Below are positions 1 through 64,000 of a stretch of DNA of 64,000 nt, one piece after another. Made by a program: the position numbers and the translations under genes. Location: NCBI GenBank assembly GCA_910890315.1, contig CAJVGD010000005.1:1860001-1924000 (forward strand), in the 5' to 3' direction. The notes beneath the pieces were generated by a model, which did not search any database, was not told the origin of the DNA, and saw only the letters and a list, made by a program, of their open reading frames with translations. Position 1 is the first letter of the stretch; each line of letters starts with the position of its first letter. Source of the DNA: Serendipita indica DSM 11827. Taxonomy: Eukaryota; Basidiomycota; Agaricomycetes; Sebacinales; Serendipitaceae.

Positions 1-578
1 ACCGACGCGTCTGGCCGCGTCCTAGGCAAATTTGCCGTTCGAATCGCCAATGTACTCATGGGAAAGCATAAGCCTGTGTGGCACCCAAGCTGTTAGTATT
101 CGATTTTTATCTTCAATGACTGACTATCTGGCAGTGGACAATGGCGATTATGTCTGCGTAACCAACGTTCGCAAACTCATTGTTACAGGCAAAAAGTCTG
201 AGCAAAAGGTATACCGACATCATACCATGTATCCTGGCGGACTACACGAGCGAAAGTACAAAGATCTCATGAAGGACCGACCAGACCAGGTTTGTCTTGA
301 TTCTGTCCCAAGTAGCCGGCCGTAATTCAAGTATCATATAGATCCTTCGACTTGCAGTTTCAGGAATGCTTCCAAAGAACAAACTCCGCGAGAGAAGGCT
401 AGAGAGGCTACGGATATTCGAGGGCGACGTTGTTGAAGGTGGATTAGAAGGAAATATACAAACATCCTGGGGGGGACTCCTCGAGACAAGAGAGGTGACA
501 TTTACTCCTCGATCGCCTCCGACAGGGTCAACGTCGCCCTCCACTACGTCAAAGCCGGCTTCTGAAACAACAGCATGA
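1..578 (+). CDS. Mitochondrial 54S ribosomal protein uL13m (MRPL13/MRPL23 type), 5' end outside window
   Basis: A structural protein of the large subunit of the mitochondrial ribosome. Three exons fit: 1-91, 135-289 and 342-578, with GT-AG introns of 43 and 52 nt. The joined protein reads through the uL13 hallmarks: GRVLG near the start, [11 protein letters not shown], then DNGDYV, the VTGKK block, the [11 protein letters not shown] signature and, after the second intron, [18 protein letters not shown]. Choosing the acceptor at 341 keeps the frame and gives the residues expected before that block. The bacterial-type core is complete at its C-terminal side and is followed by about 45 Ser/Thr/Pro-rich residues. 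The N-terminus, and any mitochondrial presequence, lies upstream of base 1. Identification is from family motifs and is firm. Confidence 0.92.
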
Positions 579-792
579 TCATGTTGCTTTATTTGTCACG
601 TTTCTACTACACTTGTCATGAATGCATCTAGATGGGTGAGAAAGGCGTCGAGCAGGTCTGCGCCTGACGAATAGATTGAAAAGCCATGTCATTGAGCGCC
701 GTATTCATTGTATCAGGTCACGTTTCTCCACCAAAGAGCGTGTTTTGGAGGTGACAGGCGCTGAGCCTCGCTTGGATCCGGCCACCTTCACG

Positions 793-3700
793 ATGTCCTC
801 GCGAAAGTCTGATAAATCGAAGAAATCACATAATATTGTAAATATATCGGGATCATCATCTTCGGCACATCGCTCAACAAGCAAGAAGGAGCAAGGATAC
901 GGCACAATCAACACCGGCCTCGACATAGTCGCAAACATAGCAGAGGCATCGGACATACTCGCTCCTCTGAAGGCTGCTTGTCGAACAACAAAATCGATCC
1001 TCGAAGTTGTACAAGTGTGTTACCCAAACTGCCACGGCCTCATACTAACGAATGAAAGGCGATAGAAAGCAACCAAGAAGAATGGACCGACCTGACACGA
1101 CGCCTGAAGGAATACATGTCCGCACTCGAGGAACGCACTGCTCTGTTCGAGACCTACCCACTGGGGGACAGGGCGGTTGACGAGGTGTTCAGCCGTCCAC
1201 TCATCCACTATGTCGAGTACGTGAAAACTCCAGGGATATTTCAATAGGCTGAGATATGTAGATTCCTCGAAGATATGCATGACATGGTTGTCGATCTAAG
1301 GGCGAAGCGGAGTCGCAACAAACTCGGCTTCCTTAATGCGTTTAGCAAAGTCAAAATTGATGCGGGAGAGATTCGTAAACTTAACAGAGAGATTGAAGAC
1401 CGACATAGGTTGTTCATGGTGCGAGCTTCATCAATTTTATACATACCGGTTCACCGTAGACACAGGAAGCGTTGGGCGTTTTTACCGCATTACGTGTTCA
1501 AGTTGTCGAACGGAATACCGAAGCCACGCGGGCCAATGTAGAAGCAATTCTAACGGAGGGTAAGTTGGAATCTTTGGAAAGGAGACTCACTGAGTGTTCC
1601 AAGTCGACGCCGCTGCTATCCTCCAGCTACCGACAGTAGCATTTGTCGCGTCCTCTGTCCACCGGACTTGTCTCAAAGGAACGCGTGAGGCCGTTCTCCA
1701 GATGATACGGGAGTGGGCCCACGACGATACATCGGACAAGTCAATATTTTGGCTCTGTGATATAGCTGGCTCCGGCAAGTCAACCGTCGCAATGTCCGCG
1801 ATGGACGCGTGGCGCAAGGAGGGGGTGCTGGGTGGACGATTCTTCTTCTCGATGGCAAGCAGTGACGGATCAACAACCGACAAGTTTTGCTCCACCATAG
1901 CAAGGGACCTTGTTCATTTTATTCCGGAGCTCACGCCATCCGTCGCTGAAGCCGTGAAGCGGAATCCCTCTTTCATGCGAAGCTCCATTGACGAACAGTT
2001 CCAGACGCTTGTCGTCGGTCCTCTCAATCGTCGGAAAGGACGCGTTATTCTTGTTCTTGACGCCCTTGACGAATGTAAATCTGGATCCCAGCGAAGAGAG
2101 CTTCTGGAAACACTCTCCAAGGCCGTCCAAGAGAGCAAGAACCTCAGGATATTCATGACGAGTCGGCCGGATCCAGTCATCCAAGGAGTGTTGGGGTCGC
2201 TCTCGATCAAAGCCAAGTTGAATGACCGCCTCCATGATGTCAACCATCGCGATAACGTCAACGACATCGCATTTTATGTACATCAGTCACTAGATGGAGT
2301 GCTGCCCCATGACAAGAGACAAAGACTGGTTGGAAAAGCTAACGGGTTGTTCATCTGGGCGAGCACTGCCTGTCGAATGCTCACAAGCGAGACAACGATG
2401 AGCACTCCAGAGAGCATATATAACCGCCTAATTTCCTTGGATCAAACTGGAGCAATAGATGAAGTATACGACCTCATATTTGAGCGTACAGACCCTCAAT
2501 CTCACGAGGTCATGTGTAAGATGCTTGCGGTGCTCCTTGTGGCATTCGAGCCGCTCACAATCGATGATCTAGAACACCTCCTCAAGCAGGCTGGAATATC
2601 GGGAAGTGGCAAGGCTTTATTACAGAATCTGGGAAGCGTACTCATTAGGGATACGACTACAGATCTTATCCAATTTCGTCACCCAACCCTTGTCGAATAC
2701 CTGCGGCGCTGCACCGCCGTTACAACAGTCAACAATATCAACAGGATCCATATTAACATTGCGCATGCACATGGCCAAGCTGCGTTATGGTGTCTGAAAT
2801 GTCTCAGATCGCGGACTGAAGGCCTCAGGTTTAACATATGTCAGATTCAGTCATCTTTCTACTTAAATAGGCAGCTCCCGGACCTTGATGTCAGGGTTTC
2901 AAAGTTCATTACAAGAAGAATTAGATATGCTAGCTCCCACTGGCTGTTTCATGCAGCCCAAACCAACCTCGACTGGCAGCGCATGCTTAAGGACGAACTC
3001 CAACACATCATTAAAAGTCCATACGTACTATATTGGATGGAAATACTGAGCTTCACTGGAGCAGTGTCTCGTGCAATAGCCGGTCTTCGAGCCCTTACAC
3101 GCCAGACAGGAGTGAGTAATCTATCTCGATAATATCAATCTCTTACGCAACAAATAGCTTGAGGAGGAAATCAGGACAAGTGCTTATGAGATCCGACGGT
3201 TCCTAATAGCATTTTCGGTGCCGATTCTGGACAGTACTCCACACATCTACATTTCAGCGCTTCCTTTTACCCCTAAAACGTCAATACTGCATGACGAGGG
3301 CATCAAATTCTATAGAAACAGTCTCGTTGTGACTCAAGGTCTTGACACCATGTATCCAAAGCTCCCGAATATTCTACGGGGTCACGAAGATTCAGTCAAC
3401 GCCGTCATCATCTCACCAGATGGATCACGAATCATATCCGGCTCCGACGACGAGACTATTCGACTGTGGGATGTCGACACTGGTCAGCCATTGGGAGAGC
3501 CTCTCCGAGGCCACGAAGACTCGGTCAAGGCAGTTGCCATCTCACCAGATGGCTCGCAAATCGTCTCCGGCTCATCCGACGAGACGATCCGACTTTGGGA
3601 TGCAGAAAGTGGTAAATTATTGGCAGAACCGTTCCAAGGGCACGAATCCGTGATAAATGCTGTTGCATTCTCGCCAGACGGTTCACGGATCGTCTCCAGC

Positions 3701-5498
3701 TCGGCCGATAAGACTATTCGACTGTGGGATGTAGATACTGGCCAACCATTTGGAGAACCACTCCGGGGGCATGGAGACGCGGTTCATTCAGTCGCGTTCT
3801 CGCCAGACGGCTCACAAATCGTCTCTGGCTCATCCGATAAGACGGTCCAACTGTGGGAAGCAGACAGCGGTCGGGCATTGGGAGAACCATTCCGCGGTCA
3901 TGAATCCGTGATCTATGCAGTTGCGTTCTCTCCAGACGGGTCACGGGTTGTCTCGGGTTCCGAAGACATGACGATCCGACTGTGGGATGTAGACACTGGC
4001 CAGCCATTTGGAAAGCCACTCCGAGCTCACCAATACTCCGTCTTGACAGTCGCATTCTCACCAGATGGTGTTCGAATTGCCTCTGGCTCTTCTGATAGGT
4101 CGATCCTCATCTGGGATGCAAACACCGGTCAGCTGCTGAGACAGCTACTCCAGGCTCACGGGGATTCAGTTTTGGCCGTCTCATTCTCGCCAGACTGCTC
4201 AAAAGTTGTGTCTAGCTCGTTTGATAACACAGTTCGACTGTGGGATCCAGTCGCTGGTCGGCCGTTGGGAGAGTCATTGCGAGGTCACGAAGATTCAGTG
4301 TTGACCGTTGCATTCTCTCCAGACGGTTCAAGAATCGCCTCTGGCTCGGAGGACATGACTGTTCGCCTGTGGGTTCTTGACACTGGCGAGCCATCAGGAG
4401 AGCCACTTCAAGGTCATGACGCTGCAGTGGAATGCGTCACATTCTCGCCAGACGGGTCAAGGATTGTCTCTGGCTCACGTGATGGAACAATTCGACTATG
4501 GAATGCGGACACTGGCCAACGGGTACTGGTCCCACTTCAAGGCCATGAAGGGGGTGTCAATGTGGTTGCATACTCGCCAGGCGGGCCATTAATCGCCTCT
4601 GGCTCGGATGATGGGACAATAAGAACTTGGAATGCGGTCACCGGTGAGCCGTTGGGAAAGCCACTCCAAGGTCACGAAGACTCGGTGTTGGCAGTCGCAT
4701 TCTCACCAGATGCGTCAAGAATCGTCTCTGGCTCAAATGACCGCACAATTAGACTGTGGGATATAGAAACTGGCCAGCAATTGGGAGAGCCATTCATAGG
4801 TCATAGCAAGCGGATCTCAGCCGTCTTGTTTTCGTTGGATGGCTCCCAAATTGTCTCTGGGTCAGCTGATGGGACAATTCGATTGTGGAACACAAACACC
4901 AGTCAACCCTTCGGGGAGCCACTCCAGGTGCATAAATACTCCGTCCTGGCCGTCGGTCTCTCGCCAGATGGCTCTCGGATCGTCTCTGGATCGGAAGACA
5001 AGACGATTCAAATTTGGGATATGAACACAGGTCGATCATTGGGACAACCACTTCGAGGTCACGAAGACTCGGTGTTGGCTGTCGCATTTTCACCAGATGG
5101 CTCACGAGTTATTTCTGGCTCGAAAGATAGGACCATCATGTTGTGGGATGCAGGGATGGGTGGGCATTGTGCTATCTTATTGTTCGCCGTCTGACGTATT
5201 ATCAGATATAAACACAAGGAACGATAACCAGAACGTCATAGACCCTACGCATTTGGGTCTCGAAGACGACCCAAGAGACACTCATTTGAAGATTCATGTA
5301 CCTGGATTCGAACAGTGCTCACTTTTGCCAGATGGATGGGTGCAGTCTTCTGGTAGATATCTCTTCTGGGTACCACCGGACAATCGGCATGGATTACTAC
5401 GCTCACATCTTCTCACTATACCGACAGCAAGCTCGTTGCGTGCAACACGGCTGGATTTTACTCATTTCCAATGTGGTCCATCTTGGACAATCGTTTGA
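793..5498 (+). CDS. NACHT-WD40 STAND protein (HET-E/NLR-like)
   Basis: A signal-transducing P-loop ATPase with a WD40 sensor, the architecture of fungal NLR-like proteins such as Podospora HET-E. Seven exons fit: 793-1014, 1059-1216, 1262-1418, 1460-1559, 1595-3111, 3158-5159 and 5206-5498, all with GT-AG introns of 35-47 nt. The product is about 1,480 residues. Its N-terminal helical region (about 210 residues) matches no effector domain I can name. The NACHT core carries a Walker A motif (AGSGKST, near 1770) and a Walker B motif (VLDALDEC, near 2060), followed by TSRPDP. A helical linker leads into fourteen WD40 repeats of 43 residues and a conserved-looking tail containing HVPGFEQCSLLPDGW. 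The start ATG at 793 follows a Kozak-like context, but an upstream exon cannot be excluded. A role in allorecognition or immunity is inferred from architecture only. Confidence 0.88.
3370..5159 (+). repeat. Fourteen 129-bp in-frame WD40 repeats
   Basis: Each unit encodes 43 residues with the pattern GH-x5-V-x-FSPDGS-x-I-x-SGS-x-D-x-TIRLW, separated by TGQ-type linkers. Fourteen units were counted by eye, enough for two seven-bladed propellers. Many units are very alike at the DNA level (for example those starting near 3500, 4280 and 5050), while a few (near 4110, 4560 and 4810) are more diverged. The repeats sit in a single exon. Confidence 0.9.
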
Positions 5499-6306
5499 AG
5501 TCACCCAGTGTTTATTATCTCTACCACTATCAATGTATGATACAGATTAGGATGAAACCATCCACTTTCTACATTCTTGCAGAGCCCATGTGTACACTAT
5601 GAGCAGTTTCTCTGTTGATGCGTTGCACCCCTAGTAAACTCAAGCTCGAAGATATGCGACGGTGATTTTCACTGATGGTTACATCAAGAGATAATTTCAT
5701 ATCTGTCATTTCAGAGATTCAATGGTTAATGATGGTAGAAGGGGCGGAAGATATCCGCCAACGATTGCTAGGGAACTTGTGGCGATAATCCGCGACTTGG
5801 GCGGTGATAGGCACGTCCCCTGAATGTTACAAATATTGTAGCAAATGGATCGAAGATCAAATATCAAGTTTGGTCTTGGGGAGGATTTGCAGTCGAAAGA
5901 GAGGAAGATACAAACTCGGTGTGCGTTGGTTCAATACCAACACCTGTGATCGGAAAGTGTGGCTTGATAGCAATCTGTCCAAGTGGAGTGTTTTTGAATT
6001 GGGTCGCTAACAAATTTCCCGTCCACTGTTAAGTGCCCATGGATGATTGAGCGGGTAAGTGCTAAAGGAGGTTAGAAGAGAATCAGGAGAGAATGTACGA
6101 ACATCTCCAAGAGGTGCCAACACGACCGTTTGATTGCTCTCAGCTGAGTTAGCTCAGCTTCGGAGGAAACTGCATGATCATTATTATGATCATACCCTAT
6201 TCGGTTGAATACGCAATGCAAGGGTAAACTTTAAAGGGATAGTTATTCGAGATACACGACTTCTAGGTGGCGGGTCTAGTGCCTCATCCGACATACGATG
6301 GAACCG
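5499..6306. other. Intergenic stretch, nothing recognised
   Basis: Between the convergent NACHT-WD40 and NEDD8 genes. Only short open frames without codon bias or recognisable motifs are present. It is AT-richer than the genes and presumably holds the two 3' ends. Confidence 0.5.
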
Positions 6307-6824
6307 TTAGTAGCCGCCTCTCAGAGCAAGCACTAGATGCAATACACTCCCAGCGACAATGTTGAGCTCCGCTGCCGTCTTCTCGTCGACCCTATTTGTA
6401 GGTTAGAAAGCTCGTTGGAGCAAGAACAAACAAACACCAATGATGTTGATTCGATATAGGATTGGATGGAGACGAGTTTGCTTACATTTGACGACCCGAA
6501 AAGATGAGACGCTGTTGTGGCGGTGGTACACCAGATTGCTCTTCTACCTTTTCCTTGATGCGAGAGATCTGTTAACCCAAAAGATAGCCAATTAGCGTTG
6601 ATGATAGTAGAACAGGTCGGAAGAGGCTGACCTTGTCATCGGGATCGATATCAAGTTCGATCTACGCCCGGAAGAAAACATTAGAGATTGTTCCAAGTGT
6701 ATCCGAAGCTATTTACCTCTTTGCCAGTCAACGTCTATGGATAACCATCAGTCAGCTTGTCGCCACAATACGAATTCTGCCGACTGCCAGAGTAAAGCTA
6801 GCATACCTTGACCTTGATAATCAT
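6307..6824 (-). CDS. NEDD8 / Rub1 ubiquitin-like modifier
   Basis: The ubiquitin-like protein conjugated to cullins. Read on the minus strand from ATG 6824, five exons join to a protein of about 76 residues: [22 protein letters not shown], then [20 protein letters not shown] with the LIFSGRQM block, and [10 protein letters not shown] ending LALRGGY before TAA at 6307. The Gly-Gly of the mature end is followed by a single tyrosine, so C-terminal trimming by a NEDD8 protease is expected. The first three exons are only 18, 18 and 30 nt and all end in phase 0. Ubiquitin itself would have R rather than A at position 72. Here the residue before LRGG is alanine, the NEDD8 marker. It is divergent from the NIP30 gene, with starts about 220 bp apart. 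Confidence 0.93.
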
Positions 6825-7044
6825 CTTAACAAACGGATCAAACGGCAAATAGCAGGTCCAGGCGTGGGTTGTTGGCGGCGAGTTGTAGGGGCAGAGAACA
6901 AGCTTGGAAAGCGCCTTTGCTTTTGAAGACCATCGACCAAGAAAGGCGCGCGTCTTGGGCTCAACAAACAGCCCGCTCAAAATCATTTCAAAATACTCAG
7001 ATAGCAGAATACAGCGCTAGTGGCTGCAGCAAGATACAGCGAGC

Positions 7045-7889
7045 ATGGACGATGTGCATCTGCCCTCGCGCTTTGTCTCCCAAAAGGAGATTGACGAGAC
7101 AAACGCCAAGAAAGATGAACTCTGGAAAGCAGCATATGCACGTATGGGTCAAGAACCACCGCCGCAAGCTCCTGCAGAAGCATACGACGGTCGAAGCCTT
7201 GCAGAGGTCGGTCAAGCGGCGATATTCGATGGTATACAAATGCTGACAAGTTGAATAATAGAAACTTGCGGCTAATCGTGCTGCAAAGGACGAGGAATAC
7301 GCCAATGCTCACAAGTTGTCTGCCCAGTTTCGTCCGCTCAACCCAGACGAGGTCGGCTTTCTCGACTCTATAGCGCTGAAGAGATTCGAAGAAGAACAGA
7401 GCGTCAAACGAGACGAAGCAGCTGAACTCAAGAACTTTAGAGCGTGCGTGTAGTTTCCTTTTCATTCTAAGAATACAACATACTCATCCTCTTTAGGGCT
7501 TCATGACGCTACGTATAACTTTTTTTTACTCTTTCGCCTCTCTTGATGATATGGGACTGATCATTATGGGGTTCAGTGCCGTCCAAGCACGCGAGTCGAG
7601 CCTTCAAAATCCACCCATAGTCCCTTCGACATCAAAGGAAACCAAGGACGCCAAACCCTCGAAATCAGCCCCGGCAAATCCGTCAAAAGCTCGCGTAGTC
7701 AAGCCAGGTCTGAAAGGCGTCGTCGTTTCAAGAAAACGGGCCAAAACAGCCGATACAGCCAATTCTAAAGAGAATTCCAAAGACAAGGAAGACGCAAATC
7801 AGGAGGGGGGATCTTCGCCTCAAAAGGAAACCGCCGAAGAGGAGCAAGGCGGCGACAGAAAGCGTCGAAAGGTTGATACAGATATATGA
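7045..7889 (+). CDS. NIP30/FAM192A (PSME3IP1) family nuclear protein
   Basis: Three exons fit (7045-7206, 7262-7443, 7577-7889). The N-terminal half shows the NIP30 domain: RFVSQKEIDE near the start, EPPPQAPAE with YDGRSLAE, KLAANRAAKDEEY, and the FRPLNPDEVGFLDSI block followed by FRAAVQARES. In animals the family member FAM192A/PIP30 binds the proteasome activator PA28-gamma in the nucleus. Whether that holds in fungi is not shown here. The C-terminal third is Lys/Ser/Glu-rich with a clear basic stretch (GDRKRRKV), a likely nuclear localisation signal. The second intron (133 nt) is long for this region and could hide a small extra exon. It is convergent with the Erv26-like gene, with stops about 70 bp apart. 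Confidence 0.85.
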
Positions 7890-7960
7890 CATCCTGGCGG
7901 GTGTCCGAACCACGCAGAATAAAGCGGTCTATTAGCTCGATGTAGGCTACAAAGTGAATC

Positions 7961-8933
7961 TTAGTCCTCCTTTCCCGTTCTTGAGCTATCTCGTACTACT
8001 GTTCTTCGCACCCGCGGAGGCGGAGGAGAAGAAATAGCAGGGCCAGTAACATAACTCTGGCCATGAATAGTAACCCAGGTTCCATTTATCCCTGGAGACG
8101 GAGGTGTTCCGTACATGCCACCAGGCGACGTTGGATATGATGCAGGAGCAATTGGAGAGGCCGGAGCAATAATACCTTCTTGCCTTTTATTTTGTATGTT
8201 CGGAAGTAGTGACAAGAGTGGATCTAATATCCTCCGTAAAAGGGATGCCCGGGTGCGAGCCTCTCCACGACCCGCAGTCGAGGACCCACTCATATCCGTG
8301 GTTTGTTGTATCGGGAGCGTATTTTCATTGGCGCTGAGGCCCAGAAACAGGAAGAGAGGTATAGCCCAGACGCAAATGGCAAAGAATGTTGCAATCTAGA
8401 CCACGTACCTGGTCAGTTGGCGGAGACACGAATGCAAGGACACACTTACTTCTCCGAAACTGTACTCTCGGCCATTCGCAAAGATTGGAGCATCTCGGTA
8501 ATACAGAGGTGCTCTGCCCCTTTGCCTAGCTAGTTTCTTTTGCTGGGAGAAGTAATTGAAGAACAGAGCGTGATCCACAAATACGAAGATGCAGGAGAGG
8601 ATGAAAGAGGGTGACGTGAGAGATATCAAAGGCCAGCGGGGTGTTATGTTTCGAGAGTAGACGAAATGGCAGAATATGGAGAATGCGATATGTGTTGGAG
8701 GAAGACCATCAAAGTATAGGAGCAAATGGATGATAACAATGACCCAAATTGCTCGTTGGCCCACCGTCTTGGCCAGCCGTGAATGCTCCTCGATGAGTTC
8801 GGCGATCCACAACAGTCCACTGGCTACAAAATTAGCGCCGGTTATCAAAGGAATAAAACGAACCAAGACTTAAGACCACGTATACAACAGCCACGACAGC
8901 CGCTACGTAGCTGAGAAGGTAGAGAAGGCCCAT
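7961..8933 (-). CDS. Erv26/Svp26 (TEX261) family ER-Golgi cargo receptor
   Basis: A polytopic membrane protein of early Golgi/COPII vesicles that in yeast recruits mannosyltransferases and alkaline phosphatase as cargo. Three exons fit on the minus strand: 8933-8864, 8823-8450 and 8395-7961. The start gives MGLLYLLSYVAAVV, the first membrane segment. Family blocks follow: ELIEEHSRLAKT, LLLYFDGLPPTH, PLISLTSPSFI and DHALFFNYF, then REYSFGE and, after the second intron, a last hydrophobic segment ending in LSANENTLP. The tail beyond LSANENTLP is about 110 residues, rich in Pro/Ser/Gly, and longer than in yeast. The first intron starts with the weak donor GTTCGT. It is divergent from CHMP1, with 168 bp between starts. 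Confidence 0.9.
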
Positions 8934-9101
8934 ATTCTCCACGTCAAGGCCTTTTATGAAGCCCACACGTCTTTCTATAAGCTCGAATAAAGATTTATAA
9001 TCCTAACGAAGAATGTCGCCAGCGAATCAAGTTTGCCTTCGCACTTGGCGAGGTCCAAGCTGTGTGGTGAATCATCTTTGGATTCTACATCTCCCCGCGC
9101 C
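8934..9101. promoter_or_regulatory. Shared 168-bp divergent promoter region (Erv26-like / CHMP1)
   Basis: The start codons of two head-to-head genes are only 168 bp apart, so both promoters and 5' UTRs must lie within or overlap this interval. No clear TATA box is visible. Confidence 0.5.
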
Positions 9102-10069
9102 ATGAGCAACCTCGAGAGTGCGCTTCAACTCGACTTATTTGCGAACAAATGACTTATTCCGTATGATTTACAGAGACATTGTTTCAGCTCAAGGTCAGTT
9201 TTACAACGAGTGGCGAGATATGAAGCTCATTTGTTGGCCATCGTGCCTGTCAACGTGGTCAGTTCACAGCCAAGATGCTGTCAAAGCAGTCCAGTAAAGC
9301 CCTCAAAGACGAGAAGACTGAGAAAGCCCGCTTGAAGAAGGTATGCTCAGAATGCCCAAGCACGCCGGCTGAGCTAACACGTTCCCTCTGTACATGCCAT
9401 ATTACACCCTCTTTCTAATTTATTTCTTCTTTATCGACATCTTCAACCACGACGCGCACTGCGGATAGGCGCTCACCCAAGGAAACACTGACGGCGCGCG
9501 CATATACGCAGCCAACGCCATTAGAAAGAAGAACGAAGCCCTCAACTTGCTGCGACTGGCTAGCCGAATCGACGCAGTAGCCAGCCGTGTTGAGACGGCA
9601 GTGACAATGAAGTCGGTGAGTGCGGCCAACATTGTCGGATAACAGGATTTGACCATGTTCTCGTCTTAGGTGACCGGGAATATGACCTCTGTCGTTCGCG
9701 GAATGGATAGAGCCATGGAGAGCATGAACCTAGAGCGCATCTCCCTCGTGATGGACAAGTTTGAATCTCAGTTTGCCGACCTCGACGTACAGACATCCTA
9801 TATGGAAGACACGATGCAATCGACTACAGCAGTCACTACGCCACAGGACCAAATCGACGAGTTGATGCGACAGACTGCGGAAGAGGTGTGCTCACGCAAC
9901 TCTATCTGAGCCCAGCTTGCTCACGAATCTCTAGGCTAATATTGAGCTTCAACATAATCTTGGGGAGCACAGCGCCAAACTCCCCGAGCCGGGAATCGGT
10001 GAATCGAAAGTCAGAGAGGAGAGTGGTGACCTTGCTGAACGACTGCGCGCCCTCCGACCAGCTAGCTAA
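9102..10069 (+). CDS. DID2: ESCRT-III associated protein CHMP1/Did2 (Vps46)
   Basis: A Snf7-family protein that helps Vps4 disassemble ESCRT-III on endosomes. Six exons fit: 9102-9117, 9174-9193, 9263-9340, 9469-9615, 9670-9885 and 9935-10069. The first two exons are only 16 and 20 nt. They are needed to rebuild the family start MSNLEKTLFQLKFTAK. Then come KAEKA-like basic helices, [34 protein letters not shown], the [17 protein letters not shown] block and [13 protein letters not shown]. The C-terminus, [10 protein letters not shown], is a MIM1-type motif (L-x2-RL-x2-LR) that would dock on the Vps4 MIT domain. Length is about 203 residues, normal for the family. Convergent with PYM. Confidence 0.94.
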
Positions 10070-10253
10070 AAGAGCGAGCGCACGCTTAGTCTCTTAATAA
10101 CAGCGGGATCTCCTATTGTACAGTAACTCCGTAGAATTGACACGATCGGTCCCTTTGCCGCCTAGATATCTTTTGCAACATTGGTATGTTAAGAGGTCGT
10201 TTATACATAGAGAGCATGACTCTCGCAGATCTTGGACATTGGTGCACGTCGCT

Positions 10254-10903
10254 TCAAACCTTGAGCCCTTCAATCTCCTCTGCGAGTGATGCACCCGCAT
10301 CGTCACCTGCAGCCTGTTCCTGTGATGCCTTTGGCTTTGTCGCAGCCTTTGGCACATCATCGTCCGAATCTTCATCCCATGCCTCTCGAATCTTCGCTTC
10401 TAGTTCCTTTTGTTTATCCTCTTTCTTCTTCTCTGCTCTCCTTGCATTCTTCTTGGCGCTCTTTGACATCGCAGATGTATCTTTGCCCGAACTCGTCGAA
10501 GCGCCATCAAGGCGGGCGTTTCCAGATGCAAGTGCCTCGAGACTTCGGCCTCCAGATGAAGCGGCGGCAGGGCGCCCTCCTCGATTGCGGGCTTCAGACG
10601 ATGGGGCCACCCACCCCAGAATATGGCCCTTGGGTAGTGCATTCTTCTCTGCTTGCTGTTGTCGACTCCCTCGGAATCGACTCTGGTCCTCCTGCGGCGT
10701 AAAGCCCGGTCTAATCTTGATTTCTTTTCGCAGACTATCCGAAACGCGATTCAGTCGAGATATCAGTGTCTCTTCGCGTTGGTGGATGAAGACAAGTACC
10801 TTCCGTCTGCTCGTCGAGTTGCTGGTACGACACGGTCCAGCGTCTTTGGATCTACCGCAATTCCTGATGCAGTAGTCTCTGGAAATACATCCGGAAGCGG
10901 CAT
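10254..10903 (-). CDS. PYM/WIBG, partner of Y14 and Mago
   Basis: PYM binds the Mago-Y14 heterodimer and removes exon-junction complexes from translated mRNA. Two exons fit (10903-10800 and 10734-10254) with one 65-nt intron. The N-terminal domain carries the family signature: TASGIAVDPKTLDRVVPAT, RRADGS and, across the intron, LRKEIKIRPGFTPQED. The middle is Ser/Gly-rich. The C-terminal part holds a Lys/Arg-rich helix (KSAKKNARRAEKKKEDK), as in animal PYM where it contacts the ribosome, and the protein ends AEEIEGLKV, resembling the family's end. About 195 residues. Start at 10903 was chosen because it gives the canonical N-terminal block. A longer open frame on the opposite strand is a shadow. 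Confidence 0.88.
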
Positions 10904-11267
10904 AAAGGCGACAGAAATCGCTCTCCAAGCTATGATTTGAGTATATACAATGATCTTATGGCAAGGTTGCCGAGTGGTGAAGGTTCAAGTTGTCACTCAT
11001 TCCCGTTCAACCCGCTCTTTGCAAACAAGAAACTGGATTACAAAACCACGTTAGAGATTCGGTCGAGGCTGGCAAATGGGGGATTTTCGGTGACGAGCAA
11101 TGTTCTTCCTCGACACCAATTTTTCGCTGTCTCTCGGTTAGAACAGTGAGAAAAGTGAGTAGATAAACACCACACCAATTGCTACATTTGACTTGTTGAC
11201 CATCTTTCTTATGAGTCTCACGCTGATTTGGCGAACTGAAACTGGCGGTGCTGCAACAATGTCAGAC

Positions 11268-11700
11268 TCAAAACACATTCGTAACGCGACTGGCGTACCA
11301 CAGAGGGTTGACGCAGCCATTACAATGATAAGGCCTTATCTTGAGATGGGACTGGATGTGGTAGACCGATCGATCAAGGCGGTCATAGGGTTTCCGACAG
11401 GGACTTCCGTCCTCTTTATGCAACGTACACACGCGGGTATTGGATGACGTGTCAGTGAAGCATACCGCGACTTCGTCATAAGTCAAAGCGGTCTTGGTCC
11501 TTTGGAAATATGCTACGAGCTGGCGCAGGATATTTTGGAGCCCCTCGTTTCCAGGCGCAAGGACAGTCACGTCGATATCCACAGTGACAGTGTCCTCTTC
11601 ACCTGAAGACACTTCGTCGATATTGTCTGCAACAAGGGGATATCAGGATTACACTCTTCAGTCGATGGACGCGTGACTCACCAGTGTGTATGCGGCTCAT
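11268..11700 (-). CDS. Small zinc-finger protein A (novel family), C-terminus in an unresolved extra exon
   Basis: Exon 1 is 19 nt (11700-11682, MSRIHT) and exon 2 runs 11626 to at least 11272. The protein has an acidic start (SSGEEDTV), an LAPGNEGLQNILRQL helix, then the putative metal-binding block: C-T-L-H-K-x6-C-x5-DRLDR-x3-H-I-x2-H-x4-RP-Y-x-C-x2-C. The open frame ends soon after NPLW, but that tryptophan codon contains a GT donor (tg|gtacgcc) in the same place as in its relatives. A further exon beginning by completing a cysteine codon is therefore likely. Function is unknown. A DNA- or RNA-binding role is only suggested by the Cys/His spacing. Confidence 0.65.
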
Positions 11701-11756
11701 TTTCAAGGTTTGGACTTTGGGGATGTTCTGCGATGGTCGAGGAGCTCCATCATGGG

Positions 11757-11764
11757 CTTATATA
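11757..11764 (-). promoter_or_regulatory. TATA box of zinc-finger gene A
   Basis: TATATAAG on the minus strand, about 57 bp before the start codon. The same motif and flanking AAAGC are kept in the duplicated gene B. Confidence 0.6.
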
Positions 11765-12711
11765 GCTTTTAATCCAACCCCACGACGCTCATCATTCCCA
11801 ACAAACCAGCTCTCAAATATGTAAGCTGGCCCCGTGGCTCGTGCATGCGGCGTGTTCCCTGACACGTCCAAGAAGATGGATAACAACAGTGAATGCTTTG
11901 CCATACTCTTTAATGAGGCCCCGCAAGTTGGGAAGCATTCATCTGGCCTGGTCTCCCCTGGTTTCCAGACGCGAGGCCTCGCGACTGGCGCCTAGGACAC
12001 AACACCACGCCCTTTTCACAGTGTAAACCAGCCAGTATGTGCATGTGGCTAAAGAACCGTTCAATGGGATACGTCACCTCCTATGATTCCCGTATATGCC
12101 CCCATCGAATTGGCTGGGGCTGAAGCCAGCTCCTGCGATTGACAGAATTTACGCTCGACTTGAGGTAGAGTCGCGGGTATTTTTGCGCGCTTTTCAGCGC
12201 AGTTAGTGTTTCGAAGCCTTTGGAGCCTGGTCGGAAAGCGCTCGAGACGTGCTGGATGATCGAACATGAGGCAAGCAGGAAAACTATCCCCCCGGATCTG
12301 AGACTGAACAGAATCCGTGTTTTTTTTTTGCTTCTTATCTGCGAGTCTACCTCGCTTTACTGGTGATTCGGAGACTCTAGAAGCATCTGCAGGCGGTATA
12401 GCTAGGTCAACAGGGCTTTATTGGCTATGTTTCGAGTTTAAGGGTCAATTTTACGACAAGGACACGACGTGGTCAAGGTTCAAGCTCCAATTCAACCCGC
12501 TCTTTGCCAACAATCTCAATTACAGAGCTAGATCAAGAATCCGTTCGAGGTTGACAGCTGTTGGAGGCTCTGTGACGAGCAATGTTCTTCTTCGAACGTA
12601 ATTTTCCGCTATTTCTTAATCAGAACGGTGGCAAAGGCGGGTATTATAATGACACTTGCCAAACGTCGCATTCGATTTTCTGACCGTCATTCTTATGAGT
12701 TTCACGTTGAT

Positions 12712-13186
12712 TCAACGAGCTGAACTTGGCAGTACTGCAACAGCATCAAAATATATCACGCGTGCAATAACATTGGCGCACCACGGTGGGTTGGGGCAAC
12801 CCGTACACTCGTAGGGCTTGATTCCTAGATGGGATTGAATGTGATAGATGGATCGATCAAGCCGTCCGTATTTCTTCAGGCAGGGACCGCTCCCGTCTTT
12901 CTTATGCAACGCGCATTCGCGGGTGGTAGACGACATAGGATTGAAGCATACTTCAACCTCCTCGAAAACCAAAGGAGTTTGACTTCTTTGGAATTTTACT
13001 ACGAGGCGATGAAGGATATCTTGGAGGAACGGATTTCCGGGTGCAAGAGCGGCCAGATTAATCCCCACAGTACCAGTATCCTCTTCATCCGAAGATGCTT
13101 CATCAACGTCGTCTACAAGGAGGCAATATCAGCGTCCAAAACTCACTAAATGGGCGATGTGACTTACAAGGGTACTTGGAGCTCAT
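12712..13186 (-). CDS. Small zinc-finger protein B, tandem paralogue of A
   Basis: Exon 1 is 19 nt (13186-13168, MSSKYP) and exon 2 begins at 13112, giving the same structure as gene A. The start is acidic (DVDEASSDEEDTG), followed by LAALAPGNPFLQDILHRL and the module C-A-L-H-K-K-x5-C-x5-GRLDR-x3-H-I-x2-H-x3-KP-Y-x-C-x2-C. As in A, the codon after NPP is tg|gtgcgcc, a donor that would end exon 2 inside a cysteine codon. The remaining open frame to 12712 may therefore be intron. One residue is inserted between the first two cysteines relative to A. Function unknown. Confidence 0.65.
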
Positions 13187-13234
13187 TTACAGATTTTGAT
13201 CTGTCGGACAGCATCATAGGGGAGAGGAGAGTGG

Positions 13235-13241
13235 TTATATA
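13235..13241 (-). promoter_or_regulatory. TATA box of zinc-finger gene B
   Basis: TATATAA on the minus strand about 50 bp before the start codon, in sequence that aligns with the promoter of gene A. Confidence 0.6.
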
Positions 13242-14169
13242 GCTTTCTCTCCAACTCCACAGCGCTTGTCATCCTCAGCAAACCAGCTTTCAGATACGAG
13301 AGATGGGCCTGTGAGTCGTGCAGGCAGCAGGTTCCCTGCCATGTCCCAGAAGGCGAGGGACACGCATGAATACTCTGGCATGCTATTGAATACGGTTTTT
13401 TCAAGTTGGAGAATTCATTTCCCCTGGTTTGGTTCTAATTTCCAGCGTGGGTGCACTTATCTGGCGCTTAGGAGACGGGATCACGATTCTTTTACATGGG
13501 AAACCAGCCACAGACGTGAGTGTGGCAAAGAACCGTTTAAAGGGATATCAATCCCCTCGACGCCGCACGTGAACAGGAAGACTGGCATTGAAGTCAGCTG
13601 CCTTGATGCTTTTCCGGGGTTTAAATTTCTGCTGAGACAGGGTCGCCGGCGTTTGGCATATCTTTCATTGGCCCGAAAAGCCCCTCAATGGCCTGGTTGG
13701 AAAGCGCTCGAGGCTGGGTGATCGACTGAGAGAAACAATATCGCCGGATCTAATTTGCGACAGATTTGGCTCTCTTTTACTCTGAATCCAACTTCCCTAT
13801 TGAGCGTCATCGTCAGGCCGCAACCGCAACGTTTTCTCAAGCTTCAACAAAATATAAAAGATTATTAATTGAGAACAGCGCGGAGCGAGTTTACAGAGAA
13901 AAGAAATCGCGATTGGCTGGCCTCACTTTACGGCCTTTTTTGCAGCACACCCTTTCCCCTTGCGATGGCGAGCCATATTCTTCCTCATAATGCTTTTCCC
14001 ACTTTTGAATTTAGTATGCGCCTGGTTATTGGCAGGAGTAGGACGTACCATCCGCAAGGGGTTTTTTCCTCCCCTTTTTCGTGAGTATCACGACCCGCTT
14101 TGGAACTGAAGACCCTTTTCCTCTCACGGCTAGGATGCCTCAGTAAAGTTAGACGTCATCTCTCGGGAC

Positions 14170-14641
14170 TCACCATTTGTCGTGCACTCTACATTCCCAA
14201 GGCTGAATCCCAAGATGCGTCTGAATATGGTGCTGGGAACGATCCCGCCTGTCGAAGGTTGCATTGCACCAATTTCCGTTGTGCTGGAGTGTACACGTAA
14301 AGCGAGGATCTTCCTTGCTGATTGCAAAGAAAGACTTGACTTGCTTCCAAGTCAACTTCCTGCCCTTGTAATCGTGTTGAGTCAAAATCATGCTGAGATC
14401 TTCCCGTTGAGTGGGGTTACTGGGAGCCAAAAGATTTATGAACATCTCGATCTGTTCGTTCTGCGCCTGCATTGGCTCGTCGTACGCGCTGTCACTTGGT
14501 GCAGGAGAGAATGGGCTCCCCATGGACGAGCTGAAGTCTTGAACTAAATTCAGGTGAATAAATGTTAGCATATAGTGAGACCCTGCATGTTCGAGGCCGA
14601 TAGAACTGACTCGAAACACCAGAGGAAAATGTTGAGCTCAT
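14170..14641 (-). CDS. Small zinc-finger protein C (same family)
   Basis: Exon 1 is 31 nt (14641-14611, MSSTFSSGVS) and exon 2 starts at 14543. The second exon carries a Ser/Pro-rich start (PFSPAPSDSAYDEP), INLLAPSNPTQREDLSMIL and the module F-T-C-T-L-x5-W-C-x4-DRRDR-x2-H-H-I-x2-H-x3-QPW-x-C. It is more diverged from A and B than they are from each other. Translation in one exon stops right after DKW, yet that position is again tg|gtgagt, a strong donor. Continuation into an unseen exon is likely. A TATA-like box lies about 75 bp upstream. Confidence 0.6.
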
Positions 14642-14711
14642 CACAGTGTTGAAATTGGAGAGTAAGGCGACTAGAATGATACTCTTGTGCTCCCGCGTCC
14701 ACAATGGCTCT

Positions 14712-14719
14712 CTTTATAC
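14712..14719 (-). promoter_or_regulatory. TATA-like box of zinc-finger gene C
   Basis: GTATAAAG on the minus strand, about 72 bp upstream of the start codon of gene C. Confidence 0.45.
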
Positions 14720-15780
14720 CGCCACCTCATACCTGTGCGGTCATTCGCTGCTGCTTGAAGGATATACACGCATAAGCCTTGCGCTGGAGCTTCTAAGCTG
14801 GTTCGAAAGTAGGAGCCTGCACGGAGTTGCCTTCGGTGGCAAAGCGGTGGACTCCAAGGACTGACCCTGAGCTTGTTTGCAACACGTTGGACTACCTCTA
14901 GGGCAGAAGTCAGTTTTGAGGAGCTGATCGAATATTAATTAGCAGTCCTTCCGGGCATTTGCGAACCTGGTAGGAAATTTCGTGGGGTTCCCACTGTCAC
15001 GTGTGGCTCTGCTTCACACTTACCATATCCTATGGAAAGTTGTCAAAGGGTAAAAGGTTGTACTTTTAGGAACCAAGTCAAAAACACCCCGCTGTGTATG
15101 CCTCAAGGCGCCTCGAATCGGGAAGATACTCCCATTGCGCTGGAATTGCGAGGCCTAGCTCCGACTGCGATGCACTTTGGCCTTGTCGGTGCCGCGTGCA
15201 TCTTTAGAGCTGCGAGATTGTGTTATTCTCAATTAAATATGACTTTGTAATGGTGCCTATGGGCGCAGTCATGCCCGGCTCGAGAGAACTCGTGTTTGAG
15301 GCATCCTGGTTCCTTGCCTCGAGCACTCGGTCACCATTCATTCTCCTGGTTCAGAAGTTGGGGCCTCAGAGCCTCGAATCAAGCTCCTGGTTTAATTCAG
15401 TTTCAATCGCCGCCGAACTATGAAAGACAGCCAACTCAGAAACCCCTAAGCCAATTAGATTTGAACCAGCCCAGGATCCGGTCCGAGCAGCCTTGAGTGT
15501 AATTTCCGTGGATTTTGCTTATCGCATCCATGTTGTAATCGCCAGCCGGCGGATAAGGGGAATTCGGGCTGGCTCTTAGGATGAGCGCCTGTAAAAGATC
15601 CAATAGGCAGTCACGATTCTACGTCCTGAGTGTTCTCGCCATCAGCCGAAGCCTCCGTGCCTACCCATAACCACAACACCCTGTACACGTTGCAGCCCAT
15701 TCTCTGTTTTGCGCTCAGGAGACGGTGCCCAAACATGTTTCCCCAACCAAATGTTTGATCTAGAGCGTTAATGATACAAG
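14720..15780. other. Intergenic stretch, nothing recognised
   Basis: About 1.1 kb without a credible gene. Short open frames on the plus strand lack family motifs. Confidence 0.45.
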
Positions 15781-18700
15781 TCAATATCTATCCGACCGCG
15801 TTAGGTGCCCTACAGGCGAGTCGAGCCCAGATACAGCCGACCTCCGGGTTTCTCGAGGACTGGTCGTATCCTCCCGCTCAATCACAATCTGTGAGACTGG
15901 ACCCGCTCGAGCTCTCATACCAGGTAAGATTCCACCGGATCTAAACGACCCAGCGCGTATGGTATCCACGCCGAGCCTGGGCGAACCGCGAGGAGACGAT
16001 TTTCTGGGTGGCGATCGCGAGTCGTTTCGACGCAAGAGCCCCGTCCGTGAGGATAGGTGCTCGGGTATAGGCTTTGGTGGCGACAATGAAGGTGAGATTG
16101 GGAGTGTCTTTGAGAGAGTGGTAGGCGTCGCGCCTTGAGACGAGCTAATGCCATCATTCTCGGGTTGTTTAGAAGTATTTGGTGGCTGGTCGCTATCAGG
16201 CAGATCTTGCGTCTTCATTTGGTTGGATCCAGTTGGGAAACGAAGGCCTTGGACTCGACGACTGAAGCTCTGTAGGACTGGATCCTTCTCCAGCCATCCT
16301 ACGACGCCACCAAGCGCGCTGGCCACCCCTGCAATAGCACCCGTGGCCGGGGCGTCCACAGTCGGAGAGCTTAGAGCCAGTCCGGCCGGTGTCAGCAGCC
16401 GGCTCACCGGCGGTCCGTGTGGAATCATCGACGAATGGACAGAAGAGTCTGACAATCCTCTCGGTCTTAGCGTTCGCTGGAGGAGATCTCCAGGATACTC
16501 GTCGTCCTCTTCATCTTCGTCAACTGCATGTTGATCTACAACGGCATCCACGGCTCTCGAGTATCTCCGGGCAGGCTCTCCCTTAGGAAACTCAGGGTCT
16601 TGGGTGGCCCGCCTTGGCGCTCGCAGCTTGGCTTGCTCCAGTCGCGACGAGCTTGCTGTCCCAATTCCGACCGATGTTTGTCGCTCGGCCACCAAGCGGG
16701 TTGAAGTTCCTCCTGACGACCCCGCGAAAATCCCTCGGAGTTGAGGTCGAGGTTGGGCAAGAGGAGACGTGGCAGTACTGGGTTTAGGAACAGGAGGAGA
16801 AGGACTCGAGACTGGATCAGGTGTGGTCGATATCGCCCTCCTGATTCCCGCATTGGTAAACTCGACATTGACTGTCGTGGTCGAGGCAGACACCGCTGCA
16901 GCGATTTTGGGAGCAATCTTGGGAGGCTGCAGACGGTTGCGACTGCTGCCTGCTCGAATCAAGGCAGTGGGATTGGCTTGGGTAGTAGCTTTGGGATCCG
17001 CTGCGTTAGATGGTGCGCCAGCCCAAAATTTGGACAAGGGCGCTATCCAGCCTCCCAGTGCTCCTCCCTTTGCTGTTTCCACCTTGCCTTTGCTTTCCTC
17101 CGGCTCAAGTGCTTCCTCCCGAAGTTTGTTTGCGATGCCTGGATTGAGTACGACTTCATTCACGGTTGCTCGAAGAGAACCTAGCTCTTGGAAGAGGTCG
17201 GAATACGATTTGAGTAGACCACGGAACTCCTTGCGAGAGATGACCGTGGCGGACCTCTCGTCGTCGAGAATGCTCCTAAAATGATTGCGCAGACCTGATA
17301 CTTCGTTGAGTATGCTGCTAATCGTTGAACGCGAAATGTGCCCCACATCCGCCCCGAGAATGTGCTGACGTTTGAGTCGATTTGTGAGAGTGGGAACGTC
17401 CGCCTGAGTCATGCGGTTGAGCAGAGCGGATACTTTGTCTAATAGTATAGACATCTGAGACACTCTTCCCTCGTGGAAAGAAGAAGTCTCAGAGTGCGAT
17501 CCGGATGGCGTAGGCTCATCGAGGAGAGAGGCAGGGCGAGGTGAGATGGGAAGGATGGTGATTGGGTCCGTCTGAACCCCTCGAGAGCGCGTCAGAAGCA
17601 TAAGCTTCTTGCGCCCTTTGGGTGGCGATAAAACAGCATCGTCTGGCTGGTTTGAAGCGTCCATGTCCACGCTGTAGGTAGAAGGCGTGTGCGAATGTCT
17701 GCTTATCGAAGTTCTTCGACTGCCCGCAGTCGATGGAACCGGGGAATGTGACATCCTAGAAGCATCACTTTCGTTGGCAGAGCTCGCATCCACCTGGAAA
17801 TACGTCAGAGAAATGCTAAAAGGGTGGGAACTATTGTGTACCGCGGCTCTCTCATCCGGTGTTTCTAATGTAGGCCGGCGTACTTGAGTGGCAGTTCTTC
17901 GATGGCCTGCATGAGAGTGACTAGATGTCCTCATACGCCCAAGCGGTAGACGGGGTGACAGGAATCCGTCGTTGCGGTGCGGCGACACGGGAAGTGGAGC
18001 AGATGCAGTCGAAGCCCAGCTCTCTCGCTTGCGATGATTTGGGCTCAAATCATGTCGTAACGGGAGGATATGAGATTCTTCTGCGATGCGGTCTTGGAAA
18101 ACTGCGTTTGTGACCTTGGTTTCCTCGACCTCCTCCCTGAGCTGCTTGACCTCTTCCCTACTGTCGGACAAGAGATTCTGGAGCTCAGCGTTGTCGTGCT
18201 TCAGCGCCTCATTTTCGGATACCAGTTCCCCCAGAACACGAGAAAGTTCAGTATCCTCTGAGCGGGTTGTCTGGGAGAGTGCGAGTTGAAGGGAATCGAG
18301 ACGTAGCCTCGCGTCTCTCAGAATCTCGTCTGACAGGGTGACTTTCGACGGCCGGGTGTTTTCCCTCTCTTCTCGGAGACCATAGAGCTCCGCCTGCAAT
18401 CTTGCTATGCACGTATTAGAATACCGAGTGTTATGCATGCTCCATGCACTTACCGCACTTTTCGGAAAGGGCAGCTACCTTTGCCTCTGCGGTTCGTGCT
18501 CGGGATGCCTCTGCTCGTTTCTCTTCTCGTAAATCATCTCGCTCCTGCTGCAGAGTATTGAGTTTTGCCTCCCAACCTACAGATCGCGCACTCTGCGCAG
18601 AGAGTTTTGCAATCGTACTCCTCGACTCTTGCACCTCGTGTAGCAACGTTCGGTTCGACGCCTCAGCAATCTCCGAGTTGAGCAGCGTTTGGGTCAATCT

Positions 18701-19208
18701 CTTTTCGAGAACTGTATTCTCCTTTACTAGTAGCGACATCTTGGCCACGAGTTGATTGTTTGCGGCCGTTATTTTTGCCACTTTCTCGCGCGCATCAGAG
18801 TAAAGTTGGGCGTTTCGGTCGGCTGTTTCGCGTATAGAATCCTGCGCGCGTAGATGTGCTTCATGTCGATGCAGTAATGCCTGTCCAACCTCTGGTATAC
18901 GGGGGGATATCAGCGATGGCGCTCGTAGTAAAGGGTGGCCGACCTGCGCTGAGAACGAGTTCTCTTTCTAGCTTTGCAACCGCGTCTTTCCACGCATGCA
19001 GTGATTCACAATCTGGGTTTTCGCAGCAGCACGTCAGCTCGAGCGGCGTCGCCGCACGACTGGAGAAGTTGCGTAGAGCTGCGAGTGCATTTGTGAGATC
19101 GTCATCGTATTGCAGGCTGTGCTCGCTGCTACTGAGAATATGCTTGAGTGGGGATTCTGGAGTGAGCGGACGGGACGACGTCGGTGTCCTCAGCGAAGTC
19201 CGCTCCAT
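15781..19208 (-). CDS. Large coiled-coil protein, function unknown
   Basis: Three or four exons fit on the minus strand. The first begins MERTSLRTPTSS (19208). The second starts near 18893 and the third after a 53-nt intron near 18412. A fourth split near 17790 would remove a stretch reading VHNSSHPF. Joined, the protein is about 1,080 residues. Residues 1-90 include CCCENPDCESLH, a cysteine cluster. Residues 90-310 form a nearly continuous coiled coil rich in Leu/Glu/Arg. After that comes low-complexity Ser/Pro/Arg sequence, a second helical block (about 410-530, containing SILLDKVSALLNRM), the motif LGGWIAPLSKFWAG, and a long disordered tail with SPPRKSSPRGSPR. This looks like a cytoskeletal or polarity scaffold, but I do not recognise the family. 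Confidence 0.75.
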
Positions 19209-19770
19209 GGTAAGAGGTCAAGCGGCAATTCACAAACAACCAGGCCAAGAATGTTTCAGACCAAAAAACGAAAAGAATACGAATTGAAACGCATTAAACA
19301 ATAGTTATGATCCTAGTCTTGATACAAGGGTATCATTTGCTTATCTCAAAGAGGGTACATAACACAACAAAGGGTACATCGGTTTACATTGTGCTTCCCG
19401 TTGCTGGTGCCGAATAAGATATTTGCCCTGACTCAAGATCAGCTAAACGTCAGAGTATGCGCAGTCGACTTACCAAATGTCGCAGTCCTTTGTGCTTTGA
19501 GCAATGTGATTTGTGACAATCTCGTGTATAGAAAGAGAGCCGGTTAGAGTGGCGTCAGTCCGACCTGCCTGTCGCCGCAACCCTGTTTTCCGTCGCAGCG
19601 GGAAGGTCTATGAGAGATATGGGTACGAAAGTGGTCTATGGTTCGGTCGTGGCGGAAAAAAAAAGGTCAGGTGGTCTTCAACCGTCACAACCATGCCAAG
19701 GTGAAGAGCAACAACATGACTTGTATAGTAGAGCACAAGAAAGACACAAATCTAAACACATTAACCAAAT
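19209..19770. other. Intergenic stretch, nothing recognised
   Basis: Upstream of the coiled-coil gene and downstream of the RasGAP gene. No supported gene or RNA seen. Confidence 0.45.
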
Positions 19771-22700
19771 CTACTCTACGATCCGAGTTACAAGTTCGAC
19801 CATGCAGTGGAGAAGCTGCGCGCTGGCTTGCCTCGGTAAGAAGTTGTGGGGTGCAAGAATACCACGCATCTGCATTTCTTCGAGAAGAGTGAGCTGCACA
19901 CGACTGGCTTGGTTCTGAGGTTGAGCTTGCTCCGCCGTTCCAATGGTCGATGCAGAGCCATTGAGTCGAGGACCTTGTGCGTTCCGTGGAAGAACATCGA
20001 GCATTGATGTGCGGAAAATGACACCGACAGCGGAGAGAATCCCCGGGTTGGTGACATTGGAAAAGGAGTGAATGATACGCTCCTGGATGCTCTCATAACT
20101 AAAGCCAGGTTAGATGGATCAAGAGTGATTTGCGATATGCTCACATTTGCTCAATCACTTCAGGATATACGGTCGACATGTCGGCCAGCAGACATAGGAG
20201 CGTTTCACGCTCGTCGATCGAGGTCGCACTATTCAGCATGGTCCCAAGGACAGTGGCCACGAGAAGTGCCGTGTTGTCCTCGTTGATGCCCAAGGATTGA
20301 AGGGGTACTCTTGCCTTGCTTGCTTCGTCGGAATCAGCGTCTCGGAACGCCACGTGGAGCCAGGTCGAGCCTACTCCAGCATCCTTGAGCAGGCCTTGCA
20401 GAGCAGACGCTCGACACACTGTCGGCAGTAGTGCGAGGAAATAACCCAACGCATCTGGTGGAATCGATTTTTCTTCTGGAGATGTATTGGAAGTGGTTGG
20501 GGCTGAACGGGCAGCAAACTTCAGCAGCAACCTGAGAACAGATGCACTTGATGTCTGAACCCGCTTCTGAGGATGACGCAGGCCTCTAAAGATGATCGCG
20601 GCGAGGGAAAACGAGAAATTCGTCTCAAAAGACAAACCCACGTAATCGTCAATCTGCAGTGCAACCTCTTCGAGCGGAGAGCGAGCTTCGAAGAAGAAGC
20701 TTGCGAGCGTCATATTGTCCAGCAAGCCCTGCTTATCCAGAGTCTCGAGCGATACTCTCAAGAGGTCCGCTGCTTCGGCGAACAGTGCGACCTCTCCATA
20801 CTCCATCAAGGCTATCGCCAACCATACAATTTGAGAAAGATATCGACCATTGTGAGGGGTTCCTGGTATGACCTTGGTGATGCATCGGAGGATTCCGGCA
20901 GAGGTAGAGGTGTCGCCGTCCGAGGAGCCAGCAAGGGCATTCTTGAAGGCCACAAGGATTTGATACAGTAAGTCGTCGTCTACATCCGACGTGGCCAAAA
21001 CGCCCATGACGACGAAGGCTCGCGACTGAATATAGCTGCAGTGAAAGGCGGTAGAAATGATGAGACTCATCCATCGCGCACGCCAAACATTGATCAGGTT
21101 CGACCCAACTGTTTCAAAGGGTCAGGCTCCACACTTCAATGGCACAGACACTCACGTGAAGATTGAGCCCCCAAGGAGATCATCTTGAGCATGAACCTCG
21201 ATAAGTCCTCCAAGGTGTCAATAGGAAGGGTATCGGAAGTTGAATCTGGGAGACTATAGTCTCCTATCGGACCGTTGGCGACAAGGCCGAACATGGAAAG
21301 AATCTCTGGCTTGTGTGCGTCCTCAAGTAGTTGCTTCAACTTCGGTGCTACAGCAGGATCATCTGCTTTGCTGACGTACAACGATTGTGCGAGGTTGACT
21401 GCCATGCCGAATATTGTGGTTCGCATCAGGACTGGCCCCGAACCAGCCAAAAGTGTAATGAGATGTGCCGTTTCAGCCACGAAAAGCTGATTATGTGCCG
21501 GAACTCTCGTATTATATCCAGCATACAGCGCAAGCCGAGAGATGGCAGCGACCTCGTTCCATGCGACGCTGGCCGTGAGTGCCTGAGAGGGTCGAAGAAT
21601 AGTCTTTCCGATAGCCTGACAGAGGTTAGAAAGGCTAATAAAGGCAGAAACCCCGTACTTTGCGAAGCTTGGAAAGTATTTTGCCACGAACACTGATAGA
21701 AGATATCACAACCATAGTCTCTGCCGCCAATTCGCATCGCCTGGAGCCAATTCCGCCATCAGAGGCAGCCCTGACGAGCTCATCTAGGGCGATAGAGATG
21801 ACCCCGGGTTCAAGCTTGGCCACTTCTGTCCATACTATACGCTGAGCAACGGGAGATAGCTTGAAAAGGTCAGTAATCTGTCGTCGGGGAAGAACGCCAT
21901 GTAGCTTACCTCGTGGTCTTTGACGACTAGTTCAATCAGGATCCTGAATGAGTCCCTGAGCTTGGTGGCAGGCTGGATTGTCGACACATTGGCTGGGTCA
22001 GGTGTAGTTGAAAGATTCTTTATCCATGGTTGCAGATATTGCAAGCATATGGCTCGGTGAGATCGCGAGGACTTGAAATAGCCCCGAGCAAACTCCGCGA
22101 TGAAATCCAGTGTCAGGTTGGGAGAATGAACCGAAAGTTTGTCGCTAATGTGCAACGCGACCGACAAGGGGCTCGAGGGCATAAACGCTCCTGCATAAGT
22201 GTCACTGATGCGTATATATCGACATATTAGAGCGTACCATTGACAGGGAGGGTGGCAGAGTCGTCAAAGTTGAGCGACGCAGCTACCGCTGTAGCCAAGT
22301 CGTAGGCAGTATTGCGCAACGACTCTTCATCGGAGCCCAGATTGAGCAGCGAGATGTTGAGGAGCGTGGCGGATACCTCGCCGGATGAGTAGGTCCGTTC
22401 ATATGAGTGAAGATTCTCGACCCTTGATTTGCCTTTGGCCATGCGAATTGTCTATCGGAAGCAGTGAGTTCTCGCGTCTCCGTGATCCAATTAACTTACA
22501 TGGACGATAACGTCACGCTCCAATGACGAGAAGTAGAGTGTACCTCCATAACGGCTTCGTCGAACAATGAACTCGTTTGGTTCGTGGCCTGTAGAGATGT
22601 TATAAACATCTCCAATATCAGAGAAGAGGATAATCTCGTTGACATGGCACTCTAGTCCGGGCCAGATGGGTTGAGAGCGAAACTAGACTTTGATTTGAGA

Positions 22701-25700
22701 ATGCGGTCAGGAAAGAACAGTGTACATACCGATACAATACGAAGATAGGTTTCGTATATGATCAGTGATATGGGTAGTCGAATGCTATGTCGACTCTGTT
22801 GTGCAACTTCTTCGAAGATGATAGACTTTTCCATGTCTAGGTCTGCAGCGCGAAGTGATCCTTGAAGCTGTAGATCAGGGAGATGTTGCTGAAGATCGGC
22901 GATGGAAGAAACGGCGAAGCACGACTTGGAGAGTGCTATTCCGCCACTCATGTGGTACAACTTTCGAAGGAACTTCATTGCGGCGTTATTTGCATTCAAG
23001 ATGAACGCCCGCGAGAAATTTTGCACAAAGTCGTATGGACACCGCTCCAGGAAAATCCGTAGCCATAGCAAGGGAATCTCCGAAGTTGAGGTGAATCCAG
23101 TACAGTCGAATATCACATCGTAAGGTTGATTATTCGACGCCAACGTCTTCAGATTTCGTGTTAGGCTGTTTCTTCTGTTTCCAACTCGAGCATACCTTGA
23201 AGATGTGCATAGTGAGAATATCCAGTTCAACGGTTTCCACGTTGATTCTGTGAAGTAATAAGGCGTAAACGGGACTATGTCCCTACAAAATGTCAGAATA
23301 GATAAAGTTTATACCAGGGACGTACCTGAGGCGTTGGCAAGGCGTAAAATAGATCACGCACGAGGTCCTTGGAGCGATGCTCATGGGTACGCATAAACTC
23401 TTGATAGAGCTGGTGTTGAGAGATCATGTCTTTGGATGGAGGAGGTATGGTGACCGGTTGACCCATTTCCACAAGCGTCGAGCATAAGTTGTCCCACGTC
23501 TGTTTTCCTGTTTGACTTGCTTCATCGTCCATCGACATTCTTGAGAATCCCAACAGTTCTTTGCCAACTTTGTCCGCAAATCGATGGAAAAAGCGGTGCA
23601 GGACGATAGCATCAGCTTCGTCGTAGGAGGAGCCATGCCATTCCTCTGCTTCCTCTTGATCATACTCGGGCAACGTCTGTAGGGTGATCAGCGAAAGAAA
23701 TATCGGTAGCCAAGGAAGCATACCACGACATCGGAGAGGAATTGAGTCACACGAAGAATATTTTCCTCTAGAAAGTCGTTGAGAATCATCATGAATTGCT
23801 CTCGTCCAAAGAGGACATTGTTCGCCAAGTTTTGGATGATCTTTGTGATGAGAAGCAATCCTCGACGGACGGGTGGCGGCGCAGATAGGTCGATAGTCTC
23901 TGGCGTAACAATAGAAGGGTTGATGAACCTTCATTCGGAGACTATGAGAAACAATACGGTTTGTCATATCTAAACGCACCGAAGGAACAAGAACCCGCCC
24001 ACAACTGCATATTTACTTTCCGGCCATTGTATAGAGCTGTTCAAAGTGAGATAGATGGCTACATATTCGACAGTGCGTACACTTTCTCCGCAATATGAGC
24101 GCAAATCTCGCGAACGAGCCTGCAAAGCGTAAGTTAATGGGCATGAAAGGAAACGGGGACGAACGGTGGCAGCAAAGCAACAGAATCTGTAATACGATCA
24201 AGGAACATTTGTGCCATGCGCTTGAGGTTGTTCAGATTGGCCGTCTTCTCTTCGTCGCTCAGGGTAGTCGAGTCAAAGTCCATGGTCGGATTCTGAGCCA
24301 TTTCTGCAAGGAGAGGTGCAATAATCATGCGAAGATAGCTGTATCCGTGTACCTTGGCGACACTGACAAGGAGTCGGGTGCACATTGTGTTTGCTCTAAA
24401 CAGCTCCGTAGGTCGTTCTAACAATGAATCAGTAACATATGTAGTAAGGGTAACGCTGCTTACCTGAGCGAGTCATCTCCTTGTCGATCAGTCCTCGAAG
24501 TAAAGAAACCAGGGTCGAGCGCGTATCAAAGATATTGATCATCACAGGCAGCATAATGTCGACTTCGTTCACCGGGCAGGTCTCGCACACAGCCAACGCC
24601 AGCAGCAGATCGCCACGAACCATCTGCAAAGTTTACTTAGTATGCACCGTGGGAGGCAAGACATTATTACCTCGCAAAGGCGCCTATTTCCAGGTCGAGG
24701 GACCATCGGTTCGACTCCATCAAATCGGGCTCCCTGCTTGAGAACACGGGTGAAGATGAGAATAAAAGTGGCTCGCATCCTTGGGTCGTCGTGATAGCCA
24801 AACGAGAGGCAATGTTTGATACCAGCGTCCATGTTTGCTGAGAGCATATTGGATATCCCGAGGATCGCAAGCTCCCGAACGCTCCCTTGCTCTTTGCTTC
24901 CCGGACCTACCGGCTTGCTGGCTGCCGAGCCACGGTCACTCAGTGCATCCTGGTAGAGCACTCAGCAAGGAGCCCGCGCAGAAGAGATACATACCTCTAC
25001 GGGAACCGTCCTTTCTAACGCAAGCACGAAAAAGTTGAGATACTTGCTGAACAGGCTCGAGATAGCCTGGCCAGACTCGAGTCCTCCAGAGCCATCCAAC
25101 GGTTGCAATCGAAGCCTGTCAAGCATGGTGGCCGCTGCCTGAATACAACTAAAGTCAAGGTCGGCTTGTAGCTTCAACATAGCGTCTCGCTCGTGCATTG
25201 GCCAGTCCATCTAGGCCTTGTAAGTGAACAGACAAGATGAGAACAAGGGACTGACGGATATAACGTTGACCCATTGGTGGATACTATCCAATAGCTGGTT
25301 TCGCATGGCGACGCTCTTCTTCAAGGCGAGGATATCTGACTTTGAAAACAATGAATTGCACAAATTGCAGAACTTGATTTTGATCCGGATCGTATTTAGA
25401 CTACTCGACCACGAGTTGAGGAATGCCGAGAGTTGAAGGACGATGTGTGTGACATCGACATTGAGCTGCGCTCCATCTGCGATAGTCTCGATCCTGTCGA
25501 ATATGAGCCTGAGAACGGATATTGCCTTTCATAGTGTGAGTATCGTTAGGCTGCTCAGTATGTCGCTGCACCCACCTGCTCAATCAGTATTGGCGTATTA
25601 GCCGGATTCCAGTCTGGTAACCGTCGGTCGAGTAGCCTTGACACGACGCTTTCAAGCGATCAGACATTGACTGTGGTAGGAAAGGCTGGGAATGCTCACC

Positions 25701-28700
25701 TGTCTAGTTGGAAGATAATCATCGAATAGAGCTTTGTCTGAGATTCCGAGCCTAGCGCTTCCTTGGCTACATCGCGGACAACTAGATCTTCATGCACGAG
25801 GAGCTCTACGAGCGAAGCGACGAAGTCTCGTAGGAGTTCTTCATAGTCACTCGCGCGTCGGAATCTCTCCGGCATTGGATCCGAGACAAAATATTGAAGC
25901 ATGGGTTGGAACGGTGCTATCACCTTGCCATAGGCAGACCTTTCCATGAAGACACCTCCAGAGAGTGCGGCGCACGCCAATGTCACGTTTTGCCATTCAA
26001 ACTTTTGATCCTTTGCGGCAAATAAATATCACTTCGAAAGCGCGTTAGGAGGAAATACGCACCTCTGGTGGAGAAGGATTAGTCTTAACGGCTGAGAGGT
26101 ATTTTTCCGTGATTTTAATCCAGCAGTCGTACATCTCGGCCCAAGCAATTACTTGAATCGCATTGGGTGTGTCCATGGAACGCATGATCTTCCTGCAACG
26201 CCGTTGGAAGGCCGCACGGCCAAGGATTGGCACACTCGGATCTCCAAGCGCCTGCATATTGTGCCTGGCTTTAGTGTATTCTTCGGTGCCTCTAAAGATA
26301 ATTTCTGGCACTTTAGACGGAAGAACCTCTGATAGAGAAAGTGCCCGAAGTGTCCTCGAGGCAAGAACGGCGATATCGAGTTGTGATGCCACAAGAGTAT
26401 GGATGCCAGATGCCACGGCGAGCGATCGCATCTGGACAATCGCTTCCTGTGACCAAGTGTCGCCTTCGACATCCAACAACTGTAATAAGGGGTAAGCGTT
26501 TGAATTCTACGTGATGATGCACGTACTCCAAGTTCCTTGCTCGAGACAACCATATTGATGAGTGAGAAATATGAGCGGAGACATTCTGTGTTCGAGCGAG
26601 ACATCATGGCCCCAGAAGCGGAAGCAATGATCACGCCGAGTCTAATGAACGTGAGAGGCTGAAAGAACTAGAATCATTCCTCACGTACCCAATTTGTTTG
26701 AGATGCTTCCTCGCGAGCGGGTAGATGGGCGCCAGAGGGTCCATCGTCATAACCCCAGTAGCCAATGTATGTATTGACTTTGCAACCGTGGCCTGGATAG
26801 TCGCATCCTGCTGAGGCGAGAGGAGAACGACGCAGTCGCAGATCACGTCCAACTCCGAGCGTTCTTGCATGTCGTGAAAGTAAAAGCTGACGTCCAATCG
26901 ATACAGCGTGAGAAGCGTCAATAACAGCAAGTTGCTGTCGCTATAGAAATCCGTTCCATACTTCTTCGCGGTCGGCTTGACGGCATTCCTCCCGTGCAAT
27001 TGGCGAAGAGATGGGTCTCTTTCCTGGTCCCTGAGGACGCCGACAAACACCGCGCGCACCGTCCGCGCAAAATTCTGACGGAGAGGAGCGATGGGAGGCT
27101 GCGTTTCGTACCGTGTAGCTTCAGAAACAAGTGTCACCAAGCATCGAATGACACAAGTCTTTACTGCGTCGGATTTAGAGGCCAAGCACACCGGGAACAC
27201 GCTCCGTATTGCCTCGGCGGCATTAAATCGAAAGATGGCCACCAAAATGTCAGCATAAAGGTTGACGTCGATAGGCTCCGACGACTCGTAAAAGGGCCTG
27301 ATCCCTTGAGGTGGTGTCATGATGCGACTCTATGCATGAGACATGAGTTTTGGTATCCGTATATAACAATAAACGTACCCTCAACTCGCTAGCTAGCTCT
27401 GGAGCCAAGGAGCGAAGCGCTGATTGATCAATTGACTTTGGGAGACACATTGCCGCCTTGCATAGATCGAGGAAACAGACCATTGCAATGTCTGATTGCT
27501 TCGAGTCCTTGAGTGATAGGGTTGATGACACGGTCGGTAAGTAGGCATTCGTCTACAAGTAATGAGATATGTCTAGAAAAGCAAGGTAGAATTGACTAAC
27601 CGCCCTACTGCCCGCGACATGTCCGGTCATTGCAACCTCAGACTGCCGTAATCGCTCAGGGCTAATTGCCAGCAACGCCGCCAATGTCGGCCAAATGATG
27701 CGCCTATTAGTGCTCAATGGTCCGGGGTCTTGCATCATTTGGTAAAGCGTATCAAACACACGTTCCGGAGCACCCTCCAGCTTTCGATGGGACGAGATGG
27801 TCTCTCCAAATTGCTCCGGAAATCCATTGATCCAGTTCCATATTGCGTTTCGTAGGGAGAGCGCAATCGAAGACTGCGCGTCGCGCTTCATGCTCACGAG
27901 AAGCGAAGATAATTCTTGGAAGAGTTCGACAAGGCGCTTTTGATCCATGGCGCAGTAGGACAGGAGCTTCATATCAGTATTATCATGATGCACCTCTTCG
28001 GATCCGCTTGCAAATATGCGTATCTTTTGCTGAATACGCGCAAAAACAACGGACCAGTTGGATGCGGAGATGAAGTAGATGATCTTGTTGATATATTTAG
28101 AGAGGAGTGCGTTGACCGAGGCCACCGTTGATGCGAGTATGGGGGAGCTAAATGTAACAATTCTCGACGAGGCGAATGCGCCGTTTGAGGACGGCACGAC
28201 CATTCCACCAATCGAGCCCGACCTCCTCGTCGTCGAACCAGTTTGCTTGCGATGGATGGATCCATTTCCAGTAAACGTCGGTTTCACGGCTGAAATGGGC
28301 GGACTCATGTGGTTTTCGATCGACTCGTAGTCATACAACGTGTCCGAGTGTATATGGCCCGAAGCTTTCGGTCGGTCCCCCCACGAGCCAGTCTGCTTCA
28401 TGAAGAGCACCATGACCGACATGGTATATCTCGCTACTTTGTCATCCAGGGGTGGAGGGTCAACCCATCCAGAGGCGGCTTCGGACGTGTCGCCACCCCT
28501 TGCGCCAACTGGAGAATGCGGTTGGCGCTCATTGATGTTGAGAATATCTTCTTTGTACGACTCCCACCGGAAATACATGGCAGACGCGAGGATTTTGGCG
28601 AGCAGGAGCTGAGATTGAAAGTATGCGAGGTCGTTTTCGCGATGGCCTGCCTCCTAGAGGAGTGATCAGTCACACATTAATCTTGTTCCGAGGGACATAC

Positions 28701-29205
28701 ACCATGCATCTTATCCAACATCTCGCAAAGCGTCCAGGTGATATGATCGAGGCGATGGCGCGCGAGATGGACGAGCGTCGTGACTGCCTGATTAAAAGCC
28801 TCGTCTTGCTCGAGAACAGTCACGGGTGTCCCAGAGTTGTACGGTAGCTGTCATCGTAGAAAAACGCAGTCAGCGGGGCATTTGGCGGCGTAAACGAGGT
28901 ACCTTTGTCTTTATACGGTTGATAATTGCAGAGATAATCTTCTCATGCGGTGCATTAGCGTTGAATGACGGCGGTGGGCCCGCAGGTTGTGGCCCGGCTG
29001 CTAAGCTATGGTCGATATTGAAGGCACGGGTGGACGACTCTGTCGCGCGATGGAGTGGACGAGCCATCGTGGACGGACCAGACTGCATCTGGAGAGTTGC
29101 GGACGACAGAGAGACACGGCGCGCAGGGCCTTTCCCAGCAAATGTCGACGCCAGGTTGACGGAGAGGGTCAAGGTCCTGAGCCACTGGGAACCCCGCAAA
29201 ATCAT
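19771..29205 (-). CDS. Neurofibromin/Ira-type Ras GTPase-activating protein
   Basis: A giant negative regulator of Ras, spread over at least sixteen exons with introns of about 50 nt. The RasGAP domain lies near 24.4-23.6 kb. It contains LFRANTM, where the Arg (codon near 24396) is the expected arginine finger, and across an intron FLFLRFINPSIVTPE, followed by RRGLLLITKIIQNLANNVLF. Downstream, about 23.2-22.7 kb, VIFDCTGFTSTSEIPLLW and SRAFILNANNAA match the Sec14-like segment that follows the GAP domain in NF1 and Ira1/2. The remaining N- and C-terminal regions are helical-repeat-like. Total length is about 2,600 residues, as in the family. The start is uncertain: the open frame reaches an ATG at 29205, but ATGs at 29088 or 29067 are equally possible. 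The stop is at 19771. Confidence 0.9.
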
Positions 29206-29244
29206 AAATCTATTCCGATATAGAGTACAGCAACGAAATCCTCC

Positions 29245-31115
29245 TTAGCATAAACAGATTCCAAAGATCACCAGGCTCGTAGTCACCAAGACCAAAAAGA
29301 GCCCAGCGTGTGCTCGGAGTCGAGCCCCGGCTTCCAGATACCAGGTATTGATGATCGTCTTGTTGTACACTTTGATGTAGTTGATACTCCACGTCGCATT
29401 CTAGCAGCAGTGAGCAGAAGTTTAGCCAACACGCAGCCTACGTACGACGAAGCTATTCGGGTTCGTTACTCGCTCTTCACACGTCCCGGGGCAACCGGCA
29501 GCTGCGTATCTGTCAAGTGGGTGAGCTTGCGCTGGTTGACATCGGACCGGAACTTACGATGTTCCAGCTAGAGCAAAAGGTCCCGAGGCGTCAGAAGCTA
29601 GCACAAGAATACATAAATACTTTACCCCAGTCACCTGTAATCCAGTGAGTTGATGCCAAGGTTCCAAGGCAAGTTACGCACCACAAAGAGTCGTATCTGG
29701 TGAAAGTCAGGTCAAATGAATCTCTAAAGTAAAACTACGCACCAAAAATAATCATGTTGTTCTTGAAATACTTGTCGATGTCGCATCCTGGGCGGGACTA
29801 AAACACTTAGCGTTTTGAGAGAGGAAGACGGTGCGACGATGCTCACAAGGGACGCCGAAGGCAATGGCCAGGTTGCCGGGTCTGGCAAACCCTCGAGGAT
29901 GTTGGATGGAATCGCGCTACGATAGAAGAACCCTATGAAAAGGAAGGTCAGGATGTGATTGTGCACATGACATGCTACTTACAAACATCGATGCTGTCCG
30001 AGTCCCATTTGACAGCATAAATGCCACCACCCTTTTCGTTGAAGGTCTGGCCGAACGATGCAATACTTTGGTCAACGATACCACATCCTGTAACCGAAGG
30101 TGAGTTGATGGCCATCCCAAAGGTCTTAAAAGGCATCACCCTTGTTGTAGTTGATCGACGCATCACAATTTAGACTTCCAGCATAGCCAGTATAGTTACC
30201 GGGGGACGTCAGATAGCATCCTTTGAACATGAGCGAGCTCTGCTTAGGCCCAAGAGAGGACTCGTACCGGGACTCGTATGCCAAGCTACTTGGTTCGAGG
30301 CATTACTGTGTACATTTTCAATGATATCGGTCTGTCGAACCGTTAAGGGAAGACTTGGGAAATGTGGGCAAGGCATACCTCGCCATCCGCTGGCCAGTTG
30401 AACCCCGTCATCCAGTACGCCGGCCATGTACCTTGGAGGGATCAGCGATTACTCTCCTACGACCTGTGTAGATAACCTACCGCATCCATATGGTGCCTGA
30501 GCGACATCGAGCAGAAATAGGCCATGGGTGTACAGAATCTTGGAATGAAGACGAACACTGAGACAAGGATCAGTTATGCATACAAGGCGACTAAAGTAAT
30601 GCACCTTTTCCGAAGCTTTCGTCGACTTGTCACCTCTTCCAATGTCAGGACAGTCTTGCTATCGACATGCATGTTTGCTCGTCCCTCGGGGGTGATGTAT
30701 GCCAAGCCTTCTGCAAAAGCGACATCCCGGTTCACATATCTAGAGGGTCAGAGTGAGCAGAAGTCCTCATCCTAGCGGAGAGAGCCTACTGAACAAGACC
30801 GCTATGGAGCATCGTTAGTAATCCCGTCTATTGATTCAAGTCGCACGCACTTTGTCGGATCTGGATACGCCCAAAACTCCCATCCACTACGCCCATTTAG
30901 CGCAAACAACATCGCCCAATCAGCCAAACTCACTCGAAAAACGTTGGTCCTTCATACGAATGTGCACTGACCCAGACAGTCTTGTTCACGGCTCTCTTGT
31001 GCAGCCTTGCTCGACCCGTGTTCCGCGGCACAATCGCCTTCCAATCGTAAGCTGCGACTGTTGAGGCTATCCAAAGCGTCGCCAGGACATGAAAGATCAT
31101 TAATCGTAAAGCCAT
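29245..31115 (-). CDS. GH16 beta-1,3(4)-glucanase-like protein with C-terminal membrane anchor
   Basis: A multi-exon secreted or membrane-bound glycoside hydrolase. The start MALRLMIFHVLATLWIASTVAA is a signal peptide. The catalytic signature is rebuilt across an intron near 30340-30390 as GETDIIEN (E-x-D-x-x-E), preceded by WPAYWMTGFNWPADG and followed by NQVAWHTSPG. Downstream family blocks are FGMAINSPSVTGCG, KGGGIYAVKWDSDSI, YRSAIPSNI and CDIDKYFKN. The last exon encodes SINYIKVYN, then a 20-residue hydrophobic segment (GLFLVLVTTSLVIFG) ending ICLC before TAA at 29245. The substrate is likely beta-1,3 or mixed-linkage glucan. Anchoring would suit cell-wall remodelling rather than a diffusible degradative enzyme. 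Exact exon borders were not all resolved. Confidence 0.85.
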
Positions 31116-31450
31116 GGAGAATTATAGCGCTGATATGGCCGTCGACGTCCTCGTGGTAGGAGCGAAAAAGCGAAAGCCTGCAAACGGCGTGGCCCTTGGC
31201 GTTATGGAATCCGCAAGTTTAACTTGGCGATGAGGATGCATCAATCGAAGCATATTAGTGGAATTTCGGGTTATTCCTAATTTCTAATCAGGCATGCGTT
31301 TGATCCAAAATTCTTGATCCCCTACGCCACCCTGTTCACAAGTGGATAAACGTGGTCTGGCCGTTTACAGACCTCTAAACATTCGTATTTAACATTAATA
31401 CGTTCCTCTACTACTTTGGACGCGTAATTGGACGCGTCAAGTGGAGAGAA
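31116..31450. promoter_or_regulatory. 335-bp divergent promoter region
   Basis: Separates the GH16 gene (minus) from the Ecm11-like gene (plus). AT-rich. Direct GGACGCGT / GGACGCGTC copies lie near 31418 and 31430, possible MluI-box-like (ACGCGT) elements. In yeasts ACGCGT marks G1/S genes. The link here is a guess. Confidence 0.35.
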
Positions 31451-32637
31451 CATGGATCCAGCACGGTCAGTCAAAATCCCAGAGTCACTGTAGAGATGTT
31501 AACGTGGGCAGCTCGTCTAGTTCTTTGTATGGAACAACTCCAGACGGCATTCGTCTCTCCTTCTCCTCGCTCCCCGATAGCTCGCCCTCGCCCGTTCAGC
31601 CTCCAGAGAAAAGGAAGGCGTTTACTGCAGCTTCTGTTTATAGATATTCATCTAGATCTTCGATGCCTCCTCCTTCCATCCCGGGAAAGGCAATAGGCCG
31701 AGTAACTTCTAGTCCTTCCAGCTCTTCGTTCAATCCTTCGCTTTCTGAATCCCCTCATAATGTGATCAAATTGCCCCCTAGTTCCTTAGAATATCCACCT
31801 ACGAGTCCCACGAGCCCTGTCTGGCAGCGCAACCGAAAGTTGCCCACGGCTCCTGTCAATCAAGTTGGTGATGATGAATTTATGCAAGACATTGCAAACG
31901 TTACGCCGTCACAATCCCAATATGATATCGAATCGCCTCCGCTTCCACACAGAGCTCGACGTCACAAGCGGCAGGCCTCTAAAACGTGCAAAGCAAACTT
32001 CTACTCATATTTCCGGCGAATACGATCTTCTTTCGAAGCACGGCACGGCATTCTCCGATATTCAATACTCCGCGCCCACCGACGAATCCGATGGGGCCCA
32101 TACCGAATTTGCGACGGACTCGGCATCTGTTATTCGCTCGCTGTTCCGAACTTGCCAAAATGATAAGCCCGAAGGCTCGGTTGACGTACTGACGATTCCC
32201 GACGCTACTCAGACGCAGCAATACGAAGGTCATAGAAGGCACTGGGCGGATTGCTCGATGGACCAATGGAAGCAAGACGGAAAAGGTAATGCCTCTGATT
32301 GAAACGCATTTGACTTGACGCCGTGTCAGAGCTTTATGCCGCATTCGAACAGGTCCTTGAACGAATAACCGTTGGACTCGAGTGAGTTTCTACCGCTCTT
32401 TTGTGTTGTTACACAAAAACTTAACCGGTTAGGGATGACATGAACTCTATTCAGTCCCTGAAAGTTCTTCTTGATGCTCACCATCATTTCCTCGCTCGCC
32501 GTGACAGCACACTCGTGGATGTGAAAAAGCTGATACTCGGGGTCGCGGTGTCTGGACGGATGACAAACCGGCACTTTGAAGGCGGTAAGGCTCGACTTGT
32601 CTGGGTTTGGGGGAATAAACTAACATGAGCAGTCTGA
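31451..32637 (+). CDS. Possible Ecm11-like protein (tentative)
   Basis: Exons inferred: 31451-31464 (MDPAR), then from 31492, a frame switch by an intron ending near 31953, and later exons starting near 32328 and 32433. The N-terminal 140 residues are Ser/Pro-rich and disordered, followed by a basic GRPLKRAKQ stretch, a likely nuclear signal. The C-terminal 90 residues (WADCSMDQWKQDGK, AAFEQVLERI, LLDAHHHFLARRDSTL) form a helix pair that resembles the Ecm11 C-terminal domain, known from yeast as a synaptonemal-complex central-element protein. The resemblance is by eye and weak. The exact splice joining the two halves is unresolved (one option is a donor at 31868). The stop is either 32628 or, with a last intron, 32637. 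Confidence 0.45.
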
Positions 32638-33882
32638 CCTTTGTTTCGGGTAGGGATACGTGCCCCGTTAGCTACAATGAACAAGAGACGCGATCGTCGC
32701 CACCGAAGAGAACCTCCGGCTTCTAAGAAAACCCATGAAATGGCGGGAGGGCTGGTCGATGGAACATTCAAGTTATTTCAGTGGGGTTTGGACCACTAGG
32801 ACAAGTATTTTCGATCCATGGAAACACAACGGGCCACTCCGTTGGCCGTGAGGATCGATCGTAGCGGCCATAGTAAAGGTATTTGCAATCAGGTGTTTCA
32901 TCATGAATGGCGGCTGATTTATTTACCATGACTGAGTGTAGTAAACATGCCATCTTCAATTGGGGTAACGAACTACATACGTCGACTCTTTCCAGCAAGT
33001 GGCTGTTCGCCTTTGGGCTCACTCCCGTGCCCTGATCTGCATAGAAGACTCTTCTCGGGGTGATGGAATCTGGATACGATTTGACTGACGTGTTGGCATA
33101 GGCGCGTATACAAGAGCCTTTATGGTTAGCCTCAATAATGGCAATGATGGCGTTCTGATTGGACTATTCAAGTTTCTTGTCGGGCCTCGACAAGCTTCTT
33201 TCTGAGCAACGATCGGTGCGGTAACAATATGCGACGTGTGTGGATCATTTGGCAATTCGTAACGCAGTCCCCCTCGCGTCGACGGAGTGGCGCTCAAAAT
33301 CTACGACCCTGACATCAGCTGTTGCATGTTCTTAGTTCAGATGACACGACACTTACAAGTTGACGATTTCCCTTGCGGGTTATCCACCACCGAAAATCAT
33401 TGATTCTTGGCCCTCATGGTATGTATGTGCCGTATTCATTCCAGAGATCAAAAGCTGGAGATAGAAGTTTGGCCGTTATTCGCGGAATAACCCGTTTGCT
33501 TCGGTGCGCCATAATCCAATGTCTGCGAGGGCTCCTTCCACGATTATCGTCACTCACTTTCTGGGTGTTATGCCATCACCTCGGTAAGAATTTTGGACCG
33601 ACTCGCACGACCAGAGCTCCGCTAGGTTCTTGCGAGAGGCCTGCTCTCGGGATGGATCTACACTCGTCCTGAGCCGAAACTGCCGTATGGAGATTTTGAG
33701 GTAGACACCCAACGTCAGGCGATGCTGGGCTCCTTCAAACCCTGCGTTTTGCCTGATCTCATTCGATAAATTGGACCCGCTTTTCTCAACGTCAAGTTTC
33801 AGACCCTAGATGTCCGGCTGTCAAATGCAATTGATATGTTCGGCCGTCTAAGAACAGAGTTTGTCATTCCCCCCTCCGAACG
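32638..33882. other. Gene-poor stretch with possible minus-strand coding fragments
   Basis: About 1.2 kb. The minus strand has open pieces around 33019-33297 and 32768-33022 (for example CKYLYYGRYDRSS) and near 33600 (PSGALVVRVGPKF) that look more protein-like than chance, with possible introns between. I could not assemble a convincing gene or name a family. It may be a decayed or multi-exon hypothetical gene. Confidence 0.3.
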
Positions 33883-33889
33883 TATAAAG
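33883..33889 (+). promoter_or_regulatory. TATA box of zinc-finger gene D
   Basis: TATAAAG about 45 bp before the start codon at 33931. Confidence 0.6.
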
Positions 33890-33930
33890 ACTCGCGTCTG
33901 TTGAGGGGTTGTCAATCATCTCATCCCCAG

Positions 33931-35623
33931 ATGAATCCTCAAGACGAATACGACGCGTACTACGCCACAGGTAGATTATAAACCCTCTATGATAACTTCT
34001 ACTCATGCTTTGCGCCCAGCTAGTCGCCCGAGTACCGGTCACGCATCCTCGACGCAATCCTTTCCGCCATCTCCGGCGATGACGATGAGGGACGAACACC
34101 TTTATCATGCAAACTTTCATCACACTCAGAGAAACGTCTCTGCTCCTGGGTATATGGCCCCACAGACGACCTCGTTTAGTTCGCTCGCCGTTGGTCCCGC
34201 GCCGAGCGCTTCTACCCAGGCATTTCGTGAGTGCCGTGCTACCGCCCAGCAACGCCGATACCCTAACTCTCTGTCGGCAATTTTTCCACTCTCAGCACCC
34301 CAAATGAATCTTCATCAGCCGTATTCGCACACGCCGTCACTCGCTTCTCCTTCGACGTCCTCAACCTATTCTTCCGGCCGTTACGATGCTTCATATAACA
34401 TGTCACCCCAGAGTCCCACCGGCTTGTATCATTATCATACACGTCATGATGTTGACTCTTCGCTGCCTCCGACTGTCTGGCCGATTCCCATCTCGGGTCA
34501 CTTGAACTCTGGGCAGGGAGTGCAGACGAATGCGTCGCAAGATGCCTCGAAAAACGATCCTGGTGCGTTGCAATCCCGGCACCTCCTCTCTTCGTCCCAT
34601 CCAGCGAGCCGCTCATCCTCCTCCAATCCACCCCCACGACCGCCTCGCGGTGCAGTGAATCCACAGTATGTCGTTCGCAATCGCAGTGGGGACTCGAGCA
34701 CACCTTCACCATCGGCCTCGCTTGGTGGATCGTACGCCTGGATCGACCACCGTCCAGCGGGTCCCAGTATGCCTGTTCAGGTAGCTGGGACGACGGCGGG
34801 CGGACGCTCTTCATTCACACACAACGCGGATATGTACGAAGATCCGTCGATGCAGTCCATTCAACGAGCACCCCAACAGCAGATTATAGAGTCGCAGTCG
34901 AGACAGGTCCAGCTTGCACCCCTATGCGGTCCAGAAGATATGCTCGAACATTTCCCGCTGTCGACAGAGATTCACCAACGGTTCCGTGTAGAGTTACTCA
35001 AGGTTATCAATGCCGTGTGGCGAAGAGCGAACCAAAAGGAGCCAGACCCGTCGTTGCTGCTGCAGTTTACGTCCAAAATCGAGGAAAACGGGTTTGAGAA
35101 GTATAGGTGCTTGTTCTGGTCGGAAGGATCAGAGTGTGGCAAGAATATTCCCCGGTATGTGAATGTCTGGTTGGTGGACGGGATGCTATTGGCTAAACTG
35201 TAACGCGTGTTTTGACAGGTCGGATCGCATGCTCGAGCACCTGAGGTTGGCATTCGGAATACATGATCGTGACCCAAATGCTGATCGGTTTTGCAGACGA
35301 CATGTTGGGGTGCGACCGTGGTTGTGCGACTGCAACTCGGATGGATGGTGCGAAGACTCTTAAGCGATACGCGTGTTACTGATGCATAGTTGGTATGTAG
35401 TCCAGGCGTATTTCCCTCAAAGTCGGCCATGTACCAACACCAGAAGAACGTGGAGCCGGTTCAGTGTCAGCGATGGTGAGCCGAATACCTAGCCATTGTG
35501 CAAACCACAACATGAGCTCGACTGACTGTGTGCAGTGGAGCACAGGTTCTCCGACAGAATCTCGCACGGCATTGGCGGGCGCAGCGATGCCAACGACCAG
35601 AGGACGGGGTGACTGAGACATGA
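33931..35623 (+). CDS. Multi-finger zinc-finger protein D (novel family)
   Basis: Starts MNPQDEYDAYYA. Introns: 33971-34019, one near 34228-34298, one near 35155-35219, a 51-nt intron near 35246-35296, then two near 35347-35400 and 35466-35540. The first 310 residues are Ser/Pro/Thr-rich and disordered. Then come a helix (LLKVINAVWRRANQKEPD) and the zinc-binding region: YRCLFW-x4-EC-x5, R-SDR-x3-H-L-x2-H-x3-RPW-L-C-x-C. After introns each falling inside a TG|T cysteine codon follow VFPSKSAMYQHQKN, QCQRC and a C2H2-like GAQVLRQNLARHW with a final RC. The reading through the last two introns was chosen because it lines up residue for residue with gene E. The protein may bind nucleic acid; this is an inference. 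Confidence 0.7.
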
Positions 35624-36060
35624 GACTAGTGAACAAAAGGGGGGGGAGGGCTGTTTTGTTTATGATCTAACGACGCGGCTATGTAGCTTACGCGAGTACT
35701 TTTTTCCCGTTCTTTGCCTGGTGTTTATCGAGACAGGTGTCTGCCCAATGCATTGCATCCCCGTGCCCGATGGGATCTCGTGAGATGACAGACGGGGGCA
35801 GCCTCAGGGGGGCACTCGGGTCCCATTCGGCAATGTAAATCCTTTTCGCATAGTCGAACGGAAACGGCGGTCTTGCGCCTAGGGACGGCTGGGCCCCGCC
35901 TTCCGTTTTCGTAGACGGAAGACGAACTTCGGTGGGGGGCTCGGCACCAGAAACAAAGGCTTATTGACCGCTGTTTTATGCGACATTCCGTCTGACCTGA
36001 TCGCAACAGAGTCGACTATCGTCGCAATAGCTATTCACCGTTCAAAAGTCTAATTCTCTG
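35624..36060. other. Intergenic stretch between zinc-finger genes D and E
   Basis: About 440 bp, locally G/C-homopolymer rich (GGGGGGG run near 35640). No gene seen. It presumably contains the 3' end of D and the promoter of E. Confidence 0.4.
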
Positions 36061-36067
36061 ATGGCTG

Positions 36068-36076
36068 TTTATAAGC
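36068..36076 (+). promoter_or_regulatory. TATA box of zinc-finger gene E
   Basis: TTTATAAGC about 60 bp before the start codon at 36133. Confidence 0.55.
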
Positions 36077-36132
36077 CTGGTCTGTTATCCGCTCTGGTCA
36101 GCTTTTGGACGTCCCCCTTCCCTTACTTTGCC

Positions 36133-37371
36133 ATGGCTTACCATTCCGAGTACCAGCACCCGTACGCAAACTACTCGTCCTCTGCTTATCTTGACCACCA
36201 ACACCGTCCGTACTTTGTTTTTATTTCTCTTTTCCCTGCGTCCTGACTCTCCTGACCAGCCTCGACGTCGCCCGCGTCCTCGCATCCAACGCCCGTATCC
36301 CCTCCGCTCCAGACTCACGAGCGGATACCAGTTCCTCAGTCTCCCTCATCGTTTATTTACAACAGAAACAATGCTCCGTACCCGTCGTCCTCAGCCGTCT
36401 ACCGTGAGTCTCCCCCGAGCTGTGGCGAGCGCCCGTCACCTACCTGACGGACGTCTACAGCAAACGAAAATCCTGCATATCACCACCACCATCATCCATA
36501 CCACCCGCATCACCATGCCGAGGGCCAGACGTCGGTCCTCTACCGTCAAAGCTCGATGGACTCGCATCGACACGCTTATCCCTCCCCGCCAGCTCCTGTA
36601 CACGAATATCACCACGAACAGCCTCAACAGCGTTCAAACTCGAGTGTGCACCAGGTCCAGGGCTATTCGCCTCAACCGCAACATCTGCCGTCCCCCGTGA
36701 GCTCGCATCAGCAACAACAGCAGCCGACACACATCAACCCGCACCCATCAAGCTACTCACAGCGAGGACAGGAGATGTATGTGGCCTCGGACAGCCCAGC
36801 CACCCTCTCTGAAGCAGACGACCGACTGATGCGCTACCACTTTCCTCTTGATACCCAAGTACACCTCCGACGCGCCCTTTTTCACGTCCTGAATGCAGGC
36901 TGGAAACGCGCCAACGAGCGCGAGCCGACGGATGACATCTTGCTCCAATTTACAACCAGAAACGGCAAGCTCTACCAGTGTGCGTTTTGGAAAGCAGATA
37001 CACGCTGCGTCAAGGAATTTGATCGCAAGGACCGTGTGCTCGACCATATACGCACGCACATTGACCTCCAGCCATTCGTCTGCCGCGAAGCGGGCTGGTA
37101 AGCGCCATCTCTGCGTGCTTTATAACCCATCTCATGCTTTATGGATCCATAGTTGTCAACGGTTCTGCTCCAAACCGGATTTATTGCAGCATGAGAAGAA
37201 CAAGGAGAAAACTCAATGCGACCAATGGTCAGTGACGCGCACCCCCCAAAACGATGATCCTGACACTCATCACTGTTTCATCAGTGGTGCGAAAATCTTG
37301 CCAAAGAATCTCGCGCGTCACAAGGCGACCGCGTTATGCCGTTCTGGACGGTGTTGGCCTGCAAACCCATG
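36133..37371 (+). CDS. Multi-finger zinc-finger protein E, tandem paralogue of D
   Basis: Starts MAYHSEYQHPYANYSSS. Introns fit at about 36207-36259, 36402-36459, 37100-37152 and 37227-37285. The N-terminal 220 residues are His/Gln/Pro/Ser-rich (HHHHHPYHPHHH and QQQQQ runs). The conserved half has a helix (LRRALFHVLNAGWKRANEREP), then YQCAFW-x4-RC-x5-DRKDRVLDHIRTH, LQPFVC, and across an intron GCCQRFCSKPDLLQHEKN. After a further intron come CDQCGAKILPKNLARHK and ALC. Both last introns interrupt a cysteine codon after TG, exactly as in D. It lies 510 bp downstream of D in the same orientation. It resembles a transcription factor with an activation-type low-complexity N-terminus, but targets are unknown. 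Confidence 0.75.
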
Positions 37372-39254
37372 AAACACCATCGTCTGTGAGGATAGAATGG
37401 CGTTTTCGATCCGCGTAACGCTCCTCGGAGGAGTAGCCAGATGTCTGGATGGTCTTGTACTCGATATGGCCTCTCGGTCCCTAATCAGCTGTTTTTCGTC
37501 TTCCTGTCTATCGCCCTCGCGCCACCGAAGATGGATCCTAGACGTGGACACTGTGTATAGTCACCTCTATTAGCTTGGTATTCAACGCGCCCCACATACA
37601 CGTAGGAGCAACAGGATTTGTAGAAACACCGGTCTGGAACGCGTCCCAACCTTCCGTCACGCTAACTGAGCCCGCGGTTCACTTGAGATCAGTCGATCCT
37701 TGACCTGCGGCAGACGCGACGCGCGTGGCGTTTTACGAGATGAGTTGTTCGTCCTCCTTTAGCCTGTCCCAGCCAGGCGTGGGATTTCTCCTCCCTCTCC
37801 GCTTGTCATCTCGTTCCCAGTCGACTGGGACGCGCCCCGCCGTGTCTCGAACAGTAATCTCGATATGCTGTAATATAGTCGCTTAATCCATTTGAGTCGT
37901 CGACACACCGGCATTAGACGCGCATCCGGATCAAGTCGCCGTATCTCATTCACAGTTTCCGCCCCACCCACGCAACCAGCTTGTCCTTGCTCGCTGTACA
38001 ACGAGAGCGAGATTCTCGTAAAGAGAGGTAATGTGTCGATCACTCCTGCCTGTTCCCTCAACATGAAACGCGACTCGCGATATTGGGCGGCGGAACGAGC
38101 GCATTTGCATATTCGGTTTTGCCCTCCCCCCTTTGTTCTCGCCTCCGCCCAGACGAGGGGAGATAGCGTCAAACCGTCTCGTCCGGAAGTGGGCATGCGG
38201 GCGCGCGAGAGGCACGACGCGTCTATCGCCATCTTGATGTCGCCCTCGTTTTGTTAGCCTAACCGAATCATGCATGCGCATGGAATGGTGGCAAGCTCTC
38301 CACCCACGACGAGCTGCCAGCTCTTGTCACCCAACATATCGTCACCCGTCCATTGTCGACGGAGGTCGTTGCACCCGCAATGACGAAAAAGGGAAAAAGC
38401 GGCAGTGTTATAGAACAGTTGTAAGAAAGGTTGGCAAAAAGGGTCCGGCGGAGGAGGACGAGCGAAGTAGAGTCGGTTCCTCGCCGTCCTTGTTCGAAGT
38501 CATTATTTTACGTTCCAGACGTCGTCCAGTTCGACAGACGCGATCGGCATCGTCTACCTCCGGACCGCGCACTAGGGCCGCTCGACGGCTCGAACTGTGT
38601 CTCGACAAGACCTCCCCCGGTCTTTGTAACGGCGGACGAGGGAAGCAGGGTTGGCAAGTGGCGAATTCGAGCAGCGTAGTGAGCACGTTGGATGCTCGTG
38701 GCACGTAAAATTCTGAACAAGATAACGGCCCAAATGGAGCCCCCTCCGTCCCTGATGTTTCCCCTAGCGAGCACCGAGGGAGCCGTTTGGGGGTCTTTCG
38801 CGACCCGTCCAATTAGATGAATCAAGTTACCATCAGTATGCGTCGATTGAGAAAACTGGGAGCACTTACGTACTCGCGATTTCTGTTCTATCTTTGCGAG
38901 AATGCCCTCTAGCCCTGAAATTGCAGGCAACCACGAGTTCCAGCAGTGGATTCTGTCAGAAGGTGTATGCGTTTCAACGTCATTAACATCGCACAGGGCC
39001 ATGAAACCCCCAAAGGAAACCAAAGAATCGCGACAAAAGTGACATTTTCAGGAGATTAAAGCAGCTAAATCGTGTATCAGTGTATTGAATGTTATGAATT
39101 CGCGGCAGGTAGATCATGGCCAACGAAGTAGAGAGCCAAGTTGTACAATAAACTTGGTCCCCTCGCCCACAGGTGCGGGTGCTCAAAGATTCATGAAAGA
39201 CGTAATGCTCACCAATGATTCGATAGCTATAATTTAATCAGCACTTTAATCTCG
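37372..39254. other. Long unassigned stretch
   Basis: About 1.9 kb with overlapping open frames on both strands but no recognisable protein. The best candidate lies at 38379-38670 on the plus strand (starting MTKKGKSGSVIEQL, later VVQFDRRDRHRL), yet a stop interrupts it and no clean splice rescues it. The segment is GC-rich and Arg-biased in every frame, a typical source of spurious frames. Confidence 0.4.
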
Positions 39255-40518
39255 ATGCTACGACTCCTTCCACTCCTTTATTCGACCGCCACACTCGTTC
39301 AGGCGCACATTGCTGCTTGGAACGAGGGCATGTACTGCCTCAATGTACGGCATTTTTCATTTGACTTACTTTCTTATTCTCATCCTGAGCAGGGTACGAG
39401 CGGACAAGACAATCAGAATGCAAACGAAGCCGTGACACCGCTCTATCAACTTTCGTTCTCACAATGGTGGAGTAAGAGCTTCAAATAATCTTATGGCTAT
39501 GGTTCATGAGCTCAACAGTGCACCATAACAACAAGGTCTTCCGCCTGAGCAGCTGTTCCAACAGGAGTGGCTAATGGTTTGCAGTGCGACGAGTTTCCTC
39601 CAGCCCCAGGGAAATTTCTTCAACTCCCCGCTGGTGGAAGCTTCACGGTCGAACTCGCTGACAATCGTGCTCATACGACGTTTTCATACGGCGGACGCTA
39701 CACCTCGGACTGGGGAGACGGAAAAGCCCACCCAGAATTCTCTTCAAAGGACCGAAAGGATGAATGCATTACTTCTCCTAATCGTATGAGTTCTTCGCGC
39801 CTCATATACCAGTAGTAATCTTGGGCTAGTTCACACCACCAACGAGACAGAGGCAGCAGGCACCGCATTTGCCATCTCTTATCATGTATGCAAATGATTT
39901 TGGGTGGAAACCGGCTCATGATGGCGACAGAGCAATATCAAGGACGTCACACCGGAAAACTTGGTCGTCTTTAGTGTCAAGTATCACACACCTTGGAAGC
40001 GTCTTACGACCTACGACGTACCGTTGTCGCTACCTGCATGTCCAGCAGGAGGCTGTCATTGCGTATGGGGGTACGACGAACCCTGAATTGGTCACCTGCT
40101 CGCTCACGTTCTCACTTGCATTAGGTGGATTCCGAATCACTGCGGACAATCCAACATGTACATGCTTCCGTACAAATGCATTGTCACAGGAGCGAAGAGC
40201 ACCATTCCTTTGGATACGCCAGCCAGCCCGCCTCGGTGGTGCGAGGATGATCCAACCAAGTGCATCAAAGGTGCCAAACAAATGATCTTTTGGGCACAAA
40301 AGGATGGTAACAATGTCATTGTCGAAGGCACTCAACGCGACGGGCATCTCAAAAGCCCGGGTTATAATCAGAAAATGGGATTCCGTGAAGGTATGTGTTA
40401 ACCCACCTAGCGTATCAAATCGTTTACACCAAGTGCAGGAGCACAGGATGACATCTTCCAGAAGCCGAGGGTTGTCAGTTCGCGACACCTGCAAGTCCCG
40501 ATGATGTACGAACAATAG
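39255..40518 (+). CDS. AA14-family lytic polysaccharide monooxygenase, copy 1
   Basis: A secreted copper oxygenase. AA14 enzymes of Pycnoporus act on xylan coating cellulose. Eight exons fit: 39255-39344, 39393-39471, 39519-39535, 39585-39783, 39830-39885, 39931-40070, 40125-40390 and 40439-40518. The third is only 17 nt. A signal peptide ([11 protein letters not shown]) ends directly before [13 protein letters not shown], so the mature protein begins with the His needed for the copper brace. Family blocks follow: [42 protein letters not shown] (second candidate His ligand), [18 protein letters not shown] (candidate Tyr in NMY) and [13 protein letters not shown]. About 300 residues, normal for the catalytic domain. 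No carbohydrate-binding module. Confidence 0.88.
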
Positions 40519-40830
40519 ACGCCACTTATCTCTTCTTGGTCCACTTCCGTACTTTCTCGTGCCTTTATCAAATTAGTTTGCTCTTTCTCGGTCACGCTTT
40601 TCCATTTTAAAGTTATTTAGCAAGCAAATACTCAGCGCAGAGAGAGGAAATACACTTCATGGGCCCACTACATCTCAACCGAGACTCAACGAGCACTCGC
40701 TGCCTCTTGCCACCCAATCCCAACTTGCACTCGTCTACTGCAATCCTTTTTGTGGGTCCGTTCAATCCTAGCATGTATAGCACTGATATATGTTATAGAA
40801 TCCTTACTATATCAGTTTATTTATCTTAAT
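40519..40830. promoter_or_regulatory. Intergenic/promoter interval between the AA14 genes
   Basis: 312 bp between the stop of copy 1 and the start of copy 2. It contains the promoter of copy 2. No specific element can be supported. Confidence 0.35.
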
Positions 40831-42207
40831 ATGCGTTTGCTCTCTACTTTCACACTCCTGATGCCTTTGGCTCGTGCTCACATGGCAGCGTGGTCAAAGG
40901 GAATGTACTGCTTTAATGTCAGGAGCTCTTATAAACTCGCGATATTGATTGACACTGCCAAGGGCACAAGCACAACCGACAATCCGGACTCTAACGAGGC
41001 TGCGTTCCCGGTGTTCGGTCTTCCCCGCTCTCAATGGTGGAGTACGTCCGATATTGATCCTGGAGCTTCAATTAAATACTTCTAGTGCACCATAATAGCA
41101 AGGTTGGCTCAATCCTTTTCACTCTTCGCCACCGAGCTCTTCCACAGTGCGATGACTATCCTCCGGAGCGTGGAGACTTCCTGGAGCTGTTAGTATTGTC
41201 TCTTGCATTTGACTTCGCTCATCGTATCACAGACCCGCTGGCGGCTCCTTCACCGTCGAGCTTGCCATGAACAAGGCATTTACCAGTCTATCGTACAATG
41301 GTCAATATACAACGGAATGGGGAGATGGTCAACATCATCCTGAAGGCTATTCATCCACGAACACCGGAGGCGCTTCACTCAACAGCGCTGGATGCCTCAG
41401 CTCTCCGAATTGTATGTCATCCCGTGCTTCGAATCTCGAAATCCTTATGCTTTCTAGTTCACACCAAGAGTGAAGGAAACGCTGCAGGCTCAGTGTTTGC
41501 CATTTCCTACCAGGTGATAATCTCTTTGAGTCGGGCGAATGTTTCTGACCCGTTGTCAGAGTGATATCACCAAAGTAACTCCTGAGAATCTTGTAGTCTT
41601 CACTGTGAAGCATCAGTACGTGGATCGGTACTATCAACGACTGGTAGCTCACCGGCATAGCACACCATGGAAGCGCCTCGCCACCTACCAAGTTCCTACC
41701 GCTCTTCCTGCATGTCCAACTGATGGGTGTCACTGCGTTTGGGGGTAAATCACTCTTTCCAAGAGACGAGTTTATACTAATCCTTGGTAGGTGGATTCCT
41801 GACCATTGCGGAGAGCCAAATATGTACATTCACCCATACAAGGTACAGAAAGGTCCAATTAATACCACATTATTCTCATTGGCAACTAGTGTACAGTCGT
41901 TGGGGCAACAAGTACCGTCCCTCTCGCGAAGGCTCGACCTCCCAAATGGTGCGACGGCGATCAGAAGCGCTGCATCACTGGTGCCAAGCAAATGATCTTT
42001 TGGGCTCAGAAAGATGGGAACAATGTCGAGCTTCAAGGCGACCAGGCGGACGGTCAGACGAAGAGTCCGGGCTACAATATGAAGATGGGCTTCCATAATG
42101 GTGCCCAGAACGACATATTCATGGAATCAGACGACAAAGACCGCCTACTTCGTCATAAAGTCTATGCTCGACTCTCGCGCTCCACACAGAAACATGTCCA
42201 TATGTAG
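40831..42207 (+). CDS. AA14-family lytic polysaccharide monooxygenase, copy 2
   Basis: Tandem paralogue of copy 1, same strand. Exon 1 (40831-40917) encodes a signal peptide ([10 protein letters not shown]) followed at once by [13 protein letters not shown], keeping the N-terminal His. Later exons give [92 protein letters not shown] and [18 protein letters not shown]. An intron near 41842-41890 replaces sequence after HPYK and restores [11 protein letters not shown]. It has a longer loop than copy 1 ([14 protein letters not shown]) before SSPN. The C-terminal 25 residues after AQNDIF differ from copy 1. The predicted activity is as for copy 1. Confidence 0.85.
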
Positions 42208-42357
42208 CCAGCCATTGAACCCGATTGCTCCATACTATATTCATCTTGAGCACTCCAATTTATGATCAGGATACATTAATTTTCTTTGCAGGTGATAACG
42301 CCTTTAGTGAGAATACTTTACAAGAAATGATCACATTGGTCAGGAAGAGGTCTCGAA

Positions 42358-44641
42358 CTATGCCTTCTTTCGACGCTTTTTCCGCTCTTCAGCCGTGGTC
42401 TCTTCGTCATTCTCGACAGATGACCCGCGAGGACCATCGGTGCCATGCGCAAGCGCCATTTCCACTTCGATCTTGTTCAACTTGACGATCGCTGCGTTTC
42501 TGATCTTCTCGGGAATCTTGCTCCAGTAAATTTCCTCCGCCCGCCCTTGAACAAGCTCGGCCACTAGGGGCCGCGTCATGTCTGCGTCGCCTATGCTCAT
42601 AGTCGGTTTACTGGAGCTTGCTATGGGTGTTCCCACCGTGTCTTCACCGGTTGCTTGCACGAGGTTGTGTGAACCAAGATACGTCGAAAGCGCTCTTGCG
42701 ATGGATGGGTGAGTGAGGCGGAGGTGGCACTATGTTAAATGTCTCGTATCAGCTCTTGATGTTTGTGTAGAGGAAACGACATACAGAGCTCATCCCTTTT
42801 GACCAATCGACGTAATCCACTCTTGAATTTGATGCACCTTGTCCAGAAGAGCTAGGGGCGATTGTGGTGGTGCTACCGAATGCGATGTTTAGGATATGAC
42901 TGAAGAGGGATTTCAGCGCAGTCTTGTTCGTCTGGGGATGCACGTTTTTGATGAAGAGCAGGCATCCATGTGGATAATCTGAATCTTGATCTCTTTTTTT
43001 CAAGGGATCATGCACGCTTCTTTGTGGAGTGGGTGCAAGATGAGGCGGAATCTCGCGACCTCTTGATCCATTCTGTGTGGGCTGTGTAGACCCTGTGGTC
43101 TGTATAGACACCGATTCAGCGGCTCCTTGGGTGGTACGGAACGTAGTGGCAGCCGTGCTGGATGTAGAAATGCCACGTCGCATCGCTTCGTACAGAGCGT
43201 CCTGCCGAGCAGTATATTCGTTCTTGAGCTCCGTCCATCTGTGGCTACAAGTTTTCAGTCAATACCACGACGCAGGTGAATTTCTTATTGATGCATACTA
43301 GGTCATGCTCCGGAAACCTGACTCAGTCGCCTCTTTGACCGCAATCTTGTGCTCATTATTCTCTTCTGAAAGATCGAGGTTCATTAATTCGTCACCAATG
43401 TCCGAGTCTTCATCAGAGTCTTCTGGAAATCAGGTCACTTCAAGTCATTGAAAGCTCTAAAACGTGCTCACCAACTCCTTTTTCATCATTACCCTGTATG
43501 TGTGTTGTGTACCATGGCCATCGCGACGCTAACCTCTCGGCTTCTTCCACGCTACTGAAGGTGACAAAGGCGAACCCCTTGCAGAGCGGAATATCTCCTT
43601 CAACTGCTTTGGCATGTGTGGGAAGCTCGAGATGCTGTATTCTGAATGTTGCTGTGGAGGAGCTTGATTCGTCGTCCATTATGATAGCCTGTTCCGACCT
43701 TTGGTTGATATCATTGGTGAGAGAGCGCATAAACGCGAGTGCACCCGGGAGACTCCAGTGATTTCGCGGAAGGTTCTCCTACACGCGCTGTCAAAGAAAG
43801 TTGTAATCGCGCAGCAATACAACCATAAGGAATGTCTGCGGGAATAACGGATAAATGAAACTTACAATATAGATGGTAGACCTCTCCCAATCTTCTTGAC
43901 TTCTTTTCCAAAAGTCGCCCGCTTCGGACATCTCTTTGGTAGAGCCTGAAGACGGTTCTGTTTTGTATCGCAACGACTTCCAATCTACTCGACGAATGTT
44001 GTAGCTTCCAGCACTGCTAGTGGCGTATTTGAACCGTGCACCGCTAGATGGGGCCGGCACGACCTTCAGTTGAAGCTCGACGGCCCCAGTGCCAAAATCT
44101 TTGAGTGCTTGCAGTATAGAACCCTCTGAGAGCGTCGCTCCAGAAGCGACTACGATCGATGACTCGTTTAGCAGTCTTGAAAGTGCAACATCTCGTAGCA
44201 TGTTAATACAAGGAGAAAGTTGAAGGAGCGATACGTACATCCAGACGTATTCTTATCACTTGCATACCGTCTCAGATTGACATTCTCCCACAATGCATAA
44301 TCCGACATTGCTGTCTCGACGAGCACGGCAATTTCGTGCGGCTTGAGTGGCTTGATCGGTTTCCTTTGAATTTTTTTCACGTGCGTAGTATCCTGATCTC
44401 TGTCTTTCCATCTTCCCACTTTCGATATGTCCGTGGATTGCGGATTCAGCGGGTGTGTGGTTGACGGACTTGACAATGGATGCGAGCCGGATACAGTAGA
44501 TTTTCTTGATTCATCAATCTTAGGAGGCGTGTCGACGTCGATTTGCATGCCATCTATCTTCGCAGAGCCCTCCAGAGGCTTTGCTGCTGCAGCGGCAGCG
44601 CGTTTGGCGGCTACACCGCGCGGTAGAAGTAGATTCGACAT
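42358..44641 (-). CDS. La-related protein, LARP7/Pof8-like
   Basis: An RNA-binding protein with a La module and a C-terminal xRRM. From ATG 44641 it starts MSNLLLPRGVAAKRAAA. The La motif follows near residue 95 (KPHEIAVLVETAMSDYALWENVNLRRY) and continues in the next exon (LSPCINMLRDVALSRLL). A first RRM covers STIYIENLP and LCKGFAFVTFSSVEEAERLA. The C-terminal part has CLLFIKNVHPQTNKTALKSL, then VDYVDWSKGMSSCHLRL, and EEIYWSKIPEKIR, which resembles the xRRM and following helix of LARP7. In fission yeast Pof8 is such a protein and loads telomerase RNA. In animals LARP7 binds 7SK. Either role would be inference here. It ends in a basic KKRRKKA. Divergent from the SCOC-like gene, 170 bp apart. 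Confidence 0.78.
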
Positions 44642-44811
44642 TGTGTTTTCAGATCATGCACAGTCGTGCTCCAGCCTATGGACTCGTAAATCGCAACCAA
44701 AGACGTAGTAGAGTCCAAGAGGGTCTGCATCGATTCAAAACTTGGACCTGCCCTCGTCATTATTGTGCACCCGCTCAGTGTACTAGCTGGATAAGACGAC
44801 AAAGAGAATCC

Positions 44812-45155
44812 ATGTCGTCGTTTCAGAATGAATTTGACGACTCGCCGTCATGGGGAAGCAATGCGCACGCTGCGCCAGGCGATATTTTGCGGGATGCAAT
44901 GAGAAAGGAGGCGCTGATAAAGTAAGTGCTGCATGTTCTTCGTTACTCCTCTGACACTATGCTTCAGAGAGATAACAGCCGGCCAAGAAGACTTGCGCGG
45001 TGAGTGCATCTTGTCATCGTCTGGCAAAAACTAATGCCATACTAGCTCTTGTCGGTCGCGTTCAAAGTCTTCAGGACGAAGTTGAAAAGCTTACGTCGGG
45101 GAATGAGATGCTGCAAATGTACATCGAGAATCTATCCAAGCAAATCAAAGGCTGA
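44812..45155 (+). CDS. Short coiled-coil (SCOC-like) protein
   Basis: Three exons (44812-44922, about 44969-45000, 45047-45155) encode about 83 residues: MSSFQNEFDDSPSWGS, ALIKREITAGQEDLRALVGRV, then a leucine-zipper-like helix with VEKLTSGNEMLQMYIENLSKQ. The helix matches the SCOC family, small Golgi/endosome coiled-coil proteins that bind Arl GTPases in animals. The N-terminal half is unrelated to animal SCOC. Head-to-head with the LARP7-like gene. Confidence 0.75.
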
Positions 45156-45389
45156 GCCTCTTCGCGGTCGTTCTTGGTATGAATGAACCAACTCAGTATC
45201 AAACGAGATTACACCACTCAACCAATGGGTATATTGGTCAAGCAACCTATCGCACAAGAGTACAAAGATGACGATATACTACGCTAACGGCAATGGCAAA
45301 GGTAAAATTGATGAATAAATTCGAAAAAGGCGCATCAACCAAGTCGAAGAACACGACGAGGTGGCGTGCATCCAAAAGAGTCGTAGAAT

Positions 45390-46095
45390 CTAGTGCAGGC
45401 CGAGAGGACTACATCCCATGCTGATGATACCGTTGCTGCGAACACACGAGCATCAGCGCCAAGAGTAGAGAAGGGCATCGAAGAAGACGTACTACTTGTT
45501 GCCTGTGCAGCACACGGGCTGGCTGCGGCACGAACTGGAACCACCAGCGACGGGGACGAGATCGGCGAGAGGCGTGCACTGAACACCAACCATAAGGTCA
45601 TCCAGAGGAATGCTAGCACCGAGGAGTTGGCCGAAGAATCCCTGACTCTGGAGGTCTTGCGTCTGATGCAGGCTTTGGCAGCACTGCGCGGTTCCGACTA
45701 GGTTGAAAACCGTCAGCACAAATAGATATTCGGAGGCATGGAATAAGAGACATACCAGAGCAAGAGCCCTCGTTGGAGGCCTGGGGCGAGTTGACGTACT
45801 GCGGCTGGGTATTCTTCCTGGTGCGGCTTTCGAGGATATTGACGCCACGTGCGTTATAGCTGCCTACTCCACCAGCCTTGCCTGCGGCACCGACGACGGC
45901 ATTGTCGAGATTGCCACTTGCGACGTTGGTGTCGCCGGCGTTGGAACTACCAACATTGGCCACCCCAATCTGTCCAGTACTGACGGAAGCTCCGTAGTTG
46001 TTGGATTTCGGCCCGTAGGATGGGTAAGTCGGAACAGCGCGCACTCCTGACAGTACGCCGAGGACAACAAGGACAAGGGTCGAGGTGAGCTGCAT
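45390..46095 (-). CDS. Class I hydrophobin with a long N-terminal insert
   Basis: A secreted amphipathic coat protein. Three exons: 46095-45756, 45697-45496 and 45435-45390. The signal peptide reads MQLTSTLVLVVLGVLSGVRA. About 90 residues rich in Gly/Asn/Val/Ser follow (for example QIGVANVGSSNAGD) before the first cysteine. The eight cysteines are spaced C-x6-CC-x33-C-x15-C-x5-CC-x11-C-x6-end, within the class I range. The last exon adds NGIISMGCSPLGLH, the usual hydrophobin ending. A basic RTRKN lies between insert and cysteine core, a possible Kex2-type site. The insert is unusual, since most hydrophobins reach the first cysteine within 30-50 residues after the signal. Confidence 0.85.
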
Positions 46096-46440
46096 CGCGT
46101 AGAGGATAGTTGGGAATAATACGACTGATTCGAAAGTAGAAGTGATTGCTAAGATAGATAATAAGAACGGTCTTGTAGGGGAATAAAGTGTGATGAGGCA
46201 GCAAAGGGGAATATGACCCGTCGAACAAAAGGAAGAGTGGTGAGGCAGCCTCGGGACAAACAAAGTAGCCTTATATACCGCACTTTCCATCGATAGCGCA
46301 CAGACCACTGCGTGAATCTTGGAGCCTCTGGATCGAGCGGGCGCCGGCCAAACCACACAAGGTCTGCCCAGCAAGTGCTAAACTCACGAAAGGATCTCTA
46401 AGGTTATTTTGAGAGCCAAGAAAATGTATATCAGCAACAT
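46096..46440. other. Intergenic, hydrophobin promoter side
   Basis: Between the hydrophobin start (46095) and the SAP18 stop. A TATA-like box (TATATAAGG on the minus strand, near 46270) could serve the hydrophobin, giving a 5' UTR of about 150 nt. Confidence 0.4.
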
Positions 46441-47783
46441 CTAATCGCCACGACGGCGACGAGGAGGTGACCTAGACCGAGAATGCGATATGGACCTTCT
46501 GGATCTCGAGCGAGACGATGCCATGGAGCGATCCATGGACCTGCTTCTACTCCTCTGGCGCCCTCGCGTAATGGACCTACTCCTGCTCCTTGGGTGTCCC
46601 CGCGTACCGGCGCCCCTCCCACGTCCTCGACCACCATAGTCCCGTGTTCTGTCATCACGCGGAGGTGGAACATCTCTATCCCTATCTGCTCGTCCAGGTG
46701 GTCCACCACCACCCCGTCCACGCCATCCGCCACCTGTCGACGAAAACGCTCCTCCAGGTCTTGACGGCTCAGCCGCAGACGTGCCAGTGACCCATGGTAT
46801 TTGTCTCGGCGGACCTGCATCTCCGCGAGATCCTATCCCTCCTCCAGCAGATCCACGAATGTTCAACCCACTCGCACCAAACCCACTGTTGGCTCCACCT
46901 CCTCCAGCCGACGGCGGGGGACCAGATTCACCCTTGGGAAAGACGACGGTGACGGAAATGTAGTCTCCTGGACGGAACCGCAGCTCTGCCAGTGTGCGCG
47001 TCTCTCTAGATGTACTGGTATTCCCAGTCCCACCATCGCCAGAACGGTTTGTCTCCTGCTCGGGAGGCGGGGAAGAGTCTTTTGGTGGCCGCTCCGTCGG
47101 CATTTCGGTCGTGTCCATTGCGTCCTCTCCATCCTTTGCCTTTTTCTCCTCTCTCGGCCCATTCATATCCCGTCGATTTGTATCAGAAGAGTTTGGCTCC
47201 CAACCATCGTCCAAGCTGGCTGCATCGGATAAATCTTTTGCGTACACAACACCGAGCTCTTTGGACTGAAACGTGCCACCGTTTGCGCGATCCCTATTGC
47301 CCGCTGGCGAAGGGTCCGGATAGATGCTCCGAAAGACGTACTTTGCTGTCGAACTGTATACTTCATTGCGGGATGTTGAAGTGTCGAGCGTCGTGCCTGT
47401 TGAGCTGAGCGTTGGCGGCGCTCTTGAGCACGTAGCGTTATTAGGAGCTCTGAGAGCGTTGCATCCATCCTTTTGGAGGAAAAATGATTAGTTGAGAGTA
47501 ACAGACAGAGGCTGCAGACTTGCCATGTGTAGATTTGGTATTCGCTTTCGGTTGGCAAGCTCGCTCCAGAGAAATGTGACGTTCGTAGTCCAGGAGATGC
47601 ACGAACAAACGTTCTTATTAGGAATGGTGTGACCTGTCGTTCAAGCGCGACGAGCAACGAATTGTTTGGGCGATGAAAGGCAGAACAAGTCAGGAAGAAG
47701 TCATTATTAGTATCCGTCTGAAGTCTGAATACTCCATGTCAGCTTACTTTTGCACGGTCTATCCGATTGGAAGACGAGGCCAT
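46441..47783 (-). CDS. SAP18-like protein with C-terminal RS/RGG tail
   Basis: The N-terminal half matches SAP18, the ubiquitin-fold subunit shared by Sin3 histone-deacetylase and ASAP splicing complexes. Exon 1 (47783-47748) encodes MASSSNRIDRAK. After an intron ending near 47654 come VTPFLIRTFVR and SEYQIYTW, then DATLSELLITLR, and, after a long acidic loop (EEKKAKDGEDAMDTTEM), TLAELRFRPGDYISVTV, the closing strand. The C-terminal 150 residues are Gly-rich with RGG pieces (GRGGGGPPGRADR, GGRGRGRG) and end in an RS domain ([18 protein letters not shown]). Animal and yeast SAP18 lack this tail, so it looks like a fusion of SAP18 with an SR-type domain. Exact borders of internal introns are approximate. 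Confidence 0.85.
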
Positions 47784-48192
47784 TGTGGAGAGGTTCAAGT
47801 TGCAAGAACCGAGTATTCCAATACTAGATGTATTGGATGTATGAAATATATGATTTCTGCAATCCTTACCAAAGTTTGACGCGAATATAGTAAACCTCGT
47901 GTCTTTTTCCCTATTGGATATGAGACTGACTGCACAGCTGGGCGGCCTGCGCGGAACCATCGCTAAGAAATTTGGCGAAAAAGATTCCCCAGCCTCACTC
48001 TTTAGCAAAACTAATTCTTGGCAAGTAAATCCCCCCCAAACCCGTGCCCGGTCGATCTCACCGGGGGCTTCGGCAGGTGCGACCGGCGCCTTGAAATGGC
48101 TGGTCTAGGTTTCCTCTCATAACAGCTCAAGGATACGACGAATTCAAGTGATAGGACAAGATACCAAAATGATACACCATCTCGAATTCACC
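47784..48192. other. Intergenic, nothing recognised
   Basis: About 410 bp between the SAP18 start and the stop of the MYND gene. Poly-C run near 48030. No gene supported. Confidence 0.4.
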
Positions 48193-49511
48193 CTAATGGC
48201 CTGCGAGGTGCTGCGTCAGAATATTTCTGATGACTAGCTGCGTCTCCGCCTCGTTGTTGACGTCCCCCACGTAGACGACCTTTCCAAACCCTAGCCTCGT
48301 CATGGCGAGCGGCGTTTCCACGAGTGCCTCAGCACTTGCCCTTTCCTCGAGGTAAACTGCCTCACTCGAGGTGGCACCCTTGATCCTGAGGGCCTTCATC
48401 GAATATTCCTCCGGTAGGGTACTCCCTCCACGCCAGGTAATGAGCCTTTGCGCAGGCGTAGGCTCCACGGCTCCAGTATTTGGCTGATGGAGGGTATTGA
48501 GTTTGAAGACTTTTCGGTCATAGCTTGCCATCTCCCAGAACATTTCGAATTTCTCGAATAGCTCTTGCATATTCTTACCTCCCATGAAACATGGGAAGCC
48601 GAGAGCAAACATGACAAGGCCGCCCTTGCTCCTCTTGCCTTTTGTGTAGGCAATGAGAGCCTCGACGAGTTCGCCGTGTTCGTCGGCATAGAGTGCATCT
48701 ACGACAATGACTGCTGCAGGTGGTCGCTTGCTCTTGAGCCTGCGCAGCGCACTGTCCTCGTTGGTCGTAAAGGAAAGTTCCATAAGGGGCTCGAGGGACG
48801 AAATGAACTCGTGCTCCATTTCTTCTACAACCTTGTGATATCCACCGATGGAGAGGAGTAAGAGCTCTGGTTTGGTTCCATGCGAGTCAGAATTGGCATT
48901 CTGTTGAGAGGCCTTGCGGCATTGAGCCTTGTGTTCGCTCCAATGCTAGGACATATGTAAGGGAGTGTTAATTACAACCAACGACTTACCTGTCGTTGAT
49001 GCTCTGCGCCACAGTCTACTACGAGTCAGATCGCCACCTTTGAAGAACAAGACTTACATTGGACAGTCTTGCAGTTACTACACTGCTTCGGCGCATATTC
49101 TTTGCACACGACGCACTTTGACCACTTGCTATTCTTGCGTTTGGGGTTCCTAGACTCTTTGCGGATCCGTCCAGAATCATCAGAGTCGGAATCCATCGGC
49201 CCTTGCCGCTCCTCCTCCAGAATCTCACGCATGAATGTATAGTCGACGCAGCTCTTGCCACAGATCTCCAGCCAGTGACGCTTACATCGGAGTGTCCCGT
49301 CTGGCTCCTCGATTGGCTCGTCTGGTTTCCATTCTACATCATCATCATCCAGGTATTGGTATATAAAGGTATAGTCCACGTCGCACGCCTTGCAAATCTC
49401 CAGTCCGTGTCGTTTACACCGGAGCGATCCGTCAGGCTGCTGAACAAAGTCCTCTGGGTGCGCGTCTGAATCGTCCATCCCACTCGACGAAACGGATACG
49501 TTATGGCTCAT
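48193..49511 (-). CDS. MYND-finger protein, copy 1, with doubled N-terminal motif
   Basis: Starts MSHNVSVSSSGMDD at 49511. Residues 20-95 hold two copies of one motif: QPDGSLRCKRHGLEICKACDVDYTF and, 40 residues later, EPDGTLRCKRHWLEICGKSCVDYTFMRE. A MYND zinc finger follows (CVVCKEYAPKQCSNCKTVQ, joined through two small introns to YCGAEHQRQHWSEHKAQC), in which the YC and HW/C residues restore the canonical spacing. The C-terminal 250 residues form an alpha/beta domain (AAVIVVDALYADEHGELVEALIAY, GLVMFALGF, GFGKVVYVGDVNNEAET) that looks like a glutamine-amidotransferase/ThuA-like fold. That is a guess. Splicing choice at the MYND is supported by the finger itself. Function unknown. Confidence 0.75.
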
Positions 49512-49657
49512 CTCATATGATACGAGTCGGCGGGTTGACTGTAAACCCTTGGTAATGGTCAGCTCAGAGCAAGCGCCACCATCAAAGTGCGACCACTAGA
49601 TCATTTCACTGGAAATATTGCTACAAATCTATATCTGATTGGTTCTACGGATGACGT

Positions 49658-50877
49658 TCAAAGACCTAACATGGCCTTGACGACAAACTCTGACCACCCT
49701 TCAAGACTCGTATCGCCAATATACCCCACCCACCCTTTACCCACACTCGCAAACGCCGACACAGCTTCGACACTATCTTTACCAGCGATATCCGCAAGTG
49801 CCTGGGACGATAGGTAAACCGCCTCGTTGGTCGAGACATTCGTGATTTGAAGCGCCTCTGTCGTATAGGTATGCGGGAGAAAGACTGAGACACTTCGACG
49901 AAGAAACTCGGCCAAGCCTTGAGCTTGCGACGTCTGGATCTTGGATACACCCGCCGCGACGTGGGGTGAAAGTGTAATCTTGTCATTGGAGACTTGACCT
50001 AGTTTCCAGTTCAACCCGAATTCTGTAAAGATGTTTTCTAGTTCTGCGTTTGAAGCGGCTTTCATCGTCGTTGGTGCGATGATGACTGTTGTGCCGTGAT
50101 CTTTGACAGAGGTGACGAAGAGTTTGAGGAGATTGGTGTCGTTGGTGGTTGTGGGTGAGTCGACGATGAGGAGGATGGAAAGTGGTTTGGAGGATTTGAG
50201 GAGGTCGGATGCTTCTTGTAGCTGAGATGGCTGTGAAGTGTCATATTTGTGACTTGTAGCTCCGGATAACCCGTCAGATAGCTTGTTGGACGTGCCGACG
50301 ACGACAAACTCGACTCTGCAGAGCATGAGTCAGGAACGTTCCAGGATAGGTTGGGCATACTTGGTGGTAGAATTGCACTTTGATGCATGATTTTGTGCAT
50401 CCTAATGACTATTAGTGTGTCCTGATGCGATGATAGAAGTGAGTACCAGCTGTCGATGCTCTGGACTGCAATCTTTGGATCGTTAGTAAGAACAAGTAAG
50501 AAGGTAGACCACATACACAGACTCTCCTCGCATTCGGTGCAAGCAACGGCGGCGGGCTGACCACAGATGTCGCATCTGGTACCATTGCTGCTCATATCTG
50601 GCATATAATAAAACTCTTCCTCTTCTGGGAGATACATCATGGACTCGTCCGAGTCGATGAAGCCGCTGTCGTCGTCGAGAATCTCGCGCATAAAGGTGTA
50701 GTCGATATTGCAGACAGCACAGACTTCTAGGGCGTGTTTACATCGTAATGTGCCGTCTGATAGCTGTATTGGACCATCTTCATCACTGAAATTGAAGAGC
50801 TGGGCGTCGTCGATGGGATCGCCGGGCTTTGTTGGGTGGCGTGGGATGCTGGCGTGTGGGGGAGATGAATGAGACAT
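49658..50877 (-). CDS. MYND-finger protein, copy 2 (tandem paralogue)
   Basis: Starts MSHSSPPHASIPRH at 50877, 150 bp upstream of copy 1's start side, same orientation. It has one copy of the N-terminal motif (LSDGTLRCKHALEVCAVCNIDYTFMRE). The MYND finger is CDICGQPAAVACTECEESL, then YCSPEHRQL, with a further exon DAQNHASKC. The C-terminal domain aligns with copy 1 (ILLIVDSP, TVIIAP, ALQITNVSTNEAVYLSSQALADIAG, GKGWVGYIGDTSLEGW). The shared ends EAVYLEERA/EAVYLSSQA and VGDVNNEAE/IGDTSLEGW show common descent. Function unknown. Confidence 0.72.
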
Positions 50878-51220
50878 GTGGGTGTAATCTCTGTTTGGTG
50901 TACTTGTGATTGCTGGCTGTGGTTGGGGTCCAAGGTCGGTCAGACTCAGTGTGAGCGTAGGATATCCAATAGTCGCTAGAACCTGTTGTCGTTAGCAACT
51001 CCCGGCGTGAATTTGAACGGAAGAATTCGCATGAAATTGGCCACGTAGTCTTGTTGACATTTCTCCGGTGACGCTATAAAACCCACGGGACCAAATCCAA
51101 ACCTCTGAGCTGGCACCCGCCTACGACAATCGTTGATCTGTTTCTCGTCTCCCTTTCGTCTCTTTCCTCTCAAATCGTCCATCTTTATCTCCTCGACTTG
51201 TTTCTCCACCAGGCAGTGCA
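50878..51220. promoter_or_regulatory. Divergent promoter region (MYND copy 2 / GRP94)
   Basis: 343 bp between head-to-head genes. A run of pyrimidines (TTTCTCGTCTCCCTTTCGTCTC) near 51138-51170 precedes the GRP94 start, typical of strongly expressed fungal genes. A possible ER-stress element cannot be asserted. Confidence 0.4.
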
Positions 51221-54153
51221 ATGAAGCTCCTGCCGTCTCTCTTGCTCGCCCTCTCCCTCTTCTCGGGCGCATCCTTTGCCCAAGAGCCTGTAGCTACAGA
51301 CTCTTCTACAAAGCATGAATACCAGGTGTGTTAAATTCTACCTTGTTCGCTGCCTCCAGCTCACATTCCTGGCCATCACCAGTCCGACGTGGCTCGTCTC
51401 CGCAAGATTGTCATCGAGTCCCTCTACTCGCATCGTGAAGTCTTCCTCCGAGAACTCATCTCCAATGCAAACGACGCCATTGAAAAGCTTCGTCTCACCG
51501 CTCTCAAAGACAAGACCGTCTGGGATGGCGTCGCACCACTCAATATCACCCTCAAGCTCGAGAAGAATGAGGAAGGCGACGGTGGTCGACTCATCATCTC
51601 CGGTACGTTTGTCTATACCATGTCACAACGTGTACTCATGTTTATTAGACACTGGTATTGGCATGAGTCCAAAGGAATTGACCACCAACCTTGGAACACT
51701 CGCCAAGTCCGGCACATCCGAATTCTTGGCCAAAGCAGATTCAAACTCTGGCTCGTCAAACGGAAATTTGATCGGTGCCTTTGGTTTGGGCTTTTACTCG
51801 TCCTTTTTGGTCGCAGACAAAGTCTACGTCGCTTCCCTCCCACCCGCAACAGAGGCAAACCCACAACCCGTCCAACACGTCTTTAGCTCGAGCGCCGACG
51901 AACCCAGTTTCGACGTCTACCCTGACCCGCGTGGTAACACTCTTGGACGCGGTACAGAAATTACGTGAGTTTGGTGCAATTTTGCATGATCGTAGTATGC
52001 TTACGTTTTTGCTAGTCTCGTTCTCAAAAAGGACGCATTGGAATATCTCGAAGAGGAGACTGTCAAGAGCTTGATCACCAAGCACTCTGGTTTCGCATCC
52101 TCGTTCCCCGTCTATCTCTTTACCAAGCGCATCGAAGAACAGCCGATACCCCAGGATGAACTCGACCAGGCCACCGAGGAAAAGAAGGAAAAGCCAAAGG
52201 TCGATGATGATGAGGTTGTCGTCGAAGATGCCAAGGAAGAAGAGCCAAAGGAGAATGAGGTCAAGACTCGTCAAGTTACTGTCGAAGAATGGGTCCATCT
52301 CAATGATCAGCCTCCTCTTTGGACTAGGTGCGTACCGCATAAATCTATTTAGCTATTCCTGACCATGCATAGGGATCCCAAGGATGTCACCGACGAAGAG
52401 TACAAGAACTTTTACAAGGCGACTTTCAAGCAGTACCAGGATCCCATCCTCTGGCACCACTTCAAGGGTGACTCTGGACCCGTCAGCTTCCGCGCCTTGA
52501 TCTACGTCCCATCCACTCTGTGAGTTATCCCTCTAAGCCAAGTGTTCATCTCTCTGACAAATCATCTAGCCCCGAAGACTTCTGGCAATCTCCTCAAACC
52601 GCTCAACAGGACACCCGACTCTTGGTCAAGCGCGTCCTCATCACAAGCGAATTTGGTGAACACAGGCTTCCCAAATGGATCAGCTGGGCCAAAGTCATCA
52701 TCGACGCCGACGACCTCCCACTCAACGTATCCCGTGAAACACTCCAGTCTAACCGCTTCCTCAAGCAGATTAAGAATATCGTCATCACCAGGTTTATCCA
52801 GGTGATGCAAAAGACGGCAGAGGAAGACGTCGAAAAGTACAAGGAGATTCTCAAGGTGTACAACCCCATTCTCAAGCTTGGTGTCATCGAGACGGCTGCA
52901 GAGGGAAAGACGGGTAACCGTGACAAACTCTCGTCTCTTCTCCGCTTTGATACGACGCTCCGCACTGGAATCAGCCTTCAGGACTATGTCGATAACCGCA
53001 AGGAGGGTCAGAACCAGGTGCGTCTCCTCTGCTGCTGATAGAAGTAAACTAATGTGCTCCCAGATCTTCTTCCTCGCCAACATTGGCCAGACGACGGAGA
53101 ACATGCGCCACTCGGTGTTTGTTGAAAAGCTCATCGCCCGTGGTTATGAAGTCCTCTTGATGACCGACACCATGGACGAAATCTTTGTCTCTAATCTCCG
53201 TGTCTGGGGCAATATGCGCTTCCAAGACGTCGCAAAGAAGGGTCTTCAATATGGTGATGAAGATGTTGAAAAGGAGAAGAAGGAACTTGAAAAGTTCAAG
53301 GAGGACTACAAGCCACTCGTCAACTTTTTCGTCAAGAGCACCAAGGAACATATCAAGGATGGCAAGTCTTGTTATTCCATTAATGAACCGGTCTAATCTA
53401 TACTATAGTTGTCATCTCTAACCGCCTGGTCACGAGCCCATGCGCCATTGTCGTCGACTCGTTTGGATACTCTGCCAACATGGAGAAACTCCTCACCTCT
53501 CACGGAAAGAAGACGGCTCTCCAAGAATACGCCAGCAAGCAAAAGGTGCTCGAGATTAACCCTCGCTCCCCGCTCATCGAAGGACTCCTCAAGCGCGTCA
53601 TGGCACTCCCAGTCGAAGAAGCTGAGCGTGACAAGGAAGAAGAGGCCGAACTCCGAGAGGTTGTTCAAATCCTCATCGACGGCGCGTTGATTCGCTCCGG
53701 CTTCGAGGTCATGGAATCCAACATGTGCGTGTCCCTTCACATACACCCCCGGCTTTAATCCTAACATGATGTTGCAGCTTTTTCGAACGCGTCGATCGCG
53801 CTCTTCGTCGTTCTCTCGGAGTTTCGGAAACGGCAAAGGTCGAGGTCGAGGTCGCACCCGCACCACCAAAGGCCGAGACTGCACCACCAGAGATGGACGA
53901 GGTCGCCACCAACGCGGCTGATTTCATCGAGATGCAAGATTTCCGCGCATCGCTGGGACCTGAGCTCGACCGTACGTTTGGTGGACCAAAGCTCATGAAG
54001 ATGGACGCGAATGGACCCATTGAGACTGTTCCGAATCAGGTTGCGTTTGATGCGAATGATGTTCGGAAGAGAATGGAGAGTGGTGAAGAGGTTGATATCG
54101 AGGGAATGGTGGCGGATGCCATCAAGCCAAAGACGGAGCACACTGAGCTCTAA
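51221..54153 (+). CDS. ER-type Hsp90 (GRP94/endoplasmin)
   Basis: A chaperone of the secretory pathway. Nine exons fit: 51221-51325, 51383-51602, 51649-51964, 52016-52327, 52373-52519, 52571-53017, 53064-53361, 53409-53724, 53778-54153. The protein begins with a signal peptide ([20 protein letters not shown]), then the Hsp90 ATPase blocks [36 protein letters not shown] and [15 protein letters not shown]. An acidic linker, [11 protein letters not shown] in the middle domain, and the dimerisation region follow. The C-terminus is HTEL, a variant of the KDEL/HDEL ER-retrieval signal. There is no MEEVD, which excludes cytosolic Hsp90. The intron at 53362-53408 starts with GC rather than GT. About 850 residues in all. 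Confidence 0.95.
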
Positions 54154-54299
54154 GCATGGGTACCATTCTCAAAAAGAAACTCGTATCTTGGATGTATCTA
54201 CAGATAGTAAAGGGTATTTTATTGATATTGACTATCAGCCCACCTCTTGAGACTTTCGTAGAACTTTTGCAGTGAGTGGAGTCCTCAAAAGAGTGGCCA

Positions 54300-56639
54300 A
54301 TGTTGCTTGTTTCCCGCCATGTCCGTCGTCAATCTCACCTGCACTCCCTGTTAACCTGGAGTCGTCTTTCTCGATCGAATTTCTCCAATTCAGCAGCCCA
54401 TAATGAACAAGTCGACGAGTTTGACCCTTTGAATGACGCTGCAACACCGCGCCGGAAGAGTGCGCACAAAAAGTCCAAGGAAAAGCCACAATCTGTGCGA
54501 GATCAATGGCCTGGATGGAATATCATCGTTGGAATCGAGGTACATGCGCAACTCAAAACGAGAAACAAGCTATTCTCCCGTACGTACATGATACACGTCT
54601 CATGTATTGTCTCCTGAGCTCTGAACCCGGATGAATAGACACAATCGTTGCGGAAAATCCCGACATAATGCCAAACGAACGCGTTTCGTTGTTCGACGCT
54701 GCATTCCCTGGGACATTGCCGGTACGTGAACGTTGCCTTTCTTGGGAATGGTTCATTCTTATTTTTGCGTAGAGAATCAACCCTATGTGTATTTCTCTGG
54801 CTGCTCGGACGGCTTTGGCACTCCAGGCAGACATTCAGCCTCGGTCCGCTTTTGATAGGAAGCATTACTTTTATGGGGATCTACCTGCCGGCTATCAGAT
54901 TACACAGAATTATGGTACTCTCCGAATATCATCATTGCCCGTATAGGAACCCTGACTAGGATCCCCCACCCAGCTCCCTTTGCGCGGAACGGGCACGTCG
55001 AGTTGCTCAAGACTGGGAAGCAAGTCCGAATTAAGCAGATCCAAATCGAGCAAGACACAGCCAAATCATTGAGTAGCGGATCAGGGACGACATACGACTT
55101 GAATCGGGTGGGCATGCCGCTGTTGGAAATCGTGTCCCAGCCGGACATTACATCCGCCGAAGAGGCGGGAGAATACGTCCGAAGTTTGCAGGCCATCTTG
55201 CGAAGTGTTGGTGTTAGCGATGGGATGATGGAAGCGGTGAGTAAGGTTTCGTCTTCTCGACCCTGACTCTGCTGTCGTCCTCGTTTCGCGGCGTAACTCA
55301 GGCTCACATTCGGAGAATGAGCCCATTGGAAGGAGATATCGTTTCTGATCCTCTTCATTTTGTCCCCATCCCCAGGGCTCGTTTCGGTGTGATGTGAATG
55401 TGTCGATTCACCGAGATGGCGAACCAATGGGGACCAGAACGGAAGTCAAAAACCTCAACAGTATTAAGAGTGTCATCCTCGCAACTAGTACGTACAGGGA
55501 AAGTGTTTCCTTTTATGAGTGGCTCACCTCTAGGCAGATGCGGAAGTTGTTCGCCAGATGGCCATTTTAAACGCGGTGCCCTCTTCCTCTTCGAATTCGC
55601 CCAGGATCGCCCAGGAGACCCTGACGTTTGACGAAGACACAATGCTGACAAGGCCATTACGGAGCAAAGAGGGTGTCGAAGATTATAGGTTGGCCTCTTG
55701 CCTTCTTTGTTTATATTTTGCGGGTCAATGACGGAGATTCTTGCAGATACATGCCAGACCCCAATCTTCCGAATGTTCTGTTTCGCAAGGACGATGTATC
55801 GTCCATTCAAGATGAACTCATCGCGCTTGGTATGACTGGCCATGGACCAGATGGGCACGTCCATTATGGCTGGTATGGAACCAAAAGGCGATTACAGTCA
55901 CTCTTGGATGTTTCCGCACCGTCCTCGAGCGTGAGCGATGTGAAGCATAGCAACGCCATGGAGCATATGCTGAGGGACTTGGAAGTCTTGATGCTCCTCG
56001 ATGCCGGCAAAACCGTTGGTTGGGATGGCGAAGTCGAGAATGGGGCCGTCGCATTCTTTGAACGTGCCATCAAAGGCGACCAGCATTCGACGCATCGACG
56101 AGATCCCAAAGTTGTCCTTAATTGGTGAGAAAAAAGCTGCTCAGTAAACCGTACTAACATGGCATAGGATGATTCACGAGTTACTTGGTCAATTAACCTA
56201 TCGCCAACTAACGTTTGCGCAAAATCCACTCAGTGCAGAGCAACTGGGGGATATCGTTGATGCCGTCGAAGCAAGTCAGATCACCAACACTGCTGGCAAG
56301 ACACTACTCCGACATATTCTCGACGCTGCTACACCGCTAGCGTCAGATTCCTCGACAGACTCCACCCATACACCACCTAGTCTTTCTATTCAATCTCTTA
56401 TTGATCAACTTGGCCTCGCAAAATCGCGTTCGGACACAGACTTGGAGGAATGGTGCCAACGTGCGATTGACGAGTTGCCGGACAAAGCCGAGAGGGTGAG
56501 AGAAGGCAAATTGAACGTAATCAATGCCCTCGTCGGCAGGGTTATGAAAATCAGCAAGGGTGCGGCAGATGCAGTGTCGGCAAGGGCTGTTTTGGCGACA
56601 AAGCTCGGCATACAGCTCCAAGATGGGAAGAGTGAATAA
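54300..56639 (+). CDS. Mitochondrial aspartyl/glutamyl-tRNA amidotransferase subunit B (GatB/Pet112)
   Basis: Part of GatCAB/GatFAB, which converts Glu-tRNA(Gln) to Gln-tRNA(Gln) in mitochondria. The start [18 protein letters not shown] is basic and Arg-rich, a likely presequence. The catalytic cradle blocks are [99 protein letters not shown] and [15 protein letters not shown]. The C-terminal helical tail domain ends [14 protein letters not shown]. Introns near 54581, 54723, 54914, 55236 and 55487 were placed to keep these blocks in frame. It starts only 146 bp after the GRP94 stop, same strand. Confidence 0.92.
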
Positions 56640-57906
56640 TTTCGTAATTCATCGGCGTGTCTTACTGATTGCACACGGTCGGTTGGTAAGAGCAGCGAAC
56701 CGAGTAGCGGGATGGGTGGGAGGCTGACTGGTTGACAGATTCCAATGATCGGAAATTGGTGTCCCAAGAAACATTGTTGTCGTAGTGTTAACACGGGACC
56801 GTATGGCAGTGCACGAGGTCGGACGTCGGTATATCATCGCGGCAGTCGCTATAGTTATTTTTCATGCCGGTTTTAATCCTTTAACTTGGATTTGTTCCCA
56901 AATTATAAGCTTTTATATGTGGAGAATTGTCGTATCGACTGCGCTTGGCTGGCATGGTTAGCTCGCGCTGAGCAATGTCGGATCTGTTATAACTACGATG
57001 TATTTGCCCGAAATGATCTCTGAAGGTGGTGATTCGACGAGAGGATTTGTATAAACAGTGATCCTTAGTTTCCCGACAGCAAGCAGAGACCTTATGTGAA
57101 TAATAATTGCCAAATGTGCCTGCACCGCCAGACATATGAGCTCTTGTATGATTTCAATGACTCCACTTTACAAATCATTCTCATTGGATAATAGCGGAAG
57201 TGGTCATATCAGAAAGAATATTTGATCGGGGTTGGACGGAATTTGAGCGTAAACCACTCGGAAACCCTGGCTTCTCAGGTGAGCCAATGGTCGTGCCCTG
57301 AGAACCCATGAGCCGCAAATCTCCGGTGTTTCATTTACCAGCCAAGTGGCTGTCAGATTTACGGGCACCGCCAGTCCAACCCAACCGTTCATGTCCACTA
57401 TCTTGGCCATCAGTGAGAACAACGTGCAACCGTGCGCAACCATTTATGAAATGCTATGAAGACATATCATGTTAATTAATTATTACTTTGATGGACCCGC
57501 CTGCTGCTACCTATGGGTGTGTTTACATGCGTACGTCTATAGGGCGTAGATAGAATTGGTGAGATAAGTTAGGAATGGAATAAGTTTTACTCGAAGTGGA
57601 TGTATAAACTGTACAAGCTCCCGGGAGCAACTTGCTGACCAGAACTGTTGCATGAATTGAGGCAAGAGGACGAGAGAGGCCGATTTTGAGTGAGAGAGGA
57701 ACAAATCATGGTGTTGATTTTGCGGTGCAGTATCGCTTTCGGTGTCTGCTGATATTCTTCTTGCGAAGCTCTTTACCGCTGATTTTTTCATTATGAGTTC
57801 AAATCACACGTAAGAAAATGAGCGGACATACCACGTCTCACAAATGATCATTGCGTGCTGCGTATGGCTTTGAAGCGACTCTTGAGAGAAATAGGATCGA
57901 TCACTG
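56640..57906. other. Intergenic stretch, nothing recognised
   Basis: About 1.27 kb, AT-rich, with only short open frames. No RNA gene, repeat or mobile element seen. Confidence 0.5.
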
Positions 57907-58995
57907 TCATAGTCCATCGTCAGGACCGGTCATCAAACACAAACTTGTAAGAGCACCATATGGCGCTCCTAATTGACGGCGGAGTGGAAGCGGCGTATAC
58001 GGCCCGATGGGCATGCCCCGATGATCACCATCTCCAACAACGGGAGGGGACGAAGAAAAGTAAGACGTACCACCCCAGATTTCCACAGCTTCCTTCACAC
58101 CTATACGGCCGTGTATTGATGTGCACATTCACATGTGCCTGCCCACGATCGCGCCGTCTGAATTGCTTGAAACAGTGGGGACATTGCCATTGGCCGGACG
58201 GCAGCTTTACGAGCTCAAGTCCCTCATCTCCACTTGCACTGGGTTCGCGGGTAGACGGCAGCTGTTGCTGGTCCACTGGTTGCTCCTGGACCTGGACCAG
58301 GGGTTCGGCACCCGTTTGAGACACGAGTGGGGCAGGGGAAGAAATCATATCAAAGGGTTGTATGAGAGTATCGAGTGCTTGTTGGGGCGGTTGATAGGGC
58401 ACCAGAGGATGCATGCCCGGAGAGGTCATGTAGCCTATCGATGGGCTCCCGTGTGCATGGAGCGGGTCGTACAATGCACTCTGTGGACTTGTCGCTGCGG
58501 TCTCGACGTCGGGTACATACGGAGGCGAAAGACTACGCGTCCTGTCAAGGCCCAAATCGAAATATGACCCGGCATCATGCGAGTGCGAGTGGGAGTGTCC
58601 GTGGTCGTGTAAGGGAGACGTATGATGGTGTTCGCTCGCGTTACTCTCGACGATGGCTTGGTGGGCCTGGGCCGCGTACAAGCCATACGTAGACGTACTC
58701 GGCGCGGGTACGACTGTCGTAGTCGTCGACTGATAATTCTCTTCGAGGTGAATCTTTGTTGCAAACGGATACTTTCCGAGCGTATTCCAGTCATTTGTCC
58801 CTATTCCCCTCTCGTCAGCCAAAAGCGCTTCCGGAATATCGGTAAAGGGCATACGCCAGTAGGTGTTGCACTCATGCACGGGGGTAGGCTTTGAGCTCGT
58901 CGACGCAGCAGGCGATGGCCAGTCGTGGGTTTGCATAATGTAGGTCGTGTCGAGGGGATATTGCACAAACGGGGGGGAAGCACAAGCTGCGCTCA
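57907..58995 (-). CDS. Zinc-finger protein F, dispersed family member
   Basis: Likely start MSAACASPPFVQYPLD at 58995 (the open frame extends upstream to 59137). About 300 Pro/Ser/His-rich residues, including an HDHGHSHSHSHD stretch, precede a C-terminal finger: GQWQCPHCFKQFRRRDRGQAHVNVH, TRPYRCEGSCGNLG. This is closest to a classical C2H2 (C-x2-C-x12-H-x3-H). The codon after GNLG is tg|gtacgtc, the same donor position as in the other family genes. The next exon is unresolved: joining at 57965 gives a short tail LCLMTGPDDGL after a completed cysteine, while a different acceptor gives another tail. It may be a transcription factor. Confidence 0.62.
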
Positions 58996-59931
58996 TCGTA
59001 GTATATCTACTATCGTCGTCGTTTGGGCGAGGTCGAAGATGATGAAGAGGTGAGGAACAAGAAGGGGGGCCAGCGTGCCACCCTCTTTGCGGCTTGGAGT
59101 CTACTCTTTTAGAGCTCTGGGCTTCTAGCATTAGCATAATGGAAATATTTTAAAATAATAATGACGGACAATCTTCGCCTCACTGCATCGACAAGTCGGA
59201 CGGAGTTAGGCGGTGGTACCCCGGAGAAATAGATCCGCGAGCTGACCGAGGTTGCGCCGTCTATGGGTTGAAAAAGTTTGAAATGCCGAGGTCGAGGAGT
59301 GGTGTACCTAGCACTGGATCGTCGCGTGTTTCCGTAGACTCGAACGCGAATACTGGCGACCGTCACTCGATTCACAGCCTGCTCTGTGACATGCTAAGGA
59401 TGACAGCTCTTGGGTGTGCCGAAAAATCGGACATTGACATGGTAAATGCAACAAAAATGTTTGCAATGGCTCACCAGCACCGAGTTCTAACCCCTCCATG
59501 ACCCTCGAAGTCTACTCAAAGTTTCGTCTGTTTCGTTTACCGTGGACGTGGCCACCACAGCGGTTTCCTCGGAAGCACCTCCTGCATTGTCGGATCAACC
59601 TGAGCTTATTTAAGACACCCACCGTTCCTGTTTGATAATGCTTGAATGCCCTTCTAGACGCGCGGTCGGCCCTGACGAGTGCGAACGCTTGTTCGTCTCG
59701 TTCCGCCTTCCCGCCCCTAGCCGGCTCGATTTCTGATCCATGGAGTCATCGCCAGGGTCGACTGTCCATGAATGCGTGATCTCCAGGTTCCATTACGTGT
59801 GAAAGAGCCCTTGACGTAAAAGAAAAATGATGTCGCGTTCACAAATTACGAGGGCCGTAACAATTCCTACCTGATCGGAGACACGCCTCGGAGTACTCCC
59901 GTTGCCCGTCTTGAATGGTTTTCCCTTCCCC
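58996..59931. other. Intergenic stretch, nothing recognised
   Basis: About 0.9 kb upstream of gene F and downstream of MDM34. Short frames only. Confidence 0.4.
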
Positions 59932-62724
59932 TTAGTATCTCGATCGGCCAGAAGTCGTCCGCTGTCGTCGCCCATGGCCACCCCCCTCGAGCGACAGCGC
60001 TGGTGGAGGCGATGCCACTCTTCGCAATTGCGGTTGTGATTGTTGTTGCTGTTGCTGCTGCTGTAATTGCTGTTGTGGCAACGGTTGGTGCTGTTGGATC
60101 GGAGACTTGTGAAGATTTGGTCTCGGCGAGAGCGGCACTCCTTCCTCTCTCCTGCTCGAGTCTCTTCGGGCTCTACTGGCCTCGCTTGGCCTCCTCGTCC
60201 GGAAATAGTGCTCCACATCATCTTCCGAATCTTCCTCGTCTTCTTCATACCCCATACCCCGTTCCATCACCGTCCTCCGACCAAAGGTAATATCACCTCC
60301 ACCCGTATACCGTCTGACATTGGTAGATGCGCTGCGCAGTCCACTTCTCTCCTTCTCCTTCTCTATACTTTCTTTGCCTTTGTCATTCCCACCTTGTGCG
60401 ACTCTTGCGGCGCCAATCCTATGGACGCGTTTCCTCCGGGCTTTCTTGACCTCTCCACTCCTCCCAAGTGCACCATGCTTGGCATCGCTCGGGAATGGCA
60501 TCGTATTGCTCACCACGGTCTTGGGCGGCCCACTTCGGACCGTGAAATGCGAAAAGGATCGCGTAAAAGGGGAGAGCGTCTGGTTTGACCTCGACAGTGC
60601 ACTTAATTGTGACACGCTCTGGTTTCGCAATATGATCCCACCCCCTCTCCGTGACAAACTGCCTGTCCAGTTTCGTTGCTGGTCGAGGGCAGTGTCATTG
60701 AGCAAATTGTCGTGTGTAATGAAACCGTCCGTCACGTCTTCGTCTGATAATGTCGGTACCGCGGCCGTTCGTTGAGAAGGTGAAGATGGGGAACGTGATT
60801 GTGTTCGCTCAAATTGTAATGCGTCATCAAATGATCCTTCTTCGTTCTCTCCTTGTCGTTTTGGTTTCTGATGATGATGGATTTGGGGATCACGTCTCGT
60901 ATACGACCTAGATGCCCCAGTATGGGATCCAGGTCCACGGCGGACATCGCTATACTCAGGGACCCGACGGCCAGACTTGGATCCGATCTCAGACGGCGTG
61001 AATATTGGTGGCGCCGAAATGGGAGGAGATCGCCTGTGCATGCCCTCCTCTTCCCGGTGATACTCGCGGTATGCCTCACCAAAGTACGGATTATACGCGC
61101 CACGGCTGTTTCCGTCTTCATTTCCCGCCTCTATCCATTGGTCCGCCAGGGAAAACGTTGAGCGCGTACCCCGTCTGGTTTCTCCAAAAGGCGCTTGGGC
61201 AGCCGTGCTGGAGGGAACACCCCTTCTCGGGCGTAGACGTGTCACAAATCCTCCGCCCACTGCTGGGATGGTCTCCAAGTCCTCCAGCGGAGCTGGTGCT
61301 GGCGGGGGCTCATCGTCCACGTCGTCCATCCCCGCACCTGTGGTCGTATCATCCTCCCAGTCAAGAACATCGTATGTACTCTCGCCGTCCAGACCGCCGT
61401 GCTCACTCCTCCCTCCCTTTACCGGCGCTAAGTCTGCCAAGCCACGGCTCGCACCAAACAGCTTGCCCAGCCCCGAATACGTCGTCTGATGTGGGACATT
61501 ATCCGATCGTAGACCGTATGTAGGGTCAAAGTTTTCAATGTCGGGCACGGTGGAGAGCGGGTTTTGCGGAAAGCCGGACGAGTGTGCTGAACCAGCGGAT
61601 CCCGGGTAATTACGTGGAGACTTTGAGAGGTGAGAATGTGTTCGTGCACTAATGGAGGAAGGTGGATTGATTGACGGTGGAGGTCGCCTGGATGATACAG
61701 AAGAGGGTGGTCCACCCTGTCGGCGCATACTAAAGCCAGGTGTACTTGCGGTAGGATGTAAACCAGGGTGGAGACCGAGACTGGCCGACATGGGTATGCC
61801 TGTCCCAAATTCGTACTCTTCCTCCCTGTACGATGGTCGAGAAGTCGTCGACCGTGCTTTGTGTGACTTTGCTGCTGTTGAATGCGATTTACTTGGTCCC
61901 GCAGACGACGGTGGGGCAGGATAGACTGCTCCTCTGAGATATGGTGCTTCGACTCTTGTACGCCCAGCGACCCAACGTTGACTGAGCCGATGGATGATCC
62001 CAGGCAAGTCCTCTCTAAACATCTCCCTCAACTGATCCTCAATTTCCCGCTGAATAAAGCTCTGGATGACGGCAATCGAATCAAACGTCGACGACACTTG
62101 CACAGTCTGGAGTGGGTCCGTCTTGAAGACGAGCGTACAGCCCTTTTGCTTGGAGAGCACGAGTACTACGTACGAATTGAGGCGAAATTGCGAAAGACGG
62201 AGGAGCATGGGGACGACGAGAGGCTGGTGCGCAGCGAGGATTCCACCGCCGCTCCCACTCCCACCACCCAACAAGGACGAAATGCTCGTATCACCATCCG
62301 AGGGCGTCGAAGTCGCGCGGTGTGTAAGCGGGTTGGCCTGGACTTTGGTCCGCAAGACGATAAAGGCGTCACCGGAATACGTCAACTTGAAGATGCCTCT
62401 AAACTGGTCCTTTGTCAGTTCACCAACGTCTTTAATCTCGAGTTCGGGCGGCTACGCTGGGCGAGTTCCACAAGTTTCAATAATCGAGGGTGCCAAAAGC
62501 GGCGGAAACAGCGAGGAATAAACGAGGCGGTAGGAGCGCATTGTCAGTCGAGAAATTCAACGAAAACAAGACTTTACCTGTGAACCCATGTCGAGTTCGA
62601 CGACCTGAATCTCGTCGGCAATGATGGGCGGTTTGGAGCCCTTGTTGAGTGCATTATAGAGCAGTTCTCGCGCTTCTTGATGGAATCGGTCTGAGAAACG
62701 TGGCCACGTAAATGTAAACGACAT
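59932..62724 (-). CDS. MDM34: Mdm34, ERMES complex subunit (mitochondrial distribution and morphology)
   Basis: An outer-membrane SMP-domain protein of the ER-mitochondria encounter structure. It acts with Mmm1, Mdm10 and Mdm12 in lipid transfer. Exon 1 (62724-62578) gives MSFTFTWPRFSDRFHQEA and NKGSKPPIIADEIQVVELDMGSQ, the invariant start. Exon 2 begins at 62451 with PPELEIKDVGELTKDQFRG, then LTYSGDAFIVLRTKVQANPL and KTDPLQTVQVSSTFDS. The SMP domain ends near QREIEDQLREMFREDLP, with PGIIHRLSQRWVAG. The remaining 600 residues are disordered Ser/Arg/Pro-rich, with a Gln run near 60050. The intron between the exons is 126 nt, long for this locus. Total about 865 residues, longer than yeast Mdm34 (about 460). 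Confidence 0.93.
60035..60078 (-). repeat. CAG/CAA microsatellite coding polyglutamine in MDM34
   Basis: About 45 bp of CAG/CAA codons on the minus strand giving QQQLQQQQQQQQSQ. Mixed codons suggest moderate stability. Confidence 0.75.
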
Positions 62725-63044
62725 TGCTAGCCCCAGCTGGCCAGCAGCAAAAGTTGTGGTCAGGGTGCAAGTTTCGTCGCCGACTCTTCGTCACTTCTCC
62801 GGCGAGCAAATCTCACAGATATAGCACACATAATGAGGGTAAACATCTAATTTTTGGATTCCAAATGTTGATTCCATATGCAAGGTATGACATGAATGCA
62901 AGAAAGAGACTAAGCCTAGGACGAACAAACGTGTCCATGATCGCTGGCATGCAAGTAAAACAAGTCCGTAATGGATGGATGATGATGATGATAGCAGGAG
63001 AAAACATCACAAAGGGCCTCTTGCTCCCGGAAATTGGATAGCGT
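62725..63044. other. Interval between MDM34 start and next stop
   Basis: About 320 bp holding the MDM34 promoter and the 3' end of the following gene. A short ATG/GAT run (GATGATGATGATGAT) sits near 62978. Nothing else seen. Confidence 0.4.
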
Positions 63045-63997
63045 TTAGGATAATGTATCGCCATTGGCAATAAATAGTCGTCGTTTTGGCACCACCGTGA
63101 CAATGGAGACCTGTCGAGTCGTCAGCAATCATACTATAAGATAGTCAAAAAGGGACATACGTCTCGTCTGCCCATCTCACGTTCAATCTCCTCTCCTTCA
63201 TCCTCCTCGTCCTCCCTCCCGGCATGAGCGACGCCGTCATGTGGAGGGTAAAAAGCGCGCGAGGCACGCGACGAATGCACCGTCACGCCATCCACGAGCG
63301 GCGAAATGGCTCGCTCCCTCTCCACACCATTCACATCTTCCTCCCCATTTGACCCATGAGGCACCGAACCAGAAGGATAGTGTCCACGCAATCGTCCGAA
63401 TCCAACGACAAGCACGCTCCCTTCACCCGGGCGCCCTCGGAGCGCCAGCAGCACCACGCCGACATAGTACGCGACCGCGCAGAGGACAAACACGACACCA
63501 AGCGGTACCCCCAAGTTGCCTCGCGTCTTGGAGAACAACGCGACGGCAGTGTAGACAACCAATGCGCATAGGAGCGCATGGAACATGAGGTGCAAAAGCA
63601 CGACACGCCGTTTTGGAAACTCCATCCCTCGTCTCCCGCTCGCCAACGCACGCGGCGAGCGGTCGTGTTCAGAATGCCCATCTGGCGACACGTCCATGAG
63701 AGCAGAAGTCGAGTGTCGTTTGGACGAGCGTAGTTGGGACATTGCATAATCCATCTCGCTCACGAGGTTCATATTCCGCCGGCGTTCCAACCAACTCACG
63801 TCGCTGAGCGTCACGGGACCAGACCTTGCTCCGTTCCCATTAGTATGGCTCGGAGTCGCGTGCGTCATACGGTCCAACGCATGCCGTCCACGGTTGAGGA
63901 CAACAAATCCAGTCTCACCACCGGCAGCAGGCGCAGAGGCATCAACAGAGGCAGGACGTGAAGGAGGTTGGGTTCCTAATGAATTGCGAGGGAGCAT
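63045..63997 (-). CDS. Two-pass membrane protein, function unknown, possibly 5'-truncated by window end
   Basis: Two exons: 63997-63161 and 63110-63045. From the first ATG in the window it reads MLPRNSLGTQPPSRPASV, a disordered Ser/Pro/Arg-rich N-terminus of about 125 residues. Two hydrophobic segments follow: VVLLHLMFHALLCALVVYTAVALF and LGVPLGVVFVLCAVAYYVGVVLLAL. A hydrophilic C-terminus is rich in acid residues (REDEEDEGEEIEREMG) and, after a 50-nt intron, ends VSIVTVVPKRRLFIANGDTLS. I do not recognise the family. The ATG at 63997 is only three bases from the window end, so an upstream exon or longer start is possible. Confidence 0.65.
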
Positions 63998-64000
63998 GGG

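Follow-up and report, generated by a model that had tools for sequence, protein, structure and literature searches.

Six related zinc-finger genes (A–F), modeled by hand in the 64-kb stretch of DNA analyzed here (the window), each contained two phase-2 introns, and in every case the split site was the codon for the second cysteine (TG/Y) of finger 2 or finger 3 (Table 1). Splicing yielded TGC or TGT, that is, cysteine, at all 12 codons. Judged by their introns, the genes form a family by descent, with position and phase matching in homologous codons in 12 of 12 cases. Because all six genes are split at the same finger 2 and finger 3 codons, the ancestor would already have possessed both introns, which, as far as the sequence can tell, are very likely ancestral to the family. 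The first-pass annotation had noted TG/GT after a shared finger module in every gene, which was indeed present in 6 of 6, and had concluded from the shared intron position that the genes have a common ancestor, an argument that is strengthened now that there are two common positions. Its proposal that the intron lies within a cysteine or tryptophan codon was correct for cysteine; tryptophan was rejected, as it arises only when the intron is read through unspliced. The second split-codon intron it described for D and E was found there, but its restriction to these two genes was not, as all six models contain it; in B, its donor is GC (TG/GCAAGT), the sole GC among the 12.

Table 1. Positions of the modeled genes, their exons and introns, and the degenerate copy within the window.
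Feature	Position	Strand	Remarks
Gene A	11051-11700	-	165 aa; N-terminal exon placed by eye only
A, exons	11682-11700, 11299-11626, 11176-11250, 11051-11126	-	
A, finger introns	11251-11298, 11127-11175	-	hand model and splice test
A, cassette exon	11176-11250	-	75 nt
Gene B	12533-13186	-	166 aa; tandem duplicate of A; N-terminal exon by eye only
B, exons	13168-13186, 12782-13112, 12660-12734, 12533-12608	-	
B, finger introns	12735-12781, 12609-12659 (GC donor)	-	hand model and splice test
B, cassette exon	12660-12734	-	
Gene C	13923-14641	-	183 aa; N-terminal exon by eye only
C, exons	14620-14641, 14174-14543, 14049-14129, 13923-14001	-	
C, finger introns	14130-14173, 14002-14048	-	hand model and splice test
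C, cassette exon	14049-14129	-	
Copy G, degenerate	19310-19666	-	span by eye; profile match 19547-19666
Gene D	33931-35623	+	448 aa, 7 exons; introns upstream of 35348 by eye only
D-only introns in finger 1	35155-35218, 35246-35296	+	at Arg codons
D, finger introns	35348-35400, 35476-35535	+	hand model and splice test
D, cassette exon	35401-35475	+	
Gene E	36133-37372	+	338 aa, 5 exons; N-terminal introns by eye only
E, finger introns	37098-37152, 37228-37284	+	hand model and splice test
E, cassette exon	37153-37227	+	
Gene F	57706-58996	-	356 aa; finger 1 with canonical C-x2-C
F, exons	58071-58996, 57832-57903, 57706-57778	-	
F, finger introns	57904-58070 (167 nt), 57779-57831	-	hand model and splice test
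F, cassette exon	57832-57903	-	

In a leave-one-out splice test, the cysteine-splitting model ranked first in all six genes, among 92 to 3,805 candidate proteins, and for A and B this rank was kept even when the sister gene was omitted too. Observed scores ranged between 45.9 and 84.4 bits, compared with maxima of 8–21 bits for simulated downstream DNA (top 21.3; 72 runs); the profiles derive from models made by eye, and the result therefore reflects mutual consistency, not transcripts. For the first finger intron of C, the acceptor outscored the runner-up by only 0.3 bit, and the donor of the first N-terminal intron of E is weak (GTCCGT).

According to the gene models, finger 1 reads C-x8-10-C-x12-H-x3-H in A–E and begins with C-x2-C in F. 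The first-pass annotation had given the first cysteine spacing as 5–8 residues, which does not hold: it is C-x9-C in A, C-x10-C in B, C-x8-C in C, D, and E, and C-x2-C in F. Finger 1 is followed by a linker of seven residues, the length of TGEKPYx, which terminates in P(W/Y/F)xC. Finger 2 (C-x4-8-C-x12-15-H) lacks the usual second histidine, and finger 3 reads C-x1-2-C-x11-H-x4-5-C. Without splicing, the pattern DR-x3-H-x3-H-x4-P(W/Y/F)-x-C was present at five places in the window, in A, B, C, E, and F (that of D is broken up by an intron); 40 windows simulated with a first-order Markov model contained none. Identity to protein A was 21–31% for members outside the A–B pair, and 17 columns were invariant across the six sequences, comprising most zinc ligands plus R89, D91, R92, N149, and R152, in an alignment in which the first cysteine of finger 1 is misaligned. 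The module preceding the fingers was compared between A–C (three sequences) and D–E (two sequences) with hhalign, without a significant match (Probab 0.10, E 0.54); a tblastn match of A to E, with composition correction off, reached into it (E 1.6e-6 overall). The AlphaFold model of the module plus finger 1 of E contained strand-strand-helix at 54–84, but was rejected as evidence, its mean pLDDT being only 52.4.

That F is an ordinary C2H2 gene resembling A–E, and not a member of the family, is unlikely. Its finger 1 is canonical, its splice-test score was the lowest (45.9), and no pre-finger module was seen in it in the alignment of A–F; however, both introns interrupt the same codons as in A–E, the linker to P(Y)xC and the finger 3 spacing C-x2-C-x11-H are shared with A–E, and its KKNISRH motif resembles KKNIARH of B.

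None of the six proteins matched any Pfam family at its cut-off. For the C2H2 family PF00096, scores were 21.3 bits (F), 15.5 (D), and 11.2 (E), against a gathering cut-off of 25.2, and A, B, and C were not listed at E up to 10; the best NCBIfam match (a prokaryote library) had an E-value of 0.012. Among the literature matches listed, no title or abstract start described such a family; the earlier statement that no named family has this layout is consistent with these searches. When a profile of A–F was compared with the PDB, DNA-binding C2H2 arrays were matched (best E 2.8e-19), although finger arrays, being repetitive and rich in Cys and His, tend to improve such E-values. Of 185 distinct sequences at E up to 1, the best 60 were inspected by name, and their names are those of C2H2 finger proteins. 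The family, by its sequence, is best described as diverged C2H2-superfamily fingers, not as something outside the C2H2 world. It resembles Krueppel/TFIIIA-type fingers (PF00096) in the C-x12-H-x3-H of finger 1, in the TGEKP-length linker, and in matching ZNF568, Aart, WT1, and EGR1 chains, but differs from them in the wide C-x8-10-C of A–E, the lack of the second histidine in finger 2, and a C2HC finger 3 with x11. Scans for relatives in a viral-contig collection (three scans; 28, 7, and 5 pattern matches) and a genome-contig collection (one scan; 55 pattern matches), queried in turn with the large exons of E, B, F, and a second time E, but not with those of A, C, or D, confirmed none of these matches as relatives, and carry little weight because neither collection is fungal.

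A survey of Basidiomycota sorted 1,032 C2H2 genes from 30 species into Groups I–VI and, as far as its available text describes, took PF00096 hits and discarded proteins without C-X2,4-C-X12-H-X3,4,5-H (PMC12295980). A–F probably belong to the same broad superfamily as that set, in which tandem duplicates occur too, and, if the agaricomycete origin implied by the first-pass annotation is correct, they also share its phylum. The spacing C-X2,4-C-X12-H-X3-5-H is present in at least one finger in F only, and this motif filter, as described there, would remove five of the six (A–E), F alone passing it; the available part of the survey mentions no common cysteine-splitting intron. According to the accessible text on Pleurotus ostreatus, a "false" C2H2 motif missing the histidine on the C-terminal side occurs in 17 proteins (PMC8742544), and fingers short of one histidine beside canonical ones are thus already known in a mushroom. 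By this published description, those proteins each retain CX2CX12HX3H (motif 1), which among A–F is the case only for F.

Beside the six gene models, the window contained one remnant. A six-frame scan (2,620 stop-to-stop stretches of at least 12 aa) revealed a seventh copy, G (E = 1.8e-6), comprising a finger-1 helix plus linker (HDRTIDHFRTHISHRPSRC) followed by broken finger 2/3 fragments, with stops and frame changes and without a clean splice model. An intact gene model was rejected (the best of 259 candidate products scored 37.6 bits and lacked a normal finger 2/3), and G is treated as a remnant copy. Beyond the pieces of A–F and G, the next match in the window had an E-value of only 0.15. 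A and B arose by tandem duplication (1,075 bp at 66.8% identity). Their codon positions 1, 2, and 3 were 78, 76, and 53% identical, with dN of 0.26–0.29 and dS of 1.2–1.4; of the four pairs computed, only A–B is usable for dN/dS, D–E and B–C being saturated and A–C having a dS of 2.4. Since the identity of coding DNA (69%) barely exceeds that of the whole block and of the introns (55–64%), constraint is visible in the codon pattern only.

It is fairly likely that A–F encode nuclear regulators that bind DNA through three diverged fingers, and that this family, with its two ancestral introns, grew by local duplication; the proteins are probably gene regulators of an ordinary kind that escapes strict searches. 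Because invariant helix residues are found in finger 1 (R at −1, D at 2, R at 3) and finger 3 (N at 3, R at 6), the motif recognized by the outer fingers is probably conserved, and finger 2 would differ between paralogs. The zinc site of finger 2 may be completed by an extra cysteine or histidine in or beside the cysteine knuckle. The long N-termini of D, E, and F, Ser/Pro/Gln/His-rich in appearance by eye, have an activator- or repressor-like look, and the short forms A, B, and C could act as their competitors at shared sites. For some C2H2-like fingers, the binding partner is RNA or a protein.

The exon between the two finger introns is symmetric (phase 2-2) and 72–81 nt long in all six models, and skipping it in silico left an open two-finger frame in every gene. 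The cassette is frame-neutral; therefore, its loss or duplication would remove or add a finger with the zinc ligands intact. That the family constitutes a modular finger-exchange system in fungi, in which an exact one-finger cassette, bounded by cuts through the zinc ligand itself, is lost through splicing or gained through exon duplication without harm to frame or ligands, and which PF00096-based surveys miss, is nevertheless unlikely. Equally in silico, retention of the finger-2 intron truncated the protein ahead of the finger 2 helix in 6 of 6 genes. The introns could thus act as regulatory switches, retention (one finger) or cassette skipping (two fingers) producing competitors of the full form, which is judged quite improbable: exon skipping is rare in fungi, retention of many introns would truncate proteins anyway, and an early stop may do no more than mark a transcript for decay. 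A precedent is IKZF1/Ikaros, whose alternative splicing, according to the text available, results in isoforms with different finger combinations (PMC8330404); the predicted cassette of A–F would permit the same change in finger number, but IKZF1, for which the alternative splicing is shown, is a vertebrate gene with other fingers.

Parallel insertion, with TG/Y in cysteine codons as a good proto-splice site gaining an intron independently in each gene, fits the splice consensus (an exon end in G before GT), the same codon type being struck in two different fingers, and the two finger-1 introns of D, which are absent from the other five genes and indicate that introns come or go at these loci, but is very improbable, as each gene has its split at one and the same homologous pair among the finger-region cysteine codons (12 of 49 in all), none of the six genes is split at a finger 1 cysteine, and five repeats would occur by chance at ∼1/28^5 (given ∼8 cysteines per gene and insertion at cysteine codons only). 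An introner-like origin was rejected as well, since a search of the window with the 21 introns revealed no further copy of any of them at an E-value of 0.01 or below. Inheritance of both introns from the common ancestor has a parallel in bilaterian Zic genes, where, in the available text, a conserved "A-intron" within the zinc-finger domain likewise marks descent by a single conserved site (PMC2222250). Set side by side by published description only, Zic has one such intron, in animals, whereas A–F have two, at equivalent positions of successive fingers.

Because PF00096 combined with the strict motif, as the survey's available text describes them, would drop five of the six genes, fungal C2H2 catalogues built in this way may list too few regulators. 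For this fast-evolving finger family, the double ligand-splitting intron provides a mark of descent that is easy to search for, and it also makes it possible to test directly whether zinc-finger arrays can change in length by means of symmetric exons.

Gene models for A–F, six related genes each encoding three zinc fingers, were built by hand by reading three loci on their coding strands (see the table), with the 64-kb window (50.9% G+C, no N) and public libraries, the latter non-fungal, as the evidence base. The models contain a total of 21 introns. Twelve are finger introns, two per gene, all in phase 2 and all within a Cys codon, namely, that of the second Cys (TG|Y) of finger 2 and of finger 3. 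Seven, each in phase 1, lie closer to the N-termini, and two, present in D only, interrupt finger-1 Arg codons in phase 2; these nine were positioned by eye. The finger introns are 44–60 nt long, except for the first of F (167 nt). The first-pass annotation had described TG|GT introns in a Cys or Trp codon, the second of them in D and E alone; in our models, the codon is always Cys, both introns are present in all six genes, and the second of B has a GC donor (TG|GCAAGT). The counterpart of this GC-AG intron (window 12609–12659, minus strand) in the sister gene A is GT-AG. The two finger-1 introns of D (window 35155–35296, plus strand), found in none of the other five genes, flank a 27-nt exon. 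Read in another frame, the 3′ end of the first yields CFDR, which lines up with the FDR of its relatives (CNACFDRSDR); this could be coincidental or a remnant of the intron's origin.

Zinc-finger genes, seventh finger-module copy, and Pfam-matched neighbors in the window
Feature	Window position	Strand	Length (aa)	Basis or arrangement
A		minus	165	head-to-tail array with B, C
B		minus	166	head-to-tail array with A, C
C		minus	183	head-to-tail array with A, B
D		plus	448	
E		plus	338	
F		minus	356	
Degenerate seventh copy of finger module	19310–19666	minus		profile scan
Erv26	8399–8869	minus		Pfam match
Mago-bind	10257–10955	minus		Pfam match
CRAL_TRIO_2	22655–23308	minus		Pfam match
SAP18	46444–47487	minus		Pfam match

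Whether this placement was forced by expectation was addressed with a splice test. For each gene, candidate products with up to two introns (donors GT or GCAAGT/GCGAGT; acceptor AG; length 40–180 nt) after P(W/Y/F)xC, the end of the linker between fingers 1 and 2, were generated and scored against a profile from the remaining genes only. The Cys-splitting model ranked first in all six genes, among 3805 (A), 1617 (B), 672 (C), 606 (D), 92 (E), and 809 (F) candidates, and did so for A and B even when both were excluded from the profile. For C, the runner-up, using a different acceptor for the first finger intron, trailed by 0.3 bit. Over 72 runs, 12 for each gene, in which simulated sequence took the place of the downstream DNA, the maximum was 21.3 bits, compared with 84.4, 81.0, 52.9, 59.6, 59.1, and 45.9 observed for A–F. 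Because the profiles were trained on models placed by eye, the test demonstrates mutual consistency, not transcripts.

The finger regions contain 49 Cys codons, of which introns interrupt 12, in every gene the same two; this speaks against parallel insertion of the shared introns. Common descent, already proposed from the shared intron position, is therefore favored; the substance of the earlier reading stands more firmly than claimed, despite several incorrect details. A and B form an old tandem duplicate (1075-bp block, 66.8% identity). Their coding DNA is 69% identical, slightly above the whole block, and their introns 55–64%. Constraint on the coding sequence shows in the identities at codon positions 1, 2, and 3 (78, 76, and 53%) and in dN (0.26–0.29) versus dS (1.2–1.4; dN/dS about 0.2–0.25); three further pairs were too divergent for useful dS. 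The pre-finger region is 51% identical in D/E and 54% in A/B, with weaker identity to C (20% to A). Profile comparison of this region between A–C and D/E was negative, and none like it was seen in F in the alignment of the six proteins.

That alignment has 17 invariant columns. Finger 1 begins with C-x9-C (A), C-x10-C (B), C-x8-C (C, D, and E), or C-x2-C (F), correcting the spacing of 5–8 given previously; x12-H-x3-H follows the second Cys, and the linker is H-x7-C. In finger 2, x12 (x15 in C) and a single His follow the second Cys, with no second His of the usual kind; the F finger reads H-x2-H. Five of the six carry an additional Cys or His between the two conserved Cys, and in E an additional Cys comes immediately after them; this extra residue may provide the fourth zinc ligand. 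Finger 3 reads C-x2-C (C-x1-C in C), x11, H, x4–5, C. The usual C2H2 register places helix positions −1, 2, 3, and 6; accordingly numbered, R, D, and R are invariant at −1, 2, and 3 of finger 1, and N and R at 3 and 6 of finger 3, whereas the finger 2 positions differ among the six.

A six-frame profile scan of the window (2620 stretches) yielded, besides pieces of A–F, one match (19547–19666, minus strand; E 1.8e-6), which is part of the seventh copy, whose full span (19310–19666) was set by eye; the next reached only E 0.15. This copy contains stops and disrupted frames and lies directly downstream of another long reading frame. According to a Pfam scan of 20 long reading frames, the Erv26, Mago-bind, CRAL_TRIO_2, and SAP18 frames appear to be ordinary eukaryotic neighbors. 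At 1594–5191 (plus strand), a NACHT (NPHP3_N) reading frame precedes one with 14 WD40 stretches; the two are presumed to form a single NLR-like gene, of the NACHT-WD40 type known from fungi.

The cassette exon between the finger introns measures 75, 75, 81, 75, 75, and 72 nt in A–F. As both introns cut TG|Y, its skipping would rebuild one Cys codon, and conceptual translation predicts a two-finger product with its sole stop at the end in all six models. Retention of the finger-2 intron is predicted to truncate all six proteins, and that of the finger-3 intron to remove the N-x2-R-H helix of finger 3 in five; in E, the frame would remain open, adding 19 residues.

None of A–F reached the cut-off of any Pfam family, and the best match in NCBIfam, a prokaryote library, had E 0.012. 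A PDB profile search returned 185 sequences at E ≤ 1; among the best 60, the top matches were ZNF568, Aart, and other C2H2 arrays. On these results, A–F form a divergent lineage within the C2H2 superfamily. Published fungal C2H2 surveys use PF00096 first and then C-X2,4-C-X12-H-X3-5-H or a near-identical motif (PMC12295980, PMC8742544, PMC11433517), which one of A–F satisfies. In Pleurotus, fingers without the C-terminal-side His are reported alongside canonical ones in one of these surveys (PMC8742544), so an incomplete finger by itself is not new. Public fungal proteomes likely already contain relatives annotated as "C2H2-type domain-containing protein." Rather than a new kind of system, A–F appear, as judged from their sequences, to be a variant family of putative C2H2 regulators with a double intron marker.
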